Assembly (NCBI RefSeq): GCF_000227665.2
Contig: NZ_CP007030.1
Location: 186,001-250,000, forward strand
DNA from: Thiomicrospira aerophila AL3
GTDB lineage: Bacteria; Pseudomonadota; Gammaproteobacteria; Thiomicrospirales; Thiomicrospiraceae
Direction of reading: 5' to 3'
Length of the DNA stretch: 64,000 nt
This document shows, piece after piece, positions 1-64,000 of this stretch (within the stretch, counting starts at the first letter, position 1; each line of letters opens with the position of its first letter). The notes beneath the pieces were generated by a model. That model saw only the letters and a list, made by a program, of their open reading frames with translations. It was not told the origin of the DNA and searched no databases. The position numbers and the translations under genes are program-made.

Positions 1-932
1 GTAAGCATGTGTATAAAGCCCACGTTTTCCCAAACGGCGCGCTGGTTAAACGGGTCGGGTGATAAATAGCCATCCAGGTTGCCTGCGCGCAAATTAGCGA
101 CCATTTCAGGTGGCGGTACAACACGAATTTGAATATCTTGATCTGGGTCAAGACCATGTTCAGCCACATAATAGCGCAACAAGAAGTTGTGCATGGAATA
201 TTCAAAAGGCACGCCAAAACGGAAACCTTTCCATTGTTTGGGGTCACGTTTGTCTTTGTGATCATTGTGTAGCACGATGGCTTGACCGTTGACATTCTCG
301 ACTGCCGGCATAATGAAATGTCGTGATGTCGAACCCGCCCCAATGGTCATGGCAAGCGGCATAGGGGTAAGCATATGTGACGCATCATATTCACGGGCCA
401 GTGATTTATCACGTGCGACTGCCCAACCAGCGGTTTTTTCGAGATTCACACTGAGGCCATACTTGTCATAAAAGCCCATGGGTTCAGCCATAATAATGGG
501 TGTAGCACAGGTAATCGGTACAAAGCCAATGTTGAGGCGGCTTTTTTCCAATGGCCCTAAGGATTCTTTAATAGCCGCCTTGGCTTCGTTTAATGGAAAC
601 ACACTGCTAATGGCGGCCGCGGCCGTACCGGCACCGACCATACTCAAAAAACTACGACGTGATAATTCGTTGTGATTAAAGACCGAGCGCACTACCGCGT
701 TTTCAATAGCGCGATCAAGCATGGCTTCGCTTGAGTCGAACTGAGCTGGGGTGTTTGTTTTGTGTGTGGTGACTTTAAATTGATCAGCCTGTTGCTCGAT
801 ATGCGCTTGGCGAGCCGATGCCGATGGTTGGTTAGTTGATTTTTCGGTTTGACAGATCGGGCAGGTGCAATTTTTAACGTGCAATAAGCTGCTTTTTTTA
901 TCGAATGCGTTAGTTAGGCTTTTTATGGTCAT
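1..932 (-). CDS. nrtA: Nitrate/bicarbonate-type ABC transporter substrate-binding protein, NrtA/CmpA family (3' end beyond the left edge)
   Basis: The reverse complement opens an uninterrupted frame from the ATG at 932 to the window edge, about 310 codons. A twin-arginine export signal (SRRSFLSMVGAGTAAAA, about residues 91-107) is followed by NrtA-like sequence such as LNIGFVPITCATPIIMAEP and the ligand-domain segment LTPMPLAMTIGAG. The family binds nitrate/nitrite or bicarbonate in the periplasm for an NrtBC-type ABC permease. The ATG has an AGGAG Shine-Dalgarno about 8 nt upstream, so the roughly 90-residue extension before the Tat signal, which carries CTCPIC (Cys22, 24, 27), appears to be translated. 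A sigma54-type promoter lies upstream and a sigma54 activator is divergent, which favours nitrate over bicarbonate. Family assignment is confident; the ligand is inferred. Confidence 0.85.
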   Translation of the reverse strand, partial: MTIKSLTNAFDKKSSLLHVKNCTCPICQTEKSTNQPSASARQAHIEQQADQFKVTTHKTNTPAQFDSSEAMLDRAIENAVVRSVFNHNELSRRSFLSMVGAGTAAAAISSVFPLNEAKAAIKESLGPLEKSRLNIGFVPITCATPIIMAEPMGFYDKYGLSVNLEKTAGWAVARDKSLAREYDASHMLTPMPLAMTIGAGSTSRHFIMPAVENVNGQAIVLHNDHKDKRDPKQWKGFRFGVPFEYSMHNFLLRYYVAEHGLDPDQDIQIRVVPPPEMVANLRAGNLDGYLSPDPFNQRAVWENVGFIHML

Positions 933-978
933 GATGATGCTCCTCGAGTTAGCGTTAGCATTTAGTCAGGCTATACTG

Positions 979-994
979 AGCATCGCACATGCCA
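979..994 (-). promoter_or_regulatory. Sigma54 (-24/-12) promoter of nrtA
   Basis: On the minus strand this reads TGGCATG-TGCG-ATGCT, against the RpoN consensus TGGCAYG-N4-TTGCW. The GG and GC doublets have the required spacing and only one core base differs. It lies 47 bp before the nrtA start codon, giving a leader of roughly 35 nt. The divergent gene encodes a sigma54 activator, which strengthens the call. Confidence 0.75.
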
Positions 995-1073
995 GTTAGT
1001 GAATTTAATTTTTAAGTTATTGTTTTTAAAAGCTTTGTGGATTATTTGATTAATTATTTTCCTTGCAATTTTC

Positions 1074-1126
1074 TACGAAATAAAATAGATTTACGATATA
1101 GCGTTTATTTATTACGAAATGTCGTA
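1074..1126. promoter_or_regulatory. TACGA repeats, candidate activator binding sites
   Basis: TACGA occurs at 1074, 1092 and 1113, spaced 18 and 21 bp, roughly two helical turns. The last copy forms a perfect inverted repeat TACGA-AATG-TCGTA (1113-1126) eight bases before the activator's start codon. The sites lie about 80-150 bp upstream of the nrtA sigma54 promoter, the usual distance for an upstream activating sequence, and could also serve autoregulation. The binding role is inference. Confidence 0.5.
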
Positions 1127-1134
1127 GGTCTAGT

Positions 1135-2982
1135 ATGTCTTTATTTGGTTTGTTTTTTACCCAGTTACCCGAAGCCTGTATTTTGGTGGACCCTTTCGCC
1201 AATAAGATTTGCTATCGCAATCTCAAAGCGCAACAACTACTGCCTGAGGTCGATCGGGCCACGGACATATTTAGCTCCCCGCCGGGTAAGTTGGTGGTAT
1301 TTACTCAAGAAATCCTGGAGAAACAGCAGGCCTGGTCGAGTGAGCTGAGTATTCGTTTGCAAAGTGGCAAAACCTTAGCGGTCGAGGCGTTGGGCTTTCG
1401 GGTTGCCGATGAATCTAGTCAATCACTGGTCGCGATGGTGTTGACCAGTAAGCCTAGCCTAGCTCAACGGCGGCAATTGGCTGAAGTGCATCGCTTGCAT
1501 CGCGATGGCTTGGTTTATTGGAAAACCATTGAGCAGGCGTTTCGTGAGTTTGAGCGCGAGAATGATTTAATTTTGCAGTCGGTCGGTGATGGGATTTATG
1601 GGGTGGATATCGACGGCAAGGCAACTTTTGTTAACCCGGCTTGTGAGCGTATTTTAGAGTGGCGCGCTGAAGAGATGATTGGGAAAAATGTTCATGATCT
1701 TATTCACCACCATCATCCCGACGGGCGCCATTATCATGGTCACGATTGTCCTATTTATGCCGCCTTTCGGGATGGTGAAATTCGTCAAGTCGATGATGAG
1801 GTGTTCTGGACCAAGAGTGGTCGTGCTATTCCGGTGGCCTATACCAGTACGCCGATTTTAGATTCGGGGCAATTGGTGGGTGCGGTGGTGGTGTTTCGTG
1901 ACATTAGTGAGCGTATCGAAGCTGAAACGCAGCTAAAGCATGCCTTGGCAGAAGTGCAGGCGCTTAAACAACGCTTAGAGGCTGAAAATGCCTATTTACA
2001 AGAAACGTATCGTATTGAACATAATTACAAGTCAATTGTCGGACGCAGCCGCGCCATTTTGCAGACCATTAAGCAGATAGATGTTGTCGCACCTACCGAT
2101 GCCAGCGTGTTGATTACTGGGGAGTCCGGTACAGGCAAGGAGCTGATTGCGCAGGCTATACATCAAGCCAGTGCTCGAGCGGAGCGTCCTTTTATCAAAG
2201 TGAACTGTGCCTCGATTCCGCATGAGCTATTTGAGAGTGAGTTTTTCGGGCATATTAAAGGCGCGTTTACCGGTGCGGTGCAAGATCGTGTTGGGCGCTT
2301 TGAGTTAGCGAATGGCGGCACGCTGTTTCTTGATGAAGTCGGTGAGATTCCCTTGGCATTACAAAGTAAGTTGCTGCGGGTGTTGCAGGAAGGGCAATTT
2401 GAGCGGGTCGGTGAGTCAAAAACGCGCCAAGTGAATGTGCGTATTTTAGCGGCCACTAATCGCGATCTGGATCAGGAAGTCAGTGCCAAGCGCTTTCGTG
2501 AGGACTTGTTTTTCCGCTTAAATGTCTTTCCGATTGCGTCTTACCCACTGCGTGAGCGGCGAGAAGATATTCCCTTATTAGCGGAACATTTTTTAACCAT
2601 AGTCTGTCGGAAATTTAATCGCGCTAAGTTGGTGTTTAGTCAGGCTGATATGCAGGCGATGCAGGGCTATGATTGGCCTGGCAATATCCGTGAATTGGTC
2701 AATGTGATCGAGCGCGGCGTGATCTTGGCACAGACAGATCGCTTTGTGTTAGAACTACCTAATCATGTGGAAGGTGAAGCGGTTGCCACACCGTCTAGTC
2801 GCTTGAACGCAGCACAAACTTGGCAGGAGATAGAGCAACGCGCATTGATCGCGGCGCTACAAGCCTGTCGCGGTAAAATTTTTGGTGAAGACGGCGCAGC
2901 AGCTCGCTTGGGACTAAAGCCGACGACCTTAAACTCGAAACTGGCCAAGCATAAGATCAATCGGCATCAATATGTGCGTTAA
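1135..2982 (+). CDS. PAS-domain sigma54-dependent transcriptional activator (NtrC/NifA class)
   Basis: This 615-residue enhancer-binding protein activates RpoN promoters. Residues about 1-130 look like a degenerate N-terminal sensor. A PAS domain follows at about 140-270 (GDGIYGVDIDGKATFVNPACERIL) with an unusual HHHHPDGRHYHGHDCP loop. The central AAA+ domain has Walker A GESGTGKE (about 329), the sigma54-contacting GAFTGA (about 376) and Walker B GGTLFLDEVGE. A Fis-type helix-turn-helix ends the protein (AAARLGLKPTTLNSKL). There is no receiver domain, so it is probably not part of a classical two-component pair. The start at 1135 has a weak ribosome site. Its 3' end overlaps lysA, which is convergent, by 4 bp. 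It most likely controls the divergent nitrate operon; the histidine-rich PAS may bind a metal or haem (inference). Confidence 0.88.
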   Translation: MSLFGLFFTQLPEACILVDPFANKICYRNLKAQQLLPEVDRATDIFSSPPGKLVVFTQEILEKQQAWSSELSIRLQSGKTLAVEALGFRVADESSQSLVAMVLTSKPSLAQRRQLAEVHRLHRDGLVYWKTIEQAFREFERENDLILQSVGDGIYGVDIDGKATFVNPACERILEWRAEEMIGKNVHDLIHHHHPDGRHYHGHDCPIYAAFRDGEIRQVDDEVFWTKSGRAIPVAYTSTPILDSGQLVGAVVVFRDISERIEAETQLKHALAEVQALKQRLEAENAYLQETYRIEHNYKSIVGRSRAILQTIKQIDVVAPTDASVLITGESGTGKELIAQAIHQASARAERPFIKVNCASIPHELFESEFFGHIKGAFTGAVQDRVGRFELANGGTLFLDEVGEIPLALQSKLLRVLQEGQFERVGESKTRQVNVRILAATNRDLDQEVSAKRFREDLFFRLNVFPIASYPLRERREDIPLLAEHFLTIVCRKFNRAKLVFSQADMQAMQGYDWPGNIRELVNVIERGVILAQTDRFVLELPNHVEGEAVATPSSRLNAAQTWQEIEQRALIAALQACRGKIFGEDGAAARLGLKPTTLNSKLAKHKINRHQYVR

Positions 2983-4226
2983 ATAAGCTGCTCTTTGCCC
3001 ATTAAGTCGTCATAGGTTTCGCGTGGACGCACTAACCAGGCCTGCTGGTTTTGTACCATCACCTCAGCCGCGCGTGGTCGAGTGTTGTAATTAGAGCTCA
3101 TGGTGAAACCATAGGCCCCTGCTGACATGACCGCCAATAAATCGCCGGCCTGCAGATTCAATAATCTATTTTTACCTAAAAAATCCCCCGTTTCACAAAC
3201 TGGCCCAACAACGTCCCATTCTACGGCTGTGCCTTCGTTTCTAGGGGTAACGGGGATGATGTCTTGATAAGCTTGATAGAGCGCCGGGCGAATGAGGTCA
3301 TTCATGGCGGCATCAATAATGGCAAAGTTTTTGTGTTCGGTGGGTTTAAGGTATTCCACCTCGGTCACCAAAATCCCCGCATTACCTGCGATAGCACGAC
3401 CCGGTTCAATGATGACCTCAATGCTGGGGTCATTCAGCTCGGTTAAGAGCGCGGCTAAATAATCGCTAATCGCCGGCGGCGTTTGATCTGTATAGCGAAT
3501 GCCTAAGCCGCCGCCTAAATCTAAATGGTGAATCTCAATGCCCAGTCCTGCGAGGGTTGTTTTGAGCTCTAAAACCTTTTTCAGCGCATCGACAAAGGGT
3601 GCAATCTCGGTGAGTTGTGAGCCAATATGGCAATCAATACCGATCACTTTGATATTCGGTAAAGCGGCAGCTTGTTGATAGAGCGCTGGCGCAGTCACGA
3701 TATCTACGCCAAATTTATTTTCCTTCAAGCCGGTGGAAATGTAAGGGTGCGTTTTGGCATCGACATTCGGGTTGACGCGAATCGAAATCGGCGCGATTTT
3801 ATCCATGTGAGCCGCAACGGCCTGAATGCGTGCCAGCTCGGCGTGGGATTCGATGTTAAAGCAACGTATGCCTACCGCGAGGGCGCGTTCAATTTCGATT
3901 TCTTTTTTGGCCACACCGGAGAACACCACTTTATTAGCTTGGCCACCGGCGCGCAGCACGCGTTCTAGTTCACCTTGCGACACAATATCAAAGCCGGAAC
4001 CTAATTGGGCGAGCACTTGCAAAACCGCAAGATTAGAATTGGTTTTGACCGCATAGCAAACGAGGTGAGGTTGACTGCCAAAAGCCTGATTAAATGCCTG
4101 CCAGCGTTGCTCAAGTTCGGTACGAGAGTAGATGTAAAGCGGGGTGCCATAGGTTTTAGCCAGCTCAGTAACAGCCTTGCCTTCTGCAAATAATTGGTTG
4201 TTTTGGTAGTGAAATAGGTCGCTCAT
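2979..4226 (-). CDS. lysA: Diaminopimelate decarboxylase
   Basis: LysA decarboxylates meso-diaminopimelate to L-lysine, the last step of lysine synthesis, using pyridoxal phosphate. The 415-residue protein shows the family hallmarks: YAVKTNSNLAVL with the PLP lysine, HIGSQL, HHLDLGGGLGI, EPGRAIAGNAGILVTEV and GPVCETGDFLGK near the C-terminus. The frame stays open upstream to 4346, but the ATG at 4226 follows an AAGGAAA ribosome site and gives the usual N-terminus (MSDLFHYQNNQL). The start overlaps the lptM stop as ATGA, so the two are translationally coupled. A CAGGCCTG palindrome at 3037 encodes the QQAW near its C-terminus. Confidence 0.95.
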   Translation of the reverse strand: MSDLFHYQNNQLFAEGKAVTELAKTYGTPLYIYSRTELEQRWQAFNQAFGSQPHLVCYAVKTNSNLAVLQVLAQLGSGFDIVSQGELERVLRAGGQANKVVFSGVAKKEIEIERALAVGIRCFNIESHAELARIQAVAAHMDKIAPISIRVNPNVDAKTHPYISTGLKENKFGVDIVTAPALYQQAAALPNIKVIGIDCHIGSQLTEIAPFVDALKKVLELKTTLAGLGIEIHHLDLGGGLGIRYTDQTPPAISDYLAALLTELNDPSIEVIIEPGRAIAGNAGILVTEVEYLKPTEHKNFAIIDAAMNDLIRPALYQAYQDIIPVTPRNEGTAVEWDVVGPVCETGDFLGKNRLLNLQAGDLLAVMSAGAYGFTMSSNYNTRPRAAEVMVQNQQAWLVRPRETYDDLMGKEQLI

Positions 4227-4396
4227 CGGGTTTCCTTGAAGGCTAAAGCCGGTTTGAATTCGTTTGGTGTCGCGTGGTGCGCGGCGGCGTGCACCTTGTC
4301 TGGCAAAGTGAGCGGCCCCTTTTTGCCACATCCGCCCATTAACCAAAGGAGGCTTATCAGCAGGCCTGCTTTAAAGCCAGTTGATTTTAAAGACAT
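4223..4396 (-). CDS. lptM: LptM (YifL-type) small outer-membrane lipoprotein
   Basis: A 57-residue lipoprotein. The signal peptide MSLKSTGFKAGLLISLLWLMGGC ends in a lipobox with the lipidated cysteine, followed by the signature GKKGPLTLP. In enterobacteria YifL/LptM associates with the LPS translocon LptD/LptE and aids LptD maturation, and it is commonly encoded just upstream of lysA or dapF, as here. The ATG at 4396 follows GGAGG with 6 nt spacing; a longer frame to 4414 lacks this. A CAGGCCTG site at 4361 lies inside the signal-peptide codons (AGL). Confidence 0.85.
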   Translation of the reverse strand: MSLKSTGFKAGLLISLLWLMGGCGKKGPLTLPDKVHAAAHHATPNEFKPALAFKETR

Positions 4397-4467
4397 GTGC
4401 AGCCTCCAGCGCAAGGGGTTAAAATGGGCTTATTTTAGCAGACTTTTAAAACAGATAGGACAGACGA

Positions 4468-5139
4468 ATGAGTAAGCTTGCCCCGGTGATTATTGAACCA
4501 CAAAGCCCTGCCACCGCCGCCGTCATTTGGCTACATGGCTTAGGAGCAGATGGCCATGATTTTGCCGAGGTTGTACCGAGTCTAAATTTGCCGGCTAGTC
4601 ATGGCATACGATTTGTGTTTCCGCATGCACCTGTTCAACCAGTGACCATTAATGGCGGTATGACGATGCGTTCATGGTTTGATATTCGTTCGATGGACTT
4701 AATGAATGATGTCGATTCAGCGGGTATTCGTGTGTCGTGTCATCAGGTTTATAAGCTTATCGAACAGCAACGTGATAGTGGTATTGATGAACAGCGGATT
4801 GTGTTAGCTGGCTTTTCGCAAGGTGGGCTAGTGGCCTTGCATGCTGGTTTAAGCTATGACCACGCCTTGGCGGGGATTATGGCGCTATCAACTTGGTGCC
4901 CGTTAGTAGAGCAGTTTTATTTACATCGCCAAATGCCCATTTTTATTGCGCATGGCCAGCAGGATCCTATTATTCCATTGCAGTTGGGCGCCCAAGCGCG
5001 TGATGATTTAGTGGCAAAAGGCTATGGGGTGCAGTGGCAAGCCTATCCGATGCAGCATCAGGTCTGTGCTCCAGAACTCGATGCCATAGGACAATGGCTG
5101 CAACAGGTATTACGCCTAGATTTAGCCGTCGCAGGTTGA
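4468..5139 (+). CDS. Carboxylesterase / phospholipase family alpha/beta hydrolase
   Basis: A 223-residue alpha/beta hydrolase of the YpfH/EstB type, a cytosolic serine esterase family with broad short-acyl specificity. The sequence shows [14 protein letters not shown] (oxyanion-hole strand), the nucleophile elbow [13 protein letters not shown], the acid region [14 protein letters not shown] and a late [10 protein letters not shown] in which the usual catalytic His lies (MQHQV for the common GHxV). No signal peptide is visible. It is divergent from lptM-lysA and precedes the thioesterase by 10 bp, probably in one transcript. The physiological substrate cannot be told. Confidence 0.85.
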
Positions 5140-5155
5140 TTACAAGGAGTTGAAT

Positions 5156-5545
5156 ATGTTTACGATTTCGTTACGGGTTCGCGATTATGAGTGTGATTTA
5201 CAAGGTGTGGTCAACAATAGTGTTTATATGAACTATCTTGAACATGCGCGCCATGAATTTTTATTAGCGCATAAGGTTAATTTTGCTGAACTAACGGCCC
5301 AGCAAATTCATTTGGTTGTTACCCATGCTGAACTGGACTATAAGGGCTCATTGCGCCCCCAAGATGATTTTTATATCACCGTGGAATGCGTTAAAGAATC
5401 ACGGCTACGCTTTGCTTTTTTGCAGCATATTTATCGGTCTGCGGATGATAAACTCATTATGCAAGCGAAGGTGGTGGGTACGGCCCTGAATCCGCAAGGA
5501 CGCCCTGAAATCCCTGCGCAGTTAGATGCGTTATTTTCCAACTGA
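5156..5545 (+). CDS. Acyl-CoA thioesterase, 4-hydroxybenzoyl-CoA thioesterase (YbgC-like) family
   Basis: A 129-residue single hot-dog-fold protein. The active-site region [27 protein letters not shown] follows the family pattern with an aspartate before the GxVxxxxY turn. Members hydrolyse short acyl-CoA or aromatic acyl-CoA thioesters in the cytosol. The ATG at 5156 is preceded by AAGGAG with 6 nt spacing, so it is preferred over the in-frame TTG at 5150. It lies between the esterase and coaBC on the same strand. Confidence 0.85.
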
Positions 5546-5567
5546 TACTATTGAGTAATAGAAAACG

Positions 5568-6785
5568 ATGAAGATATTATTGGGTGTCAGTGGCGGTATT
5601 GCGGCTTACAAAGCCTTGCAGCTCGTCAGGTTACTGGTGAAAGCCGGCCATCAAGTGCAAGTGGTCATGACCGAGGGCGCTAAACAGTTTGTGCAGCCGT
5701 TGTCTTTTCAAGCGCTATCGGGACGCCCTGTTCGGGATAGCCTATTTGATTTAGCGCAAGAAAATGGCATGGGGCATATTGAGTTGGCGCGTTGGCCAGA
5801 TTTGATTGTGTTAGCACCGGTGTCGGCCAATTTACTGGCACGTTTGCGGGTTGGCATGGCCGATGACCTATTGACCACCTTGTGTTTGGCTAGCGACCGT
5901 CCCATTCTGTTTGCACCCGCAATGAATCAATTAATGTGGGCAAATAGCGCGACGCAAGACAATGTGGCGGCATTGATGGCGCGAGGATGGCAGCTGATAG
6001 CGCCCGGCGAGGGTGAGCAGGCCTGCGGTGATGTGGGTGCGGGTCGCTTAGCGGAGCCAGATGATATAGCCCGAGCTGTCGCCGCTTATAATTCAGCGTC
6101 TGCAATAGCTGAAACAAGCCATCAGCAGACCTGGTTAGGTAAAAAAGTACTAATTACTGCGGGTCCCACTTTTGAAGATCTCGATCCGGTGCGTTTTATT
6201 GGCAATCGGAGTTCTGGGCAAATGGGCTTTGCCATAGCGGCCGCGGCGGCGCAAAAAGGTGCCGAGGTCACCCTAATCGCCGGTCCTGTCAATTTGGATA
6301 CGCCAACAGGTGTTACACGGATTAATGTTCGCTCGGCCATGCAAATGTTTAGCCAAGTGCAGGCCCATTATGCCAGTGTCGATATCATGATTGGTGCTGC
6401 TGCGGTCGCGGACTATCGCCTAGCGCAACCCTCGTCACACAAAATTAAAAAACAACCCAATCAAGATGAACTCACGCTGACGTTGATTAAAAACCCCGAT
6501 ATTATCGCTTGGGTCGCACAGCAGGTTGATAAGCCTTACGTGGTAGGCTTTGCTGCTGAAACTCAACAGCTAGCTGACTATGCGCGCCAAAAACGCCTGC
6601 AGAAGGGTTTGGATATGATTTGTGCCAATCAAGTGGGTGATGGCCAAGGTTTTGAAGTGGATGAGAATGCTTTGTTGGTGATGACCGCAACGGATGAGGT
6701 CGCCTTACCTAAGCAAGCCAAGTACAGCCTTGCTGTGGCGTTATTGGCGCAATTACGTAAACAACTAGATATAACAAAAGGGTGA
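5568..6785 (+). CDS. coaBC: Bifunctional phosphopantothenoylcysteine decarboxylase / phosphopantothenate-cysteine ligase
   Basis: A 405-residue CoaBC (Dfp), catalysing two consecutive steps of coenzyme A synthesis. The N-terminal flavodoxin-like CoaC domain starts LLGVSGGIAAYKALQLVRLL and includes the APAMNQLMW segment; the CoaB ligase half begins at about residue 188 (KKVLITAGPTFEDLDPVRFIGNRSSGQMGFAIA) and contains AAAVADYR and the late VVGFAAET. Length is normal for the fusion. The CAGGCCTG at 6018 encodes EQACGD in the CoaC half, the family's active-site cysteine region, so the palindrome sits in functionally constrained codons. Confidence 0.95.
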   Translation: MKILLGVSGGIAAYKALQLVRLLVKAGHQVQVVMTEGAKQFVQPLSFQALSGRPVRDSLFDLAQENGMGHIELARWPDLIVLAPVSANLLARLRVGMADDLLTTLCLASDRPILFAPAMNQLMWANSATQDNVAALMARGWQLIAPGEGEQACGDVGAGRLAEPDDIARAVAAYNSASAIAETSHQQTWLGKKVLITAGPTFEDLDPVRFIGNRSSGQMGFAIAAAAAQKGAEVTLIAGPVNLDTPTGVTRINVRSAMQMFSQVQAHYASVDIMIGAAAVADYRLAQPSSHKIKKQPNQDELTLTLIKNPDIIAWVAQQVDKPYVVGFAAETQQLADYARQKRLQKGLDMICANQVGDGQGFEVDENALLVMTATDEVALPKQAKYSLAVALLAQLRKQLDITKG

Positions 6786-6789
6786 AATC

Positions 6790-7341
6790 TTGGACGAGTA
6801 CCGTTGGATTTATCAGCTATTATTTAGTGCATTGGTTTTAGCAGGCTATAGCGGCATATTTCATTTAACCCAGCGTGCAGTGCGCTCATGGGGTGAGCGG
6901 CATCGTAATCAAATACAACGGATTAACCAGGTCGTTATTTATTTTAAAGTGATTTTGTTGGTCATTTTACTGGTGGTGTTGGCGTTGATTTGGGGCTTCG
7001 ATTATCGTGGCTTCTGGGTGGTGGCCAGCTCGGTGTTAGCGGTCATGGGGGTGGTGTTATTTGCGCAGTGGTCGATTTTAAGCAATGTCACCTCAGGCGT
7101 GATTGTCTTTTTTACTTTTCCAGCGCGAGTCGGTGATGAAATCGAGATTATTGATGGCGCCAATTCGGTGCGTGGTAAATTAGATGATATAGGTTTGTTT
7201 CAAATCAGAATCATTGATAAAGAGCAGAATGTGTTGGTGTATCCCAATAATTTACTGCTCCAAAAACCGGTTAAACGCTGGCAGCATGAACCGGTTAAAA
7301 AAGCAGAGCGATTAAGCTGGCAAGGCCGTACCGAGCGATAG
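6790..7341 (+). CDS. Small MscS-family mechanosensitive channel protein
   Basis: A 183-residue membrane protein with TTG as probable start, four bases after coaBC stops. Two or three N-terminal transmembrane helices (about 8-30, 50-75, 76-100) lead into the MscS pore-lining and beta domain: VLAVMGVVLFAQWSILSNVTSGVIVFFTFPARVGDEIEI, then VRGKLDDIGLFQIRIID and VYPNNLLLQKPVKRW. It lacks the large cytoplasmic C-terminal domain of E. coli MscS, placing it with minimal MscS-like proteins. It ends 2 bp before the convergent uvrA stop. Conductance or gating cannot be inferred. Confidence 0.8.
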   Translation: MDEYRWIYQLLFSALVLAGYSGIFHLTQRAVRSWGERHRNQIQRINQVVIYFKVILLVILLVVLALIWGFDYRGFWVVASSVLAVMGVVLFAQWSILSNVTSGVIVFFTFPARVGDEIEIIDGANSVRGKLDDIGLFQIRIIDKEQNVLVYPNNLLLQKPVKRWQHEPVKKAERLSWQGRTER

Positions 7342-7343
7342 CC

Positions 7344-10151
7344 TTACTTTAACCAGGATTTTAGATAGTAACCTGTGTGTGAATCAGGATGGTTGGCGAC
7401 ATCTTCCGGTGTGCCGGTGGCAATAATTTGACCGCCGCCCGCGCCACCTTCGGGACCGAGATCGACCAGCCAATCAGCGGTTTTAATCACATCGAGATTG
7501 TGTTCGATAATCACAATGGTATTGCCGCGATCACGTAATTCATAGACGACCTTCATCAGTTGTTCGATATCGTGAAAATGCAAGCCGGTGGTGGGTTCAT
7601 CCAAAATATACAGCGTGTTGCCGGTATCGCGTTTGGAGAGTTCTTTGGCCAGTTTCACGCGCTGGGCTTCACCACCTGATAGGGTGGTCGCGCTTTGGCC
7701 GAGTTTGATATAACCGAGTCCGACATCCATCAGGGTTTGCAATTTGCGCGCCAACGCCGGAATGGCGTCAAAAAACGCGCGCGCGTCTTCCACTGTCATG
7801 TCCAGAATGTCGTGAATGGTTTTGCCCTTGTACTGAATTTGCAAGGTTTCGCGGTTATAGCGCTGGCCGTGACAGACATCACAGGGCACATAGACATCAG
7901 GCAGAAAATGCATTTCAACTTTGATCACGCCATCACCTTGGCAGGCTTCACAGCGACCGCCTTTGACATTGAAGCTAAAGCGTCCCGGGTTATAACCGCG
8001 TGTGCGTGCTTCTGGCGTGGCGGCCAGTAATTCACGAATCGGCGTGAACAAACCGGTATAGGTGGCCGGATTGGAGCGCGGTGTGCGACCAATCGGACTT
8101 TGGTCAATATTCACCGCTTTGTCAAAGTGTTGCAAGCCTTCTACTTTTTGGTAAGGCGCGGGTTCGCCTAATGCGCCATTAAGATCCCGCGCAGCAATCT
8201 TGCTCAGAGTTTCGTTAATCAAGGTTGATTTACCTGAACCCGATACCCCAGTAATGCAAGTTAGCAGGCCTGCTGGAATTTCCAGGGTCACGTCTTTGAG
8301 ATTATTACCTGTTGCGCCAATAATTTTCAGCCAATTTTTGCCCGGTTTAACCCGTTGTGGCGGCACTTCAATTTTGCGTTTACCGCTAAGGTATTGGCCG
8401 GTTAGCGATTGCGGATTGGCTTTGACCTCATCAGGCGTGCCTTGCGCCATAATGCGCCCACCGTGAATGCCGGCACCGGGGCCAATGTCTAATACATAGT
8501 CAGCGGCGCGTATCGCATCTTCATCGTGTTCGACCACAATGACGGTGTTACCCAAGTCACGCAGATGGGTCAGGGTGCGCAGCAAACGGTCGTTATCCCG
8601 TTGGTGCAACCCAATCGAGGGTTCGTCCAACACATACATCACACCCACCAGGCCTGCACCAATCTGACTGGCAAGGCGAATGCGTTGCGCTTCGCCACCG
8701 GAGAGGGTGTCGGCGCTGCGATCCAGGGTTAAATAGTTCAAGCCCACATTCACCAAAAACGACAGGCGTTCACGGACTTCTTTTAAAATCGGTGCGGCAA
8801 TTTGGCCTTTCGCGCCTGGCAGGCTGAGTTGGTCAAAAAATGCATACAACTCGCCGACCGATTTATGGGTCAGTTTGGGCAGGGTGATATCAGCGACAAA
8901 CACATGGCGCGCCGCTTCGTTTAAGCGCTCACCGCCACAGGTTTTACAGGGAGTGGTGACGCGATATTTATCCAGCTCATCGCGCACGGTTTTGCTTTCG
9001 GTTTCCGCATAGCGTCGCTCCATATTGGGCAACACGCCCTCAAAACGGCGCACCTCGGAATATTTACCGTGCGGCAGGGCTAAGCGTTCGCGTCCTGAGC
9101 CATACAGCACGATTTGGCGGGCTTTTTCATCCAGCTCTGCCCATGGGGTTTCCATATCAAAGCCATAGTGGGTCGCCACAGCCAATAGAATATCGTAATA
9201 GTATTTATGGCGACGATCCCAGCCACGAATCGCCCCGCCGGCCAAACTCAATTCCGGGTGCGTAATCACGCGATCCGCATCAAAGCTTTCTTTAATCCCC
9301 AAGCCATCACAGGTTGGACAGGCGCCATGCGGGTTGTTAAATGAGAATAAACGCGGTTCGAGTTCCGGCACGCTATAGCCACAATGCGGGCAAGAGAACT
9401 TGTCGGAAAACAGCAACTCAAAGTCATCGTCTTCGTCCATCGGCACCACACGCGCCAAGCCATCTGACAATCGCAGCGCGGTTTCAAAGGATTCGGCCAA
9501 GCGTTGTTTCAGATCCTCACGCACTTTAAAGCGGTCAATCACCACTTCGATATCGTGCTTTTTGTTTTTATCGAGCGCAATCGAGCCGTCTAAATCCATT
9601 AAGCGGCCATTAATGCGCGCACGGATAAAGCCCTGGGCTTTCAATTCATCTAACAGATTGTTGTGCTCACCTTTACGGCCACGCACCACTGGCGACACCA
9701 ATAAACATTTGGTGCCCTCCGGCAGTTCAAGCGTACGGTCGACCATTTGACTGACGGTTTGCGCTTCCAGGTCAACATCGTGAGTTGGGCAGCGCGGTGT
9801 GCCGGCGCGGGCGTACAATAAGCGTAGATAATCGTAAATTTCCGTGACGGTGCCGACGGTGGAACGTGGGTTGTGAGAGGTGGATTTTTGCTCAATCGAA
9901 ATCGCCGGTGACAAGCCTTCAATATGGTCTAAATCGGGTTTTTCCATCACCGATAAAAACTGGCGTGCATAGGCTGACAGTGATTCGACATAACGGCGTT
10001 GGCCTTCGGCGTAGATGGTATCAAACGCTAAGGATGATTTACCTGATCCCGATAAGCCGGTAATCACAATCAGCTTGTCGCGCGGCAAAGTGACATCAAT
10101 ATTCTTTAAATTATGCGTCCGCGCCCCGCGAATAATAATCTTCTCAAGCAT
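7344..10151 (-). CDS. uvrA: Excinuclease ABC subunit A
   Basis: UvrA is the damage-recognition ATPase of nucleotide excision repair. The 935-residue protein has two ABC ATPase modules (Walker [13 protein letters not shown] near residue 30 and [12 protein letters not shown] near 643; signatures [11 protein letters not shown] and [11 protein letters not shown]) and zinc modules (CPHCGY...CPTC and CEACQGDG...[10 protein letters not shown]). The frame extends to a TTG at 10175, but the ATG at 10151 gives the conserved N-terminus [18 protein letters not shown]. An extended -10 (TGTTATAAT) lies upstream. No LexA-type CTGT-N8-ACAG site was seen. Two CAGGCCTG palindromes (8265, 8649) encode AGL. Confidence 0.98.
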
Positions 10152-10182
10152 GACCAACCCGCCCAAATTAAGCAAAACGCAG

Positions 10183-10191
10183 ATTATAACA
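10183..10191 (-). promoter_or_regulatory. Extended -10 promoter element for uvrA
   Basis: Minus-strand TGTTATAAT matches the TGnTATAAT extended -10, about 32 bp before the uvrA ATG. No convincing -35 is present at 16-18 bp, which is normal for extended -10 promoters. Confidence 0.45.
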
Positions 10192-10270
10192 TGATTCGTT
10201 TTTACACCGATTTAACAAGCAGGCCTGGTGAGCAGTCGCTTGATTTTTCCTTTTTCGCATTTTCTTCACG

Positions 10271-10290
10271 CTTAACCAGGCCTGGTTAAG
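10271..10290. repeat. Perfect 20-bp palindrome CTTAACCAGGCCTGGTTAAG in the uvrA / flavin-reductase intergenic region
   Basis: The longest perfect copy of the CAGGCCTG family. It is one of only two copies outside genes; the other is at 10220 in the same 186-bp gap. It lies 48 bp upstream of the flavin reductase start, with no T-tract to make it a terminator. The rest of this gap shows only the uvrA -10 element. Confidence 0.9.
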
Positions 10291-10337
10291 CTAAGGTTAC
10301 AGCAAATTTAACCGCTGATATTATCTGTGAGCCTGCC

Positions 10338-10949
10338 ATGATTCTAAATGCCCAAGCCTTAGCTGATTTACCTAAAGCTGAACAAATTCAGTTAATTAAC
10401 TCGATTACGGGGATTAAGCCGGCAAATTTAGTTGGCACAGTGAACCCGCAAGGTCAAGCGAATCTAGCCGTGTTTAGTTCGGTGTTCCATATGGGCAGTA
10501 GCCCACCGCTGATTGGCATGGTATTGCGCTCGAAGGGCGATGTGCCGCGCCACAGCTATGACAATCTTGTCAGCAGTGGTTGCTATACCCTAAACCATGT
10601 TCATCCTGACTGGGCCGATAAAGCGCATCAAACCTCCGCTAAGTATCCACAGGATGTTTCAGAGTTTGATGCGACAGGCTTAACACCGGTTTTTTTGGAG
10701 GGATTTGCAGCGCCGTTTGTTGCACAATCGCAGGTCAAATATGGGCTACGATTTGTTGATGAGATGCCGGTTAAGCATAACGGCACGGTTATTCTGATTG
10801 GCCAGGTTGAGCACATCTGGATTGAACAGCCGCATTATGCGCCGGATGGTGGCTTGGATTTAAGTGCGTTAAACAGTGTGGGTATCAGTGGTCTCAACAA
10901 TTATTATCGGCTAGAGCGTTTTGCAACCTATCGCGAAGCCCAGCCATAA
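10338..10949 (+). CDS. Flavin reductase (DIM6/NTAB) family FMN-binding protein
   Basis: A 203-residue protein of the flavoredoxin/flavin reductase fold. FMN-binding features include the early GIKPANLVGTVNPQGQANLAVFSSVFHMGSSPPLIGMVLR, where a Pro-rich turn contacts the flavin, and PRHSYDNLVSSGCYTLNHV. Members transfer electrons from NAD(P)H to flavins or act as flavoproteins of unknown partner. It is 59 bp upstream of a hypothetical gene and about 0.9 kb from three flavoprotein or accessory photolyase genes on the same strand. A functional link to flavin supply is possible but unsupported. Confidence 0.75.
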   Translation: MILNAQALADLPKAEQIQLINSITGIKPANLVGTVNPQGQANLAVFSSVFHMGSSPPLIGMVLRSKGDVPRHSYDNLVSSGCYTLNHVHPDWADKAHQTSAKYPQDVSEFDATGLTPVFLEGFAAPFVAQSQVKYGLRFVDEMPVKHNGTVILIGQVEHIWIEQPHYAPDGGLDLSALNSVGISGLNNYYRLERFATYREAQP

Positions 10950-11007
10950 CCCTTAGTAGGCTTTTTCCAGTACAATGGCCTTTTAGTTTGATAAACGAGA
11001 TAGCTAG

Positions 11008-11319
11008 ATGATTACTGAATATGACCAGCTGTATAGTCTTTTGCAAGCCCAAGCCGATGCGGCCGGCTTAAATGACGCGGGTTTACCGATTGTGCGTTGT
11101 GAGATTAACCCTAATAACACCTGCTCACTGATATTAAGTGCCAGTCGTGCCAAGCTGACCTTTGTGTTGGGGCGGATGGGTGATGAATATAAAATTGGCT
11201 ATGCTTATTATCCACCCGGCATCAAAGATCCCGATTGGATTGATGATGTTGATGCAGTGAACTTTACCGAAAAGTTTGCTACTCAACTGGTCTGGACAAA
11301 CTTTAATTTACCCGCTTAA
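11008..11319 (+). CDS. Hypothetical protein (103 aa)
   Basis: Not recognised. The protein is small, acidic and soluble, with no signal peptide or membrane segment. It has a mixed alpha/beta pattern with one cysteine near residue 32 and a hydrophobic-aromatic stretch (EYKIGYAYYPPGIKDPDWIDDVDAVNF). It starts after a weak GAG ribosome site and is followed 19 bp later by the DUF302 gene, so the two probably share a transcript. Codon use resembles the neighbours, which supports a real gene. Confidence 0.65.
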   Translation: MITEYDQLYSLLQAQADAAGLNDAGLPIVRCEINPNNTCSLILSASRAKLTFVLGRMGDEYKIGYAYYPPGIKDPDWIDDVDAVNFTEKFATQLVWTNFNLPA

Positions 11320-11338
11320 TGTTGGTCAAGGAGTCGAT

Positions 11339-11725
11339 ATGTATTATGTAATGAATACCAAAAAAACCTTTGAGCAGGCCTGCGAAGCCCTCAATGCGGC
11401 GGTGGTGGTTATTCCTTTTGGGGTCTTGCATGTGCATGATCTGGGCGCTACGTTGCGCAGTAAAGGTTTTGAGTTTGCCGAAGAATGCCGTGTGTTTGAA
11501 GTATGTGGCCCAGGGGTGGCCTCGCAAGTACTGGCGGCAGATATGCGTTTAAATATGGCACTACCTTGTCGCATATCGGTCTTTACCGAGCAAGGCCAGG
11601 TTAAAATTGGCATGATTGAACCGGTTCATCTATTGAGTTGTTTAACCGATGATTCCGCCATTAAAGCAGTCGCATCTGAGGTGCAAACTAAGTTAACCCA
11701 GGCGATTGATCAAGCCGCGCAGTAA
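11339..11725 (+). CDS. DUF302 domain-containing protein
   Basis: A 128-residue protein resembling the DUF302 family: MYYVMNTKKTFEQACEALNAAVVVIPFGVLHVHDLGATLRSKGFEF, then CRVFEVCGPGVASQVLAADMRLNMALPCRISVFTEQG, the conserved core with a cysteine before the GP turn. DUF302 proteins are small cytosolic beta-alpha proteins of unknown function, often near sulfur or redox genes. The ATG at 11339 follows AAGGAG with 5 nt spacing; the frame extends upstream but without a ribosome site. A CAGGCCTG at 11375 encodes EQACEAL. Confidence 0.75.
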   Translation: MYYVMNTKKTFEQACEALNAAVVVIPFGVLHVHDLGATLRSKGFEFAEECRVFEVCGPGVASQVLAADMRLNMALPCRISVFTEQGQVKIGMIEPVHLLSCLTDDSAIKAVASEVQTKLTQAIDQAAQ

Positions 11726-11749
11726 GCGAGTCAGCGTGAGTCCTTTCAC

Positions 11750-11778
11750 GGTGTTATCTTTTTTAGTTGTATAACACC
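11750..11778. promoter_or_regulatory. Inverted repeat upstream of the photolyase operon
   Basis: GGTGTTAT and ATAACACC form a perfect 8-bp inverted repeat with a 13-nt loop. No T-tract follows, so it is not a clear terminator for the DUF302 gene. It ends 25 bp before a TATAAT hexamer at 11804-11809, with only a weak -35 (TGTCAC at 11781), a layout suited to a regulated promoter for the photolyase gene. Confidence 0.45.
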
Positions 11779-11825
11779 TGTGTCACTTTTGGTCGGCAAT
11801 GCCTATAATTTAGCCTTCATTAATC

Positions 11826-13412
11826 ATGTTGAGCTATGTTATGGATCGGCCGGCTAATCAAAGCAAGCCAAGGGTACAACTGGTCTGGTTTAAGCGTGAT
11901 TTGCGTATCCATGATCATGCGCCGCTGTATTTTGCCGCCCAGCAGGGCGCGGTCTTACCTGTCTATGTTTTCGAGCCAGTGCTTTGGCAACAGCCGGATG
12001 CCAGTTTGCGCCAATGGCGATTTGTCGCGGATTGTTTGCTGGACTTGGATGCGGACTTACGTGCGTTGGGTCAAGGCTTGGTGTTTGCGGTTGGCGAGGT
12101 GACCGACCTATTTGCGCAGCTTCAACAGGATTATCAGATCAGCGCGATCTGGTCGCATCAAGAAACCGGCAATGCCTGGAGCTATCAACGCGATAAGCAG
12201 GTTAAAGCTTGGTTAAAAGATCAACAGATTCCTTGGTATGAATTAGCCCAGCATCCGATAAAACGTGGCCCAGCACAACGAGATCATTGGCAGGCTCAAG
12301 CCGAACAGTTTTTTCAACAAGCCTTCATCCCCGCACCGGCCAGCTTATCAGGCCTGCTGATGGCGCCGCCGTTAACTGCCAACGGGCTGGCCCAGCAGCT
12401 TGAAGATCATTTGCCGAGACCGATTGTGCCCGATGAGCAGACTCAGCCGGGCGGGCGGCGACGCGGCGAGCAACGCTTGGCCGATTTTCTGCAGCGCCAT
12501 CTATCGCGTTATTTGTATGACATTGCCAAGCCGTTGGCTGCCCGACAATCCAGTTCACGGCTCAGCCCACATTTAGCTTGGGGCAGTCTGTCGATTCGTG
12601 AGGTGATGCAAGCCGCCTACAGCGCGCGAGGCAAGTTGGGCGAAAAAAATGGCCGCGCCTTAAGTGCTTTCGTGTCACGGCTTCACTGGCAAAGCCATTT
12701 TATGCAAAAACTGGAAACCGAGCCGGCACTGGAGTTTAACTGTTTGCAAGCTGAAACAGAGGGGCTGCGAAGCCAAGGTCAGTATCCGACACGTTTGCAG
12801 GCTTGGTTTGAAGGACAAACTGGCGTGCCGTTGGTCGATGCGTGTATGCGTTGCTTGCGCCATACCGGTTGGTTACCGTTTCGGATGCGGGCGATGGTGA
12901 TGAGTTTTGCCAGTTATCAGCTTTGGCTAGATTGGCGCGATACAGCACCATTGCTGGCGCGTTTGTTCACTGATTATGAACCGGGCATTCATTACTCGCA
13001 GGTACAAATGCAATCCGGCACCACCGGGATTAATGCGATGCGGGTGTATAACCCGGTTAAGCAGTCACAAGACCATGACCCTGAAGGTCGTTTTATCAAG
13101 CAGTGGTGTCCTGAACTGGCCGGTTTAGAGGCCGCGTTTATTCACGCACCTTGGGATGCGGCGCCGGAATGGTTGGCACAAGCAGGCCTGGTGTTGGGGC
13201 AAGATTATCCCTGGCCGATTGTTGATCTTGAGCAGTCAGCGCGTGAGGCAAAACAACAGCTTGCCGCGTTACGCAAGCAACCGAGTGCTCGTGCACAAGC
13301 GCAGCAAGTTTATGTTAAGCATGGTAGCCGCTTGCGTCCGGCCAGTCGGCGTAGGTCTAAAAAAATTGCCAGCGCTCGTGAAGCTGATAGTCCACAATTG
13401 AGTTTGTTTTAA
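11826..13412 (+). CDS. FAD-binding photolyase/cryptochrome family protein
   Basis: A 528-residue DNA photolyase/cryptochrome superfamily protein. The N-terminal antenna-chromophore Rossmann domain begins [22 protein letters not shown]; the C-terminal FAD domain includes [58 protein letters not shown] and [27 protein letters not shown]. It is diverged from the CPD photolyase at 35.6-37 kb, and I cannot assign its subclass (repair enzyme or signalling cryptochrome). A basic tail ([16 protein letters not shown]) could bind nucleic acid. An alternative ATG at 11841 has a slightly better ribosome site. DUF2256 follows with no gap. Confidence 0.88.
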
Positions 13413-13583
13413 ATGAAAATGCGCAAGAAATCCGAGTTGCCGACCAAAACCTGCCCGGTTTGTGTGCGTCCGTTTGTCTGGCGCAAAAAGTGGGCGAAGG
13501 ATTGGGAGCAGGTGATGTATTGTTCGGAACGTTGTCGGCGGTCTGCAAAACACGGCAAACAAGGCGGTAGCAAAGATGATTAG
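13413..13583 (+). CDS. DUF2256 zinc-finger-like small protein
   Basis: A 56-residue basic protein beginning immediately after the photolyase stop and overlapping the next start by 8 bp. Four cysteines (14, 17, 37, 41) form CPVC...YCSERC, a probable zinc ribbon, with the family's [19 protein letters not shown] core. From memory, DUF2256 genes commonly neighbour photolyase/cryptochrome genes in marine gammaproteobacteria; function is unknown. The tight overlaps imply co-translation with its neighbours. A role in nucleic-acid binding or photolyase assembly is only a suggestion. Confidence 0.85.
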
Positions 13584-15105
13584 AAAATTAGTAGTGGTGT
13601 TGGGCGATCAGTTAAACCGCGATGCGTTGGTTTGGCAGGACTTTGATCCTACTCAAGATGCGATATGGATGGCGGAGTTACCAGAAGAATCGACTCATGT
13701 GCAATCGCATAAACAGCGCACGGTGTTGTTTTTAAGCGCGATGCGCCATTTTGCCGAGTCTTTGCGGCAGCAGGCCTGGTCGCTGCATTATTTGGTTTTG
13801 GGAAGTCATGATTTTGTGGGATTTGAGCAGGCATTAGGCGAATTTTTATCTCACCATCAAGTCGGCGCAGTTGAGTTGGTGGTGCCGGGTGATTATCGGG
13901 TGTTACAACAGATTAAAGTCGCGTGTCAGCAAAACGCTACACCGCTGAATGTTTTACCGGACATTCACTTTATCGCAGAACCTGGGGAGTTTAAAACCTG
14001 GTTAGCGGGTCGCAAAAAACCGACCATGGAGTATTGGTATCGGCACTTGCGCCAGCGCACCGGTATTTTAATGGACGATAAAAAACCGATGGGTGGCAAG
14101 TGGAATTATGATGCGGATAATCGCCAAAGCTTTGGCAAGACCGGCCCGCAAGCCGTGCCAGCGCCATTAATGTTTACGCCCGATGCGATTACACAACAGG
14201 TTATTAAAGATGTTGAATTTCATTTTGCGCCGCACCCCGGCAAGTTGGCAGAATTTGGCTGGCCGGTGACCCGTGAGCAAGCGCTGGCCGCCTTGGAGGA
14301 TTTTATTGCACATAGGTTAGCCAAGTTTGGCGATTATCAGGATGCGATGTGGCCTAACCAGGCCTGGTTGTATCATTCGTTGTTATCGGTGGCACTTAAT
14401 CTTAAACTGCTCAATCCGCGTGAAGTCATGGCGGCGGCCGAACAGGCGTATCAACAAGGGCGAGCCCCATTAAACGCAGTAGAAGGATTTATTCGGCAAA
14501 TTTTAGGTTGGCGTGAATATGTGCGCGGGCTGTATTGGTCGTATATGCCCGATTGGTTAAGCATGAATGCTTTGAATGCGCAGCAAGATTTACCAGGGTT
14601 TTACTGGACAGGCGACACCGAGATGGCCTGTTTAAAGGATTCAATCGGTCAGGTGTTGGAGTATGGTTATGGCCATCATATTCAGCGCTTGATGGTGACC
14701 GGCTTATTTGCATTGCTTTGGCAGGCTAAACCTGAGCAGGTACATCAGTGGTATTTGGCCATGTATGTTGATGCAGTGGAGTGGGTCGAGTTACCGAATG
14801 TGTTGGGCATGAGTCAGTTTGCCGATGGTGGCTTAATGGCGAGCAAACCGTACATTGCCAGCGGTCAGTATATTGACAAGATGTCCGGCTATTGCCAACA
14901 CTGCCGCTACAAACCCAAAGAGGCGACTGGCGACCAGGCCTGCCCGTTTACCACGCTCTATTGGGGTTTTATTGAGCAACACCAAGAACTGTTTCGCGGG
15001 CATCCCCGGCTGGGGATGCAGGTAAGGCATTTAGATGCGATGAGCACTGAAAAACGCCAACTGATTCAGCAAAAAATCCTGCAACTGCACGAAAAACTGG
15101 CCTAA
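13576..15105 (+). CDS. Iron-sulfur bacterial cryptochrome/photolyase (FeS-BCP, PhrB-like)
   Basis: A 509-residue protein of the deoxyribodipyrimidine photolyase-related family, typified by Agrobacterium PhrB, a (6-4) photolyase with a 4Fe-4S cluster. It starts [19 protein letters not shown] and contains the FAD-domain segments [28 protein letters not shown] and [16 protein letters not shown]. Four late cysteines fit the cluster ligands: MAC (about residue 353), YCQHC (about 438-441) and ACPF (about 455), near [19 protein letters not shown]. It overlaps DUF2256. Three CAGGCCTG palindromes (13771, 14359, 14935) lie in it, encoding QAW, QAW and QAC; the last supplies the proposed cluster cysteine in ACPF. 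Confidence 0.92.
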
Positions 15106-15113
15106 TCTAGTTG

Positions 15114-15830
15114 TTACTCAATGACCAAGGTACCGTTAACACTGATGGACAGTGTTTGGTTACCGGCTTCAATGACCGGCGCACTATCCATGCTCGCTGC
15201 TAGTGCCATGCGTGCTTGAGGAAAGATACCAGCTTGTTGCTGAGTTTGGATGTGGGTTTCACGAATGCGGTATTGGTTTGCAGCTAAACTGGTCGCAATC
15301 AGTTTGGCGCGAGCTTGGTAGCTTTTAAGTGCCGTTTCAAGCAGGGTGTTTTCGGCCTCTTGGCGTTTAGGGTGACTCAGTCCTGCCTGCATGGATTGGT
15401 AAGACAAATAGGGTTGTAAGCGGTTTAATAATTCGCTGATATCGGCATCAATAGGTAAGGTCAGAATCAGTTGTTGCTGGCCTTGCCAGTGGATAATGTC
15501 ACCATCACGATTGTGGCGTGGGTTAACACTGTATTGACCAGTCTGCACAAAGTTGCGTTCATCGGCGGTGAGTTGTTGAAAGGCTTGCTGCATCGCCTGA
15601 TTAATCTGTCGGCTCACCGCTTGGGTGTTGTCGGCTTGGGCTTGTGCGGCCAGCTGGATAATCATTTGGTCATTGGCCACCTCGAGTTGCTCGGTGATAC
15701 TGAAATGAATATCATGTTGCACCTGCGCCTGCGCCAGGCCCGCAAAGCTAAACACCAGTATTGCCAGTAGTTTGCTTAGGCGATTTGATGTCATCAAGTT
15801 TGTCGTGGTAGCGTGCGGCGTGATTTGCAT
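15114..15830 (-). CDS. SIMPL (DUF541) domain periplasmic protein
   Basis: A 238-residue exported protein. The signal peptide ends at ...ILVFSFAGLAQAQ; the mature part matches SIMPL/DUF541 (VANDQMIIQLAAQAQADNTQAVSRQINQAMQQAF...YSVNPRHN...WQGQQQLILTL...AEAENTLLETALKSYQARAKLIA). E. coli YggE of this family is linked to oxidative stress tolerance. The start at 15830 has AGAGGT 6 nt upstream; an internal ATG at 15794 lacks a ribosome site, although the signal peptide would be tidier from there. It is convergent with the FeS-photolyase and divergent from the MFS gene. Confidence 0.78.
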   Translation of the reverse strand: MQITPHATTTNLMTSNRLSKLLAILVFSFAGLAQAQVQHDIHFSITEQLEVANDQMIIQLAAQAQADNTQAVSRQINQAMQQAFQQLTADERNFVQTGQYSVNPRHNRDGDIIHWQGQQQLILTLPIDADISELLNRLQPYLSYQSMQAGLSHPKRQEAENTLLETALKSYQARAKLIATSLAANQYRIRETHIQTQQQAGIFPQARMALAASMDSAPVIEAGNQTLSISVNGTLVIE

Positions 15831-15897
15831 AGCTTTACCTCTTGGATGGTTTTCGGGTGGTATAATCGGTCACATTATTTTTTATTTTACTATGCTA

Positions 15898-15924
15898 ACG
15901 CAACCATTCATAAAATGGTTGCGT
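15898..15924. promoter_or_regulatory. Perfect 10-bp-arm hairpin/operator before the YajR-like gene
   Basis: ACGCAACCAT and ATGGTTGCGT are perfect inverted arms around a 7-nt loop, 20 bp upstream of the chosen MFS start (15945), in the gap between two divergent genes. There is no T-tract. It could be a repressor site or an mRNA leader hairpin just before the ribosome site. Confidence 0.55.
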
Positions 15925-15944
15925 AAATGACAAAAAGGGTCGAT

Positions 15945-17336
15945 ATGTCTGATGCCTTATCGCGACGCATGAATCCACTCGAGCGTCGTGCTACGTTTTC
16001 AATTGCCAGTATTTTTTCAACCAGAATGCTCGGCTTGTTTATGATTTTTCCGGTCTTTGCATTGTTTGCCGAGCAAGAGTTTTCCAATGTTACCGGGATT
16101 CAAATTGGTTTAGCGATTGGTGCTTATGGTTTAACCCAGGCCTTGTTGCAAATTCCGTATGGAATGTTGTCGGATCGTTTTGGGCGCAAGCCATTAATTC
16201 AATTGGGGTTAATCGTCTTTTTGATTGGCTCAATTATTTGTGCCCTTGCTGAATCGATTGAAATGATGATTTTAGGACGAGCGATTCAGGGTGCAGGCGC
16301 GGTGGCAGCGGTATTAACAGCCAGTGTATCGGATTTGGTGCGTGAGCCTTATCGTTTGCGCGCCATGTCGATCGTGGGTATTACCATCGGATTATCTTTT
16401 ACGCTGTCATTGGTGCTTGGGCCCTTGTTGGCTGAGTTTATTGGCGTGCGGGGTATTTTTTGGGTTATTGCCGGATTAGCACTCTTTGCGATGCTATTGG
16501 TGTGGTTAGCGCTGCCACCGATTACCGAGCAACGCTTTCAACGTGAGGCCGAAGCGATTCCGAGCCAGTTGCTACAAGTGGTTAAAAATACCCAGCTGTT
16601 AAGATTAGATGTGGGGGTGTTTATTTTACATGCCATTTTAACGGCCATGTTTGTGGCGATTCCGTTCATTCTGCGCGATGAGGGTGGTATGGATTCGATG
16701 AGTCATTGGGAAATTTATTTGCCGGTGATGTTATTGTCCTTTGTGTTGATGGTGCCACTCATTATTCAGGCGGAGTCGTGTGGGCGCATGAAGATGGTCT
16801 TTGTGGGTGCGATTGCCATGATTGCGATTACGCAATTGGGTTTCGCGGTTTATCAGCAAAGCTTGTTTTTGTTGTTTATTTTGCTATTATTATTCTTTAC
16901 GGCATTTAACGTACTTGAGGCGTCTTTGCCATCTCTGGTAGTCAAGCTTTCGCCTGCTGACAAAAAGGGTACCGCCAGTGGCGTTTATTCGAGCAGTCAG
17001 TTTATGGGCGCTGCTATTGGTGGCGCAGTTGGCGGCTTTTTCTTCCAGTTTTATGGTTATAATGGGCTTTTCTTGTTTACGATGACCCTAGCGTTAATTT
17101 GGGTCGCTTTGGCGGCCACCATGCAAAAGCCCATGCCTTGGAGTATCGCATCGGTGGCAGTAGGTCCGGTTTTAGCAAGTGAAGTGGCCGAGTTGGAACA
17201 CAAACTGTGTGCCTATGAAGGTGTGTTTGAGGCGGTGGTTATAGCTGATGAGCAGCAGGCTTATTTTAAGATTGATCGCAAGCTAGTCGATGAGACAGCG
17301 TTATTAGAATATTTTAAGCAAGTAAGAGAAAAGTGA
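15945..17336 (+). CDS. MFS transporter, YajR-like, with C-terminal ferredoxin-fold domain
   Basis: A 463-residue major facilitator with twelve predicted membrane helices and the motif A loop YGMLSDRFGRKPLI between helices 2 and 3. The N-terminus ERRATFSIASIFSTRMLGLFMIFPVFAL matches YajR-type drug/proton antiporters. A roughly 70-residue soluble tail after helix 12 (LEHKLCAYEGVFEAVVIADEQQAYFKIDRKLVDE) fits the YAM domain of YajR. The ATG at 15945 follows AAGGG by 5 nt; the in-frame ATG at 15927 has no ribosome site and abuts the hairpin. ssb follows 7 bp later. Substrate unknown. Confidence 0.82.
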   Translation: MSDALSRRMNPLERRATFSIASIFSTRMLGLFMIFPVFALFAEQEFSNVTGIQIGLAIGAYGLTQALLQIPYGMLSDRFGRKPLIQLGLIVFLIGSIICALAESIEMMILGRAIQGAGAVAAVLTASVSDLVREPYRLRAMSIVGITIGLSFTLSLVLGPLLAEFIGVRGIFWVIAGLALFAMLLVWLALPPITEQRFQREAEAIPSQLLQVVKNTQLLRLDVGVFILHAILTAMFVAIPFILRDEGGMDSMSHWEIYLPVMLLSFVLMVPLIIQAESCGRMKMVFVGAIAMIAITQLGFAVYQQSLFLLFILLLLFFTAFNVLEASLPSLVVKLSPADKKGTASGVYSSSQFMGAAIGGAVGGFFFQFYGYNGLFLFTMTLALIWVALAATMQKPMPWSIASVAVGPVLASEVAELEHKLCAYEGVFEAVVIADEQQAYFKIDRKLVDETALLEYFKQVREK

Positions 17337-17343
17337 GTAAGCG

Positions 17344-17904
17344 ATGCGTGGAGTAAATAAAGTAATCCTAGTGGGTACCCTAGGTCGTGATCCGGAAGTA
17401 CGTTATGCCGCCAATGGTAATGCGATAGCCAATTTGAGTGTGGCGACCAGCGAGCAGTGGAATGATCGTGCAACCGGCGAGCGGCAAGAGCGTACCGAGT
17501 GGCATCGCGTGGTTATTTTTGGCAAGTTAGCCGAAATTGCTCAGCAGTATTTAACGAAAGGGTCGCAGGTTTATTTAGAAGGTAAATTGCAAACGCGTAA
17601 GTGGCAAGATCAAGCAACGGGTCAAGATAAATACTCCACGGAAATTGTGATAGACCAAGGTGGCGGTGTGATGCAGATGCTGGGTGGTGGTAATCGTCAA
17701 GGTGGTCAGGGTGGTATGGGTGGTGACTCTTATGATCAATCTAGTTACGGTGCGGCGCCAGCACGCCCAGCGCAAGCCTCAGGCGGCTATGCACAGCCGC
17801 CTATGCAAGGTGGTGCGCCAGCGCGTCCTGCAGCCAAGCCTGCGCCACAACAGCGTCCTGCTTACCAGCCGAATGATTTTGATGACGATGATGTGCCGTT
17901 TTAA
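17344..17904 (+). CDS. ssb: Single-stranded DNA-binding protein
   Basis: A 186-residue SSB. The N-terminal OB fold (residues about 1-110) starts [39 protein letters not shown] and includes [33 protein letters not shown] disordered Gly/Gln/Pro-rich linker leads to the acidic tip DFDDDDVPF, which binds repair and replication partners. It covers single-stranded DNA during replication, recombination and repair. The start is seven bases after the MFS stop. A rho-independent terminator follows at 17944. Confidence 0.97.
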
Positions 17905-17943
17905 AACACACCTGATACCTTTTTGTAAGGTTTAAATGTTTAT

Positions 17944-17970
17944 AGCCCGCCATTGTGCGGGTTTTTTGTT
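17944..17970 (+). terminator. Rho-independent terminator after ssb
   Basis: CCCGC-cattgt-GCGGG stem followed by six T residues, 40 bp after the ssb stop. Confidence 0.85.
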
Positions 17971-18043
17971 TTTCTTCATCCCAAACTTTATTAAAGCTTC
18001 ATGTTGAGTGGCCGTTACTTAAAATCTAGATTAAGGAGTCGCT

Positions 18044-18646
18044 GTGAAGCCAGAAGACATGTTTAGCCCCGCCATTGATGCTTTTTTTGAAAGGCTTATC
18101 CATCGAGAGCAGGCGGTGCGGCGGATGGAAATGGTGGCCGAAGCCGTGCACCCTCGGCTGGACTCAACTGAAATTGTGCACTTTTTTCGTATTCTTAAAG
18201 GCCAGAATATCTTTATTCAAACAATAGGCTTAACAGGCAAGTTAGAGTCTAATATCCTTTCGAATGTCGTTTACAATTTTAATGATGAAATTAGGCTTTA
18301 TTACAGTCAAAGTTTGGATGATAGCATGTCTGGTTTTATTAGGGTTTGTCCAGATATAGCTCAGAGTGTTATTGCTGTTGATAACATTTATGGTGAGCCT
18401 TTATCTCAGTTACGTCTCTATCAGTCGCCCGATCAAAAAGCGATCCTTAAGTATATGATTCGTTGGTTACTCAAGCGGATTGATTGGAATAAAACGCGGT
18501 TAGATAATATAGACTTGTACCACATATTCCTAGAACGTAAGCAAGCAGAGGCTGAGGCGGAGGTGGCTAGGCTGCAAGATGAGTTTGCGGCTCACCAGGC
18601 ACAGTTAACTGGGCAGAGCTCGAAAAATAAAAAGCAAGTGCGGTAA
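18044..18646 (+). CDS. Hypothetical protein with C-terminal coiled coil (200 aa)
   Basis: Not recognised. It starts at a GTG five bases after AAGGAG. The first 160 residues are soluble mixed alpha/beta (FFRILKGQNIFIQTIGLTGKLESNILSNVVYNFNDEIRLYYSQSLDD...). Residues about 163-192 are a charged helical segment (ERKQAEAEAEVARLQDEFAAHQAQL) predicted to be coiled coil. No signal peptide or membrane helix is seen. It sits alone between the ssb terminator and ispB; its stop codon directly abuts the convergent ispB stop. Codon use is like the neighbours but slightly richer in A/T. Confidence 0.7.
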   Translation: MKPEDMFSPAIDAFFERLIHREQAVRRMEMVAEAVHPRLDSTEIVHFFRILKGQNIFIQTIGLTGKLESNILSNVVYNFNDEIRLYYSQSLDDSMSGFIRVCPDIAQSVIAVDNIYGEPLSQLRLYQSPDQKAILKYMIRWLLKRIDWNKTRLDNIDLYHIFLERKQAEAEAEVARLQDEFAAHQAQLTGQSSKNKKQVR

Positions 18647-19612
18647 CTAGTGGCGCCGATTCACCGCCAGGTCTGCTAAAGCGCGCATAGCCTCTTTAAA
18701 GGCTGAATCTGGTAGTGGGTCTAGCGATATTTGAGCTAGCTTGGCTTGTTGTTCGGCCGTTTTGATGGTGTAGTCGATAGCACCAGTTTGCTTGATAATA
18801 TGAGTCACCTGTTCGATCATGGCGATATTACCTTGTTCGATTGCATCTTTGATAAGTTGTGCATCGCTGTCTGGCGCTTGGCGCATAGCAAAGATAAGGG
18901 GGAGTGTGGGTTTGCCTTCAGCTAGATCATCCCCCAAGTTTTTTCCTAGTTCAGCGGCATTACCCGTATAGTCAAGTACATCATCAATCAGCTGGAAAGC
19001 CGCGCCTAGATGACGACCGTAGGCTGCCAATGCATCATTAAATTGTATTTGCTGGGTGAGTGTTGAACCCATTAATGCCGCTGCCTCAAAGAGCTTAGCT
19101 GTTTTGCGTTCAATAACGTCCATATAGCGTTGTTCATCAGTGTCTGGGTCATGGCAGTTGAGTAATTGCAGCACTTCGCCTTCAGCAATCACATTGGTTG
19201 ATTCAGACATGATTTGCATAATGCGCATTAGGCCTGGCTCGAGCATCATTTCAAACGAGCGTGAGTAGAGAAAATCTCCGACGAGCACACTGGCCGCATT
19301 GCCCCATACTTCATTGGCGGTTTTATTGCCTCGGCGGGTATCCGATTCATCGACTACATCATCGTGAAGTAATGTAGAAGTGTGGATGAACTCAATTACT
19401 GCAGCCATGGTGTGATGATGCGTGCCTTGGTAACCACAAGCACGAGCGCTTAGTAATACAATTAATGGCCGTAAACGCTTGCCACCATTATTAATAATAT
19501 AATGACCAATTTGATTGATTAAGAGTACATCAGAGGTCAGCCGTTCTAGTATAAGCTGGTCTGTGGCGCGGATATCCTCGGCCATGAGGTCTTTGATGTC
19601 AGCAAGCGTCAT
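18647..19612 (-). CDS. ispB: Octaprenyl-diphosphate synthase
   Basis: A 321-residue trans-prenyltransferase that builds the ubiquinone side chain from IPP and farnesyl diphosphate. The first aspartate-rich motif is LLHDDVVDESDTRRG (about residue 80) and the second is FQLIDDVLDYTG (about 208), with GGKRLRPLIVLLSA (about 44) and GDFLYSRSF present. Length is normal. It is divergent from rplU-rpmA, the standard arrangement in gammaproteobacteria. Chain length cannot be read from sequence alone; octaprenyl is assumed from synteny. Confidence 0.93.
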   Translation of the reverse strand: MTLADIKDLMAEDIRATDQLILERLTSDVLLINQIGHYIINNGGKRLRPLIVLLSARACGYQGTHHHTMAAVIEFIHTSTLLHDDVVDESDTRRGNKTANEVWGNAASVLVGDFLYSRSFEMMLEPGLMRIMQIMSESTNVIAEGEVLQLLNCHDPDTDEQRYMDVIERKTAKLFEAAALMGSTLTQQIQFNDALAAYGRHLGAAFQLIDDVLDYTGNAAELGKNLGDDLAEGKPTLPLIFAMRQAPDSDAQLIKDAIEQGNIAMIEQVTHIIKQTGAIDYTIKTAEQQAKLAQISLDPLPDSAFKEAMRALADLAVNRRH

Positions 19613-19784
19613 GCATAATTACCTTGGTGAAGAATGACTTAAATGGTCTGCAAGTGTATTACGAAACGTGGTTTTTTTAAAGTTATTGCGGCGGCAATAT
19701 CTAGTGAGTAGGCTAGAAAAGGCTTTTTAATTGGTGAGCTTACTAAGCTCGGTGAAAAATTCTATTCGATATTAAGAAATTATT

Positions 19785-19813
19785 TTGACCTGCTCCACAA
19801 AACTCTATATAAT
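19785..19813 (+). promoter_or_regulatory. Sigma70 promoter for rplU-rpmA
   Basis: TTGACC, a 17-bp spacer and a perfect TATAAT. It lies 95 bp upstream of rplU, leaving a leader of about 88 nt. The 295-bp gap between ispB and rplU holds nothing else I can name. Confidence 0.88.
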
Positions 19814-19907
19814 CCCGCCTTTACTATTATGCCGGATGGTCTTGCGCAGGGTCGCGCATGAATGCTTCCGCATCTTAGCAGAATTTTCAATCCGGGAGAT
19901 GTTACAA

Positions 19908-20222
19908 ATGTATGCCGTAATTAAAACCGGTGGTAAGCAGTATCGAGTTCGTCAAGGTCAAACACTTCGCATTGAGTCTTTAAATCTTAATGAAGGTGAC
20001 AATGTTGAATTTGACCAAGTCTTGATGGTGGGTGAGGGTGAGTCTGTAACATTAGGCACACCAGTTGTTGAAGGCGCTAAAGTTGCTGCAACTGTTTTAG
20101 GTAACGGTCGTGGTAAGAAAGTGACTATCATCAAGTTCCGCCGTCGTAAGAACAAGTCTCGCTCGAAGCAAGGCCATCGTCAAAACTATACTGAAGTTGA
20201 AATCACTGGTATTTCAGCCTAA
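19908..20222 (+). CDS. rplU: 50S ribosomal protein L21
   Basis: A 104-residue L21, starting [45 protein letters not shown] and ending with the basic [26 protein letters not shown]. It binds 23S rRNA in the large subunit. The ATG at 19908 follows GGGAG; the frame is open further upstream only because it passes through the promoter region. It is in operon with rpmA, 64 bp downstream. Confidence 0.98.
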
Positions 20223-20286
20223 GTTGTAAATAATTTTTTCTTAGTCTTATGTTCGTCATAAGTTAAGTTAACAAGAGGGTTCAACC

Positions 20287-20550
20287 ATGGCACATAAGAA
20301 GGCCGCAGGTAGTACGCGTAACGGTCGCGATTCTAATGCCAAACGCCTAGGCGTTAAGCGTTTTGGTGGCGAAACAGTTACTGCAGGAAGCATTATTGTG
20401 CGCCAGCGTGGTACTAAATTCCACGCCGGTGTCAATGTAGGACGTGGCAAGGATGATACCTTGTATGCAAAAGCGGAAGGTCAAGTTGCTTTTGTAAGCA
20501 AGGGCAAGCCAGTACGTACTTACGTTGAAATTATTGAGCAGACTGCTTAA
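20287..20550 (+). CDS. rpmA: 50S ribosomal protein L27
   Basis: An 87-residue L27 ([48 protein letters not shown]). Its N-terminal tail reaches the peptidyl-transferase centre. The N-terminus matches the proteobacterial form, without the cleaved extension seen in Firmicutes. Good AAGAGGG ribosome site; a strong terminator follows. Confidence 0.98.
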
Positions 20551-20577
20551 TAAGCCAAGTTTACGCTGTGCTAAAAT

Positions 20578-20613
20578 AACGCCTCGTACTTCCAAAGTAC
20601 GGGGCGTTTTTTA
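20578..20613 (+). terminator. Rho-independent terminator after rpmA
   Basis: A long stem, CGCC-t-CGTACTT / AAGTACG-g-GGCG with a three-base loop, followed by six T residues. It separates rplU-rpmA from obg. Confidence 0.93.
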
Positions 20614-20644
20614 TTGGATTTAAATGATGATAATCAAGGTATAG

Positions 20645-21721
<1,077 letters not shown>

Positions 21722-21723
21722 AC

Positions 21724-22845
21724 ATGGATCGTTTGGCCTTATCTAAGTCACGTCGCTGGGTTATTAAGTTAGGCAGTGCATTACTGACCAATGATGGTTC
21801 AGGGCTTAACCAAGCTGAGCTTGCCAAATGGGTGGCGCAAATGGTGGCATTGCGCAACCAAGGTGTGGAGCTGATTATTGTGTCATCGGGTGCCGTGGCA
21901 GAAGGTATGCAGCGCCTTGGTTGGAAGACACGTCCAACGGCCTTGCATGAGTTGCAGGCAGCGGCAGCTGTGGGGCAAATGGGCTTAGTACAGGCCTATG
22001 AGTCGGAGTTTGCTAAAAGTGGCTTGCATACGGCGCAGATTTTGATGACCCATGACGACTTGTCCAATCGCGCTCGCTATTTGAACGCACGCTCAACGAT
22101 TCAGACATTGGTCGAGCATGGTGTCATACCGGTCATCAACGAAAATGATACGGTAGTGACCGATGAAATTCGCTTTGGTGACAATGACACTCTAGCGGCG
22201 CTTACAGCGAATTTGATTGGTGCAGATGTGTTAGTGATTTTGACCGATCAGCAAGGATTGTACGACAGTAATCCGCGTGAAAACCCGGATGCGCAGTTAA
22301 TCAAGCAAGCGCAGGTGAGTCGCAAGGATATTGAAGCGATGGCCAGTCCGGAAGGGGGTGCATTAGGTCGAGGGGGTATGTACACCAAAGTGATGGCCGC
22401 CAAACGTGCGGCGCGTTCGGGTACAGCTACCTTGATTGCTTCGGGGCGAGAGCCGAATATTTTGCCTAAACTTTATGCCGGTGAAGATTATGGCACCTTA
22501 TTAATTCCTGATTTAGAACCGATGACCGCCCGCAAACAATGGTTAGCGGGTCATCTTCAGGTCCGTGGTCAATTAGTATTAGATGAGGGCGCAGCCAAGG
22601 TGGTGCGAGCACATGGTAAAAGTGTGTTACCGGTAGGCGTAACTGCCTTGTCTGGGCAGTTTAAACGCGGTGACATGGTGGTGTGCGTTGATCAGCAGCA
22701 GCTAGAAGTGGCGCGGGGACTGGTTAATTACGATTGGGATGAAGCGCAACAGATTTTGCGGCAGCCAAGCACCAAAATAGTTGATATTTTAGGCTATGTA
22801 GATGATGAAGCCTTAATTCACCGTGATAACCTCGTCGTGTTATAA
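21724..22845 (+). CDS. proB: Glutamate 5-kinase
   Basis: A 373-residue ProB that phosphorylates glutamate in the first step of proline synthesis. The amino-acid kinase domain contains [56 protein letters not shown] and [17 protein letters not shown]-terminal PUA domain begins about residue 278 ([13 protein letters not shown]). It is directly downstream of obg, as in many proteobacteria; proA is not in the window. Confidence 0.97.
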
Positions 22846-22852
22846 AACTTTA

Positions 22853-22892
22853 TGGGATAGTGGTTTAAAACCCTATCCCAGACCGTTATACT
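22853..22892 (+). promoter_or_regulatory. Palindrome and -10 element abutting the second MFS gene
   Basis: A 28-bp near-perfect palindrome (22853-22880: TGGGATAG...CTATCCCA, one mismatch pair per arm) overlaps a possible -35 (TTTAAA at 22864). A -10-like TATACT sits at 22887-22892, only 6 bp before the ATG. Transcription would start about at the ATG itself, so the mRNA may be leaderless; no ribosome site is visible. Confidence 0.5.
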
Positions 22893-22898
22893 GACTGT

Positions 22899-24248
22899 AT
22901 GTTATTTAAAAAAACCCTCCTCCCTATTTCCTCGTTATTTTTAGCCATTGCATTACTTGCCACCGGTTATGGCATGTTGATGACGTTTATTGGCGTCTTT
23001 TTAAAGCAAGATGGTTTATCTGAGTCGGTTATTGGGCTGATTAATGCCGCGTTTTTTTTGGGCGCGATGCTTGCAGCGATATTTAGCCAAAAACTAATCG
23101 TTACGGTTGGGCATGCCCGCAGCTTTTCAGCTTTTTCGGCGATTATGGTGATTGCCTTTTTGGGGCATGCGCTGTTTTATGATCCTTGGTTTTGGGCGCT
23201 GTTGCGTTTTGTATCGGGCTTTGCTTATTACGCACTCTTAATTGTCTTAGAGAGCTGGTTAAACGAGAAAAGTTCGACCCAGGATCGTGGCAAAGTCTTA
23301 GCCATTTACACGATTATCTTCTTCCTTTCTACCGCATTGGGTCAGCTGATACTGACACTCGATGTCGCACCGGTACAGGTGTTTATTTTGGGATCTGTGC
23401 TGGTGTTGTGGTCATTATTTATGATTGCCATCACCCGCATTACGCAGCCGATACTAAAACCGTTTGAACGCTATAGTATGCCTAAAATCTATGCGATTGC
23501 GCCTTTAGCATTGTTGGGCAGTTTTGTCGGTGGCGTATTTGTGGGCGCTTTTTATACTATGATGCCGCTATTTGCATTAAATCTAACCCAGCAAGCCAGT
23601 GTAGTGGCGTTTTTTATGGCGCTGACAATTTTGGGTGGTTTGGTTGCGCAGTGGCCGGTAGGTTTGTTATCTGACCGCTTTGGACGTCGGCGATTACTTG
23701 CCTGGGCTGGCTTTTTCAGCGTCGGTGTGCTGGTGTTGCTAATGTTATTACCAGGCCTGCTAACGCAGTCGGTAACGCTATTGTATGTGCTCGGTTTTTT
23801 ATTGGGGATGAGCTTGTTTAGTATTTATCCCTTGAGTGTTGCCCGTGCTAATGATGAGATGGATGAGAGCAAGGATCTAGTCGAAATTAGTCGTACGCTG
23901 TTGTTTTCCTATGGTTCAGGCTCTTTTGTGGCACCTTTGATTCTGGGTGTCGCTTTGGGTTTGTCTAATCTATTGTTTTTTGGAATTTTGGCTGTGTTTG
24001 CATTGGTGTTAGGTGTCTATTCATTAATGAGCGAGCGGATTCCAGATGAGCAAATGAATGTGTATGTGCCGGTTCCCGCCTCGTCAGCGGATGTGTTGGC
24101 TGAAATGGATCCGCGCCAGGATGATGAGTGGGTTGAAGAGCATCGGCCTGATTTGGCTAATAGCACTGCGGAAGCAGGCCTGGTGAAAGAGAGTTCGGAT
24201 TCGACATCACAATATGAAGCCGAATCCGATGGTCGCGCTAAGACTTAA
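22899..24248 (+). CDS. MFS transporter, YcaD/COG0477-type
   Basis: A 449-residue membrane protein with twelve predicted helices (first at LLPISSLFLAIALLATGYGMLM). The motif-A-like loop AAIFSQKLIVTVGHARS is degenerate, and the second-half loop GLLSDRFGRRRLLAWAG is intact. A 55-residue acidic cytoplasmic tail follows the last helix (EMDPRQDDEWVEEHRPD...). Substrate unknown. The ATG lies 6 bp after a -10-like hexamer with no Shine-Dalgarno. The 3' end overlaps the convergent porin gene by 4 bp. CAGGCCTG sites lie at 23752 and 24175. Confidence 0.75.
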   Translation: MLFKKTLLPISSLFLAIALLATGYGMLMTFIGVFLKQDGLSESVIGLINAAFFLGAMLAAIFSQKLIVTVGHARSFSAFSAIMVIAFLGHALFYDPWFWALLRFVSGFAYYALLIVLESWLNEKSSTQDRGKVLAIYTIIFFLSTALGQLILTLDVAPVQVFILGSVLVLWSLFMIAITRITQPILKPFERYSMPKIYAIAPLALLGSFVGGVFVGAFYTMMPLFALNLTQQASVVAFFMALTILGGLVAQWPVGLLSDRFGRRRLLAWAGFFSVGVLVLLMLLPGLLTQSVTLLYVLGFLLGMSLFSIYPLSVARANDEMDESKDLVEISRTLLFSYGSGSFVAPLILGVALGLSNLLFFGILAVFALVLGVYSLMSERIPDEQMNVYVPVPASSADVLAEMDPRQDDEWVEEHRPDLANSTAEAGLVKESSDSTSQYEAESDGRAKT

Positions 24249-25279
24249 AAGTCGTAACGGAAACCGACTGCAAGGGCTTTACCACCGCCAGTGAGTGGAT
24301 TGGCAAAATCACCGGCACCACCAGATTTTTCTCCGGCCAGTGCGTTGAAGAGTTTTTCCTGTTGATAAAACTCAATAAAGGTCTTTAAGTTTTTGCTGTA
24401 TTGATAGTCTGCACCTAGATGAAAAATTTGACCACCAAAGCCATCGACATCGGCGTACATTGCTTTGAAGGTATAGTCATTAAGCGTGTAGTCGGCATAA
24501 AGGTTAAAGACATTGGCATCAGAGCGACCTTTAGCACTTGATTGTTCTAACTTGATCCCAATGTAAATATTATCAATTTGTTGCCCTAACGCCGCGCCCA
24601 ATAGGCGGGTGTCGTTGTTGTCATCGACTTGTTCGATGCCTAACGAAACGTCAGTACCATTGGCGTTATAGGTCGCGGTAAACTGATAGCTATTGTCATC
24701 AAAAGTATCGGCGCGATCTGACGTGTTTTTAAGCACGGCCCCGGCGGCAAACGACACGCCATTAAAATCTGGGCTGTAATAACTTACACTATTAAAGGCG
24801 CGGAAGGAGGCGAGTGTGGCATAGCCACTATAGTAGGTGCTAAAGCGATCAACTTTATAGGAAATGGCATTATAAAAAGGTAACCACATTTGACCGTAAG
24901 CCAGCGTACCAAATTCCCCACTTATACCGACTTGTGCTACACGTAAATCACGACGATCATCATAAGGGTCTTGAACCTTAAAGTTGGCACTATCAAATGG
25001 TACTTCGAGTTGACCAAACAGATTCAGGCCATCAGTGGCTTGCCAGTTGGCATTTACGCCCAGTCTTGAATAGGCATCTCGAATATTGCTGTAACTACTG
25101 TTGCCGCCCTTAGCAAACTCTGCACTCGAATCCGGATGCACCGTTTCCGCTTGTATGCGTAATGAACCATAAAAATCAATATCAACAGCGGCTAGCAGGC
25201 CTGCTGGGGCGGTACTTGCCATTGCAAGTACCAGTGTTTTGAGCGTCATTTTGGTAGCGTGTTTGTGTGGCATAGACAT
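24245..25279 (-). CDS. Outer-membrane porin (general bacterial porin type)
   Basis: A 344-residue protein with a signal peptide (KTLVLAMASTAPAGLLAAVD, cleavage about residue 31), repeated amphipathic beta-strands and a C-terminal aromatic FRYDF, the outer-membrane assembly signal. VDIDFYGSLRIQAETV is the usual first strand, and the Asp-rich GIEQVDDNNDTRLLGAALGQQIDNIYIGIKLEQS is typical of trimeric porins. It starts 27 bp after the BCCT transporter on the same strand, so the two are probably co-transcribed. The CAGGCCTG at 25196 lies in the signal-peptide codons (AGL). Confidence 0.82.
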   Translation of the reverse strand: MSMPHKHATKMTLKTLVLAMASTAPAGLLAAVDIDFYGSLRIQAETVHPDSSAEFAKGGNSSYSNIRDAYSRLGVNANWQATDGLNLFGQLEVPFDSANFKVQDPYDDRRDLRVAQVGISGEFGTLAYGQMWLPFYNAISYKVDRFSTYYSGYATLASFRAFNSVSYYSPDFNGVSFAAGAVLKNTSDRADTFDDNSYQFTATYNANGTDVSLGIEQVDDNNDTRLLGAALGQQIDNIYIGIKLEQSSAKGRSDANVFNLYADYTLNDYTFKAMYADVDGFGGQIFHLGADYQYSKNLKTFIEFYQQEKLFNALAGEKSGGAGDFANPLTGGGKALAVGFRYDF

Positions 25280-25306
25280 CGTTATGGATTTTCCTATTTA
25301 TTAATA

Positions 25307-27274
25307 TTAGTTGTTAACTTGGTTTAAAAACATGACATGGCGTGAGTATTGTTCTAACACATCATTGAGGATGGTTTCTTTGGTCCAACCCATAATGTCA
25401 TAGTCTTGGCCGCCTTCACCTAAATGGACTTCGATACGATAGTATTTTTTAGCATCCTCGGCTTTTTCGGCTGCGTCGCGCATAATCAACGCAGTAGGTT
25501 CATAGGCCTGAGGGCGAGCGGAGTAAAAGAAATCAATATGGTCATCATCATGACGGATCTCTAGCCAAGCTCGACCATCCTCACCACGCTGAACGCGTGC
25601 ATCTAAGCCTTGTTTTTTAAGCTCATTGGATACTTCATGTAACGCAGGTGTCACTGTTGTGTCGATAAACTTCAGCACTTCTTTTTTCTGTGGCATGCTA
25701 ACCAGCGTTTTTAAGCGGGTTTTCCAGTCCATTTGGCTGTCGGTCAAACGTGGTGCGGCTAGGGCCGAGTGTTTTGCAACATCAAGGCGCAGTGAGCGCG
25801 CCAGCCCCCAAGCCATTAAGATCATGATAATGACAAACGGGAATGCACTGGCAATGGTAGCGGTTTGCAGTGCCCCCAAGCCTCCGGCAAGCAGCAGGCC
25901 TGCTGCAAGTACGCCTTGAATGACCGCCCAGAAAATACGTTGCCAAGTGTGCGACTCACCGGTGCCGCCGGACGTAAGTCTGTCAACGACTAGTGAGCCC
26001 GAGTCGGCACTGGTAACAAAAAAGGTGATAATTAACAGCGTGGCGATAATGGCGGTAATGCTCGAAAGCGGCAAGTGTTCAAGGAACTGGAACAGTGCCA
26101 CCGAGGTGTCTGCCGCTACTGCGTCCGCCAGTTCGGTGATGCCTTGCACCATAATCATGTGCAGCGCAGTGCCGCCAAAAAAGGTCATCCACATAAAAGT
26201 GAAACCGACCGGCACAAGCAATACACCTAGCACAAACTCACGAATAGTACGCCCTTTGGAAACCATCGCAATAAACATGCCGACAAACGGTGCCCATGCA
26301 ATCCACCAGCCCCAATAGAATAGTGTCCAGCCACCAATCCAATCAGTCGGTTCGTAAGCATAGAGGTTAAAAGTCATGCTTAATAAATCAGACACATACA
26401 TGCCGGTGTTTTGTACTAGAGTTTGTAGTTGGAAAACTGTTGGGCCGGTAACCAGCACAAATGCCAGCAAGGCCGCGGCAAAAATCATATTCAAAATTGA
26501 TAAACGACGAATGCCGCCGGCTAAACCCAAGGCAACAGAAATGGTTGCAATGCCTGTAATGACTGCAATCAGAATGATTTGAGTCATCACGCCGACCGGT
26601 ACGCCAAACAAATAGTTTAAGCCAGCGTTGATTTGCATCACACCAAAGCCCAGTGAGGTCGCCACCCCAAACAGTGTGCCTAGCACGGCAAAGGTGTCCA
26701 CTGCATGGCCAATCGGGCCGTGAATACGTTCACCAATCAGCGGGTAAAGTGACGAGCGAATGGTCATCGGCATATTGTGACGGAAGGCAAAATAAGCGAG
26801 AGACATCGCAACAATCGCATAGATCGCCCAAGCATGAACCCCCCAATGGAAGAAGGTGATACGCATTGCTTGACGTGCCGCTTCGGCGGTTTCTGGATCA
26901 CCCACGGGCGGGCTGACATAATGCATCACCGGTTCAGCGACACCAAAAAACATCAGACCGATCCCCATACCAGCCGAAAACAACATCGCAAACCATGACA
27001 GGTTGGTGAACTCGGGTTTGCTGTGTTCGGTACCGAGCTTGACGTTGCCAAAACGTGACAATGCAATAATGGCGATAAACACTAAAAAGCCGGCGACTGA
27101 CAAGACATAAAACCAGCCAAGTTGGGCGGATATCCAGCCAAGTGTTGCGGAAAACACAGCATTGGCCGAGTCGTTAAATACAATTGTGTAAAGAACTAGG
27201 GCCAGGGTGAGCAATGCGGAACTGAAAAATACGGGTGGATTAATTTGAAACTTTGCGGGTTTAAATAACTGCAT
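25307..27274 (-). CDS. BCCT-family betaine/choline transporter (BetT-like)
   Basis: A 655-residue secondary transporter with twelve predicted helices and a long C-terminal regulatory tail (about 510-655). Family marks are FAMLFSAGMGIGLMFFGVAEPVMHYVSPP and FYWGWWIAWAPFVGMFIAMVSKGRTIREF, plus FFVTSADSGSLVVDRL. BCCT proteins import glycine betaine, choline or related compounds; in halotolerant bacteria they serve osmoprotection. The tail is E. coli BetT-like in length, suggesting osmotic gating. Betaine versus choline cannot be decided. A 16-bp perfect palindrome copy of the CAGGCCTG family (25891-25906) encodes AAGLLLA. Confidence 0.88.
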   Translation of the reverse strand: MQLFKPAKFQINPPVFFSSALLTLALVLYTIVFNDSANAVFSATLGWISAQLGWFYVLSVAGFLVFIAIIALSRFGNVKLGTEHSKPEFTNLSWFAMLFSAGMGIGLMFFGVAEPVMHYVSPPVGDPETAEAARQAMRITFFHWGVHAWAIYAIVAMSLAYFAFRHNMPMTIRSSLYPLIGERIHGPIGHAVDTFAVLGTLFGVATSLGFGVMQINAGLNYLFGVPVGVMTQIILIAVITGIATISVALGLAGGIRRLSILNMIFAAALLAFVLVTGPTVFQLQTLVQNTGMYVSDLLSMTFNLYAYEPTDWIGGWTLFYWGWWIAWAPFVGMFIAMVSKGRTIREFVLGVLLVPVGFTFMWMTFFGGTALHMIMVQGITELADAVAADTSVALFQFLEHLPLSSITAIIATLLIITFFVTSADSGSLVVDRLTSGGTGESHTWQRIFWAVIQGVLAAGLLLAGGLGALQTATIASAFPFVIIMILMAWGLARSLRLDVAKHSALAAPRLTDSQMDWKTRLKTLVSMPQKKEVLKFIDTTVTPALHEVSNELKKQGLDARVQRGEDGRAWLEIRHDDDHIDFFYSARPQAYEPTALIMRDAAEKAEDAKKYYRIEVHLGEGGQDYDIMGWTKETILNDVLEQYSRHVMFLNQVNN

Positions 27275-27425
27275 GAAGAAGCCTTTTTAATATATGCTTC
27301 TTTAAGCTAACACATCCAGTCTTTGAACTCAATTTTGTGTAAATTTTAGCTTGGTTACAGGTTGCAGTAGCTATATGTGCAATAATGGTCAACTGATTGA
27401 ATTTTAATGATTTGCGGAGAAGTCT

Positions 27426-28181
27426 ATGGCAACACATTTTCCAGTAGAAACTATTTTGTCGGGTTGCAAGCAATGTCATAAGCCATTGGGCTTTGAGTTT
27501 AGTTTTGCATTTCAGCCAATAGTTGATGACCAAGTTCATTGTGTGTTCGGGTATGAGGCCTTGGTAAGAGGGTGTCAGGGACAGGGCGCTAGTGAGGTTT
27601 TGTCCAAAATAAATGATGGTAATCGTTATGTCTTCGACCAGGCCTGTCGAGTTAAAGCCATTCAATTAGCCAGTGAATTGCAGCTCGACAAAATGTTAAG
27701 CATTAACTTTTTGCCGAATGCGGTCTATGAACCAGCGCACTGTATTCGGAGTACCCTTGATGCAGCCGAGCAGTTTGCCTTTCCTACGGAACGCTTAATG
27801 TTCGAAATTACTGAATCTGAATATGTAGCAGATGTTAAGCACATGACGCGCATTTTTTCAGAGTATAAAGCGCAAGGCTTTACCACCGCCTTAGATGATT
27901 TTGGGGCAGGTCATGCGGGCTTGAACCTTTTAGCAAGTTTTGTTCCCGATATTATTAAAATTGATATGGAGTTGGTGCGTGGTATTGACTCCAATCCAGT
28001 TAAACAAAGTATTGCTCGTGGTGTGGTGCAAATTTGCAATGATTTGGGTATTCGCGTCTTAGCGGAAGGTCTTGAAACCGCTGAAGAGGTGGCGTTCTAT
28101 CAAGACTTAGGCGTCAGCTTGATGCAAGGTTATTATTTTGCAAAACCGGGTTTTGAATACTTGCCTGCAGTGATGAAGTAA
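27426..28181 (+). CDS. Stand-alone EAL-domain protein (likely cyclic-di-GMP phosphodiesterase)
   Basis: A 251-residue protein consisting of almost only an EAL domain. The catalytic set looks complete: YEALVRG, INFLPNAV, FEITESE, DDFGAGHAGL, IIKIDMELVRGI and LAEGLETAEE. These coordinate the metals that hydrolyse c-di-GMP to pGpG, so activity is plausible. The N-terminus carries CKQCHKP (Cys about 16 and 19), an unusual CxxC that might bind metal or respond to redox. There is no GGDEF, receiver or membrane segment. It follows GGAG and is divergent from the BCCT-porin operon. Blue-light or osmotic coupling is speculative. Confidence 0.88.
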   Translation: MATHFPVETILSGCKQCHKPLGFEFSFAFQPIVDDQVHCVFGYEALVRGCQGQGASEVLSKINDGNRYVFDQACRVKAIQLASELQLDKMLSINFLPNAVYEPAHCIRSTLDAAEQFAFPTERLMFEITESEYVADVKHMTRIFSEYKAQGFTTALDDFGAGHAGLNLLASFVPDIIKIDMELVRGIDSNPVKQSIARGVVQICNDLGIRVLAEGLETAEEVAFYQDLGVSLMQGYYFAKPGFEYLPAVMK

Positions 28182-28199
28182 ATTTTTTTTTGCCTGTCT

Positions 28200-28227
28200 C
28201 TTGAATCTATTTTTACCACCCCCATAT
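28200..28227 (+). promoter_or_regulatory. Sigma32 heat-shock promoter of groESL
   Basis: CTTGAAT, a 13-bp spacer and CCCCATAT match the RpoH consensus CTTGAAA/CCCCATNT. It is 94 bp upstream of groES. No CIRCE (HrcA) inverted repeat is present. Confidence 0.88.
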
Positions 28228-28320
28228 TAGCCATGTCTCTAAATAATTGTGAGCTTTCATTTTGTATGAAGTTCACAGTTACATAACTTTAACTTACAAC
28301 CTTATTGGGAGTTTTCATAA

Positions 28321-28608
28321 ATGAGTATCAAACCTTTGCATGACCGTGTGGTCATTCGTCGTCTTGAAGAAGAAAAAGTATCTGCGGGCGGAATCGTACT
28401 TCCAGACTCAGCAAAAGAAAAACCAGCTGAAGGTGAAGTTGTGGCGGTTGGTCCAGGAAAGGCGGCTGATAATGGCAATCTTGTCGCAATGAATGTCAAA
28501 GTAGGCGATAAGGTGTTGTTTGGTAAGTACGCAGGCCAGGAAGTCAAGGTTGATGGCGAAGAATTATTAGTGATGCGCGAAGACGATATCATCGCTATTC
28601 GCGCTTAA
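28321..28608 (+). CDS. groES: Co-chaperonin GroES
   Basis: A 95-residue GroES ([47 protein letters not shown]), including the mobile loop that docks on GroEL and the C-terminal [13 protein letters not shown]. It caps the GroEL cage during ATP-driven protein folding. It is followed by groEL after 37 bp and preceded by a sigma32 promoter. Confidence 0.98.
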
Positions 28609-28639
28609 TTCAAGTTCCACAAATCGATTAAAAGGATAA

Positions 28640-30277
<1,638 letters not shown>

Positions 30278-30308
30278 TCTAGCCAACATACTCGATTGGT
30301 AAACTTAG

Positions 30309-30343
30309 AACCTCGGCCAGCTTTTGCTGACCGAGGTTTTTTT
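30309..30343 (+). terminator. Rho-independent terminator after groEL
   Basis: CCTCGG-c-CAGC / GCTG-a-CCGAGG stem with a TTTT loop and seven T residues, 34 bp after groEL. Confidence 0.93.
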
Positions 30344-30418
30344 ATGGCTGGGTATAAAAATAGTCGCCTGCCATCAGGGGCTTTAGCTAAAATAAGCAAA
30401 AGCATTAAGGAGAGTAGC

Positions 30419-31465
30419 ATGCAAAAGGTCAAAATTGGAATTGTGGGTGGCACCGGCTACACGGGCGTTGAATTGTTACGTTTGTTAGCTAATCACCCGC
30501 AGGCTGAAGTCTGTGTAATCACCTCGCGCTCTGAAGCGGGTCAACGCGTGGCCGATATGTTTCCCAATTTACGCGGTCATTATGATTTAGCATTCAGTGA
30601 GCCTAATATGGAAAACTTGAAGGCTTGTGATCTGGTGTTTTTTGCCACGCCGCATGGTGTCGCCATGAGTCAAACTCCGGAGTTAATTGCAGCCGGTGTG
30701 CGGGTGATTGATTTAGCGGCCGATTTCCGTCTGACTGATCTTGCAGTATGGGAAAAATGGTATGACATGAAACATACTTGTCCTGAAGTCATGTCAGAAG
30801 TGGTGTATGGTTTGCCGGAAGTGTTTCGTGAGCAGATTAAACAAGCTAAAGTGATCGCCAACCCAGGTTGTTACCCGACCGCAGTACAGCTTGGTTTTCA
30901 GCCTTTATTGGCAGCAGGCCTGGTTGATACCGGTTTTTTGGTAGCCGATGGTAAGTCTGGCGTCAGTGGTGCGGGACGAGGTGCCAAAGTCGGTTCTTTG
31001 AGTGCCGAAGTGAGTGAAAGTTTTAAAGCTTATGGCGTGAGCGGCCATCGCCATGCCCCAGAAATTGCTGAAGGTTTAACGCGGATGACTCAAGGCCAGC
31101 CAGTCAATTTAACTTTTGTACCGCATCTAGTGCCGATGATTCGTGGCATTGAAGCGACGCTTTATGCCAAGCTCACGTTGCCAAAGACTCAAGCAGAGTT
31201 GCAGGCCTTGTTTGAAGACTGCTATCGTGATGAACCTTTTGTGGATGTTATGCCGGCAGGCAGTTTGCCAGACACTAAAATGGTGAAAGGGTCAAATATG
31301 TGTCGAATGGCGGTATATGTACCAGCAGGTGGCGATACGGTGGTGGTGACATCGGTTATCGATAATTTAGTTAAAGGCGCCGCAGGTCAGGCTATTCAAA
31401 ACATGAATATAATGTTCGCCTTGCCTGAACGTATGGGGCTTGAACAGGTTGCACTGTTACCCTAG
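30419..31465 (+). CDS. argC: N-acetyl-gamma-glutamyl-phosphate reductase
   Basis: A 348-residue ArgC, the third step of arginine synthesis (NADPH-dependent reduction of N-acetylglutamyl phosphate). [17 protein letters not shown] is the dinucleotide fold; [14 protein letters not shown] holds the catalytic cysteine (about 149), and GHRHAPEI holds the catalytic His. The frame stays open upstream to 30296 through the groEL terminator, but the ATG at 30419 has AAGGAG and gives the normal N-terminus. argJ of the same pathway lies 30 kb away at 60.8 kb. Confidence 0.96.
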
Positions 31466-31474
31466 TGATAGCTT

Positions 31475-31504
31475 TTGGTTTAAATAATAGATTTGGTCTA
31501 TAAT
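31475..31504 (+). promoter_or_regulatory. Sigma70 promoter for erpA
   Basis: TTGGTT, an 18-bp spacer and a perfect TATAAT, 59 bp before the erpA start. Confidence 0.6.
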
Positions 31505-31562
31505 AAAATGCTATATCTGCTTGGATTCACAAATTGAGTTCGCCAAGTAAAAGGAGTGTGTG

Positions 31563-31907
31563 ATGTCAGAACAAGCAATGCAACCGGTTAACTTTACTGA
31601 AGCGGCGGCTTCAAAAGTCAATGGTTTGATTCAAGATGAAGGTAATCCTGAACTCAAGCTACGCGTGTATATTTCAGGTGGTGGCTGTTCCGGTTTTCAA
31701 TATGGTTTTACCTTTGATGAAGCGCTTGCCGACGATGATACGGTGGTTGAAAAAAGTGGCGTGCAGTTGTTAATTGACCCAATGAGTTTTCAATACCTGG
31801 TCGGTGCCAAAATTGACTACCTTGAAGATTTGCAGGGTGCACGTTTTGTGATTGAAAACCCGAATGCCACTTCAACCTGTGGTTGTGGTTCGTCATTTAG
31901 TGTGTAA
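31563..31907 (+). CDS. erpA: Iron-sulfur cluster insertion protein ErpA (A-type carrier)
   Basis: A 114-residue A-type carrier that passes Fe-S clusters to apoproteins. The three cysteine ligands are in [12 protein letters not shown] and the C-terminal [30 protein letters not shown] and [14 protein letters not shown] are closer to E. coli ErpA than to IscA or SufA. The ATG at 31563 follows AAGGAG by 6 nt; an in-frame GTG directly precedes it. It is separate from the suf operon at 47-52 kb, which has no sufA. Confidence 0.93.
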
Positions 31908-31967
31908 TTTTTAGTGTTTTCGTCACACGAGAACGCAGCTTAGTTAATGGTGTCTTAAGGAAGTGTT

Positions 31968-33170
31968 ATGCAATATATCCCCGGTTTAGCAGGTGTGCCC
32001 GCCACGGAGTCGAAAATCTCTTATATCGATGGCCAAAAAGGCTTATTAACCTACCGTGGCTATAACATCATGGAACTGGCTGAAAAGTCTTCATTTGAAG
32101 AAACGACACTCTTATTGCTGTTTGGTGAGCTACCCACTCGCGATGAATTAAATGACTTCGATCAGCAGCTGCGCGCTAATCGTCGAGTCAAATATAACAT
32201 CCGTGAGATCATGAAAAATCTGCCTGAAACGACCCATCCGATGCATATGCTGCAGGTGGTCGTGGCCAGTTTGGCAAGTTTTTACCCCAGTACGGAATAC
32301 ATGAAAGGCGGCACTGAAAACCAAGACTATATTAATGATGTAACGGTTAAAATTATTGCGCATATGGCGACACTGGTGGCGCAGTGGGAGCATATGCGCA
32401 ATGGTTATGATCCGATTGAGCCGCGTAAAGATTTAACCTATGCAGAGAATTTTTTGTATATGGTTACCGGTGAGGAGCCGGATCCTGATTGGGCGCGTCT
32501 ATTAGACGCCTGTTTGATTTTGCATGCCGAACACACGATTAATGCTTCAACCTTTACCACGATGGTAACAGGTTCTACCTTGGCTAACCCTTGTTCGGTC
32601 ATTTCCTCAGCGATTGCTTCTTTGTCTGGTCCGCTTCATGGCGGCGCCAACCAGATGGTCATCGAGATGTTGGAAAAGATTGGTCGTCCGGAAAATGCCC
32701 GCGCCTTTATTGAAGACCGTTTGGCGAATAAAAAGGTTATTTGGGGGATGGGGCATCGCGAATATAAGACTAAAGATCCGCGCGCGACCATTCTGCAGCA
32801 ATTGTCTGAAAAGCTATTGTTAAAGAAAAGTGAGAGTGGTGAATTGAGCCAGATGTTTGAAACCGCACTCGAAGTTGAGCGGGTTTGTGAAGAGCATTTA
32901 GGTCATAAAGGTGTTTACCCTAATGTAGACTTTTATTCAGGTATTCTGTACAAAGAAATGGGTTTTGATCCAAAAATGTTTACGTCTATCTTTGCTGTAG
33001 CACGTTCGGCAGGTTGGATGGCGCATTGGCGGGAGCAGTTACAAAACAATAAAATATTTAGGCCAACGCAGGTTTATACCGGTGCAGGCAATTCATGCTA
33101 TTTATCGTTGGATCAGCGTTCCGACGGTATCAGAGGTGTGCTGAGTAAACAAAATAATCCTGACGCTTAA
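31968..33170 (+). CDS. gltA: Citrate synthase
   Basis: A 400-residue citrate synthase family enzyme, condensing oxaloacetate and acetyl-CoA. Active-site regions are ILHAEHTINASTFTTMVTGS, SGPLHGGANQMV (catalytic His), WGMGHREYKTKDPRA and PNVDFYSGILY (catalytic Asp). The sequence begins directly at IPGLAGVPATESKISYIDGQKGLLTYRGYNI without the N-terminal domain of E. coli GltA, so it is the short type shared by archaeal/Gram-positive citrate synthases and methylcitrate synthases. Methylcitrate synthase cannot be excluded, but no propionate genes flank it. Confidence 0.85.
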   Translation: MQYIPGLAGVPATESKISYIDGQKGLLTYRGYNIMELAEKSSFEETTLLLLFGELPTRDELNDFDQQLRANRRVKYNIREIMKNLPETTHPMHMLQVVVASLASFYPSTEYMKGGTENQDYINDVTVKIIAHMATLVAQWEHMRNGYDPIEPRKDLTYAENFLYMVTGEEPDPDWARLLDACLILHAEHTINASTFTTMVTGSTLANPCSVISSAIASLSGPLHGGANQMVIEMLEKIGRPENARAFIEDRLANKKVIWGMGHREYKTKDPRATILQQLSEKLLLKKSESGELSQMFETALEVERVCEEHLGHKGVYPNVDFYSGILYKEMGFDPKMFTSIFAVARSAGWMAHWREQLQNNKIFRPTQVYTGAGNSCYLSLDQRSDGIRGVLSKQNNPDA

Positions 33171-33211
33171 GTGTAGGGTTGTCAGATATTAAAAATATTA
33201 ACGCTAAATGC

Positions 33212-33240
33212 TTGAAATCTTGTCAAGATTTAAGTAATAT
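33212..33240 (+). promoter_or_regulatory. rplM-rpsI promoter with a palindromic spacer
   Basis: TTGAAA, 17 bp and TAATAT, 99 bp before rplM. A perfect inverted repeat AAATCTTG-T-CAAGATTT (33215-33231) overlaps the -35 end and most of the spacer, an ideal position for a repressor or activator. Confidence 0.6.
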
Positions 33241-33339
33241 TCTCAGTCTTATTAATCCTTCCCCCCTTATTGCCCGTTAAACAGTAAGAGCGCTGCGAAA
33301 TTCGCAGTTAGGATTAAACATTAATTTTAGGATAATGAA

Positions 33340-33768
33340 ATGGGAACATTTGTAGCCAAACCAGCGGAAGTAAAACGCGACTGGTACGTTGTTGATGCTG
33401 AAGGCCAAACTTTAGGTCGCCTTGCCGCACAAGTTGCAGCACGCCTAAGAGGCAAGCATAAGCCTGAATATACCCCTCACGTAGATTGTGGTGATTATAT
33501 TGTTATTGTTAACGCTGAAAAAATCGGGGTAACCGGTAACAAGCGTAAAAACAAAATGTACCACCGTTACACTGGCTATGTGGGTAATTTGAAGTCAATG
33601 TCTTTCGAAAAGATGATTGATTCACGCCCTGAGCGCGTACTTGAATTAGCCATCAAAGGTATGTTGCCAAGAGGCCCATTAGGTCGCGACATGTACCGTA
33701 AGTTGAAGGTTTATGCTGGTACTGAGCATCCACATGCAGCGCAACAACCAAAATCACTTGAAGTGTAA
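33340..33768 (+). CDS. rplM: 50S ribosomal protein L13
   Basis: A 142-residue L13 ([62 protein letters not shown]), with the conserved [10 protein letters not shown] and [19 protein letters not shown]. It is an early 50S assembly protein. rpsI follows after 10 bp; the pair is a conserved operon. Confidence 0.98.
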
Positions 33769-33778
33769 GGAATAGAAC

Positions 33779-34171
33779 ATGGCAACAGAACAATATTACG
33801 GAACAGGTCGTCGTAAAAGCTCAGTCGCGCGTGTATTCTTACGCGCTGGTTCTGGCAAAATGACGGTAAACGGTCGCGAAATGAATCAATACTTCGCACG
33901 TGAAACAGATTTGATGGTGATTAACCAGCCATTAGAAGCGACTCAAAGCGAAGGTAAGTTTGATGCATACATCACCGTTGTAGGTGGTGGTACGACTGGT
34001 CAAGCCGGTGCAATTCGTCACGGTTTAGCGCGTGCTTTAGTCGCTTACGAAGAAGGTAACCGTCCAGCACTACGTGCTAAAGACTTACTAACTCGTGATG
34101 CACGTAAAGTTGAGCGTAAAAAAGTCGGTCTTCGCAAAGCGCGTCGTCGCCCACAGTTCTCAAAACGTTAA
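33779..34171 (+). CDS. rpsI: 30S ribosomal protein S9
   Basis: A 130-residue S9, beginning [28 protein letters not shown] and ending in the universal [11 protein letters not shown] tail that reaches the tRNA in the P site. Co-transcribed with rplM, followed by a terminator. Confidence 0.98.
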
Positions 34172-34191
34172 TATTACGTTTTTGGATGGTC

Positions 34192-34217
34192 AAAAAACCC
34201 GCTTCGGCGGGTTTTTT
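34192..34217 (+). terminator. Rho-independent terminator after rpsI
   Basis: AACCCGC-ttcg-GCGGGTT with a TTCG loop and a T run, 20 bp after rpsI. Confidence 0.93.
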
Positions 34218-34219
34218 GT

Positions 34220-34249
34220 TTGTCGTAGGATTGTAAATCCTGCTAGAAT
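34220..34249 (+). promoter_or_regulatory. Candidate promoter of the LOV gene
   Basis: TTGTCG, an 18-bp spacer and TAGAAT, 35 bp before the LOV start. The spacer holds a perfect 6-bp inverted repeat AGGATT-GTA-AATCCT (34227-34241). It partly follows the rpsI terminator. Confidence 0.45.
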
Positions 34250-34284
34250 TTAAGCATTAGTCAAATCGGGCATATTCTCAACTT

Positions 34285-34728
34285 ATGAAAAAGTTTCCAT
34301 TGCGTAATGAGTTATTGCTTCACCTTATCGAGTCAGCGCAAGATGGCATTGTATTAGCCGAAAAAGAGGGTGACGATACGATTTTGGTGTATGTTAATCC
34401 TGCTTTTGAAAAGTTGACAGGCTATACAGCCGAAGAAATCCTATTTCAGGATTGCCGTTTTTTACAAGGGAATGATCGTGAACAAGACGCTGTGCGTATC
34501 ATCCGCGCTGCGGTCGATGCAAATAAGCCGGTTAGAACGGTGTTAAAAAATTATCGCAAAGATGGTACTTTATTTTGGAATGAATTGAGTGTAACACCCT
34601 ATTATGACCAGTATGATAAGTTAACTTACTATATTGGGATTCAAAAGGATGTTACTGAGGAAATGGCCTTGCGTGAAGCCTTAGAACAAGCACAGCAAGA
34701 GTTGGCGGCTTTAAAGGGTAAAGCTTAA
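34285..34728 (+). CDS. Short LOV-domain blue-light photoreceptor
   Basis: A 147-residue single LOV/PAS domain with short helical caps and no output domain, the architecture of Pseudomonas putida PpSB1-LOV. The photoadduct cysteine is Cys57 in LFQDCRFLQG (family consensus GxNCRFLQ; here Asp replaces the Asn before Cys). FMN contacts are Asn89 and Asn99 in NYRKDGTLFWNELSVTP, and the flipping glutamine is Gln120 in YIGIQKDVTE. A C-terminal amphipathic helix (EEMALREALEQAQQELAALKG) likely dimerises or signals. The gene is convergent with the MerR-type regulator, 17 bp apart. Confidence 0.93.
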   Translation: MKKFPLRNELLLHLIESAQDGIVLAEKEGDDTILVYVNPAFEKLTGYTAEEILFQDCRFLQGNDREQDAVRIIRAAVDANKPVRTVLKNYRKDGTLFWNELSVTPYYDQYDKLTYYIGIQKDVTEEMALREALEQAQQELAALKGKA

Positions 34729-34745
34729 TTCAACTGTTTGATTGT

Positions 34746-35642
34746 TTAGTCGCGCGGGTTGATTAACAGAGGTTCAAACCAAAACGGCCAAGCACGTAAA
34801 TCGGTTGCTACAGTTGCTTGGTTTTCATCTTCAAACGTAGCATGTCCCATAATCCAGCATTGTAAACTACCTATTGGCTGAAGCAAGCTGTCAGTGCTTA
34901 ACTGATGATATTCCTGTTCAAGTGTTAACAGATAAATGACACCTTTAAAGTGCGTTAGGTTTGCGGGTAATAGCATATCCGCTTGAGTTTTAAATGGTGT
35001 ATCAATAAATACGGGGGTCAAACCCTGTTCATAACAATGTAATCCCATCAACTTGTGAAGCCAGCTTGGCGTGTCAAGATGGTGTAGTATCAGAATCAGT
35101 TCTTTAGATTGATAGGTTTGTTGCCGCCACAAATGCAAACGATGCGCTAGTTGCTGATTCAATTCTTGTATCCAGGCCTGGTGCCAAAAAAGGCTATTAG
35201 GATCAAGCAGATTAGCAGCCTGACTCAATCTTAATAAATGTGTAGCCAGTAAACGATAATCCCGATTTGCATCCAACATTCTATGTGTCAGTGAGTGAAG
35301 TTGCTGGTAACTTTGAGCACTAATAGCTTGAAGAATGACATCATGCCAATCACAGTTGATAGCTTCGGCCGGTGCGCTGTGTTTAAGCAATTCTGCACGG
35401 TCGGTCAGAATGGCTTTAACTTGGCTAATAGGTAAACCTGTATCAACCAACATCATCGCTTCTTTAATGATGGCGAGGTGGTTTTCAGTATATAGACGAT
35501 GCCCTGATGGCGTTCGTACCGGTTCGACCAATCCATACCGACGTTCCCAGGCCCTAAGTGTAATGGGTTTTATGCCCGTTAGGCGTGAAACTTCACGGAT
35601 TGGATAAAGAGCTTGGTGGTCTTTTGAGTGTTCATTCATCAT
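34746..35642 (-). CDS. MerR/LitR-family regulator with degenerate cobalamin-binding region
   Basis: A 298-residue regulator. The N-terminal MerR winged helix is clear: YPIREVSRLTGIKPITLRAWERRYGLVEPVRTPSGHRLYTENHLAIIKEAMML. The C-terminal 200 residues resemble the helical and Rossmann halves of CarH/LitR photoregulators, but the W-x9-EH motif and the cobalamin-ligand His of ExHxLG are not recognisable (ILHHLDTPSWLHKLMGLHCYEQGL is the nearest segment). It therefore resembles class II LitR, which does not bind B12 and, in P. putida, works with a short LOV protein. It overlaps phrB as ATGA and is the last gene of the seven-gene minus-strand operon. Confidence 0.85.
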   Translation of the reverse strand: MMNEHSKDHQALYPIREVSRLTGIKPITLRAWERRYGLVEPVRTPSGHRLYTENHLAIIKEAMMLVDTGLPISQVKAILTDRAELLKHSAPAEAINCDWHDVILQAISAQSYQQLHSLTHRMLDANRDYRLLATHLLRLSQAANLLDPNSLFWHQAWIQELNQQLAHRLHLWRQQTYQSKELILILHHLDTPSWLHKLMGLHCYEQGLTPVFIDTPFKTQADMLLPANLTHFKGVIYLLTLEQEYHQLSTDSLLQPIGSLQCWIMGHATFEDENQATVATDLRAWPFWFEPLLINPRD

Positions 35643-37075
35643 GTAAGGGTCATCATTTTAAGAGTTTGCACCCGTTGTTGGTGTTCCAAACGACTTTGTT
35701 TGAGGTTTGGGTCATGCAGCGGATACTGCGCAGCAAGTGCAGGAAATTGTTGTTTAATTATACTTGCCGCTTCCCAAGGGGCATGGATGAGATGATTAGG
35801 AAGCGGTGCTAATTCAGGCATCCATTTTCGGATATAGTGCCCCTGTGGGTCAAATTTTTCGCTTTGGACTACGGGGTTAAAAAGCCGAAAATAGGGTGCA
35901 GCATCGACACCACAGCCAGCAACCCATTGCCAGCCCATCACATTATTGGCGATGTCGGCATCTAATAAAGTATGCTCAAACCACTGTTGACCCACTAACC
36001 AATGTTGGTTGAGGTTTTTGGTCAACCATGACGCTACCAGCATTCTCACCCGATTATGCATCCAACCGGTTTGCCACAATTGGCGCATGCCGGCATCAAT
36101 AATTGGTACACCCGTATGGCCCGTTTGCCAAGCGGTGACCTGCTCATCGGGCGCTGGCCAACTCAGTTGATTAAATTTGGCTTGATAGGCTTGTGTTTGT
36201 AGATCGGGGTTAAAGAATAACAGGTAGCGTGCAAACTCTCGCCAAATAAGCTGGCGGATAAATGCATGGATAGCTTCACTATCAGCAGGCCTGCTAGTTA
36301 TAGCGTTTCGACATGCTTCAAGTATAGCGACTGAACTGATCTCGCCAAAGTGTAAATGGATAGACAGCTGACTTGTGCCCATGATGCTGGGAAAATCCCG
36401 CTGCTTGGGGTAGTGATGAATACTATCCGTTAAAAAGTTGTTTGCCTGTTGCCAAGCTGCTTGCTCACCCATTTGCCAATGACTGAGTAGGCGCTTAGCC
36501 CATTGAGTGTTTTTAATCCGCGCTAAGGATGCAGGTATGTTTGCATCGCTAGGTTCAAGGTCAATCGTTTTTAGATTTGACCAGTTGGCGGCACCTTCAG
36601 CTTTGGGTACCTCATCAAGTAGGCTAAAAACTTTTTTGCTAAAGGGGGTATAGACTCCATAAGGCTTACCCTGTTGAGTAAGAATACTTTCAGGGGATAA
36701 CCAGGCCTGGTCAAAGGGAGTCAGTTTTACTTTAAGCTGTTTACAGACCTCAAGGGCTTGTTGTTGCAGAGTGTAATAAGGCTCACCCTGCTCGAAATGA
36801 TAAAGCACTTCGGTGATCTGATAGCGGTTCAGTACATCTTCAAAATGGTTTTTGAATGAGCCATCGCTGATTAAAAGGTCAGCCCCTTTTGATTTTAAAG
36901 ATTGCTGCAGTTTTTCTAAGCTGGCCGCTAACCAGGCCTGATTGGCTTCTCCTTGGGTAAGTTGCGGGTCATGAAAGTAGGCAAAGAGGCAGGAGTGTTC
37001 TGTTGCTAGAGCATGATGAATGGGGGCATGGTCATTTAGGCGTAAATCACGCTGAAACCAAATTAACTGACGCAT
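35639..37075 (-). CDS. phrB: Deoxyribodipyrimidine (CPD) photolyase
   Basis: A 478-residue class I photolyase that reverses cyclobutane pyrimidine dimers with blue/UVA light, FADH- and an antenna cofactor. It starts MRQLIWFQRDLRLNDHAPIHHALA; the FAD domain contains FIRQLIWREFARYLLFFNPDL, PIIDAGMRQLWQTGWMHNRVRMLVASWLTKNLNQHW and LLDADIANNVMGWQWVAGCGVDAAPYFRLFNPVVQSEKFDPQG. The conserved tryptophans of the electron chain appear present. Three CAGGCCTG copies (36286, 36702, 36933) lie in the gene, one encoding SRPA and two encoding QAWL. It abuts the chalcone-isomerase-like gene with no gap. Confidence 0.95.
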   Translation of the reverse strand: MRQLIWFQRDLRLNDHAPIHHALATEHSCLFAYFHDPQLTQGEANQAWLAASLEKLQQSLKSKGADLLISDGSFKNHFEDVLNRYQITEVLYHFEQGEPYYTLQQQALEVCKQLKVKLTPFDQAWLSPESILTQQGKPYGVYTPFSKKVFSLLDEVPKAEGAANWSNLKTIDLEPSDANIPASLARIKNTQWAKRLLSHWQMGEQAAWQQANNFLTDSIHHYPKQRDFPSIMGTSQLSIHLHFGEISSVAILEACRNAITSRPADSEAIHAFIRQLIWREFARYLLFFNPDLQTQAYQAKFNQLSWPAPDEQVTAWQTGHTGVPIIDAGMRQLWQTGWMHNRVRMLVASWLTKNLNQHWLVGQQWFEHTLLDADIANNVMGWQWVAGCGVDAAPYFRLFNPVVQSEKFDPQGHYIRKWMPELAPLPNHLIHAPWEAASIIKQQFPALAAQYPLHDPNLKQSRLEHQQRVQTLKMMTLT

Positions 37076-37585
37076 TTAAGGTAAATTCGCTAGTAGGTTG
37101 TTTTTTAAACGATCAGATAGCGGGGTATCGCCAATCCAAATTCCAAAATAGACCGCTTTAAAGCCAGGCGTAGCAATTCTCACCAGTTCGTTACCATTTA
37201 GTATTAACGCGGTGCCCTGTTCTGGTATATGGTCTAGTAGGTAGCAATCACCTTGATTAACGGGTTGATAGGCCTGATGGAGCTGCTCAACGGCATTAGC
37301 CAAGTCTTCGGGCAAGTTATCGGGTAAGGCATGATTGGCTCCATCGACAAAGTTGTCTACCGTGAGGCTGCGCGCATAACAAAGCTCAAGTTGCAAAGGC
37401 GTTTCATCAGCCAGAAGGCTTTGGCGCGTGGTGCTTGGTTGAGCGCGTAACGTTGCGTCATAAAGTTTAATAAATCCCCAGCGTGCGGTGCCTTCGCCTG
37501 CGACGAACCAGTTTTGGCTGCTTAGCGCAGGGAGCGTCGTGGCGCTAAGTGTTAACACCAAACCTAATTTGATGAACAGTTTCAT
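37076..37585 (-). CDS. Chalcone isomerase-like periplasmic protein
   Basis: A 169-residue exported protein with a signal peptide (LGLVLTLSATTLPALS) and a domain like the bacterial chalcone-isomerase-fold family (WFVAGEGTARWGFIKLYDATLRA...LELCYARSLTVDNFVDGANHAL...GDCYLLDHIPEQGTALILNGNELVRIATPGFKAVYFGIWIGDTPLSDRLKNNLLA). Bacterial members usually lack true chalcone isomerase activity and may bind fatty acids. Placement inside a lipid-modifying, light-linked operon fits a fatty-acid role (inference). It overlaps the DUF3833 gene by 4 bp. Confidence 0.75.
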   Translation of the reverse strand: MKLFIKLGLVLTLSATTLPALSSQNWFVAGEGTARWGFIKLYDATLRAQPSTTRQSLLADETPLQLELCYARSLTVDNFVDGANHALPDNLPEDLANAVEQLHQAYQPVNQGDCYLLDHIPEQGTALILNGNELVRIATPGFKAVYFGIWIGDTPLSDRLKNNLLANLP

Positions 37586-38124
37586 GATGCAGGGCCTTGT
37601 TTGTTAAAGAACAAGGTTACCTCGCCAACCCTAAAACCAAACTTAGAAACGGTGGCGCGATTAAGCATGACCTCGTTAGATTGTAAGAACATCCAATCAT
37701 CAAAATTGACTGCAATGGTGCTATTACGGAAAGGTAAGTCAAGGGTGTAAGTCCAATGAAAGACGGATCCTTCTGTGCGTCCATGAGCTTCACCAATCAC
37801 ATCACCAGCGGTACCGCGATAGGTGTTCGGAGCAATGCGTTTAATCACCCAAATGCGTTGTTCAGTTTCACCGTCGTCATAAACAAATTGCTCGTCGAGT
37901 GTAATGGTGTCGCCGTCAATCGTGCCGGTGATATCGACATAAAAGCGACGCTTTACTTCGCCCGAGCGACTTTGGAACTGCCCCCAGGCATAGGTTTTGC
38001 CTTCAAAATAACTAAACAAATCAAAGGCGGGTTCAGTTCCAGCGTAATCTTCAATCTTCATGCTTGAGCATCCTAATAAAAAGCTGCTGGTAATAACCAG
38101 CAACCAGGCTTTAATATTGAACAT
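37582..38124 (-). CDS. DUF3833 lipoprotein
   Basis: A 180-residue lipoprotein with lipobox LLGCSS (Cys19). The mature region is a lipocalin-like beta barrel typical of DUF3833 (FSYFEGKTYAWGQFQSRSGEVKRRFYVDITGTIDGDTITLDEQFVYDDGETEQRIWVIKR). The function of this family is unknown, but it regularly travels with Cfa-type synthases and photolyases. It shares one base with the stop of the cfa gene upstream, indicating tight translational coupling. Confidence 0.8.
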   Translation of the reverse strand: MFNIKAWLLVITSSFLLGCSSMKIEDYAGTEPAFDLFSYFEGKTYAWGQFQSRSGEVKRRFYVDITGTIDGDTITLDEQFVYDDGETEQRIWVIKRIAPNTYRGTAGDVIGEAHGRTEGSVFHWTYTLDLPFRNSTIAVNFDDWMFLQSNEVMLNRATVSKFGFRVGEVTLFFNKQGPAS

Positions 38125-39341
38125 TATTTATGCTCCAGGGTTAGTTGGATCACATCGGTGCGTTGGGTTTCAAAGCCCACTCGGCAATAATCAAGGTAGT
38201 AGTGCCAAATACGTTGAAACTTATCATCAAAGCCAAGTTGTTCAACCTGCTCAAGTTTTAGATCAAATTCTTGACGCCAACGGTGTAGGGTTTCGGCATA
38301 GTCGAGTCCGAAGCTAAAATTGTTAGTAATTTTAAAACCATAGCGATCGGCAAGTTCAACAAGTTGGGTTTTTGATGGGAGTAGCCCGCCTGGGAAAATA
38401 TAAGTTTGAATAAAGTCCACACCTTGTTGATATTTTTCGGCATAGGCCTCATCGATGGTAATAATTTGTAACACCGCTTTGCCTTGGTCGGCGAGTAAGG
38501 CTTTGAGTTGACTAAAATAGCTGTCCCAATACTCTTGTCCAACCGCCTCAAACATTTCAATACTCACAATGTGGTCGAATTGGCCAGTTTGATGGCGATA
38601 ATCGGTTAAGCTAAGTTGGGTTTTGTGATCAAGGTTGAGGTTTTTCATGCGGTTTTTGGCAAACTCCAACTGCTCTCTAGACAAAGTAATACCGGTTACT
38701 TCAGCATTACGTTTAGCTGCTTCTTCAGCAAAACCACCCCATCCACAACCGATTTCAAGAATATGCTGTTGGGGTTTAACGTCTAGCTCATCAAGAATGC
38801 GATGATATTTGTTGAGCTGTGCGGTTGCCAGATCCTCATTGGGCTGTTTAAACAGTGCACTTGAGTAGGTCATTGTGTTATCGAGCCAAAGCTGGTAGAA
38901 GTCATTGCCCAGGTCGTAGTGGGCCGAAATGTTTTCTTTACTGTTTTCAACTGAATTATGGTTGTCTAGGTGGCGCTTAAGATACTTACTGTAAAACCAA
39001 TTTTTACCAAGTAAAACCTGCGATAAGGCTTGTTCATTCATTGCGCCAAAATGCAATAGATGATGTAAGTTGGGTGTTTCTATAAAGTGTTTTGAATAGG
39101 CTTTAGCAAAACCTAACTCACCCTGTGTAATCAGTAACCATAAGAACTTGAGGGGTTTAAGGATTCTGATTTCAGCGTGAAGGCCTTCGTGTTGGCCTTG
39201 GTAGCGTTGTTGGTTGTTGCCAATTTGAACGGTTAATGAGCCATAAGCAATGGCATCAAAAGGTAGGCGGTTGAGTACCCATTGACCAAACAATGGGGTT
39301 TTTATTTCATCAAACTCGGCGCTGGTTGTTTTGCTTAACAT
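38124..39341 (-). CDS. Cyclopropane-fatty-acyl-phospholipid synthase-family SAM methyltransferase
   Basis: A 405-residue CfaS-like enzyme. The SAM motif is ILEIGCGWGGFAEEAAKRNAEVTGITLS, preceded by NISAHYDLGNDFYQLWLDNTMTYSSALF (the conserved bicarbonate/lipid site) and followed by FDHIVSIEMFEAVGQEYWDSYF. It adds a methylene or methyl group to unsaturated membrane lipids. The frame extends to 39437 but the ATG at 39341 has GGAGAT. In Rhodobacter the light/singlet-oxygen regulon contains similar enzymes that lead to cyclopropane or furan fatty acids; which product forms here is unknown. It overlaps DUF1365 by 7 bp. Confidence 0.85.
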   Translation of the reverse strand: MLSKTTSAEFDEIKTPLFGQWVLNRLPFDAIAYGSLTVQIGNNQQRYQGQHEGLHAEIRILKPLKFLWLLITQGELGFAKAYSKHFIETPNLHHLLHFGAMNEQALSQVLLGKNWFYSKYLKRHLDNHNSVENSKENISAHYDLGNDFYQLWLDNTMTYSSALFKQPNEDLATAQLNKYHRILDELDVKPQQHILEIGCGWGGFAEEAAKRNAEVTGITLSREQLEFAKNRMKNLNLDHKTQLSLTDYRHQTGQFDHIVSIEMFEAVGQEYWDSYFSQLKALLADQGKAVLQIITIDEAYAEKYQQGVDFIQTYIFPGGLLPSKTQLVELADRYGFKITNNFSFGLDYAETLHRWRQEFDLKLEQVEQLGFDDKFQRIWHYYLDYCRVGFETQRTDVIQLTLEHK

Positions 39342-40120
39342 GATTTCATCTCCGAATGACTGTGTCGAATATCTTTTAGGTGTGATGGGGTGGCATGGAA
39401 CTTCCCGCCTAATAGCCAAATTTTTAATGCCCACCAATGAATAAGTGCGATGACCTTAAACATTTTAATCGGTGCTAACCCTGCGACTCTTAGCAAGTTT
39501 TGCGTGGTAAGTGGCGCAAAGTGATAGTCTTGGCTGGCATAAAAGAAAACTTTATTATTTTGCGTTTCTTGAATAAAGGTGTAAAAACGTTGACTAGGCG
39601 CGGTTAATTTAAAATGGTAGTGTGCTTGCATATCAATAAAGGGTGACACGTGAAATATTTTTTCGGCGACACTCTGCATAGTCTGATCCTTGGCCTGATC
39701 TAGGTGGCTGAGATTGAGCACATAATGATGCCATTGACCGAAGGTGTTGCTCACTTCTGCCACAACCGCATAAAGCTGGTCTTTAGCATCATAGGCATAC
39801 CACATAGCAAGCGGGTTAAAGGCATAGCCCAAAATTCGTGGATAACAAACCAGCTCAATTTTGGCAGGTTCCATCAGGTTGTACTCTGCTAATAAGCTTG
39901 TTAGCCACTGGCGCCAAGGTGTGCCGTCACGAGAACCGTGGTCACGGGTATGGACGCTAAGAAGATTGAAGCGATTAAAACCAAGTAATCTGTGTTCAGA
40001 TGCTTCTTGCTCAAACGTGTCAATATCAATTTTAATGCTTGCGGTAGTGTACTCAAAATGATACACCACCGGCTGTTCACGCCGATGCATCACTTTACCA
40101 AAATACAAACATGATGCCAT
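39335..40120 (-). CDS. DUF1365 domain-containing protein
   Basis: A 261-residue protein (MASCLYFGKVMHRREQPVVYHFEYTTASIKIDIDTFEQ...FGFNRFNLLSVHTRDHGSRDGTPWRQWLTSLL...ICYPRILGYAFNPLAMWYAYD), matching DUF1365, which nearly always sits between an FAD amine-oxidase-like gene and a Cfa-like methyltransferase. It may be an auxiliary in unsaturated-lipid modification. Start at 40120 (TAATG overlap with the upstream stop) is preferred over 40153. Confidence 0.85.
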   Translation of the reverse strand: MASCLYFGKVMHRREQPVVYHFEYTTASIKIDIDTFEQEASEHRLLGFNRFNLLSVHTRDHGSRDGTPWRQWLTSLLAEYNLMEPAKIELVCYPRILGYAFNPLAMWYAYDAKDQLYAVVAEVSNTFGQWHHYVLNLSHLDQAKDQTMQSVAEKIFHVSPFIDMQAHYHFKLTAPSQRFYTFIQETQNNKVFFYASQDYHFAPLTTQNLLRVAGLAPIKMFKVIALIHWWALKIWLLGGKFHATPSHLKDIRHSHSEMKSC

Positions 40121-41403
40121 TAATGATGTTCCCAAGGTAGGGGTAGTTGCCAAAGTCTGGCGATACGTGCCGCACTGCGTAAGCCGTCTTCATGAAAACC
40201 ATATCCGGTGTAGGCGCCAGCAAACCAGCAGCCTTGATGCCCTTGGATGGTTTCTAGTTCTTTTTGCGCGCTCATAGCCGCTTCATCAAATACTGGGTGA
40301 TCGTATTCAAATTGCGCGATGACTTTGCTTGGATCAGGTTCTCGAGTAGGATTCAGCGTCACTAGAATGGGGGTTTCCGTTCGTAGCGGTTGTAGTTGGT
40401 TCATCCAATAGGTAACCGCTACCGCACGATTTTGATCTTGATTCAGGTCGCTTAAATAATTCCAAGATGCCCAAGCCGAATGAATTTTTGGCATCAAGCT
40501 TTCATCTGTATGTAACCAGGCCTGGTTGGGTTGAAACTTGAAATTTGACATGAGGGCGAAGTCTGGATGTTGGTTAAGTAGTTGATAAGTCTGATCACCA
40601 TGGCAAGCAAACACGACTTGATCGAATTCATGTTGTTGTCCATCGGCAGTATGGATGATGACTTTGCCTTGATCGTCTACTTTAGGTTCAACTTGGGTGG
40701 CACCTTGGTGGATTGTTTCAAATTTAGCGTGTTTGGTTATCGCTTCAATATAATGACGCGCGCCATTTCGGACGGTTTTCCATTGTGGACGGTCGTTGAC
40801 GTTGAGTAAACCGTGGTTGTTGAAAAACTGTAAAAAGCTCTGTGCCGGAAACTTTAACATGGTGTCTGTTGGGCAAGACCAAATGGCTGCAGCCATTGGA
40901 AGTAGGTAGTCTTGTTGCATGGATGAACTAAACTTATGTTGGGTGAGATAGTCACCCAGGCTTAGGTCGTGGTCAAGGTGGTGTAAATCTTTTTTGGCTT
41001 GTTTGTTAAAACGTAAGATTTCACGAATCATTCGCCAGTGCGCCAGAGAAAATAAGTTTTTGCGTTGGGCAAAGAGGGTGTTGAGATTGTTGCCGGCGTA
41101 TTCAAGACGACCTTGATCAATGGAGACCGCAAAACTCATATCTGTTTCTGCGGTGTGAATGTGTAGATGTTTAAACATAGCCGTCAGTAACGGATAGTTG
41201 GGCTCGTTATAGACGATAAAGCCGGTATCAACAGCAATTTTTTTACCCTCATGTTCAAAATCAACGGTATTCGTATGGCCCCCAAGTCTGGGTTCTTTTT
41301 CAAATAAAGTGACGTGGTGAGCTTGGCTTAAAAACCATGCGCTAGCGATGCCGCTGATGCCGCTACCAATGATGGCCACTTTTTGTGATTTTAAATTGTG
41401 CAT
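40120..41403 (-). CDS. NAD(P)/FAD-dependent oxidoreductase (amine-oxidase-like, COG2907)
   Basis: A 427-residue flavoprotein. The N-terminal dinucleotide fold is KVAIIGSGISGIASAWFLSQAHHVTLFEKEPRLGGHTNTVDF, followed by DTGFIVYNEPNYPLL, typical of the desaturase-like amine-oxidase group. A C-terminal FAD contact GCWFAGAYTGYGFHEDGLRSA closes the domain. Together with DUF1365 and the Cfa-like enzyme it forms a three-gene set widespread in light- or singlet-oxygen-induced clusters. It is the first gene of the seven-gene minus-strand operon; its promoter is in the 64-bp gap before the SDR gene. Confidence 0.88.
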   Translation of the reverse strand: MHNLKSQKVAIIGSGISGIASAWFLSQAHHVTLFEKEPRLGGHTNTVDFEHEGKKIAVDTGFIVYNEPNYPLLTAMFKHLHIHTAETDMSFAVSIDQGRLEYAGNNLNTLFAQRKNLFSLAHWRMIREILRFNKQAKKDLHHLDHDLSLGDYLTQHKFSSSMQQDYLLPMAAAIWSCPTDTMLKFPAQSFLQFFNNHGLLNVNDRPQWKTVRNGARHYIEAITKHAKFETIHQGATQVEPKVDDQGKVIIHTADGQQHEFDQVVFACHGDQTYQLLNQHPDFALMSNFKFQPNQAWLHTDESLMPKIHSAWASWNYLSDLNQDQNRAVAVTYWMNQLQPLRTETPILVTLNPTREPDPSKVIAQFEYDHPVFDEAAMSAQKELETIQGHQGCWFAGAYTGYGFHEDGLRSAARIARLWQLPLPWEHH

Positions 41404-41467
41404 TTGCTGTTAAACTCTCTTTAGAAAATATTTATACATACATTATACACGGTTTTGAGGAAGGACT
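41404..41467. promoter_or_regulatory. Divergent promoter region of the light-response island
   Basis: Both operons must start here. TTATACA occurs twice (41432 and 41443), 11 bp apart, one helical turn. The reverse strand of the same block has a perfect TATAAT (41447-41442) for the minus operon, without a good -35, as expected of a regulated promoter. TGTATAA, the same heptamer reversed, also occurs at 11768 before the first photolyase operon. A LitR-type operator is suggested but unproven. Confidence 0.45.
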
Positions 41468-42271
41468 ATGAAAGCAGAGAGTGATGCTGAGATTTTTGCG
41501 CAAAAAATATGGTTGGTTGGGGCGTCTCAGGGGATAGGCTTAGCCTTGCTCAAAATGTGGTTGGGGCAAGGTGCACAAGTCGTTGCGTCGGCACGAAACA
41601 CCGGAAATAGTTCGGAGTTGGTTGCCTTGAAAACGGCTTATCCGCAGCACTTATATCTATTAAACCTAGATGTCACAAAAGATGCTGCGTTAGATGATCT
41701 TGTGTCAGAAGCCTGGCATGCTTTTGATGGCTTGGATGCCTGGTTTTATAATGTTGGTAGTTATTTTCCAATGTCGAGTCATGATTGGGATTTGGCGGCA
41801 TTTATGCAAATGAATCAAGCGAATTATTTAGGCGCAGTAAAACTGATGATGCCTTTGCGGGATTATTTTGTTGCTCAGGGCCATGGTCGATGGATATGGA
41901 ATGCCAGTGTGGCGGGTTATTTTGGTCTTCCTTATGGGGGTGGGTATTCAGCCCCGAAAGCAGCGTTAATTAATTTAGCTGAATCTTTAGCGCCAGAATT
42001 GGCTGAACAGGGGGTTCGTTTGCAAATAATAAATCATGGCTTTGTTAAAACACGTTTAACGGCTAAAAATGATTTTGCCATGCCTGGGTTGATGATGCCT
42101 GAGCAGGCTGCCGCTGCGATTAATCGTGGCTTAAAGCGCAATCGTGGATTCGAAATTCGGTTTCCGCGTGGTTTGGTTAGCTTTCTAAGCTTGCTAAAAT
42201 GCTTGCCTTATCGTTTAAGCTTAGCGCTAACGCGTCGTATGTTAAAGCCCAAAAAAGAGGTAGCGGAGTGA
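41468..42271 (+). CDS. Short-chain dehydrogenase/reductase
   Basis: A 267-residue SDR. The NAD(P) site is WLVGASQGIGLALLKMW (about residue 18), the catalytic core is WIWNASVAGYFGLPYGGGYSAPKAALINLAESLA with Ser-Tyr-Lys (YSAPK), and the NAG-equivalent motif is reduced (FYNVGS). Rhodobacter and Vibrio homologues are co-induced with photolyase and Cfa-type genes. GGAAGG ribosome site; the stop overlaps the next start as TGATG. Confidence 0.85.
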   Translation: MKAESDAEIFAQKIWLVGASQGIGLALLKMWLGQGAQVVASARNTGNSSELVALKTAYPQHLYLLNLDVTKDAALDDLVSEAWHAFDGLDAWFYNVGSYFPMSSHDWDLAAFMQMNQANYLGAVKLMMPLRDYFVAQGHGRWIWNASVAGYFGLPYGGGYSAPKAALINLAESLAPELAEQGVRLQIINHGFVKTRLTAKNDFAMPGLMMPEQAAAAINRGLKRNRGFEIRFPRGLVSFLSLLKCLPYRLSLALTRRMLKPKKEVAE

Positions 42272-42771
42272 TGACAACACATTACTATGAATTGACCGCA
42301 TCACAAAAAGTTGCGCCACAGGCGCGCCCATCTCAATCCATTGCAGAGGTTTTAACCACTTATCAGGAAATGTTTGAAAACCTAGACCCGCACACTATGG
42401 CACAGCATTTTAGTGAAGTGTTTGCGCCTCAGGTGTACTTTAAAGACCCTTTTAATGAAATCAAAGGGCGTGCTAAGTTGGTGGGGTTATTTGAGCATAT
42501 GTTCACCACCTTGCATGAGCCGATGTTTCGGATTCACCATAAAGCCGGTTCGGGCAACACCGGCTATTTAGAGTGGCGTTTTTACTTTAAGTTAAAACCC
42601 AATCAACCCGTTAAGCAAATTAATGGCATGAGTAAGATTGTCATTGATGAGCAGGGTTGGGTGATTGTGCACATTGATTATTGGGATAGCGGCGAGTATG
42701 TCTATCACCAAGTGCCCGTTGTCGGTGCTTTAACGCGCTGGGTGGCTAAAAAGTTAAGGGCACCGCTTTAA
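42271..42771 (+). CDS. NTF2/SnoaL-like protein
   Basis: A 166-residue protein with an NTF2-like fold: VLTTYQEMFENLDPHTMAQHFSEVFAPQVYFKDPFNEIKGRAKLVGLFEHMFTTL...GYLEWRFYF...INGMSKIVIDEQGWVIVHIDYWDSGEYVYHQVPVVGALTRWVAKKL. The family binds small hydrophobic ligands; here it belongs to the light-linked lipid cluster. Start set by the TGATG overlap with the SDR stop at 42271, and it overlaps the transporter start by one base. Confidence 0.8.
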   Translation: MTTHYYELTASQKVAPQARPSQSIAEVLTTYQEMFENLDPHTMAQHFSEVFAPQVYFKDPFNEIKGRAKLVGLFEHMFTTLHEPMFRIHHKAGSGNTGYLEWRFYFKLKPNQPVKQINGMSKIVIDEQGWVIVHIDYWDSGEYVYHQVPVVGALTRWVAKKLRAPL

Positions 42772-44027
42772 TGGGTTTGCAACCTCTTTGGTATGGTCTC
42801 CCTGCCTGGCCACTCGCCATGTTGGGTATTCCACTCTATGTGTATTTGCCGGCTTATTATCATGAATTAGGCGTGGGGCTGGCTGCGATTGGTATCGCAC
42901 TATTGCTTGCGCGTTTCACCGATGTATTGACAGACCCGTTGTTGGGTTGGTTGCGAGATCATCTGAGTCCGCGAGGACATTATTTAATGATTGGAGTAGG
43001 TTGGGCACTGCTGCTTGTGTCTTTGTGGCATTTGTTATTACCGGTGGCGCCAACGGCATTAAATTTATTGGGATGGTCTCTGCTGCTCTATTTTGCTTGG
43101 ACGCTGATAATGATTCCCTATCAAGCACTCAGTGCTGAGGTGACCGCTGATTTGCACCATAAAACCAGTTTTACTTCGGTGCGAGAGGCGTTTGCCATTA
43201 TCGGTGTGGTCTCGGTGTTGAGTCTGCCGGTTGTTCTTGATGTCAGTCCAACCAGTCGTGCGCTTTTTGAAGTGCTTTATCCTCTGGTTGCGTTCGGGTT
43301 GACACTGTTTTTGGGCTTAATGTTGTGGCGGTTGAAGCGCCCAGAATTGGTTGCGCTTGACGCGGGTACACCTAAGTCTTCTTTGTGGCAAAAGGCCAAC
43401 TACATTTGGCAAGATGCCGCGAGTCGCAGGTTATTACCTGCGTATTTTCTAAATAGTCTTGCGAATGCCTTGCCAGCTACGCTATTCATATTATTTGTGC
43501 AAGGGTATTTGGATCTTGAGCCCCAAACCGGTGTGTTATTGTTGGCCTTTTTTATAGCTGGCGTATTAGGTTTACCTGCCTGGGTTTGGTTGGCAAAACG
43601 CATCGGTAAATACCAGGCCTGGCAAGTGTCTATTGTGTTGGCTTGTTTAAGCTTTGTATGGGTCTTTGCGCTTGAACCCGGAAATTTTGTTGGATTTTTG
43701 ATCATTAGTTTTATATCGGGGCTAAGTTTGGGAGCTGATGTGGCCTTGCCCTCTTCTATTCAGGCGGATGTCGCGCAAGATTTGTCTAAGCAGCAAGGCC
43801 CCATGAGCGGTGTGTTGTTTGGCATTTGGGGGATGCTAACCAAACTAGCCTTAGCCTTGGCGGTTGGATTAAGTTTGCCCTTGATCGATTGGGCAGGCTG
43901 GGAGCAGCAAACCGCTGAGAGTATGACCATGATTCTTTGGTTGTACGCCGGTTTGCCGATTATGATTAAGCTGATGGTATTAGCCTATTTGTTTTATACG
44001 CGACACCAAGAACCCCGTAAGGTGTAA
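42771..44027 (+). CDS. GPH-family (MFS) transporter
   Basis: A 418-residue membrane protein with about eleven or twelve helices. The glycoside-pentoside-hexuronide signature is LLARFTDVLTDPLLGWLRDHLSPRGHYLMIGVGWALL. It is the third gene of the plus-strand operon of the light island (SDR-NTF2-transporter), an order also seen in Rhodobacter next to Cfa-type genes. It more likely exports or flips a lipid or cofactor than a sugar (inference). Confidence 0.82.
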   Translation: MGLQPLWYGLPAWPLAMLGIPLYVYLPAYYHELGVGLAAIGIALLLARFTDVLTDPLLGWLRDHLSPRGHYLMIGVGWALLLVSLWHLLLPVAPTALNLLGWSLLLYFAWTLIMIPYQALSAEVTADLHHKTSFTSVREAFAIIGVVSVLSLPVVLDVSPTSRALFEVLYPLVAFGLTLFLGLMLWRLKRPELVALDAGTPKSSLWQKANYIWQDAASRRLLPAYFLNSLANALPATLFILFVQGYLDLEPQTGVLLLAFFIAGVLGLPAWVWLAKRIGKYQAWQVSIVLACLSFVWVFALEPGNFVGFLIISFISGLSLGADVALPSSIQADVAQDLSKQQGPMSGVLFGIWGMLTKLALALAVGLSLPLIDWAGWEQQTAESMTMILWLYAGLPIMIKLMVLAYLFYTRHQEPRKV

Positions 44028-44035
44028 TTGCCAGT

Positions 44036-44836
44036 TTAAGCTGCGCGCGGTCGCAGAGCTTGTAATAGCAGCGTTAGTAAAAACAATCCGAGTGCACAAA
44101 CTACTATAGCAGGACCGGTGGGCACATCAAGGTGCCAAGAAAGTCCCAGGCCCAGTAAAATGGCAATGCTCGCTAACATCACTGCGAAAACCAGCATTTG
44201 CTCAGGTGAGTGAGCCCAGCGTCGCGCGGTAGCCGCCGGCAGTATCAGTAGCGAGGTAATGAGTAGAATGCCCACTACTTTCATGGACATCGCAATGACC
44301 AGTGCAAGAAGAAGGGTCATTTGAAGTTGTAACCGTGACACGGCCACGCCTTCTACTTGAGCAAGGTCTGGATTGAGGGTGAGGTTAATTAGACCTTGCC
44401 ACTGGGTGGATAGAAACAAGATCACCAGGCCTGCTATAGCGACCATGAGTAATAGATCATAGAGGTTTAAGTTAAGAATGTCGCCAAATAAGAAGCTCAT
44501 GATGTCAATGTTGACGCCTGACTGAAGTGCAACGAGCACCAGGCCGCTAGCGAGGCTGCCGTGAGCTAAGATACCCAAGAGGGTGTCATTGGCTAGTTGG
44601 GTATGGCGTTTTAAAAAATGCAGGCTAATGACCAGTAAGAACGAGGTCATCAAAATGGCAAGGCTTAAATTAATGCTAAGCATCAGCCCGATGCCGACGC
44701 CCAGCAGCGCAGAGTGAGCGAGCGTTTCGCCAAAATAGGCCTGACGCTGCCAAACAACAAATAAACCGAGTGGTGCAGCAATCCAGGCAGTTAGTAGTCC
44801 GCCGGCTAGAGCTAGCCAAATAAAATAATCAAGCAT
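44036..44836 (-). CDS. znuB: Zinc ABC transporter permease
   Basis: A 266-residue ABC-3 permease with eight or nine helices (LAGGLLTAWIAAPLGLFVVWQRQAYFGETLAHSALLGVGIGL, a signature of metal permeases). It forms the membrane channel of the ZnuABC zinc importer. The ATG at 44836 overlaps the end of znuC by 8 bp, so translation is coupled. CAGGCCTG at 44426 encodes AGL. Confidence 0.92.
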   Translation of the reverse strand: MLDYFIWLALAGGLLTAWIAAPLGLFVVWQRQAYFGETLAHSALLGVGIGLMLSINLSLAILMTSFLLVISLHFLKRHTQLANDTLLGILAHGSLASGLVLVALQSGVNIDIMSFLFGDILNLNLYDLLLMVAIAGLVILFLSTQWQGLINLTLNPDLAQVEGVAVSRLQLQMTLLLALVIAMSMKVVGILLITSLLILPAATARRWAHSPEQMLVFAVMLASIAILLGLGLSWHLDVPTGPAIVVCALGLFLLTLLLQALRPRAA

Positions 44837-45590
44837 GATCTTTTGCGTCCATATGATTGTGCTCACAATGATGTGGCTGATGTTGGTACCAGGCCTGGTA
44901 CGGGCTCATATCACCAAATTGGGCTAAAAAATCAGGGTGGTCTTGAATGTGAGCAAGGCTGCCACTACAACATACATGACGATTTAAGCAGATGACCTGG
45001 TCGGTGTTTTTCATTACCAAGTGCAAGTCGTGACTGATCATTAATATGGCGCAGCGACGCTGACGTTGCTGTTGATAAATTAATTGGTAGAGTTGATGTT
45101 GGCTTTGTAAGTCGATGCCTTGTACCGGCTCATCTAGCACCAATAGATTGGGTTCGCGAATTAACGCGCGGGCTAATAAAACTCTCTGCAGTTCGCCGCC
45201 GGACAAACTATGTACCGGTTGTTTAAACAGATGATCCAATGCTAATTGCTCATTAAGCTCGGCCAGGGCTGTGTTAAGATTCTTTGGGCTAGATTGCGCA
45301 TCAAAACCTAGCGTCAAAAAACGCTGCACGCTGAGTGGTAAAGTGGGATCAATAAACAGTTTCTGTGGCATAAAACCGACTCTTAGGTCGGGATGGTGTG
45401 ACACCTGGCCACTAGAGGGGGTCAGAATCTTTAACAGGATCTTAACTAGGGTTGACTTTCCCGCACCGTTTGGGCCAATTAGGGTGGTAACTTGGTTTGA
45501 TGTCAGGCTTAGATTGATGTGGTCAAGTGCTAAACCTTGTTGTCCATAGCGATGACAGATGTCTTGTGCGTGAATAAGAGTTTTTTCCAT
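44829..45590 (-). CDS. znuC: Zinc ABC transporter ATP-binding protein
   Basis: A 253-residue ATPase with Walker A GPNGAGKST, signature LSGGELQRVLLARAL, Walker B LLVLDEPVQGID and the switch His (SHDLHLVM). The C-terminal tail is His-rich (HQPHHCEHNHMD), usual for ZnuC. A Leu-rich upstream extension in the same frame (45710) lacks a ribosome site and overlaps znuA, so the ATG at 45590 is chosen; its Shine-Dalgarno is poor. It is divergent from znuA with only 32 bp between start codons. CAGGCCTG at 44890 is a 16-bp perfect palindrome. Confidence 0.92.
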   Translation of the reverse strand: MEKTLIHAQDICHRYGQQGLALDHINLSLTSNQVTTLIGPNGAGKSTLVKILLKILTPSSGQVSHHPDLRVGFMPQKLFIDPTLPLSVQRFLTLGFDAQSSPKNLNTALAELNEQLALDHLFKQPVHSLSGGELQRVLLARALIREPNLLVLDEPVQGIDLQSQHQLYQLIYQQQRQRRCAILMISHDLHLVMKNTDQVICLNRHVCCSGSLAHIQDHPDFLAQFGDMSPYQAWYQHQPHHCEHNHMDAKDHA

Positions 45591-45622
45591 AATATGGGGT
45601 AGTTTACATGGAGTCATGGCCA

Positions 45623-46603
45623 ATGCGAAGATTGCTAAGGCAAATAATTGTGCTATCTTGCTGGATGGGGCTGGCCGGGGTGTCGGTGCAAGCACACGCT
45701 GAAGACTCATTGAATCCAGCTGTCAATCCTATTAATGTTGTCGCGTCTATTCCACCCTTAGCAGGCCTGGTTTATCCATTGTTAGGTGAGCAGGACAGTA
45801 TTTCGGTGATTTTAGATGTGGGCAGTTCACCGCATGGCTTTCAGCTCAGGCCCAGTCACATGCGAGCCTTACAGCAGGCAGATTTGATGTTGATGGTAGG
45901 TACGCCGGTCGATGCCTGGATGCAGCGGGCTGCGGAGCGGTCAGATATTGCAACGCGTCAGTTGTTTGATGCAGAGCAGTCGGATTGGTTACCGCGTCGT
46001 GACTCGGGCGCCTGGGATCGTAAGCATCATCCTAGTCACGGTCATGCTCATCAACGTCATTCAGGGCTGCAAGCCGTGGCAAGAGTAGATGGCCATATTT
46101 GGTTAGATATAGAGCGCGCCATAAATTGGGTAGCGGATATGAGTTTAGCCTTGCAGCAGCTGAGACCTGAGCGGGCTGCTGAGTTTCAAGCACGAGAAGA
46201 GCAGGTGGTGGCAAGCTTAATCGCTGCCCGCCAGGCCTGGTCAGATCAGTTGCAGCCATATCAAGATAAACCCTTTGTAGTGATGCATGATGCCTATCAG
46301 TATTTTGAACATAGGTTTGGTTTAAATGCGGCGGGTGCGGTTTACATAAATCCTGAGGTTGCGCCAAGTGTGCGTCGCATTCAAGAAATTCGTGATACCT
46401 TGGTTGCGCAGGGTGTGGTATGTGTGTACCAAGAGCCGCAATTCCCAACTGATAGGTTGCGTTCTGTACTACGTGGTATGGATGTGGGCTTGGGTCAGTT
46501 AGATCCATTGGGTGCCGATGATGTGCTCGTCCCTTATGAACAGTTTTATGATCGTCTAGTGCAATCCTTTATTGCCTGTATGCAAGATGCTTCAGCAAAT
46601 TAA
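45623..46603 (+). CDS. znuA: Zinc ABC transporter periplasmic zinc-binding protein
   Basis: A 326-residue solute-binding protein with a signal peptide (LLRQIIVLSCWMGLAGVSVQAHA). Zinc ligands lie in VGSSPHGFQLRPS, DGHIWLD and VMHDAYQYFEHRFG, with a His-rich loop (RKHHPSHGHAHQRH, about residue 122) typical of ZnuA. The ATG at 45623 has GGAG nine bases upstream; the earlier ATG at 45608 has none. Divergent from znuCB, an uncommon but known arrangement. Confidence 0.92.
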   Translation: MRRLLRQIIVLSCWMGLAGVSVQAHAEDSLNPAVNPINVVASIPPLAGLVYPLLGEQDSISVILDVGSSPHGFQLRPSHMRALQQADLMLMVGTPVDAWMQRAAERSDIATRQLFDAEQSDWLPRRDSGAWDRKHHPSHGHAHQRHSGLQAVARVDGHIWLDIERAINWVADMSLALQQLRPERAAEFQAREEQVVASLIAARQAWSDQLQPYQDKPFVVMHDAYQYFEHRFGLNAAGAVYINPEVAPSVRRIQEIRDTLVAQGVVCVYQEPQFPTDRLRSVLRGMDVGLGQLDPLGADDVLVPYEQFYDRLVQSFIACMQDASAN

Positions 46604-47336
46604 GCTATTTTTAATCGGATTGCCGGGTAGTGGTAAGTCCACTGTTGCTGCTAAAATTGCTGAAGTAGTAGCGCAAGCAGGGCTGGCAGAGTCAGTTGCA
46701 TTGAGTTTGCGCGAAGCAGTTGGATTTGATTTTGCCCGTTATGAAGATGAGCAGGCCTGCTTGGTATGGGATGCGCGTGAAGTCTTAAGCTTTTATGATG
46801 AGACCTGGCTAGAGGCGTTTTTTGATCAAGCAGATCGTTTGGTCATCTCGCACTGGACGCAACTCGATTTAATAGCGCAAAGCCGATTGAATCAGCAACT
46901 CAAACGTTGGTTTAATGGACAGTTATTTTATGCTGATACCTTAAGCAATAATAAAGCAACAGCCTTGCTGACGCTTAAGTCCGCTGGCTATCGATTGTTT
47001 AGTCATGCTGATGCGCAACTGATTCCTTTGCGTTTAACGATGGGGCGAGTGGTGCTCGATCATTTGTTGTTTATACTTGAAATGGTCCAGCAAAACTACC
47101 AGCGCCCCATTTGGCGCGCAAATGGCTTGTTGTTGACCCAGGAATATGCCAATCCAGTCGTCGTCGATATGACGCATAGCCAGTTGCGTACAGGTGGAGG
47201 CAGTCTTGAGCAGCTTGATGAGTTGGGTGCAGGATTAGGGCAGTTGGAATTTTGGCTCGATCAGTCGTTTGATCAGGCGCAGCTGCAAGAATGGCTAGTT
47301 GCTTCACTTGCACCCGGTGAACGAATCGGCATATAA
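46587..47336 (+). CDS. Diverged COG0523/CobW-like GTPase
   Basis: A 249-residue P-loop protein with Walker A FLIGLPGSGKST near the N-terminus. The remaining layout follows COG0523 metallochaperones: ...CLVWDAREVLSFYDETWLEAFFDQADRLVISHWTQLDL (where VDA and NKTD normally occur) and a C-terminal WRANGLLLTQEYANPVVVDMTHSQL...LEFWLDQSFDQAQLQEWL, like the CobW C-terminal domain. The metal-binding CxCC and the guanine-specific NKxD are not seen. It overlaps znuA by 17 bp and is presumably co-transcribed, consistent with a role in zinc supply. The family call rests on layout, not strong identity. Confidence 0.45.
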   Translation: MLQQIKLFLIGLPGSGKSTVAAKIAEVVAQAGLAESVALSLREAVGFDFARYEDEQACLVWDAREVLSFYDETWLEAFFDQADRLVISHWTQLDLIAQSRLNQQLKRWFNGQLFYADTLSNNKATALLTLKSAGYRLFSHADAQLIPLRLTMGRVVLDHLLFILEMVQQNYQRPIWRANGLLLTQEYANPVVVDMTHSQLRTGGGSLEQLDELGAGLGQLEFWLDQSFDQAQLQEWLVASLAPGERIGI

Positions 47337-47337
47337 T
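47308..47337 (+). promoter_or_regulatory. Sigma70 promoter for sufBCDS
   Basis: TTGCAC, 18 bp and a perfect TATAAT, 44 bp before sufB and inside the 3' end of the preceding gene. Confidence 0.55.
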
Positions 47338-47381
47338 ACCCTACCAAATTACTCAGAAATTCGGACCGAGGACACAAGGCC

Positions 47382-48863
47382 ATGCAAACAACCCAGTATG
47401 AAGAAATTAATGACATCCTGGCAAAAAACCAACACTACAAAGAAGGTTTTTATACCCTAACGGCGGTTAAAACCTTTGCCAAGGGCTTAAACGAAGAGGT
47501 TGTGCGGGCGATTTCAGCGAAAAAGAATGAGCCTCAGTGGATGTTGGATTTTCGTTTAAAAGCATTTAAGCATTGGCAAACAATGCCTGAACCACACTGG
47601 GCCAAAGCCAAATACGAACCGATTGATTATCAAGATTATAGTTATTATTCGGCACCTGAATGCAGTAGTTGTAACCAGGCCTGCGATAAAGCTCTGGATG
47701 GCAAAGATCATTCTCAGCCAGCGATTGATCCAGAAGTGGCCAAAGCTTTTGCGGCACTCGGTGTGCCTATCGATGACAGTGACGCCAATATTGCGGTAGA
47801 TGCGATTTTTGATTCGGTGTCAGTGTCCACGACAAAGCGTGATCAGTTAGAAAAGTTAGGTATTATTTTCTGTTCTTTTTCAGAAGCAGTTCATGAGCAT
47901 CCTGAGCTTGTGCAGCGCTATCTAGGTAGCGTGGTGCCCTATCATGATAATTTCTTTGCCGCACTCAACTCGGCGGTGGCATCTGATGGAACCTTTGTTT
48001 ATATTCCTGAGGGTGTGCGCTGTCCGATTGATTTATCAACCTATTTCCGAATTAATGAAGCTAAAACAGGTCAGTTTGAGCGAACGATTTTGATTGCTGA
48101 AAAGGGCAGTTACATTAGTTACATTGAAGGCTGTTCGGCACCGATTCGTGACACCTACCAATTGCATGCTGCCGTGGTAGAGGTCATTGTCCATGAAGAT
48201 GCCGAGGTTAAATACTCTACGGTACAGAATTGGTATCCAGGTGATGATGACTGCCAAGGCGGTATTTTGAATTTCGTGACCAAGCGTGGTGTGTGTGAAG
48301 GGCGTAATGCTAAGCTATCTTGGACGCAAGCGGAAACGGGTTCTGCTATTACCTGGAAGTACCCAAGTTGTATCTTGAAAGGCGATAACTCGATTGGCGA
48401 GTTTTATTCGGTAGCCCTGACTAATCGTCGTCAACAAGCGGATACCGGCACCAAAATGATTCATATTGGTAAAAACACCCGTAGTACGATTATCTCAAAA
48501 GGCTTGTCGGCGGGCAGGAGCGATAATACTTATCGTGGCTTAGTGAAAATTTTGCCTTCTGCTGAAGGTGCGCGCAACTTTACTCAGTGTGATTCGATGT
48601 TAATTGGTAACCAGTGTGGCGCGCATACTTTTCCCTATATTGAAGTGCAAAATCCAACCGCTCAAGTCGAGCATGAAGCGACCACGTCTCGGATTGGTGA
48701 AGACCAGCTGTTTTATTGTCAACAGCGCGGGATAAGTGAACAGGATGCTATTTCTATGATTGTGAATGGTTTCTGTAAGGAAGTGTTCAAGGAACTGCCA
48801 CTCGAATTTGCGCAAGAAGCCGAAGAGCTATTGGCGATTAGTTTGGAAGGGTCGGTTGGTTAA
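47382..48863 (+). CDS. sufB: Fe-S cluster assembly protein SufB
   Basis: A 493-residue scaffold subunit of the SufBC2D complex, which assembles iron-sulfur clusters under iron limitation or oxidative stress. Marks include the [40 protein letters not shown] core, [24 protein letters not shown] and the C-terminal cysteine ([19 protein letters not shown]). A CAGGCCTG at 47676 falls in CNQACDKA. sufA, sufR and sufE are absent; erpA lies elsewhere. Confidence 0.97.
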
Positions 48864-48936
48864 GCGGTCGTTAATCATGGCCCAAGCATACCCCATTTAA
48901 TTTGAATTTTATTTAACGCAAAAGCGAAGACTAACT

Positions 48937-49695
48937 ATGTTTCTCAATATCGAAAACTTACATGCTCAAGTTGAGGATAAGGCGATCCTGAAAGGGATTA
49001 ATTTACAGATTAACCCAGGTGAAGTACACGCCATCATGGGACCGAATGGTTCGGGTAAAAGTACCTTGTCTAGTGTGCTAGCAGGACGTGAGGACTATGA
49101 AGTGACTGAGGGCTCAGTCAGTTATTTAGATCATGATTTGCTTGATATGGATGCCGATGAGCGCGCACAGCAAGGTGTGTTTTTGGCCTTCCAATACCCT
49201 GTCGAGATCCCAGGTGTTTCTAATAAATTGTTTATGCACACTGCACTTAATGCCAAGCGTGCTGCAGCAGGCTTGGCTCCTCTAGATATGTATGACTTTG
49301 AGCAGTTAGCTTTAGAAAAAATGAAAATGCTTGAAATGTCGCCTTTAATGCTAGAGCGGTCGGTGAATGTCGGTTTTTCAGGCGGTGAGAAAAAGCGTAA
49401 TGATATTTTTCAAATGGCCATGCTTGAACCTAAGCTTTGCATCATGGATGAAACCGATTCAGGTTTAGATATCGATGCGTTAAGAATCGTGGCCAATGGT
49501 GTCAATTCGCTTCGCTCTAATGAACGTAGCTTTATTGTTGTTACGCACTATCAGCGTTTGCTAGATCATATTAAACCTGACTTTGTACATGTGTTGTATG
49601 ACGGCAAAATCATCAAATCTGGTGGTTTTGAGTTGGCCCATGAGTTAGAGGAGAAGGGGTATGACCACCTTATCCAAGCCTATGAAAAAGTTTAG
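48937..49695 (+). CDS. sufC: Fe-S cluster assembly ATPase SufC
   Basis: A 252-residue soluble ABC ATPase. Walker A GPNGSGKST, signature FSGGEKKRNDIFQ and Walker B LCIMDETDSGLDIDAL are intact; the terminal region matches SufC. It drives the SufBCD scaffold. The 3' end overlaps sufD by 35 bp. Confidence 0.97.
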   Translation: MFLNIENLHAQVEDKAILKGINLQINPGEVHAIMGPNGSGKSTLSSVLAGREDYEVTEGSVSYLDHDLLDMDADERAQQGVFLAFQYPVEIPGVSNKLFMHTALNAKRAAAGLAPLDMYDFEQLALEKMKMLEMSPLMLERSVNVGFSGGEKKRNDIFQMAMLEPKLCIMDETDSGLDIDALRIVANGVNSLRSNERSFIVVTHYQRLLDHIKPDFVHVLYDGKIIKSGGFELAHELEEKGYDHLIQAYEKV

Positions 49696-51001
49696 TCCTG
49701 TCGCGCAAGCCGCGATGGATTATTATCAGGCGCAGGCGACGCGGTTAATTCAAGCTGAGGGTGAAGGACATGCACTGGCGCGTTTTCGCCAGGCTGCTTT
49801 AAACGAATTTATTGAGCAGGGTTTTCCTAGCCGTAAAGATGAAGATTGGCAGTTTACACCCTTAAGTAATTTCTTAAAAACCCACTACCATTTTAATGGG
49901 ATCTCTCGAGCAACTGCAGCCGATATTGCTAAGTTAAGACCCTTTGTTGACGCGTGGCATTTGGTGTTTGTTGATGGTTATTTCAGTGAGTCCTTATCTG
50001 ATGACTTAGTTGGCTTGCCTGATGGCGTGTCAATTGAATCGGGTAAAGACGCATTAGATTTTGAAATGGGCTTTTGTGTTTTTGCACAATCAGAAGAAGA
50101 TATTCAGCAGGATGCATTTGGTATGCTTAATGCGATGTTGTTCGATGATGGTGTGTTTATTGAGGTTGCCCCACATGTACAATTGGAAAAACCTATTGTT
50201 ATTAGTTATGTTCAAACATTAGCTGAGCACGCCAATATAGTGCGTAATAAAATTAAGTTGGGTTCAAGTGCAAGTCTGAATGTTATCGAACAGTATGTGG
50301 CTATCGATGATGGTTGGGGCTTTGAAAATAGTGTTTGCGAAATTGAGCTTGCTGCTAACGCGCGTTTAAACCAAGTTGTTTGGCAAAACCTGCCTGAGCA
50401 GGCGACCTATTTTAATAATCAATTTATCGATTTAGCAGAACACTCTCAATTTAGAACTCATTATATTGGTCTAGGTGGTGCGATTTCGCGTCATCAGAAT
50501 CATGTGCAAATGGATGGTGACCGGATTGAGTCTGAGCAGAACAGTGTCTGTTTTGCACGTAACCAACAGATTGTCGATACGCGCACTTATACGGGACACA
50601 AGGCCGAGCAGGGTTTAAGTCGTCAGTTACACAAGCTGGTGTTGGCAGATCAAGCTATTGGTGTGTTTAACGGCATGATTAAGGTCGATCAAGTTGCTCA
50701 AAAAACCGATGGGATGATGGACAACAAAAACCTGCTCCTATCCAATAAGGCTCAGATGAATGCCAAGCCGCAACTTGAAATCTATGCGGATGATGTGAAA
50801 TGTTCGCACGGTTCAGCCTCTGGCCAAATTAGTGCGGATCAGATTTTTTATTTGCAAGCGCGCGGCTTATCTAAGCAACAGGCTCGCCAACTAGTTACGC
50901 TTGCGTTTTTGATGGAGCCGTTAGAAACGGTTGTTGCAGAAACTGTTCGTACTTGGTTGCAACAGGCTTTAGCGGATGCGGTTACGCCGCATTTGAGTTA
51001 G
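49661..51001 (+). CDS. sufD: Fe-S cluster assembly protein SufD
   Basis: A 446-residue paralogue of SufB. The conserved C-terminal beta-helix includes QNHVQMDGDRIESEQNSVCFARNQQIVDTRTYTGHKAEQGLSRQL, NGMIKVDQVAQKTDGMMDNKNLLLSNKAQMNAKPQLEIYADDVKCSHGSASGQISADQIFYLQARGLSKQQAR (with the conserved Cys and His of the SufBD interface). The ATG at 49661 follows GAGGAG by 7 nt within sufC; an ATG at 49682 is a weaker alternative. Confidence 0.96.
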   Translation: MTTLSKPMKKFSPVAQAAMDYYQAQATRLIQAEGEGHALARFRQAALNEFIEQGFPSRKDEDWQFTPLSNFLKTHYHFNGISRATAADIAKLRPFVDAWHLVFVDGYFSESLSDDLVGLPDGVSIESGKDALDFEMGFCVFAQSEEDIQQDAFGMLNAMLFDDGVFIEVAPHVQLEKPIVISYVQTLAEHANIVRNKIKLGSSASLNVIEQYVAIDDGWGFENSVCEIELAANARLNQVVWQNLPEQATYFNNQFIDLAEHSQFRTHYIGLGGAISRHQNHVQMDGDRIESEQNSVCFARNQQIVDTRTYTGHKAEQGLSRQLHKLVLADQAIGVFNGMIKVDQVAQKTDGMMDNKNLLLSNKAQMNAKPQLEIYADDVKCSHGSASGQISADQIFYLQARGLSKQQARQLVTLAFLMEPLETVVAETVRTWLQQALADAVTPHLS

Positions 51002-51023
51002 CCAGCTAATTAAACGAGGATTT

Positions 51024-52241
51024 ATGATCGATAATCACGCCATTCGTGCTGAATTTCCTTTGCTTGCTCAAACTGAGAAGGGTTTGCCATTAGTTTATTT
51101 GGATAACGCTTCGACAAGCCAAAAGCCTCAGCAGGTGATTGATGCAATTGAACACTATTATCGCGCAGAAAATGCCAATGTTCATCGCGGTGTATATGGT
51201 CTTAGTGAGCGTGCTACTGAAGCTTTTGAAGGGGTTAGAGGCCAGGTGCAGGGCTTATTAAATGCCGCCTCAAGTAAAGAGATTATTTTTGTGCGAGGCG
51301 CGACCGAGGGTATTAACCTGGTAGCCAGCTCATGGGGGCGCAGTAGCTTACAGCTAGGCGATCAAATCATTGTGAGTGAAATGGAGCACCATTCAAACTT
51401 AGTGCCTTGGCAGCTTTTGGTAGCGGACTTAGGGATTGAAATTGTTAAGTGGCCTATTGATGAGTTAGGTCAATTGCACCTGAGTGATCTAGCAGGCCTG
51501 CTGAATGAAAAAACCCGTTTAGTGGCAGTGACCCATATGTCGAATGCGTTGGGTACGATTAATCCAATCGCCGATATTATTGCCCTGGCGCATCAGCATG
51601 GGGCGAAAGTCTTGGTCGATGCCGCACAGTCTGTTTCGCACATGCCGATTGATGTGCAAGCGCTTGATGTCGATTTTTTGGTGTTTTCTGGCCATAAAAT
51701 GTACGGTCCGACCGGTATTGGCTGCTTGTATGCTAAGCAAGCTCTGCTAGAGCAGATGCCACCCTATATGGGTGGGGGTGACATGATTTATCAGGTTAGC
51801 TTTGCGGGTACGAGTTTTAATGAGTTGCCCTATAAGTTTGAAGCGGGCACGCCCAATATTGCCGGGGTGATTGGCTTAGGTGCGGCAATTCGCTTCATTG
51901 AGCGAGTTGGTTTTGACACCATTGCAGCCATTGAAGAAGACTTGTTAGCCTATGCGACAGCGAAGCTCAGTAAGATTAATGGGCTGCGTATCATCGGCGA
52001 AGCAGCGCATAAGGGTGGGGTTATTTCATTTGTGTTTGACCAAGCTCATCCGCATGATATTGCAACTTTGATTGATCAAGATGCAATTGCTTTGCGTGCG
52101 AGTCATCATTGCGCTATGCCCATTATGCAAAAGTATGGTCTGCCTGCGACTTTGCGCGCCTCCTTTGGTGTTTATAATAATCGAGCGGATGTTGACCGCC
52201 TATGTGTGGCGTTAGAAGAAGCCTTGGCGATGTTGGCTTAA
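51024..52241 (+). CDS. sufS: Cysteine desulfurase SufS
   Basis: A 405-residue PLP enzyme that supplies sulfur for the Suf system. YLDNASTSQKPQQVIDAIEHYYRAENANVHRGVYGLSERATEAFEG, VLVDAAQSVSHMPIDVQALDVDFLVFSGHKMYGPTGIG (PLP lysine) and the late RASHHCAMPIMQKYG with the catalytic cysteine confirm a group II desulfurase. Its usual activator SufE/SufU is not downstream. CAGGCCTG at 51493 encodes AGL. Confidence 0.96.
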   Translation: MIDNHAIRAEFPLLAQTEKGLPLVYLDNASTSQKPQQVIDAIEHYYRAENANVHRGVYGLSERATEAFEGVRGQVQGLLNAASSKEIIFVRGATEGINLVASSWGRSSLQLGDQIIVSEMEHHSNLVPWQLLVADLGIEIVKWPIDELGQLHLSDLAGLLNEKTRLVAVTHMSNALGTINPIADIIALAHQHGAKVLVDAAQSVSHMPIDVQALDVDFLVFSGHKMYGPTGIGCLYAKQALLEQMPPYMGGGDMIYQVSFAGTSFNELPYKFEAGTPNIAGVIGLGAAIRFIERVGFDTIAAIEEDLLAYATAKLSKINGLRIIGEAAHKGGVISFVFDQAHPHDIATLIDQDAIALRASHHCAMPIMQKYGLPATLRASFGVYNNRADVDRLCVALEEALAMLA

Positions 52242-52270
52242 TCGCCTTGACGTGATACTTGGCTAGAAAT

Positions 52271-52317
52271 TTGCTATGATACCTCCATTTTAGCCTTAAG
52301 CCATGGTGGTGCTTAAG
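52271..52317 (+). promoter_or_regulatory. Extended -10 and leader hairpin before murC
   Basis: TGCTATGAT (52272-52280) is an extended -10. Downstream, CTTAAGC (52295-52301) and GCTTAAG (52311-52317) form a 7-bp hairpin ending 11 bp before the murC ATG. It may affect translation start or mark the sufS/murC boundary. Confidence 0.4.
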
Positions 52318-52328
52318 CGGAGTGAGCA

Positions 52329-53711
52329 ATGAAAGAACAAGTTAGGCATATCCATTTCGTCGGCATTGGCGGCGTTGGCATGGCGGGCATTGCTGAGGTC
52401 TGCATCAATCTAGGTTTTGCAGTCAGTGGTTCGGATATTCGCCGGCACGCTACGGTGGTGCGGTTGGAAGCCTTGGGAGCAAAAATTCAACTTGGGCACC
52501 AGCCAGAATGGGTGCAGCAGGCGGATGTGGTTGTTGTCTCCAGTGCTATTGCTAAGGATAATCCAGAGGCCGCTTGGGCCAAATCGAGTAGAATTCCCGT
52601 TATCCCGCGCGCCGAAATGTTGGCCGAGCTCATGCGCATGCGCTATGGTATCGCCATTGCGGGTACGCATGGTAAAACCACCACCACGAGCTTAACGGCT
52701 GCCATACTCACTCAGGGTGGGCTTGATCCAACTTTTGTTATTGGTGGTCAGCTTAATCAAATTGGTACCAATGCAAGGTTGGGTTCCAGTCGTTATTTAG
52801 TCGCTGAGGCGGATGAATCGGATGCCTCTTTTCTTCATCTAGCACCGATGATGTCCGTTATTACCAATATTGATATGGACCATATGGAAACCTATCAAGG
52901 TGATTTTTCTCGCCTTATTCACACCTACAATGAATTTATCAATCGTTTACCCTTCTATGGTTTAACTGTATTGTGTTTGGATGACCCTAACCTGAAGCAA
53001 TTAATGCCAGATGTACTCAGAAAGGTACGCACTTATGGCTTTGATTCGCAGGCGGATGTGGTCGCGATCAACTGGCTAGCAAAGGGTTTGACTAGTGAGT
53101 TTGATGTGGTGGTTAAAGGTCGCGAGCCTTTTAGAGTGACACTGAACATACCGGGACAACATAATGTTAGGAATGCATTAGCCGCTATCAGCGTCGCTTT
53201 GGAGTTGGATGTGTCGGTGAGTGCAATTCAACAAGCATTGGCAACGTTTGGTGGGGTTGGGCGACGCTTCGAAGTTTACCCACGGCGGATTATTGGTGGC
53301 CATCAAGTGACCTTGGTGGATGATTATGGACACCATCCTACTGAACTAGCGGCAACGCTACAAACAGCCAGAGATGCCTTTCCCAGTCAACGGATCGTGT
53401 TGGTTTTTCAACCGCATCGTTACAGTCGGACACGGGATTTGTTTGATGAATTTATAACTGCACTGACCAAAGCGGATTTAGTGATTTTAGCGCCTGTCTA
53501 TGCGGCAGGCGAAACACCTATCCCGGGTTTCGATACCAAGGCGATCATGCAAAATATGCGGATTCGAGGCATGCAGAATGTTATGTTCGCGGAAGGTTTT
53601 GAAATGCTAAATGCGATGGCTGCAGATGTTTTAACAGAAGGCGACATCGTATTGTTGATGGGAGCCGGTGACATAGGGCAATGGGCAAAAGAATGGCAAC
53701 AAAGTACATAA
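52329..53711 (+). CDS. murC: UDP-N-acetylmuramate-L-alanine ligase
   Basis: A 460-residue Mur ligase that adds L-alanine to UDP-MurNAc in peptidoglycan synthesis. The three domains are visible: IHFVGIGGVGMAGIAEVCINLGFAVSGSD (UDP site), the ATP loop IAGTHGKTTTTSLTA and DDYGHHPTELAATLQTAR. A complete dcw cluster would have murG and ftsW upstream; here sufS precedes it. ddl overlaps its end by 31 bp, and murB is absent from the usual place between them. Confidence 0.97.
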   Translation: MKEQVRHIHFVGIGGVGMAGIAEVCINLGFAVSGSDIRRHATVVRLEALGAKIQLGHQPEWVQQADVVVVSSAIAKDNPEAAWAKSSRIPVIPRAEMLAELMRMRYGIAIAGTHGKTTTTSLTAAILTQGGLDPTFVIGGQLNQIGTNARLGSSRYLVAEADESDASFLHLAPMMSVITNIDMDHMETYQGDFSRLIHTYNEFINRLPFYGLTVLCLDDPNLKQLMPDVLRKVRTYGFDSQADVVAINWLAKGLTSEFDVVVKGREPFRVTLNIPGQHNVRNALAAISVALELDVSVSAIQQALATFGGVGRRFEVYPRRIIGGHQVTLVDDYGHHPTELAATLQTARDAFPSQRIVLVFQPHRYSRTRDLFDEFITALTKADLVILAPVYAAGETPIPGFDTKAIMQNMRIRGMQNVMFAEGFEMLNAMAADVLTEGDIVLLMGAGDIGQWAKEWQQST

Positions 53712-54661
53712 TTCAGCAGCTGCTTCGTTGGCGAGAAAGGCTTGAGAAGGAGTCTATAGCTGTTCTGTATGGTGGTGTTTCGGCAGAACGTGAAGTGTCA
53801 CTTCGAAGCGGTCAGTCTATTGTTAAGGCTCTTACTGAGGAAGGACTCAATGTAACAGGGTATGATGTCAGAAGTTTAAATGATTTGGTGGATGTTGCTG
53901 CAAATCATTGCCTGGTATTTTTGGCTTTACATGGTCGTTGGGGTGAAGATGGCCAGGTACAGGCGGTGTTGCAGAGCTTAGGTGTGGTGTTTACAGGGAG
54001 TGGTATGGCGGCCAGTGCCTTAGCCATGGATAAAATTCGTACTAAATATGTTTGGCAAGGTGCCGGGTTGCCAACACCGGCTTTTTATCGTGTAAATAAG
54101 GCAAGCTTAACTACATTACTCTGGTCGAATATGCCCTTGCCTGCAATGGTTAAGGCAAGTCATGAAGGCTCGAGTATTGGGTTATTTAAAGTTAATACGC
54201 TTGATGAGCTCAAGTGGGCAGTAGAGCAAGCATTGCAACTTGATGATGAGGTGTTGGTTGAGCAGTGGGTCTCGGGCCGGGAGTTTACTTTTGCTATTTT
54301 AGCTAGTGAAGTTTTGCCTGCGATTGAGCTCAAGACGCAGCATGATTTTTATGACTATGATGCAAAATATGTGTCTGGCGATACGGAATATTTGTGTCCG
54401 GTGAGTTTAATGCAATCAGAGCTGGCAAGTATGAACGAGTTAGTGTTGAAAGCATTTGATGTATTGGGCGCTCAAGGTATTGGGCGGATTGACATTATGT
54501 TGGATGAAATCGGCCAACCCTGGTTAATCGAGTTAAATACGCTACCGGGGATGACGGACATGAGTTTAGTGCCCAAAGCGGCCAAGCATTATGGTTTAAG
54601 TTATGGTGAGTTATGTATTGCAATTTTAGGTCAGGCTGTTGATGCTTCACCGTTGGCTTAA
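53681..54661 (+). CDS. ddl: D-alanine-D-alanine ligase
   Basis: A 326-residue ATP-grasp ligase making D-Ala-D-Ala for peptidoglycan. IAVLYGGVSAEREVSLRSGQSIVKAL, VFLALHGRWGEDGQVQAVLQSLGVVFTGSGMAASALAMDKIRTK, the omega loop and DIMLDEIGQPWLIELNTLPGMTDMSLVPKAAKHYGLSYGELC define it. The start lies inside murC; an alternative ATG at 53693 is as likely. FtsQ overlaps its end by 20 bp. Confidence 0.95.
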   Translation: MGKRMATKYIIQQLLRWRERLEKESIAVLYGGVSAEREVSLRSGQSIVKALTEEGLNVTGYDVRSLNDLVDVAANHCLVFLALHGRWGEDGQVQAVLQSLGVVFTGSGMAASALAMDKIRTKYVWQGAGLPTPAFYRVNKASLTTLLWSNMPLPAMVKASHEGSSIGLFKVNTLDELKWAVEQALQLDDEVLVEQWVSGREFTFAILASEVLPAIELKTQHDFYDYDAKYVSGDTEYLCPVSLMQSELASMNELVLKAFDVLGAQGIGRIDIMLDEIGQPWLIELNTLPGMTDMSLVPKAAKHYGLSYGELCIAILGQAVDASPLA

Positions 54662-55370
54662 GCTGGGGTTGGTTGTTTTATTGGCAGGCCTGGTGGTCGT
54701 CTGGGTGCTGCTTATGATGAAACCTGAGCAGAATGCGACATTGTCCTATAAAATAATCTCACCCTTACAAAACATTACGCTAGATCAAGTTGAAGATCAG
54801 ATATGGCCCTATTTAGAGCAGAGTTTTTGGGATGTTGATCTGGTCGGTTTGCAGCAGGTTTTACAATTAAACCCATGGGTTGAATCTGCCTTTGTTTCAA
54901 AACAGTGGCCTAATCAGCTGGTTTTGAAGCTTGTAGAGCGTGAACCAGTGGCACGGTGGCGACAACAAAGCTTAGTTGACCGGCAAGGAGTGATATTTAA
55001 CCCAGATGATGTTGCAGCATTTGGGCACTTGGTCGTTCTTGATGCGCATGAGCTTCAATCTCGCGCAATGTTACGTCATTGGTCTGAAGTCCAGGCTTTG
55101 TTAAATCCGCTAGATTGGCAAGTACTCGGCATGACGTGGTTTGCAGATGATGTATTAAAAGTGGATGTCGATGCGGGTCATCAAATCTACTTAATAGCGA
55201 GTGATAAAAAGCAATTAGTCCAGCGTTTTATGCTAGCTTGGCCTAAGTTGTCAGATAGCACGGTTCAGCCTGTGATACTAAACAGTGCTCTAAAACAGTC
55301 AGCTAGATGGAAAATTGATTTAAGATACAGTAATGGTATGGCGCTAAACCCTTTAAATAATGTTGATTGA
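54642..55370 (+). CDS. ftsQ: Cell division protein FtsQ
   Basis: A 242-residue bitopic inner-membrane divisome protein. One helix near the N-terminus (LKLGLVVLLAGLVVVWVLLMM) is followed by the periplasmic POTRA (SPLQNITLDQVEDQIWPYLEQSFWDVDLVGLQQVLQLNPWVESAFVSKQWPNQLVLKLVEREPVARW) and the beta domain. It links FtsA/FtsZ-dependent assembly to septal synthases with FtsL/FtsB. The CAGGCCTG at 54685 lies in the helix codons. The ATG at 54642 follows an in-frame TTG. Confidence 0.93.
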   Translation: MLHRWLKLGLVVLLAGLVVVWVLLMMKPEQNATLSYKIISPLQNITLDQVEDQIWPYLEQSFWDVDLVGLQQVLQLNPWVESAFVSKQWPNQLVLKLVEREPVARWRQQSLVDRQGVIFNPDDVAAFGHLVVLDAHELQSRAMLRHWSEVQALLNPLDWQVLGMTWFADDVLKVDVDAGHQIYLIASDKKQLVQRFMLAWPKLSDSTVQPVILNSALKQSARWKIDLRYSNGMALNPLNNVD

Positions 55371-55377
55371 GAAAAAT

Positions 55378-56622
55378 ATGGCAAGAAAAAAATCGGCAGC
55401 GAATATTGTTGTTGGCCTCGATATCGGGACATCCAAGATTGCGGCTATTGTCGGCAAGTTAAAAGCGAATGGCGAGATTGAGGTTCTAGGGATGGGTACT
55501 TATCCCTCTAAGGGACTTAAGAAAGGAGTGGTGGTTAACATTGACTCTACGGTTGACTCTATCCAACGCGCCATCGATGAAGCTGAGCGGATGTCTGGCT
55601 ATGAGGTCTCATCCGTTTATGTAGGTATTGCAGGTAGTCATATCAACAGCTTTAATTCTACGGGTATGGTCGCGATTCGCAGCCAAGAAGTGACTGATGA
55701 CGATATTTTAAGAGTGATTGATGCGGCAAGAACCCAGGCTATTCCGGGCGATCAAAAAGTACTGCACATTTTGCCGCAAGAATACAGTATTGATAATCAA
55801 GACGGGATACGTGAGCCGGTAGGCATGTCAGGTGTGCGTCTTGAAGCAAAAGTACACATGGTTACGGGGTCTTTGAGTGCCGCACTGAACATTACCAAGT
55901 GTGTTGAGCGCTGTGGACTTCAAGTTAACGATATTATCCTTGAGCAGTTAGCTTCAAGTGAGTCCGTATTATCTGAAGATGAAAAAGAACTGGGTGTTTG
56001 TTTGGTTGATATCGGTGGTGGAACCACTGATATTGCGGTGTTTTATCAAGGCGCAATTCGTCACACGGCGGTGATTCCTGTAGCAGGTGATCAGGTCACT
56101 AACGACATCGCAGTCGCATTAAGAACGCCTTCACCTGCAGCGGAAGCGATTAAACGTAAGTATGCCTGTGCATTGCCTCAGCTTATAGCGACGGATGAAG
56201 AAATTGAGGTGCCTAGTGTCGGTGACAGACCTGCCCGTTGTTTATCGCGCAGAACCTTGGTAGAGGTTGTTGAGCCGCGTTATGAGGAGCTCTTTCAGCT
56301 TATTCAAGCTGAGCTTCGTCGATCTGGTTTTGAAGGCATGATGGCAGCCGGTGTGGTATTAACGGGTGGGAGTGCAAAAGTTGAGGGTGCGATTGAGCTG
56401 GCCGAAGAAGTGTTTAATATGCCGGTTCGTCTGGGCATTCCGCAGGATTTGCAGGGTCTAAAGGATGAGGTGACTGATCCTGCTTTTGCTACAACGGTTG
56501 GGTTGCTTATTTATGCGCGTGAACATACTGCATATGAGCCAGGTCATGAACCCTCACCCCTCAAGTCTAATCAAACGTCGGTATTGCGACGAATGAAAGA
56601 TTGGTTTAATAAAAGTTTTTAA
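55378..56622 (+). CDS. ftsA: Cell division protein FtsA
   Basis: A 414-residue actin-like protein that anchors FtsZ to the membrane. It shows VVGLDIGTSKIAAIVGKL, the ATPase loop CLVDIGGGTTDIAVFYQGAIRHT, and LTGGSAKVEG. The C-terminal amphipathic helix LRRMKDWFNKSF is the membrane tether. The ATG at 55378 is 7 bases after the ftsQ stop; an ATG at 55360 overlaps ftsQ. Its usual partner gene ftsZ does not follow; lpxC starts 16 bp later. Confidence 0.96.
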   Translation: MARKKSAANIVVGLDIGTSKIAAIVGKLKANGEIEVLGMGTYPSKGLKKGVVVNIDSTVDSIQRAIDEAERMSGYEVSSVYVGIAGSHINSFNSTGMVAIRSQEVTDDDILRVIDAARTQAIPGDQKVLHILPQEYSIDNQDGIREPVGMSGVRLEAKVHMVTGSLSAALNITKCVERCGLQVNDIILEQLASSESVLSEDEKELGVCLVDIGGGTTDIAVFYQGAIRHTAVIPVAGDQVTNDIAVALRTPSPAAEAIKRKYACALPQLIATDEEIEVPSVGDRPARCLSRRTLVEVVEPRYEELFQLIQAELRRSGFEGMMAAGVVLTGGSAKVEGAIELAEEVFNMPVRLGIPQDLQGLKDEVTDPAFATTVGLLIYAREHTAYEPGHEPSPLKSNQTSVLRRMKDWFNKSF

Positions 56623-56638
56623 AGGTTGAAAAAAACGA

Positions 56639-57550
56639 GTGAAGCAACGTACTTTAGCTAATCCGATACACGCCAAGGGTATTGGACTCCATACTGGGCA
56701 TCAAGCTCGGATAACTTTGCGTCCAGCCCCTGTTGATACGGGTATTGTGTTTAGACGGGTCGATGTGCAGCCAGCTATAGAATTTAAGGTGACACCTGAT
56801 TTAGTAGCCGAAACAACCTTGTGCACAACTATCCGGGCCGGTGGTGAGAAAATCGCTACTATTGAGCACCTTATGTCAGCCCTCGCTGGTGTAGGCATGG
56901 ATAATGTTTATATTGATATCGATGCCGATGAAGTGCCTATTATGGACGGCTCTGCATCGCATTTTATTTTTTTAATTCAAGCGGCAGGTATTAAACTGCA
57001 GGACAAATCAAAGCAGTTTTTGGTCATAAAAAAACCAGTGCGGGTTGAAAATGAATTGGGCGGTTGGGCTGAATTTAAACCCTATAACGGTTATAAATTG
57101 AATTTTGCAATAAAGTTTAATCATCCTGCATTTAAGCAAACAGCTGAAGACATGACGCTGGAGTTTTCATCAACAAGTTACTTTAAAGAAGTGAGTCGTG
57201 CGCGCACCTTTGGGTTTTATAATGATATGGAAGCTTTGCGGGCAAAAAAGTTAGCGCTTGGCGCCAGCTTAGATAATGCCATAGGTTTAGATGAAAACGG
57301 CGTGATGAATAAAGGTGGCTTACGTAACAAAGACGAATTTGTTCGGCATAAAATTTTAGATGCGGTCGGTGATTTGTTTATGTCAGGCTATGCAATTGTC
57401 GGTGAATTTAGCGCGTTTAAATCAGGGCATGCATTAAATAACCAGCTGTTACGTAAGTTGTTTGCTCAACCAGATACGTTCGAGTTTATGTCCGAGTTTG
57501 GCGATCAAGCCGAGCCGATAAATTTCGATAGTTCTAAGGTTCTGGTTTAG
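56639..57550 (+). CDS. lpxC: UDP-3-O-acyl-N-acetylglucosamine deacetylase
   Basis: A 303-residue zinc deacetylase, the committed step of lipid A synthesis. MKQRTLANPIHAKGIGLHTGHQARITLRPAP, the zinc motif in STIEHLMSALAG, EVPIMDGSA and the late HKILDAVGDLFMSGYAIVG...KSGHALNNQLLRKL are present. It starts at GTG. The family normally follows ftsZ; here it follows ftsA directly. Confidence 0.96.
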   Translation: MKQRTLANPIHAKGIGLHTGHQARITLRPAPVDTGIVFRRVDVQPAIEFKVTPDLVAETTLCTTIRAGGEKIATIEHLMSALAGVGMDNVYIDIDADEVPIMDGSASHFIFLIQAAGIKLQDKSKQFLVIKKPVRVENELGGWAEFKPYNGYKLNFAIKFNHPAFKQTAEDMTLEFSSTSYFKEVSRARTFGFYNDMEALRAKKLALGASLDNAIGLDENGVMNKGGLRNKDEFVRHKILDAVGDLFMSGYAIVGEFSAFKSGHALNNQLLRKLFAQPDTFEFMSEFGDQAEPINFDSSKVLV

Positions 57551-57986
57551 TCATATTAATGGCGCGCAATCCGATTCTTTTGAGTGCTTGGGAAAGGGTG
57601 GTGGATTTAACTTGCTCGCTTAATGCGAGCATTTTTTTAGCGGTTTCTTGGTCGGGCAAAGGGTTGGTCGAATGAGTTTTGTGCTCGCTAGACGTAGTTT
57701 TTTGGCGCTGACTTAAGCGAACTCTTACTGGCGAAACAAGATTAAGGCCGGGATAGATTTCGTTAACGTGCCTAAGGCAGCTTGGCGCTAAAAAGCGGAT
57801 TTTGCTGGCCCACAAGGCTTCATTAATAACAATAACTAGGTAGGGGTGCTCAATGCCTACTGCACAAATATGTGGGTGCATGTTTTCAGGCATCACACTA
57901 AAAATATGTTCTTTTAGCGCTTGGTATTGCTGCGCCTCTTGAATAATTTTAAAAAGTCCCGATTGATTAAGAGGATGTTTTGCCAT
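57534..57986 (-). CDS. dciA: DUF721 protein, DciA-like replicative helicase loader
   Basis: A 150-residue DUF721 protein. The N-terminal KH-like domain matches DciA (LNQSGLFKIIQEAQQYQALKEHIFSVMPENMHPHICAVGIEHPYLVIVINEALWASKIRFLAPSCLRHVNEIYP); the C-terminal 60 residues are low-complexity and basic. DciA helps load DnaB in bacteria without DnaC. The gene is on the opposite strand between lpxC and secA, the usual neighbourhood, and its 3' end overlaps the lpxC 3' end by 17 bp. Confidence 0.85.
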   Translation of the reverse strand: MAKHPLNQSGLFKIIQEAQQYQALKEHIFSVMPENMHPHICAVGIEHPYLVIVINEALWASKIRFLAPSCLRHVNEIYPGLNLVSPVRVRLSQRQKTTSSEHKTHSTNPLPDQETAKKMLALSEQVKSTTLSQALKRIGLRAINMTKPEP

Positions 57987-58073
57987 AGAGCCCTTTTTGA
58001 ACGTCGCGTCTTGCTAGCCATATGCTAGAATAACTCAATTTTAAACGATTTTTTGCTTTGGATTTCTTTAACT

Positions 58074-60824
58074 ATGTTTATGTCATTTCTTCAAAAATTA
58101 TTAGGTAATCGTAATCAACGCTTGGTTAAGCAGTATCAAAAACGGGTTGCGCTGATCAATGCCCATGAGGAGGCAATGGCAAAACTGACGGATGAAGCCT
58201 TGCAGGCTAAAACGGGCGAATTTAAGTTTCGTCTTGCGAGCAATGAAGCATTAAATGATATTTTACCTGAAGCCTTTGCTGTGGTGCGAGAAGCCGGTAA
58301 ACGTGTACTGGGTATGCGCCATTATGATGTGCAAATGATAGGTGGTATGGCACTGAATGATGGTCGAATTGCAGAGATGCGCACCGGTGAAGGTAAAACC
58401 TTAGTTGCAACCTTGCCTGCTTACCTAAATGCGTTAGCTGGTGGCGGGGTGCATGTGATCACTGTTAACGATTATCTTGCCAAGCGTGACGCCGAATGGA
58501 TGAGTCAGTTGTATGGGTTTTTAGGTTTAACGACTGGCGTGATTTTGAGTGGTCAAAGTCACCAGGAAAAACAGTTAGCCTATGCAATGGATATTACCTA
58601 CGGTACCAATAATGAATTTGGTTTTGATTATTTGCGTGACAATATGGCGATCTTTAAAGAAGAGCGCGTCATGCGCGGTCAAGCCTTTGCGATCATCGAT
58701 GAAGTCGACTCGATTTTGATAGATGAAGCTAGAACGCCGTTAATTATTTCCGGACCCGCTGAGAATAAAGCACAGGTATATCACAAGATTAATCCTTTAA
58801 TCAGTCATCTAGAGCGTGGTGAAGAAGATCCGATTGAGAAAACCGCGACGGGTGACTACACCGTTGATGAAAAAAACCGTCAAGTCTATTTAACGGAACA
58901 AGGTCATGAAAAGATTGAAAACCTTTTGGCAGAGGTTGAGCTGCTCAAAGACGGTGAAAGTCTTTATGATGCAACCAATATTGGTTTGATGATTCACGTG
59001 AATGCAGCGCTGCGTGCGCATGTTTTATTTGAGCGTAATCGTGATTATATTGTCGATGATGGTCAAGTCATTATTATCGACGAACATACGGGTCGTAAGA
59101 TGATTGGTCGTCGTTGGGGCGAGGGCTTACATCAAGCCGTTGAAGCCAAAGAGGGTCTTGAGATTCAGAGTGAGAGTCAAACCTTCGCCTCGATTACCTT
59201 CCAAAACTATTTTAGACAGTATCAAAAATTGTCTGGTATGACCGGTACGGCGGATACTGAAGCCGGCGAGTTTTTGTCAACTTACAAATTAGAAGTGGTT
59301 GTAATTCCGCCTAATAAAACGCCGCAACGGGAAGACTTAACTGATTTGGTTTTTTTGGATGTCCAGTCTAAGTTTAAAGCGATTGTTGAGGACGTTAAAG
59401 CAACCCACGCCAAAGAGCAGCCCGTTCTAATCGGTACGGCTTCGATTGAAATGTCAGAGCTTTTATCGGCAGCCTTTACGCAGTCAGGTGTAAAGCATGA
59501 GGTGTTGAATGCTAAACAACATGAGCGTGAAGCGCACATTATTGCTAATGCGGGACGAACTGGTGCAGTAACCATTGCAACCAATATGGCGGGTCGTGGT
59601 ACGGACATTGTGCTTGGCGGAAGTTTAGACGTTGAGTTAGAAGAATTGGGCCCAGATGCGGATGCAGAAGCGAAAGCGAAAGTTAAAGCGGCTTGGCAGC
59701 TCCGTCATGATCGCGTGTTAGAGTTGGGCGGCCTTAAAGTGATTGGCTCGGAACGTCATGAGTCACGCCGTATTGATAATCAGCTGCGTGGTCGTTCCGG
59801 TCGTCAAGGTGATCCCGGTGTGACGCGTTTCTACTTGTCGCTTGATGATGATTTGATGCGTCGTTTTGCGTCTGAGAAGGTAAAGAATATGATGCGTCGC
59901 TTAGGGATGGCTGAAGGTGAAGCGATAGAGCATCCGATGGTAAGTCGTTCAATTGAGCGTGCGCAAAAGCAAGTCGAACGTTTACATCAAGATGAACGCG
60001 CCAATCTATTGAAATTCGATGACGTATCCAACGAACAGCGCAAAGTGGTGTATCAGCAGCGTAATGAGTTAATGGAAAGCGAAGAGGTTCGTGAAACCAT
60101 TAAGATTATGCGTGAAGACGTGGTCAATGAAATTGTCGATGACTTTATCGCACCGGGTAGTTTGGATGAGCAGTGGCGCATTCCAGAGCTTAACCATGCG
60201 CTAGAGGAAAGCTTTGGTATTAAAGTCGATGTGCAGGCCTGGTTAGATGCGGACGCGTCCTTGTATGAAGAAACCTTGCGTGAAAAAATTGTCGCTGAAG
60301 TACAGTCTCACTATGATCAAAAAATGGCCATTATTGATGAGAAAACCTTGGGTCATTTTGAAAAAGAGTTGTTGTTGCGCAATATTGATAAATTATGGCG
60401 TGAGCATTTATCTGAGATGGATTACTTGCGTCGCGGTATTCATCTGCGTGGCTTTGCCCAGCGCGATCCTTTCCAGGAGTACCGTCGTGAAGCAGCATTA
60501 CTGTTCCAAGGCTTCCTAAATGAAGTTAAAAAAGAAACGATTAAAATGTTGTCACTGGTGCAGTTACACAGTCAACAAGATGTAGCCGCCTTCGAAAAAC
60601 AGCAGCAAGCTGAATTGGAAAAAGATATGCAGCAAGCGCAGGCTTCTCATCCAGCGGCTGCTGCTGCACCTCAGGCTGAGTCACCAGCGACATCAAATAA
60701 TGCTGTTGCTGACAATGCCAAGGAGCAAACTTTCCGTCGCGAAACCCCTAAGCTTGGGCGTAACGATCCTTGTTCCTGTGGTTCAGGCAAAAAATACAAA
60801 CATTGTTGTGGTAAGTTAGATTAA
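58074..60824 (+). CDS. secA: Preprotein translocase ATPase SecA
   Basis: A 916-residue SecA that drives proteins through SecYEG. It has the DEAD motor ([41 protein letters not shown]), the second nucleotide domain ([31 protein letters not shown]) and the C-terminal zinc tail [19 protein letters not shown] that binds SecB. Either ATG 58074 or 58080 may start translation; the upstream TTG at 58053 is less likely. Only one CAGGCCTG (60234) lies in its 2.75 kb. Confidence 0.98.
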
Positions 60825-60846
60825 TTTTTATTCTTAGAGGTGCATC

Positions 60847-62070
60847 ATGCCTGTTGGTCTTGCGTACGAGTTGCCAGAAATTCATCCAGTTGCCGGTGTT
60901 TATTTAGGTGCGACGGCCGCTAAAATTAAAAAAAATGGTAAAACAGATTTGGTCGTTATGGAGTTTGCACCGGGCAGTGTGACCGCCGCAACCTTTACCA
61001 CTAACGCTTGTTGTGCTGCACCGGTTCATGTCGCGAAAGCCCACTTAGCGGCCGAGCAACCACGGGCGTTATTAATTAATTCGGGTAATGCGAATGCGGC
61101 GACTGGCGAGTCGGGAATGGTGAATGCTAAGCAAACCTGTCAGTGGTTGGCTGATGAATTAGGGTGCGAGCCGGAAGAAATTTTGCCCTTCTCGACAGGG
61201 GTAATTGGCGAACCCTTGCCGATGAATAAAATTCAATTGGGTTTAGTTGCGGCTGTAGCTGATCGCGCTATTGACCACTGGCCTCATGCTATGGCCGGTA
61301 TCATGACCACCGATATTGTGCCTAAAATGGTCAGTCGTGTAATTAACATTGACGGGCATGATATTACTATCACGGGTATGGCTAAAGGCTCGGGGATGAT
61401 TCATCCTAATATGGCGACGATGCTGGGCTTTGTGGCCACTGACGCCAAAATCACCGCCGAACTATTGCAGGCCTGCTTAAGTCAGGCCGTTAAAAAGTCA
61501 TTTAACCGGATTACGGTGGATGGTGATACTTCGACTAACGATGCCTGTACGCTAACGGCCACACAACAGGCCGATATGCCAACGATGACCGATGCGAATT
61601 CGCCTCAATATAAGCTATTTGCGGCAGAGATTGAGCGAGTGATGACCGAGCTTGCGCAGATGATTGTGCGTGATGGTGAAGGTGCAACCAAGTTTATTAG
61701 TGTGGAAGTCAATGGTGGCGAATCTGAGGCAGAGTGTTTGCAGGTCGCGCATGCGGTTGCCCTTTCTCCGTTGGTGAAAACCGCCATGTTTGCATCAGAT
61801 CCAAATTGGGGTCGTATTTTGGCCGCTGTGGGCCGTGCGGGCGTAAAAAACTTAGACATTAATCGCTTGCAGATTTTTTTGGGTGACGTATGTATCGTGC
61901 GTGATGGTGGTCGTGCCAGCGACTATACCGAAGAACAGGGGCAGCAGGTCATGAAATCGGAAGATATTGCGGTACGTATCGAGCTTAATCGGGGTCAGCA
62001 TAGTGAAACCGTTTGGACCTGCGATTTCTCCTATGATTACGTTAAAATCAATGCGGAGTATCGCTCTTAA
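60847..62070 (+). CDS. argJ: Bifunctional glutamate N-acetyltransferase / ornithine acetyltransferase
   Basis: A 407-residue ArgJ that recycles the acetyl group in arginine synthesis. The autocleavage site is KGSGMIHPNMATMLGF, where Thr is the nucleophile (about residue 189), separating alpha and beta chains; ITVDGDTSTNDACTL and KTAMFASDPNWGRILAAVGRAG are also typical. The mutT-thiE start directly abuts its stop. argC is separate at 30.4 kb. Confidence 0.95.
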   Translation: MPVGLAYELPEIHPVAGVYLGATAAKIKKNGKTDLVVMEFAPGSVTAATFTTNACCAAPVHVAKAHLAAEQPRALLINSGNANAATGESGMVNAKQTCQWLADELGCEPEEILPFSTGVIGEPLPMNKIQLGLVAAVADRAIDHWPHAMAGIMTTDIVPKMVSRVINIDGHDITITGMAKGSGMIHPNMATMLGFVATDAKITAELLQACLSQAVKKSFNRITVDGDTSTNDACTLTATQQADMPTMTDANSPQYKLFAAEIERVMTELAQMIVRDGEGATKFISVEVNGGESEAECLQVAHAVALSPLVKTAMFASDPNWGRILAAVGRAGVKNLDINRLQIFLGDVCIVRDGGRASDYTEEQGQQVMKSEDIAVRIELNRGQHSETVWTCDFSYDYVKINAEYRS

Positions 62071-63030
62071 ATGTCAGGCGTTGTCGCTGTTGCGGTAGGC
62101 TGTTTAATTCGCAATGGTCAGGTGTTGATTGGGCAGCGATTAGCTCGTCAATCCTTTGCTGGTGAGTGGGAGTTTCCTGGTGGCAAGCTAGAAGCCAATG
62201 AAACACCTGTTGAGGCATTGGTGCGTGAGTTTAAGGAAGAAACCGGTTTAATTACCGAGGGTTGGCAAGCCTTGATTAGCTATCCATGGACACACCATTT
62301 ACCCAAAGGTTCGCTCCAGGTTCAGCTGCATGTGTATGTGACTGAGCAGGCAAGTGGCGAGCTTACCGCCCCTGAAGGGCATGCGTTTGAATGGTGTCCA
62401 TTAGCTGATTTGGCTCAGCGTCGCATGCTGGTAGCGAATAAGGGGATTGTGCGGGCACTGCAGTTACCTTCATCCTATATGATTACAGGTGGATTTCACG
62501 ACCAACAAGATGCGATAGGGCGCCTTGAGCAGGCCCTCAAACAGGGTATTAAGTTGGTGCAGCTGCGCGCCAAACATCTCGACAAATCCGCGCTTTCTAG
62601 GCTTGCTCATGAGATGGCGAAACATTGTCATGGTCATGGTGCAAAGCTCCTGGTTAATACCGCTGTTGACTGGTTTGAGGCGATGCCATTAGTTGATGGC
62701 TTACAGTTATCATCCACTGAATTAATGTCTTGCACCAGCAGGCCAGTTGCGAGCGATAAGTTGCTGGGTGTATCTGCTCACAATGCTGTAGAGCTTGCTA
62801 AGGCGGCAGAGTTAGTCGCCGATTTTGCGCTGCTATCGCCGGTTAAAGCGACACAAACCCACCCTGATACACCCGCTTTAGGTTGGCCTGCTTTTACTCA
62901 ACTCACCCAATCCACGCCGATTCCAGTTTATGCTTTAGGCGGCATGACGCCGAGTGACCTAGCCATTGCGAAGTCAGCCGGTGCACAAGGTATTGCGGCC
63001 ATTAATGGATTATGGCCACAGGCGTTCTAA
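62071..63030 (+). CDS. mutT: MutT Nudix hydrolase fused to a ThiE-like domain
   Basis: A 319-residue two-domain protein. The N-terminal Nudix box is GKLEANETPVEALVREFKEETGL (8-oxo-dGTP sanitation). The C-terminal part (about 135-319) is a TenI/ThiE-like barrel with LVQLRAK and PVYALGGMTPSDLAIAKSAGAQGIAAINGLW, but HLGQ-type ligands are altered (LQLSSTE), so thiamine phosphate synthase activity is doubtful. Such fusions are known in gammaproteobacteria. It ends overlapping coaE by 4 bp, convergently. Confidence 0.88.
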   Translation: MSGVVAVAVGCLIRNGQVLIGQRLARQSFAGEWEFPGGKLEANETPVEALVREFKEETGLITEGWQALISYPWTHHLPKGSLQVQLHVYVTEQASGELTAPEGHAFEWCPLADLAQRRMLVANKGIVRALQLPSSYMITGGFHDQQDAIGRLEQALKQGIKLVQLRAKHLDKSALSRLAHEMAKHCHGHGAKLLVNTAVDWFEAMPLVDGLQLSSTELMSCTSRPVASDKLLGVSAHNAVELAKAAELVADFALLSPVKATQTHPDTPALGWPAFTQLTQSTPIPVYALGGMTPSDLAIAKSAGAQGIAAINGLWPQAF

Positions 63031-63635
63031 TTTCTTTGTGTAACGGACGCTAACCAGGCCTGCAAAGCTTGATGCAATGCTGCGAGCGAACTAGTGTTAT
63101 TAATAATGCTATCGGCTAAGTCTTGGCGTGTGGCGGGGTCCGCTTGTTGAGCCATAATGCTTTCGATTTGTTCAATGGCGCGTTGATCACGGGTTGCAAC
63201 GCGTTGACGTTGTAAAGCAGGGTCGCATTCAATTAATAGGACATGGTCGATTTGATAAGCCGGTTGCATGACTTGGCTAATCACTGGGATGGCAACAAAG
63301 ATCAACTTGTGTTGGGTTTTGAGTACCTCAACTTGAGCGCTTACCTGTTGGCGAACCAAGGGGTGAATGATCTGTTCGATGTCATGTTTCAGTTTTTGAT
63401 CACTGAAAAAAGCCGCGGCGAGTTTTGGGCGGTCTAATTCACCTTGTGGGGTTAAAAATCGATTACCATGATGAGCAATTATCGCTTGCAATCCGGCCTG
63501 TCCGGTTTGCATGAGCTGTTTTGCAACCTGATCGGTATCGATGACTGGATAGCCTTGCTCAGCAAAGTAACTACAAGCCGCCGATTTACCACAGCCTATC
63601 CCACCGATAACGGCAACTACCAGGCCTGGTGTCAT
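63027..63635 (-). CDS. coaE: Dephospho-CoA kinase
   Basis: A 202-residue P-loop kinase for the last step of coenzyme A synthesis. VAVIGGIGCGKSAACSYF is Walker A, DTDQVAKQLM and IFVAIPVI follow, and DHVLLIECDPALQRQRVATRDQR holds the lid. Start chosen at the ATG at 63635 (after AAGGTG) rather than the longer frame to 63722. The start overlaps the parvulin stop as ATGA. Confidence 0.94.
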   Translation of the reverse strand: MTPGLVVAVIGGIGCGKSAACSYFAEQGYPVIDTDQVAKQLMQTGQAGLQAIIAHHGNRFLTPQGELDRPKLAAAFFSDQKLKHDIEQIIHPLVRQQVSAQVEVLKTQHKLIFVAIPVISQVMQPAYQIDHVLLIECDPALQRQRVATRDQRAIEQIESIMAQQADPATRQDLADSIINNTSSLAALHQALQAWLASVTQRN

Positions 63636-63919
63636 GGCCACACCTTCTGATGAACCCAAACGATATGCCAACCTAACGACGATTGAAAGGGTTCGCTTGG
63701 GCATGCAACAGGGGCATTCCATAGTCCACGTTCAAAGTCTCGTTCAAGCAGGCCTGGTGCCATAAAACCTAAATCCCCTTCATGCGATTTGCTAACACAG
63801 ATTGAATAGCGCGTGACGGCCTCGGTAAAGCTCAACTCTTGCGCAACTAATCGGGGGTATAGGCGTGCTGCAATTTTTCGCGAAGGCAGCAAGATATGAC
63901 TGGCATGGATTAATGGCAT
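63632..63919 (-). CDS. Small parvulin-type peptidyl-prolyl cis-trans isomerase (PpiC-like)
   Basis: A 95-residue single parvulin domain: ASHILLPSRKIAARLYPRLVAQELSFTEAVTRYSICVSKSHEGDLGFMAPGLLERDFERGLWNA...SSLGWHIVWVHQK. The catalytic SHILL and late GWHIV are present; the central VSKSHEGDLGFMAPG replaces the usual CPSGKRGGDLG. It lacks a signal peptide, so it is cytosolic. Translationally coupled to coaE. CAGGCCTG at 63749 encodes PGL. Confidence 0.85.
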   Translation of the reverse strand: MPLIHASHILLPSRKIAARLYPRLVAQELSFTEAVTRYSICVSKSHEGDLGFMAPGLLERDFERGLWNAPVACPSEPFQSSLGWHIVWVHQKVWP

Positions 63920-63973
63920 TATTTTTGGTAATCGGTAAAATGGTAAAACTCTATTTTACTGGATGAAAGTCTT

Positions 63974-64000
63974 ATGTGCGGAATTTGCGGTGAGTTTTTG
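63974..64000 (+). CDS. Class II glutamine amidotransferase, N-terminus only (NAGGN-synthesis type suggested)
   Basis: The last nine codons read MCGICGEFL. Cys2 is the N-terminal nucleophile of class II glutamine amidotransferases. MCGICGE, as opposed to MCGI(A/V)G of asparagine synthetase, is most like N-acetylglutaminylglutamine amidotransferase, an osmolyte enzyme. Only the N-terminus is inside the window, so the assignment is tentative. The 54-bp gap before it holds no clear promoter. Confidence 0.5.

What the first reader, a model, noticed from the sequence alone, without database searches (positions are those of the whole stretch)
1327..63756. A HIP1-like highly iterated palindrome, CAGGCCTG, saturates the window
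Thirty-nine exact copies against about one expected, with a preferred 12-mer ASCAGGCCTGST, is the largest signal here. It is strand-symmetric, single-copy at each place and mostly inside genes, unlike uptake sequences in terminator pairs, REP elements or Chi. Cyanobacterial HIP1 (GCGATCGC) behaves this way, but I know of no described family with this core. It contains StuI (AGGCCT) and HaeIII (GGCC) sites, and CCAGG/CCTGG ends when S is C/G, so a methyltransferase, a very-short-patch-repair bias, a nucleoid or chromosome-segregation protein, or DNA uptake are candidate causes.
Basis: partly seen in the sequence, partly recalled or inferred. Interest (0 to 1): 0.9.

Follow-up and report, generated by a model that had tools for sequence, protein, structure and literature searches.

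The report
Genome-wide iterated palindrome in Thiomicrospira
A 12-letter mirror-symmetric DNA word is repeated about a thousand times, mostly inside genes, in sulfur-oxidising Thiomicrospira and many of its relatives; it is held in place by a force acting on the DNA itself, has local dialects, and does not track the DNA-methylating enzymes tested here, unlike the well-known case of this kind in cyanobacteria.

Summary
The window holds 39 CAGGCCTG against 0.9 expected; the genome holds 1128 in 2.16 Mb, its reversed control 1. The unit is the 12-mer ASCAGGCCTGST, about 825-fold enriched. Synonymous codon shuffling gives 20 copies, not 213; codons inside the motif keep their spelling 1.7-3.7 times better than the same codons elsewhere against G006. 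The motif multiplies the tripeptide Gln-Ala-Trp sevenfold. It is abundant in 9 of 9 genus members and 31 of 62 family genomes, but not in 365 sampled genomes of the class outside the family (0-8 copies). Flanks differ between lineages; one relative carries 1025 copies of ACCGGCCGGT instead. Seven motif- or dialect-bearing genomes have no hit to three DNA-methyltransferase families; Vsr occurs in 2 of 32 genomes, both motif-poor. Best reading: binding sites of a two-fold-symmetric, probably homodimeric, DNA-binding protein, each under weak selection or drive; a palindromic uptake signal is the main rival. The protein was not identified. It behaves like cyanobacterial HIP1 but lacks the methyltransferase association so far as tested.

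The parts
1327..1334 (.). CAGGCCTG copy (flanks AG/GT)
3037..3044 (.). CAGGCCTG copy
4361..4368 (.). CAGGCCTG copy
6018..6025 (.). CAGGCCTG copy
8265..8272 (.). CAGGCCTG copy
8649..8656 (.). CAGGCCTG copy
10220..10227 (.). CAGGCCTG copy
10277..10284 (.). CAGGCCTG copy inside a longer perfect inverted repeat (GCTTAACCAGGCCTGGTTAAGC)
   Evidence: folds at -12.5 kcal/mol
11375..11382 (.). CAGGCCTG copy
12349..12356 (.). CAGGCCTG copy
13183..13190 (.). CAGGCCTG copy
13771..13778 (.). CAGGCCTG copy
14359..14366 (.). CAGGCCTG copy
14935..14942 (.). CAGGCCTG copy
23752..23759 (.). CAGGCCTG copy
24175..24182 (.). CAGGCCTG copy
25196..25203 (.). CAGGCCTG copy
25895..25902 (.). CAGGCCTG copy
27639..27646 (.). 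CAGGCCTG copy
30915..30922 (.). CAGGCCTG copy
35173..35180 (.). CAGGCCTG copy
36286..36293 (.). CAGGCCTG copy
36702..36709 (.). CAGGCCTG copy
36933..36940 (.). CAGGCCTG copy
40517..40524 (.). CAGGCCTG copy
43614..43621 (.). CAGGCCTG copy
44426..44433 (.). CAGGCCTG copy
44890..44897 (.). CAGGCCTG copy
45762..45769 (.). CAGGCCTG copy
46232..46239 (.). CAGGCCTG copy
46752..46759 (.). CAGGCCTG copy
47676..47683 (.). CAGGCCTG copy
51493..51500 (.). CAGGCCTG copy
54685..54692 (.). CAGGCCTG copy
60234..60241 (.). CAGGCCTG copy
61468..61475 (.). CAGGCCTG copy
63055..63062 (.). CAGGCCTG copy
63621..63628 (.). CAGGCCTG copy
63749..63756 (.). CAGGCCTG copy

Best explanation
The palindrome ASCAGGCCTGST is the recognition site of a two-fold-symmetric, probably homodimeric, sequence-specific DNA-binding protein present in Thiomicrospira and part of its family. 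Each site adds a very small advantage (or is favoured by a biased conversion process) independently of its neighbours, so sites arise by point mutation anywhere, inside genes as well, and are then kept in place. When the protein's specificity changes or the protein is lost, old sites decay and a new dialect builds up. Shown here: the enrichment, the symmetry and specificity profile, DNA-level conservation within the genus, non-synonymous cost, dialects, lack of hits to three searched methyltransferase families in seven motif- or dialect-bearing genomes, absence of an ori/ter pattern. Inferred: that a dimeric protein reads the site, and that it acts inside the cell (architecture, repair or self-recognition of the chromosome). 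The protein was not identified.
For: Enrichment falls stepwise as either half-site weakens: AS/AS 142 seen vs 0.13 expected, AS/non-A-S 71 vs 0.74, two non-A-S 6 vs 1.02, as for additive binding energies of two equal half-sites. Half-sites 1-6 bp further apart show no excess (0 copies each, but under 1 expected each). Core single mismatches with intact flanks 48 vs 6.4 (7.5-fold, my sum) against 848-fold for the full 12-mer. Sites kept at orthologous places within the genus: 21 of 38 in G006 vs 12% of control octamers; 11 of 13 in G007 vs 11%. In G006, Gln CAG inside motifs kept 74 of 81 vs 890 of 1704 elsewhere; Leu CTG 61 of 73 vs 300 of 1337. Spacing is random (CV 0.98; simulated 0.88-1.12), as for independent sites. 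A/T tracts flank the core on both sides, about one helical turn from the dyad, in genic as well as intergenic copies of G011 and G028 (12 and 18 copies), which suggests a larger symmetric complex. Dialects.
Against: No such protein was found; the only unbiased attempt covered 35 genes. Fast dialect change, and absence in sister species without a clear excess of decayed remnants, sit badly with an essential architectural protein. No ori/ter pattern. Against the genus member G001 only 1 of 13 sites is kept, and outside the genus 1 of 4 (G031) and 0 of 5 (G020). The same data would fit a symmetric uptake receptor or an unrecognised modification enzyme.
Confidence: 0.48

Rival explanations
1. It is a DNA-uptake signal: naturally competent cells prefer DNA carrying the palindrome, and transformation drives sites to high number, as for DUS in Neisseriaceae and USS in Pasteurellaceae.
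For: Dialects between and within genera, as described for DUS and USS (PMC12616744, passages). A/T tracts flanking the core, recalling the A/T-rich part of the extended USS. Excess between genes in five sister genomes: G029 15 of 32, G028 7 of 18, G011 4 of 12, G020 9 of 28, G031 7 of 27 against 8-16% non-coding. Some intergenic copies in G028, G020 and G029 are inverted repeats with T tails next to gene ends, as told of DUS/USS. Resident DNA is saturated, a low-GC stretch is not (1-6 per 20 kb vs about 10). ComEC in 34 of 36 genomes.
Against: The two described families of uptake signal are not palindromic (PMC1939737, passages). Thiomicrospira copies show no excess between genes (26 of 241 vs 9.6% non-coding). 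ComEC is equally present in motif-poor relatives. No paper on competence in these genera was among those listed (12 of 54; 10 of 1569). Neighbouring sites are not spaced out.
Confidence: 0.3
2. It is a HIP as modelled for cyanobacteria: a resident DNA methyltransferase plus biased mismatch repair creates and keeps the palindrome.
For: Same phenomenology as HIP1: GC-rich palindromic octamer, extended flanks, alternate palindromes replacing it in related genomes (PMC4390886, sections read). Elhai also lists four HIP1-rich strains without a recognisable CGATCG methyltransferase. On a 12-mer basis the one-mismatch class here is about 23-fold enriched (201 vs 8.8, my sum), as graded as HIP1's 11-fold for a 10-mer (1830 vs 160, PMC1939737).
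Against: PF00145 in 0 of 9 genus members. No PF00145, PF01555 or PF02086 hit in G002, G003, G011, G020, G023, G033 and the dialect genome G029. AGGCCT and GGCC outside the motif are not enriched (160 vs 199; 0.78 of expected).
Confidence: 0.1
3. Codon or amino-acid usage, or a mobile repeat, produces the copies.
For: Two of three frames are used (96 and 109 of 215 against 10), reading Gln-Ala-Trp/Cys or Gly-Leu.
Against: Synonymous shuffles give 20 on average, largest 31 in 20 shuffles, against 213. QAW is 55 per 100,000 residues vs 7.9 expected, and 5.4 vs 4.7 in motif-poor relatives, so the motif shapes the protein, not the reverse. Sequence around copies is unrelated beyond the motif and single-base steps separate many orthologous forms.
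Confidence: 0.02

Closest known systems
HIP1 (GCGATCGC) and alternate HIPs of cyanobacteria
   Same: GC-rich palindromic octamer with extended flanks; about 520 copies per Mb here, inside the range of 500-2500 that Elhai gives for HIPs; replaced by other palindromes or absent in some relatives (PMC4390886, sections read). That HIP1 lies mostly inside genes is recalled.
   Different: Different sequence and phylum; no hit to three methyltransferase families in seven motif- or dialect-bearing genomes; A/T-tract flanks in two sister genomes.
DUS / USS uptake sequences (Neisseriaceae, Pasteurellaceae)
   Same: About 1000 copies, dialects, some copies in terminator-like inverted repeats, A/T flanks in some genomes, excess between genes in sister genomes.
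   Different: Palindromic; no excess between genes in Thiomicrospira; no competence paper found among those listed.
Chi recombination sites
   Same: Over-represented octamer.
   Different: E. coli Chi (GCTGGTGG) is not palindromic and is 6.7-fold enriched (1008 vs 151, PMC1939737); here 27-fold for the octamer (241 vs 8.9) and 825-fold for the 12-mer.
Binding sites of Noc/SlmA-type nucleoid proteins (recalled, not searched)
   Same: Palindromic sites of dimeric proteins spread over the chromosome.
   Different: Those number tens and avoid the terminus (recalled); here over 1000 with no broad terminus dip.

Membership tests
HIP (highly iterated palindrome) class | Palindromic oligomer hugely over-represented genome-wide | tested here: met
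   1128 copies vs reversed control 1; 39 vs 0.9 in the window
HIP (highly iterated palindrome) class | Alternate palindromes replace it in related genomes | tested here: met
   G029: ACCGGCCGGT 1025, other 61 family genomes 0-15
HIP (highly iterated palindrome) class | Associated with a methyltransferase specific for an inner sequence | tested here: not met
   No PF00145/PF01555/PF02086 hit in G002, G003, G011, G020, G023, G033, G029. Three families only; PF02384, PF07669, PF05063 not searched. Elhai also reports four HIP1-rich strains without one
HIP (highly iterated palindrome) class | Site is methylated in the cell | not testable with these tools
   needs long-read sequencing
DNA uptake sequence (DUS/USS) | Preferential uptake of DNA carrying it | not testable with these tools
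   needs transformation assay
DNA uptake sequence (DUS/USS) | Competence machinery present | tested here: inconclusive
   ComEC in 34 of 36, motif-rich and motif-poor alike; other competence genes not tested
DNA uptake sequence (DUS/USS) | Non-palindromic, directional motif | tested here: not met
   two-fold symmetry of the core and equal half-site flanks
DNA uptake sequence (DUS/USS) | Excess between genes | tested here: inconclusive
   absent in G000 (26 of 241); G006 4 of 32 against 4.5% non-coding; present in G029 (15 of 32), G028 (7 of 18), G011 (4 of 12), G020 (9 of 28), G031 (7 of 27)
Very-short-patch repair footprint | vsr gene present; T:G-derived neighbours depleted | tested here: not met
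   Vsr in 2 of 32, both motif-poor; G-to-A neighbours not depleted
Chromosome-segregation / terminus-avoiding nucleoid sites | Trend between origin and terminus | tested here: not met
   20-kb bins holding the dif-like site have 14 (G000) and 6 (G006) copies; one bin beside it in G000 has 4, the next three after it 15, 13, 12

The most novel reading that the evidence does not exclude
A modification-free, sequence-written self-mark: a symmetric protein reads a palindrome that saturates resident DNA and is scarce in newly acquired DNA, so that kin DNA (at uptake, repair or defence) is told from foreign DNA without methylation, with dialects that separate lineages.
Probability: 0.3. Interest if true: 0.95.

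Novelty: new variant of a known kind. Interest (0 to 1): 0.82.

Why it matters
HIP1, described in 1995, still lacks an agreed function, and the model read here (PMC4390886) rests on methyltransferases. A second HIP system outside cyanobacteria, strong enough to change protein sequences, present in about half of 62 family genomes and absent from the rest, with no hit to three methyltransferase families in seven motif- or dialect-bearing genomes, is a natural experiment: presence and absence within single genera make the causal gene findable by comparison, and cultured species such as Hydrogenovibrio halophilus make pull-down and transformation tests practical.

Tried and rejected
Methyltransferase families PF00145, PF01555, PF02086: patchy, do not follow the motif. 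Vsr: only in motif-poor G034 and G035. ComEC: nearly everywhere, uninformative. Nucleoid-occlusion idea: an apparent dip in 20-kb samples near mid-chromosome proved to be mainly a low-GC stretch at 1.18-1.32 Mb, not the dif-like site at 1.02 Mb. Decayed 'ghost' sites in motif-poor relatives: no clear excess; G035 and G030 each have a single one-mismatch copy, reached by 7 of 60 control palindromes. Synteny comparison for a gene missing in motif-poor genomes: only 35 genes covered, 4 not found. One of the 4, window 57534-57986 (minus strand), is kept in G001, G002 and G006 and was not found between its neighbours in G030; Pfam calls it DciA, the replicative-helicase loader, a gene that may have diverged beyond the search, so I do not propose it. 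Amino-acid conservation at sites against motif-poor orthologues: 18 pairs, too few to judge. Phages: 6 viral contigs matched the paired pattern; each locus held has just 2 copies, chance-like. The paper search for the letters CAGGCCTG found 848 papers, of which 20 were listed and none concerned this by title; the rest were not screened.
Full report
What is there. CAGGCCTG occurs 39 times in the window against 0.91 expected from dinucleotide shuffles; the runner-up palindromic octamer has 9 copies. The window is bases 186001-250000 of a single 2,158,359-bp contig, which holds 1128 copies; the same word read backwards occurs once. The window itself is ordinary core genome (for example genes matching Pfam families of UvrA, SufBD, Mur ligase, D-Ala-D-Ala ligase, FtsA, LpxC and SecA; 30 of its reading frames were scanned there, one more).

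Which organism. Contig lengths identify two relatives: G003 contig 132 and a record of Thiomicrospira sp. Kmv17 are both 83,620 bp, and G020 and Hydrogenovibrio halophilus DSM 15072 both 2,356,686 bp. So genus g1 is taken as Thiomicrospira and g6 as Hydrogenovibrio; g3 is probably Thiomicrorhabdus (inference from the names).

Distribution. The 9 genus members held carry 840-1128 copies. With SCAGGCCTGS, 31 of 62 family genomes have at least 100 copies: 9 of 9 in g1, 7 of 11 in g6, 14 of 32 in g3, 1 of 1 in g4, none in g2 (4), g5 (1) and g7 (4); one further g3 genome has 85 and the other 30 have 29 or fewer (my tally). In 369 genomes drawn from the class, the 12-mer is abundant only in G000 (658) and G006 (495); the two other family members drawn have 0, and the 365 genomes outside the family have 0-8. 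A mild excess of the octamer exists elsewhere (for example G048 108 vs reversed control 15, G042 114 vs 27); it was not followed.

Dialects. G029 has 12 CAGGCCTG but 1025 ACCGGCCGGT; the other 61 family genomes have 0-15 of the latter (first seen as an unexpected top word). Flanks vary too: RRCAGGCCTGYY makes 217 of the copies in G000 and 193 in G002, but 0, 3 and 5 in G001, G003, G005 of the same genus; 761 in G076; and 403, 379 and 326 in G023, G033 and G019, whose SCAGGCCTGS counts (375, 132, 198) are well below their CAGGCCTG counts (900, 653, 859). In G011 and G028 A/T tracts flank the core at 5-9 bases, inside genes too (AT 0.91 and 0.84 at -8 to -5, genome AT about 0.56), whereas Thiomicrospira G000 shows none (0.50). 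These flank logos rest on 12 and 18 sites. The samples of motif-poor G016, G030 and G032 showed no comparable palindrome; that of G035 showed a local repeat.

What the force acts on. Within-gene synonymous shuffles leave 20 of 213 coding copies. The tripeptide QAW occurs 55 times per 100,000 residues in G000, 7.9 expected; 67 of 76 are spelt CAGGCCTGG; motif-poor relatives show 5.4 against 4.7. So the DNA word changes proteins. Where the amino acid is unchanged, codons inside motifs keep their spelling more often than the same codons elsewhere: against G006, CAG 74 of 81 vs 890 of 1704, GCC 68 of 81 vs 1029 of 2500, GGC 51 of 70 vs 982 of 2326, CTG 61 of 73 vs 300 of 1337. The smaller comparisons (G002, G008, G007) agree in direction; G001 does not for GCC (1 of 3 vs 95 of 251) and is weak for CTG (2 of 7 vs 20 of 145). 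Whole sites: kept in 21 of 38 (G006), 11 of 13 (G007), 10 of 14 (G008), 21 of 37 (G002), against 12%, 11%, 36%, 34% of control octamers, but only 1 of 13 against G001, control 10% (gapped sites counted as not kept). Outside the genus few sites could be aligned: G031 1 of 4, G020 0 of 5, and 0 of 8 in motif-poor G035, G016 and G030 together.

Specificity. Enrichment by flank class in G000 runs from 1057-fold (AS on both sides) through 96 and 38 to about 6-7, then near background. With a motif-masked background the 12-mer is 825-fold enriched (142 copies vs 0.17) and 848-fold over the sampled genus sequence (276 vs 0.33). With one mismatch anywhere in the 12-mer it is about 23-fold (201 vs 8.8): 133 vs 1.6 at the outer A, 20 vs 0.7 at S, 48 vs 6.4 in the core (my sums). 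Taken as octamers regardless of flanks, one-letter neighbours are at background in G000, 169 against 180 (my sum), though in G006 CAGACCTG is in excess, 10 against 2.1. For 10-mers the published one-mismatch excess is 11-fold both for HIP1 (1830 vs 160) and for an uptake sequence (947 vs 86) (PMC1939737, table passage), so gradedness does not tell the classes apart. In a mutation-selection or drive balance, 825-fold corresponds to a scaled strength of about 6.7 per site (inference).

Layout. Gaps between copies are random: CV 0.98, simulated 0.88-1.12; gaps under 500 bp 59 vs 55. Bins of 20 kb holding the dif-like site have 14 copies in G000 (site at 1,022,726) and 6 in G006 (943,886), genome means about 10 and 9; one neighbouring G000 bin has only 4. 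The one broad trough, 1.18-1.32 Mb with 1-6 copies per bin, is lower in GC (0.40-0.45) with skew near zero in part of it, and I read it as an island. In G028, G020 and G029 several intergenic copies extend to stems of 11 bp or more with T-rich tails and fold at -10 to -20 kcal/mol; I chose these four examples, so this is illustration, not a rate.

Mechanism. Symmetry of core and flanks, additive half-site effects and a stringent core point to a two-fold-symmetric protein. Site independence fits a small effect per site. Cytosine methylation is unlikely: PF00145 is missing from 9 of 9 genus members (present in 8 of 36 family genomes), PF01555 has hits in 18 of 36 and none in G002, G003, G005, G011 and others, and PF02086 has hits in 5 of 27; G002, G003, G011, G020, G023, G033 and G029 lack hits to all three. 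G000 itself has two PF01555 genes, one in the low-GC stretch. Families such as PF02384 and PF07669 were not searched. Whether the protein works inside the cell or at DNA uptake cannot be settled here; the palindrome favours the former, the dialects, A/T tracts, intergenic excess in sister genomes and terminator-like copies the latter.

Literature. Of PMC4390886 I saw the abstract and sections 2.3, 2.5.2, 2.6, 3.1 and part 1 of 3.4, with passages; of PMC12616744 the abstract, outline and passages; of PMC1939737 and PMC8022716 passages only. Thiomicrospira (or 'Thiomicro') was searched in PMC4390886, PMC12616744 and PMC8022716 with 0 occurrences, the letters CAGGCCTG in PMC4390886 and PMC8022716 with 0. 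Paper searches listed 20 of 848, 20 of 269, 12 of 54, 15 of 49, 10 of 27, 10 of 1569, 20 of 20 and 12 of 287; none of the listed titles and abstract openings describes this motif. Most subscription papers and all bioRxiv preprints are outside the library.

Noticed in passing
window 11826-13412, 13576-15105, 35639-37075: Three photolyase/cryptochrome-related genes within about 25 kb (two DNA_photolyase/FAD_binding_7, one DPRP).
   Followed up: no
G000 C1:1180001-1320000 (loci L300-L304, L069, L070): Lower-GC, motif-poor stretch with partly flattened GC skew that also holds one of the genome's two PF01555 methyltransferase genes (L048): probable island.
   Followed up: partly
L170: 8-kb contig of a MAG labelled Methyloprofundus (Kmv24) with 6 copies and Thiomicrospira-like flanks; misbinning or a second host lineage was not resolved.
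   Followed up: partly
L144 (L165 has similar flanks): Anaerolineae bin SKYB113 has a local array of repeats about 22 bp apart containing CAGGCCTG, different in kind.
   Followed up: no
G000 samples, window included: ACCTGCTC and CCTGCTCA remain about 4.5-fold over expectation after masking the motif (52 vs 11, 65 vs 14): possibly a second, non-palindromic word.
   Followed up: no
L086-L089 (G035): Local repeat built on words such as GACTCGGA and GAGTCAGA in a motif-poor relative.
   Followed up: no
G034 C8 and G035 C1: The two genomes with Vsr also carry a C5 methyltransferase about 6 kb away.
   Followed up: no
window 57534-57986 (minus): DciA-family gene between lpxC and secA; not found between the same neighbours in the sample of G030, probably by divergence.
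   Followed up: partly
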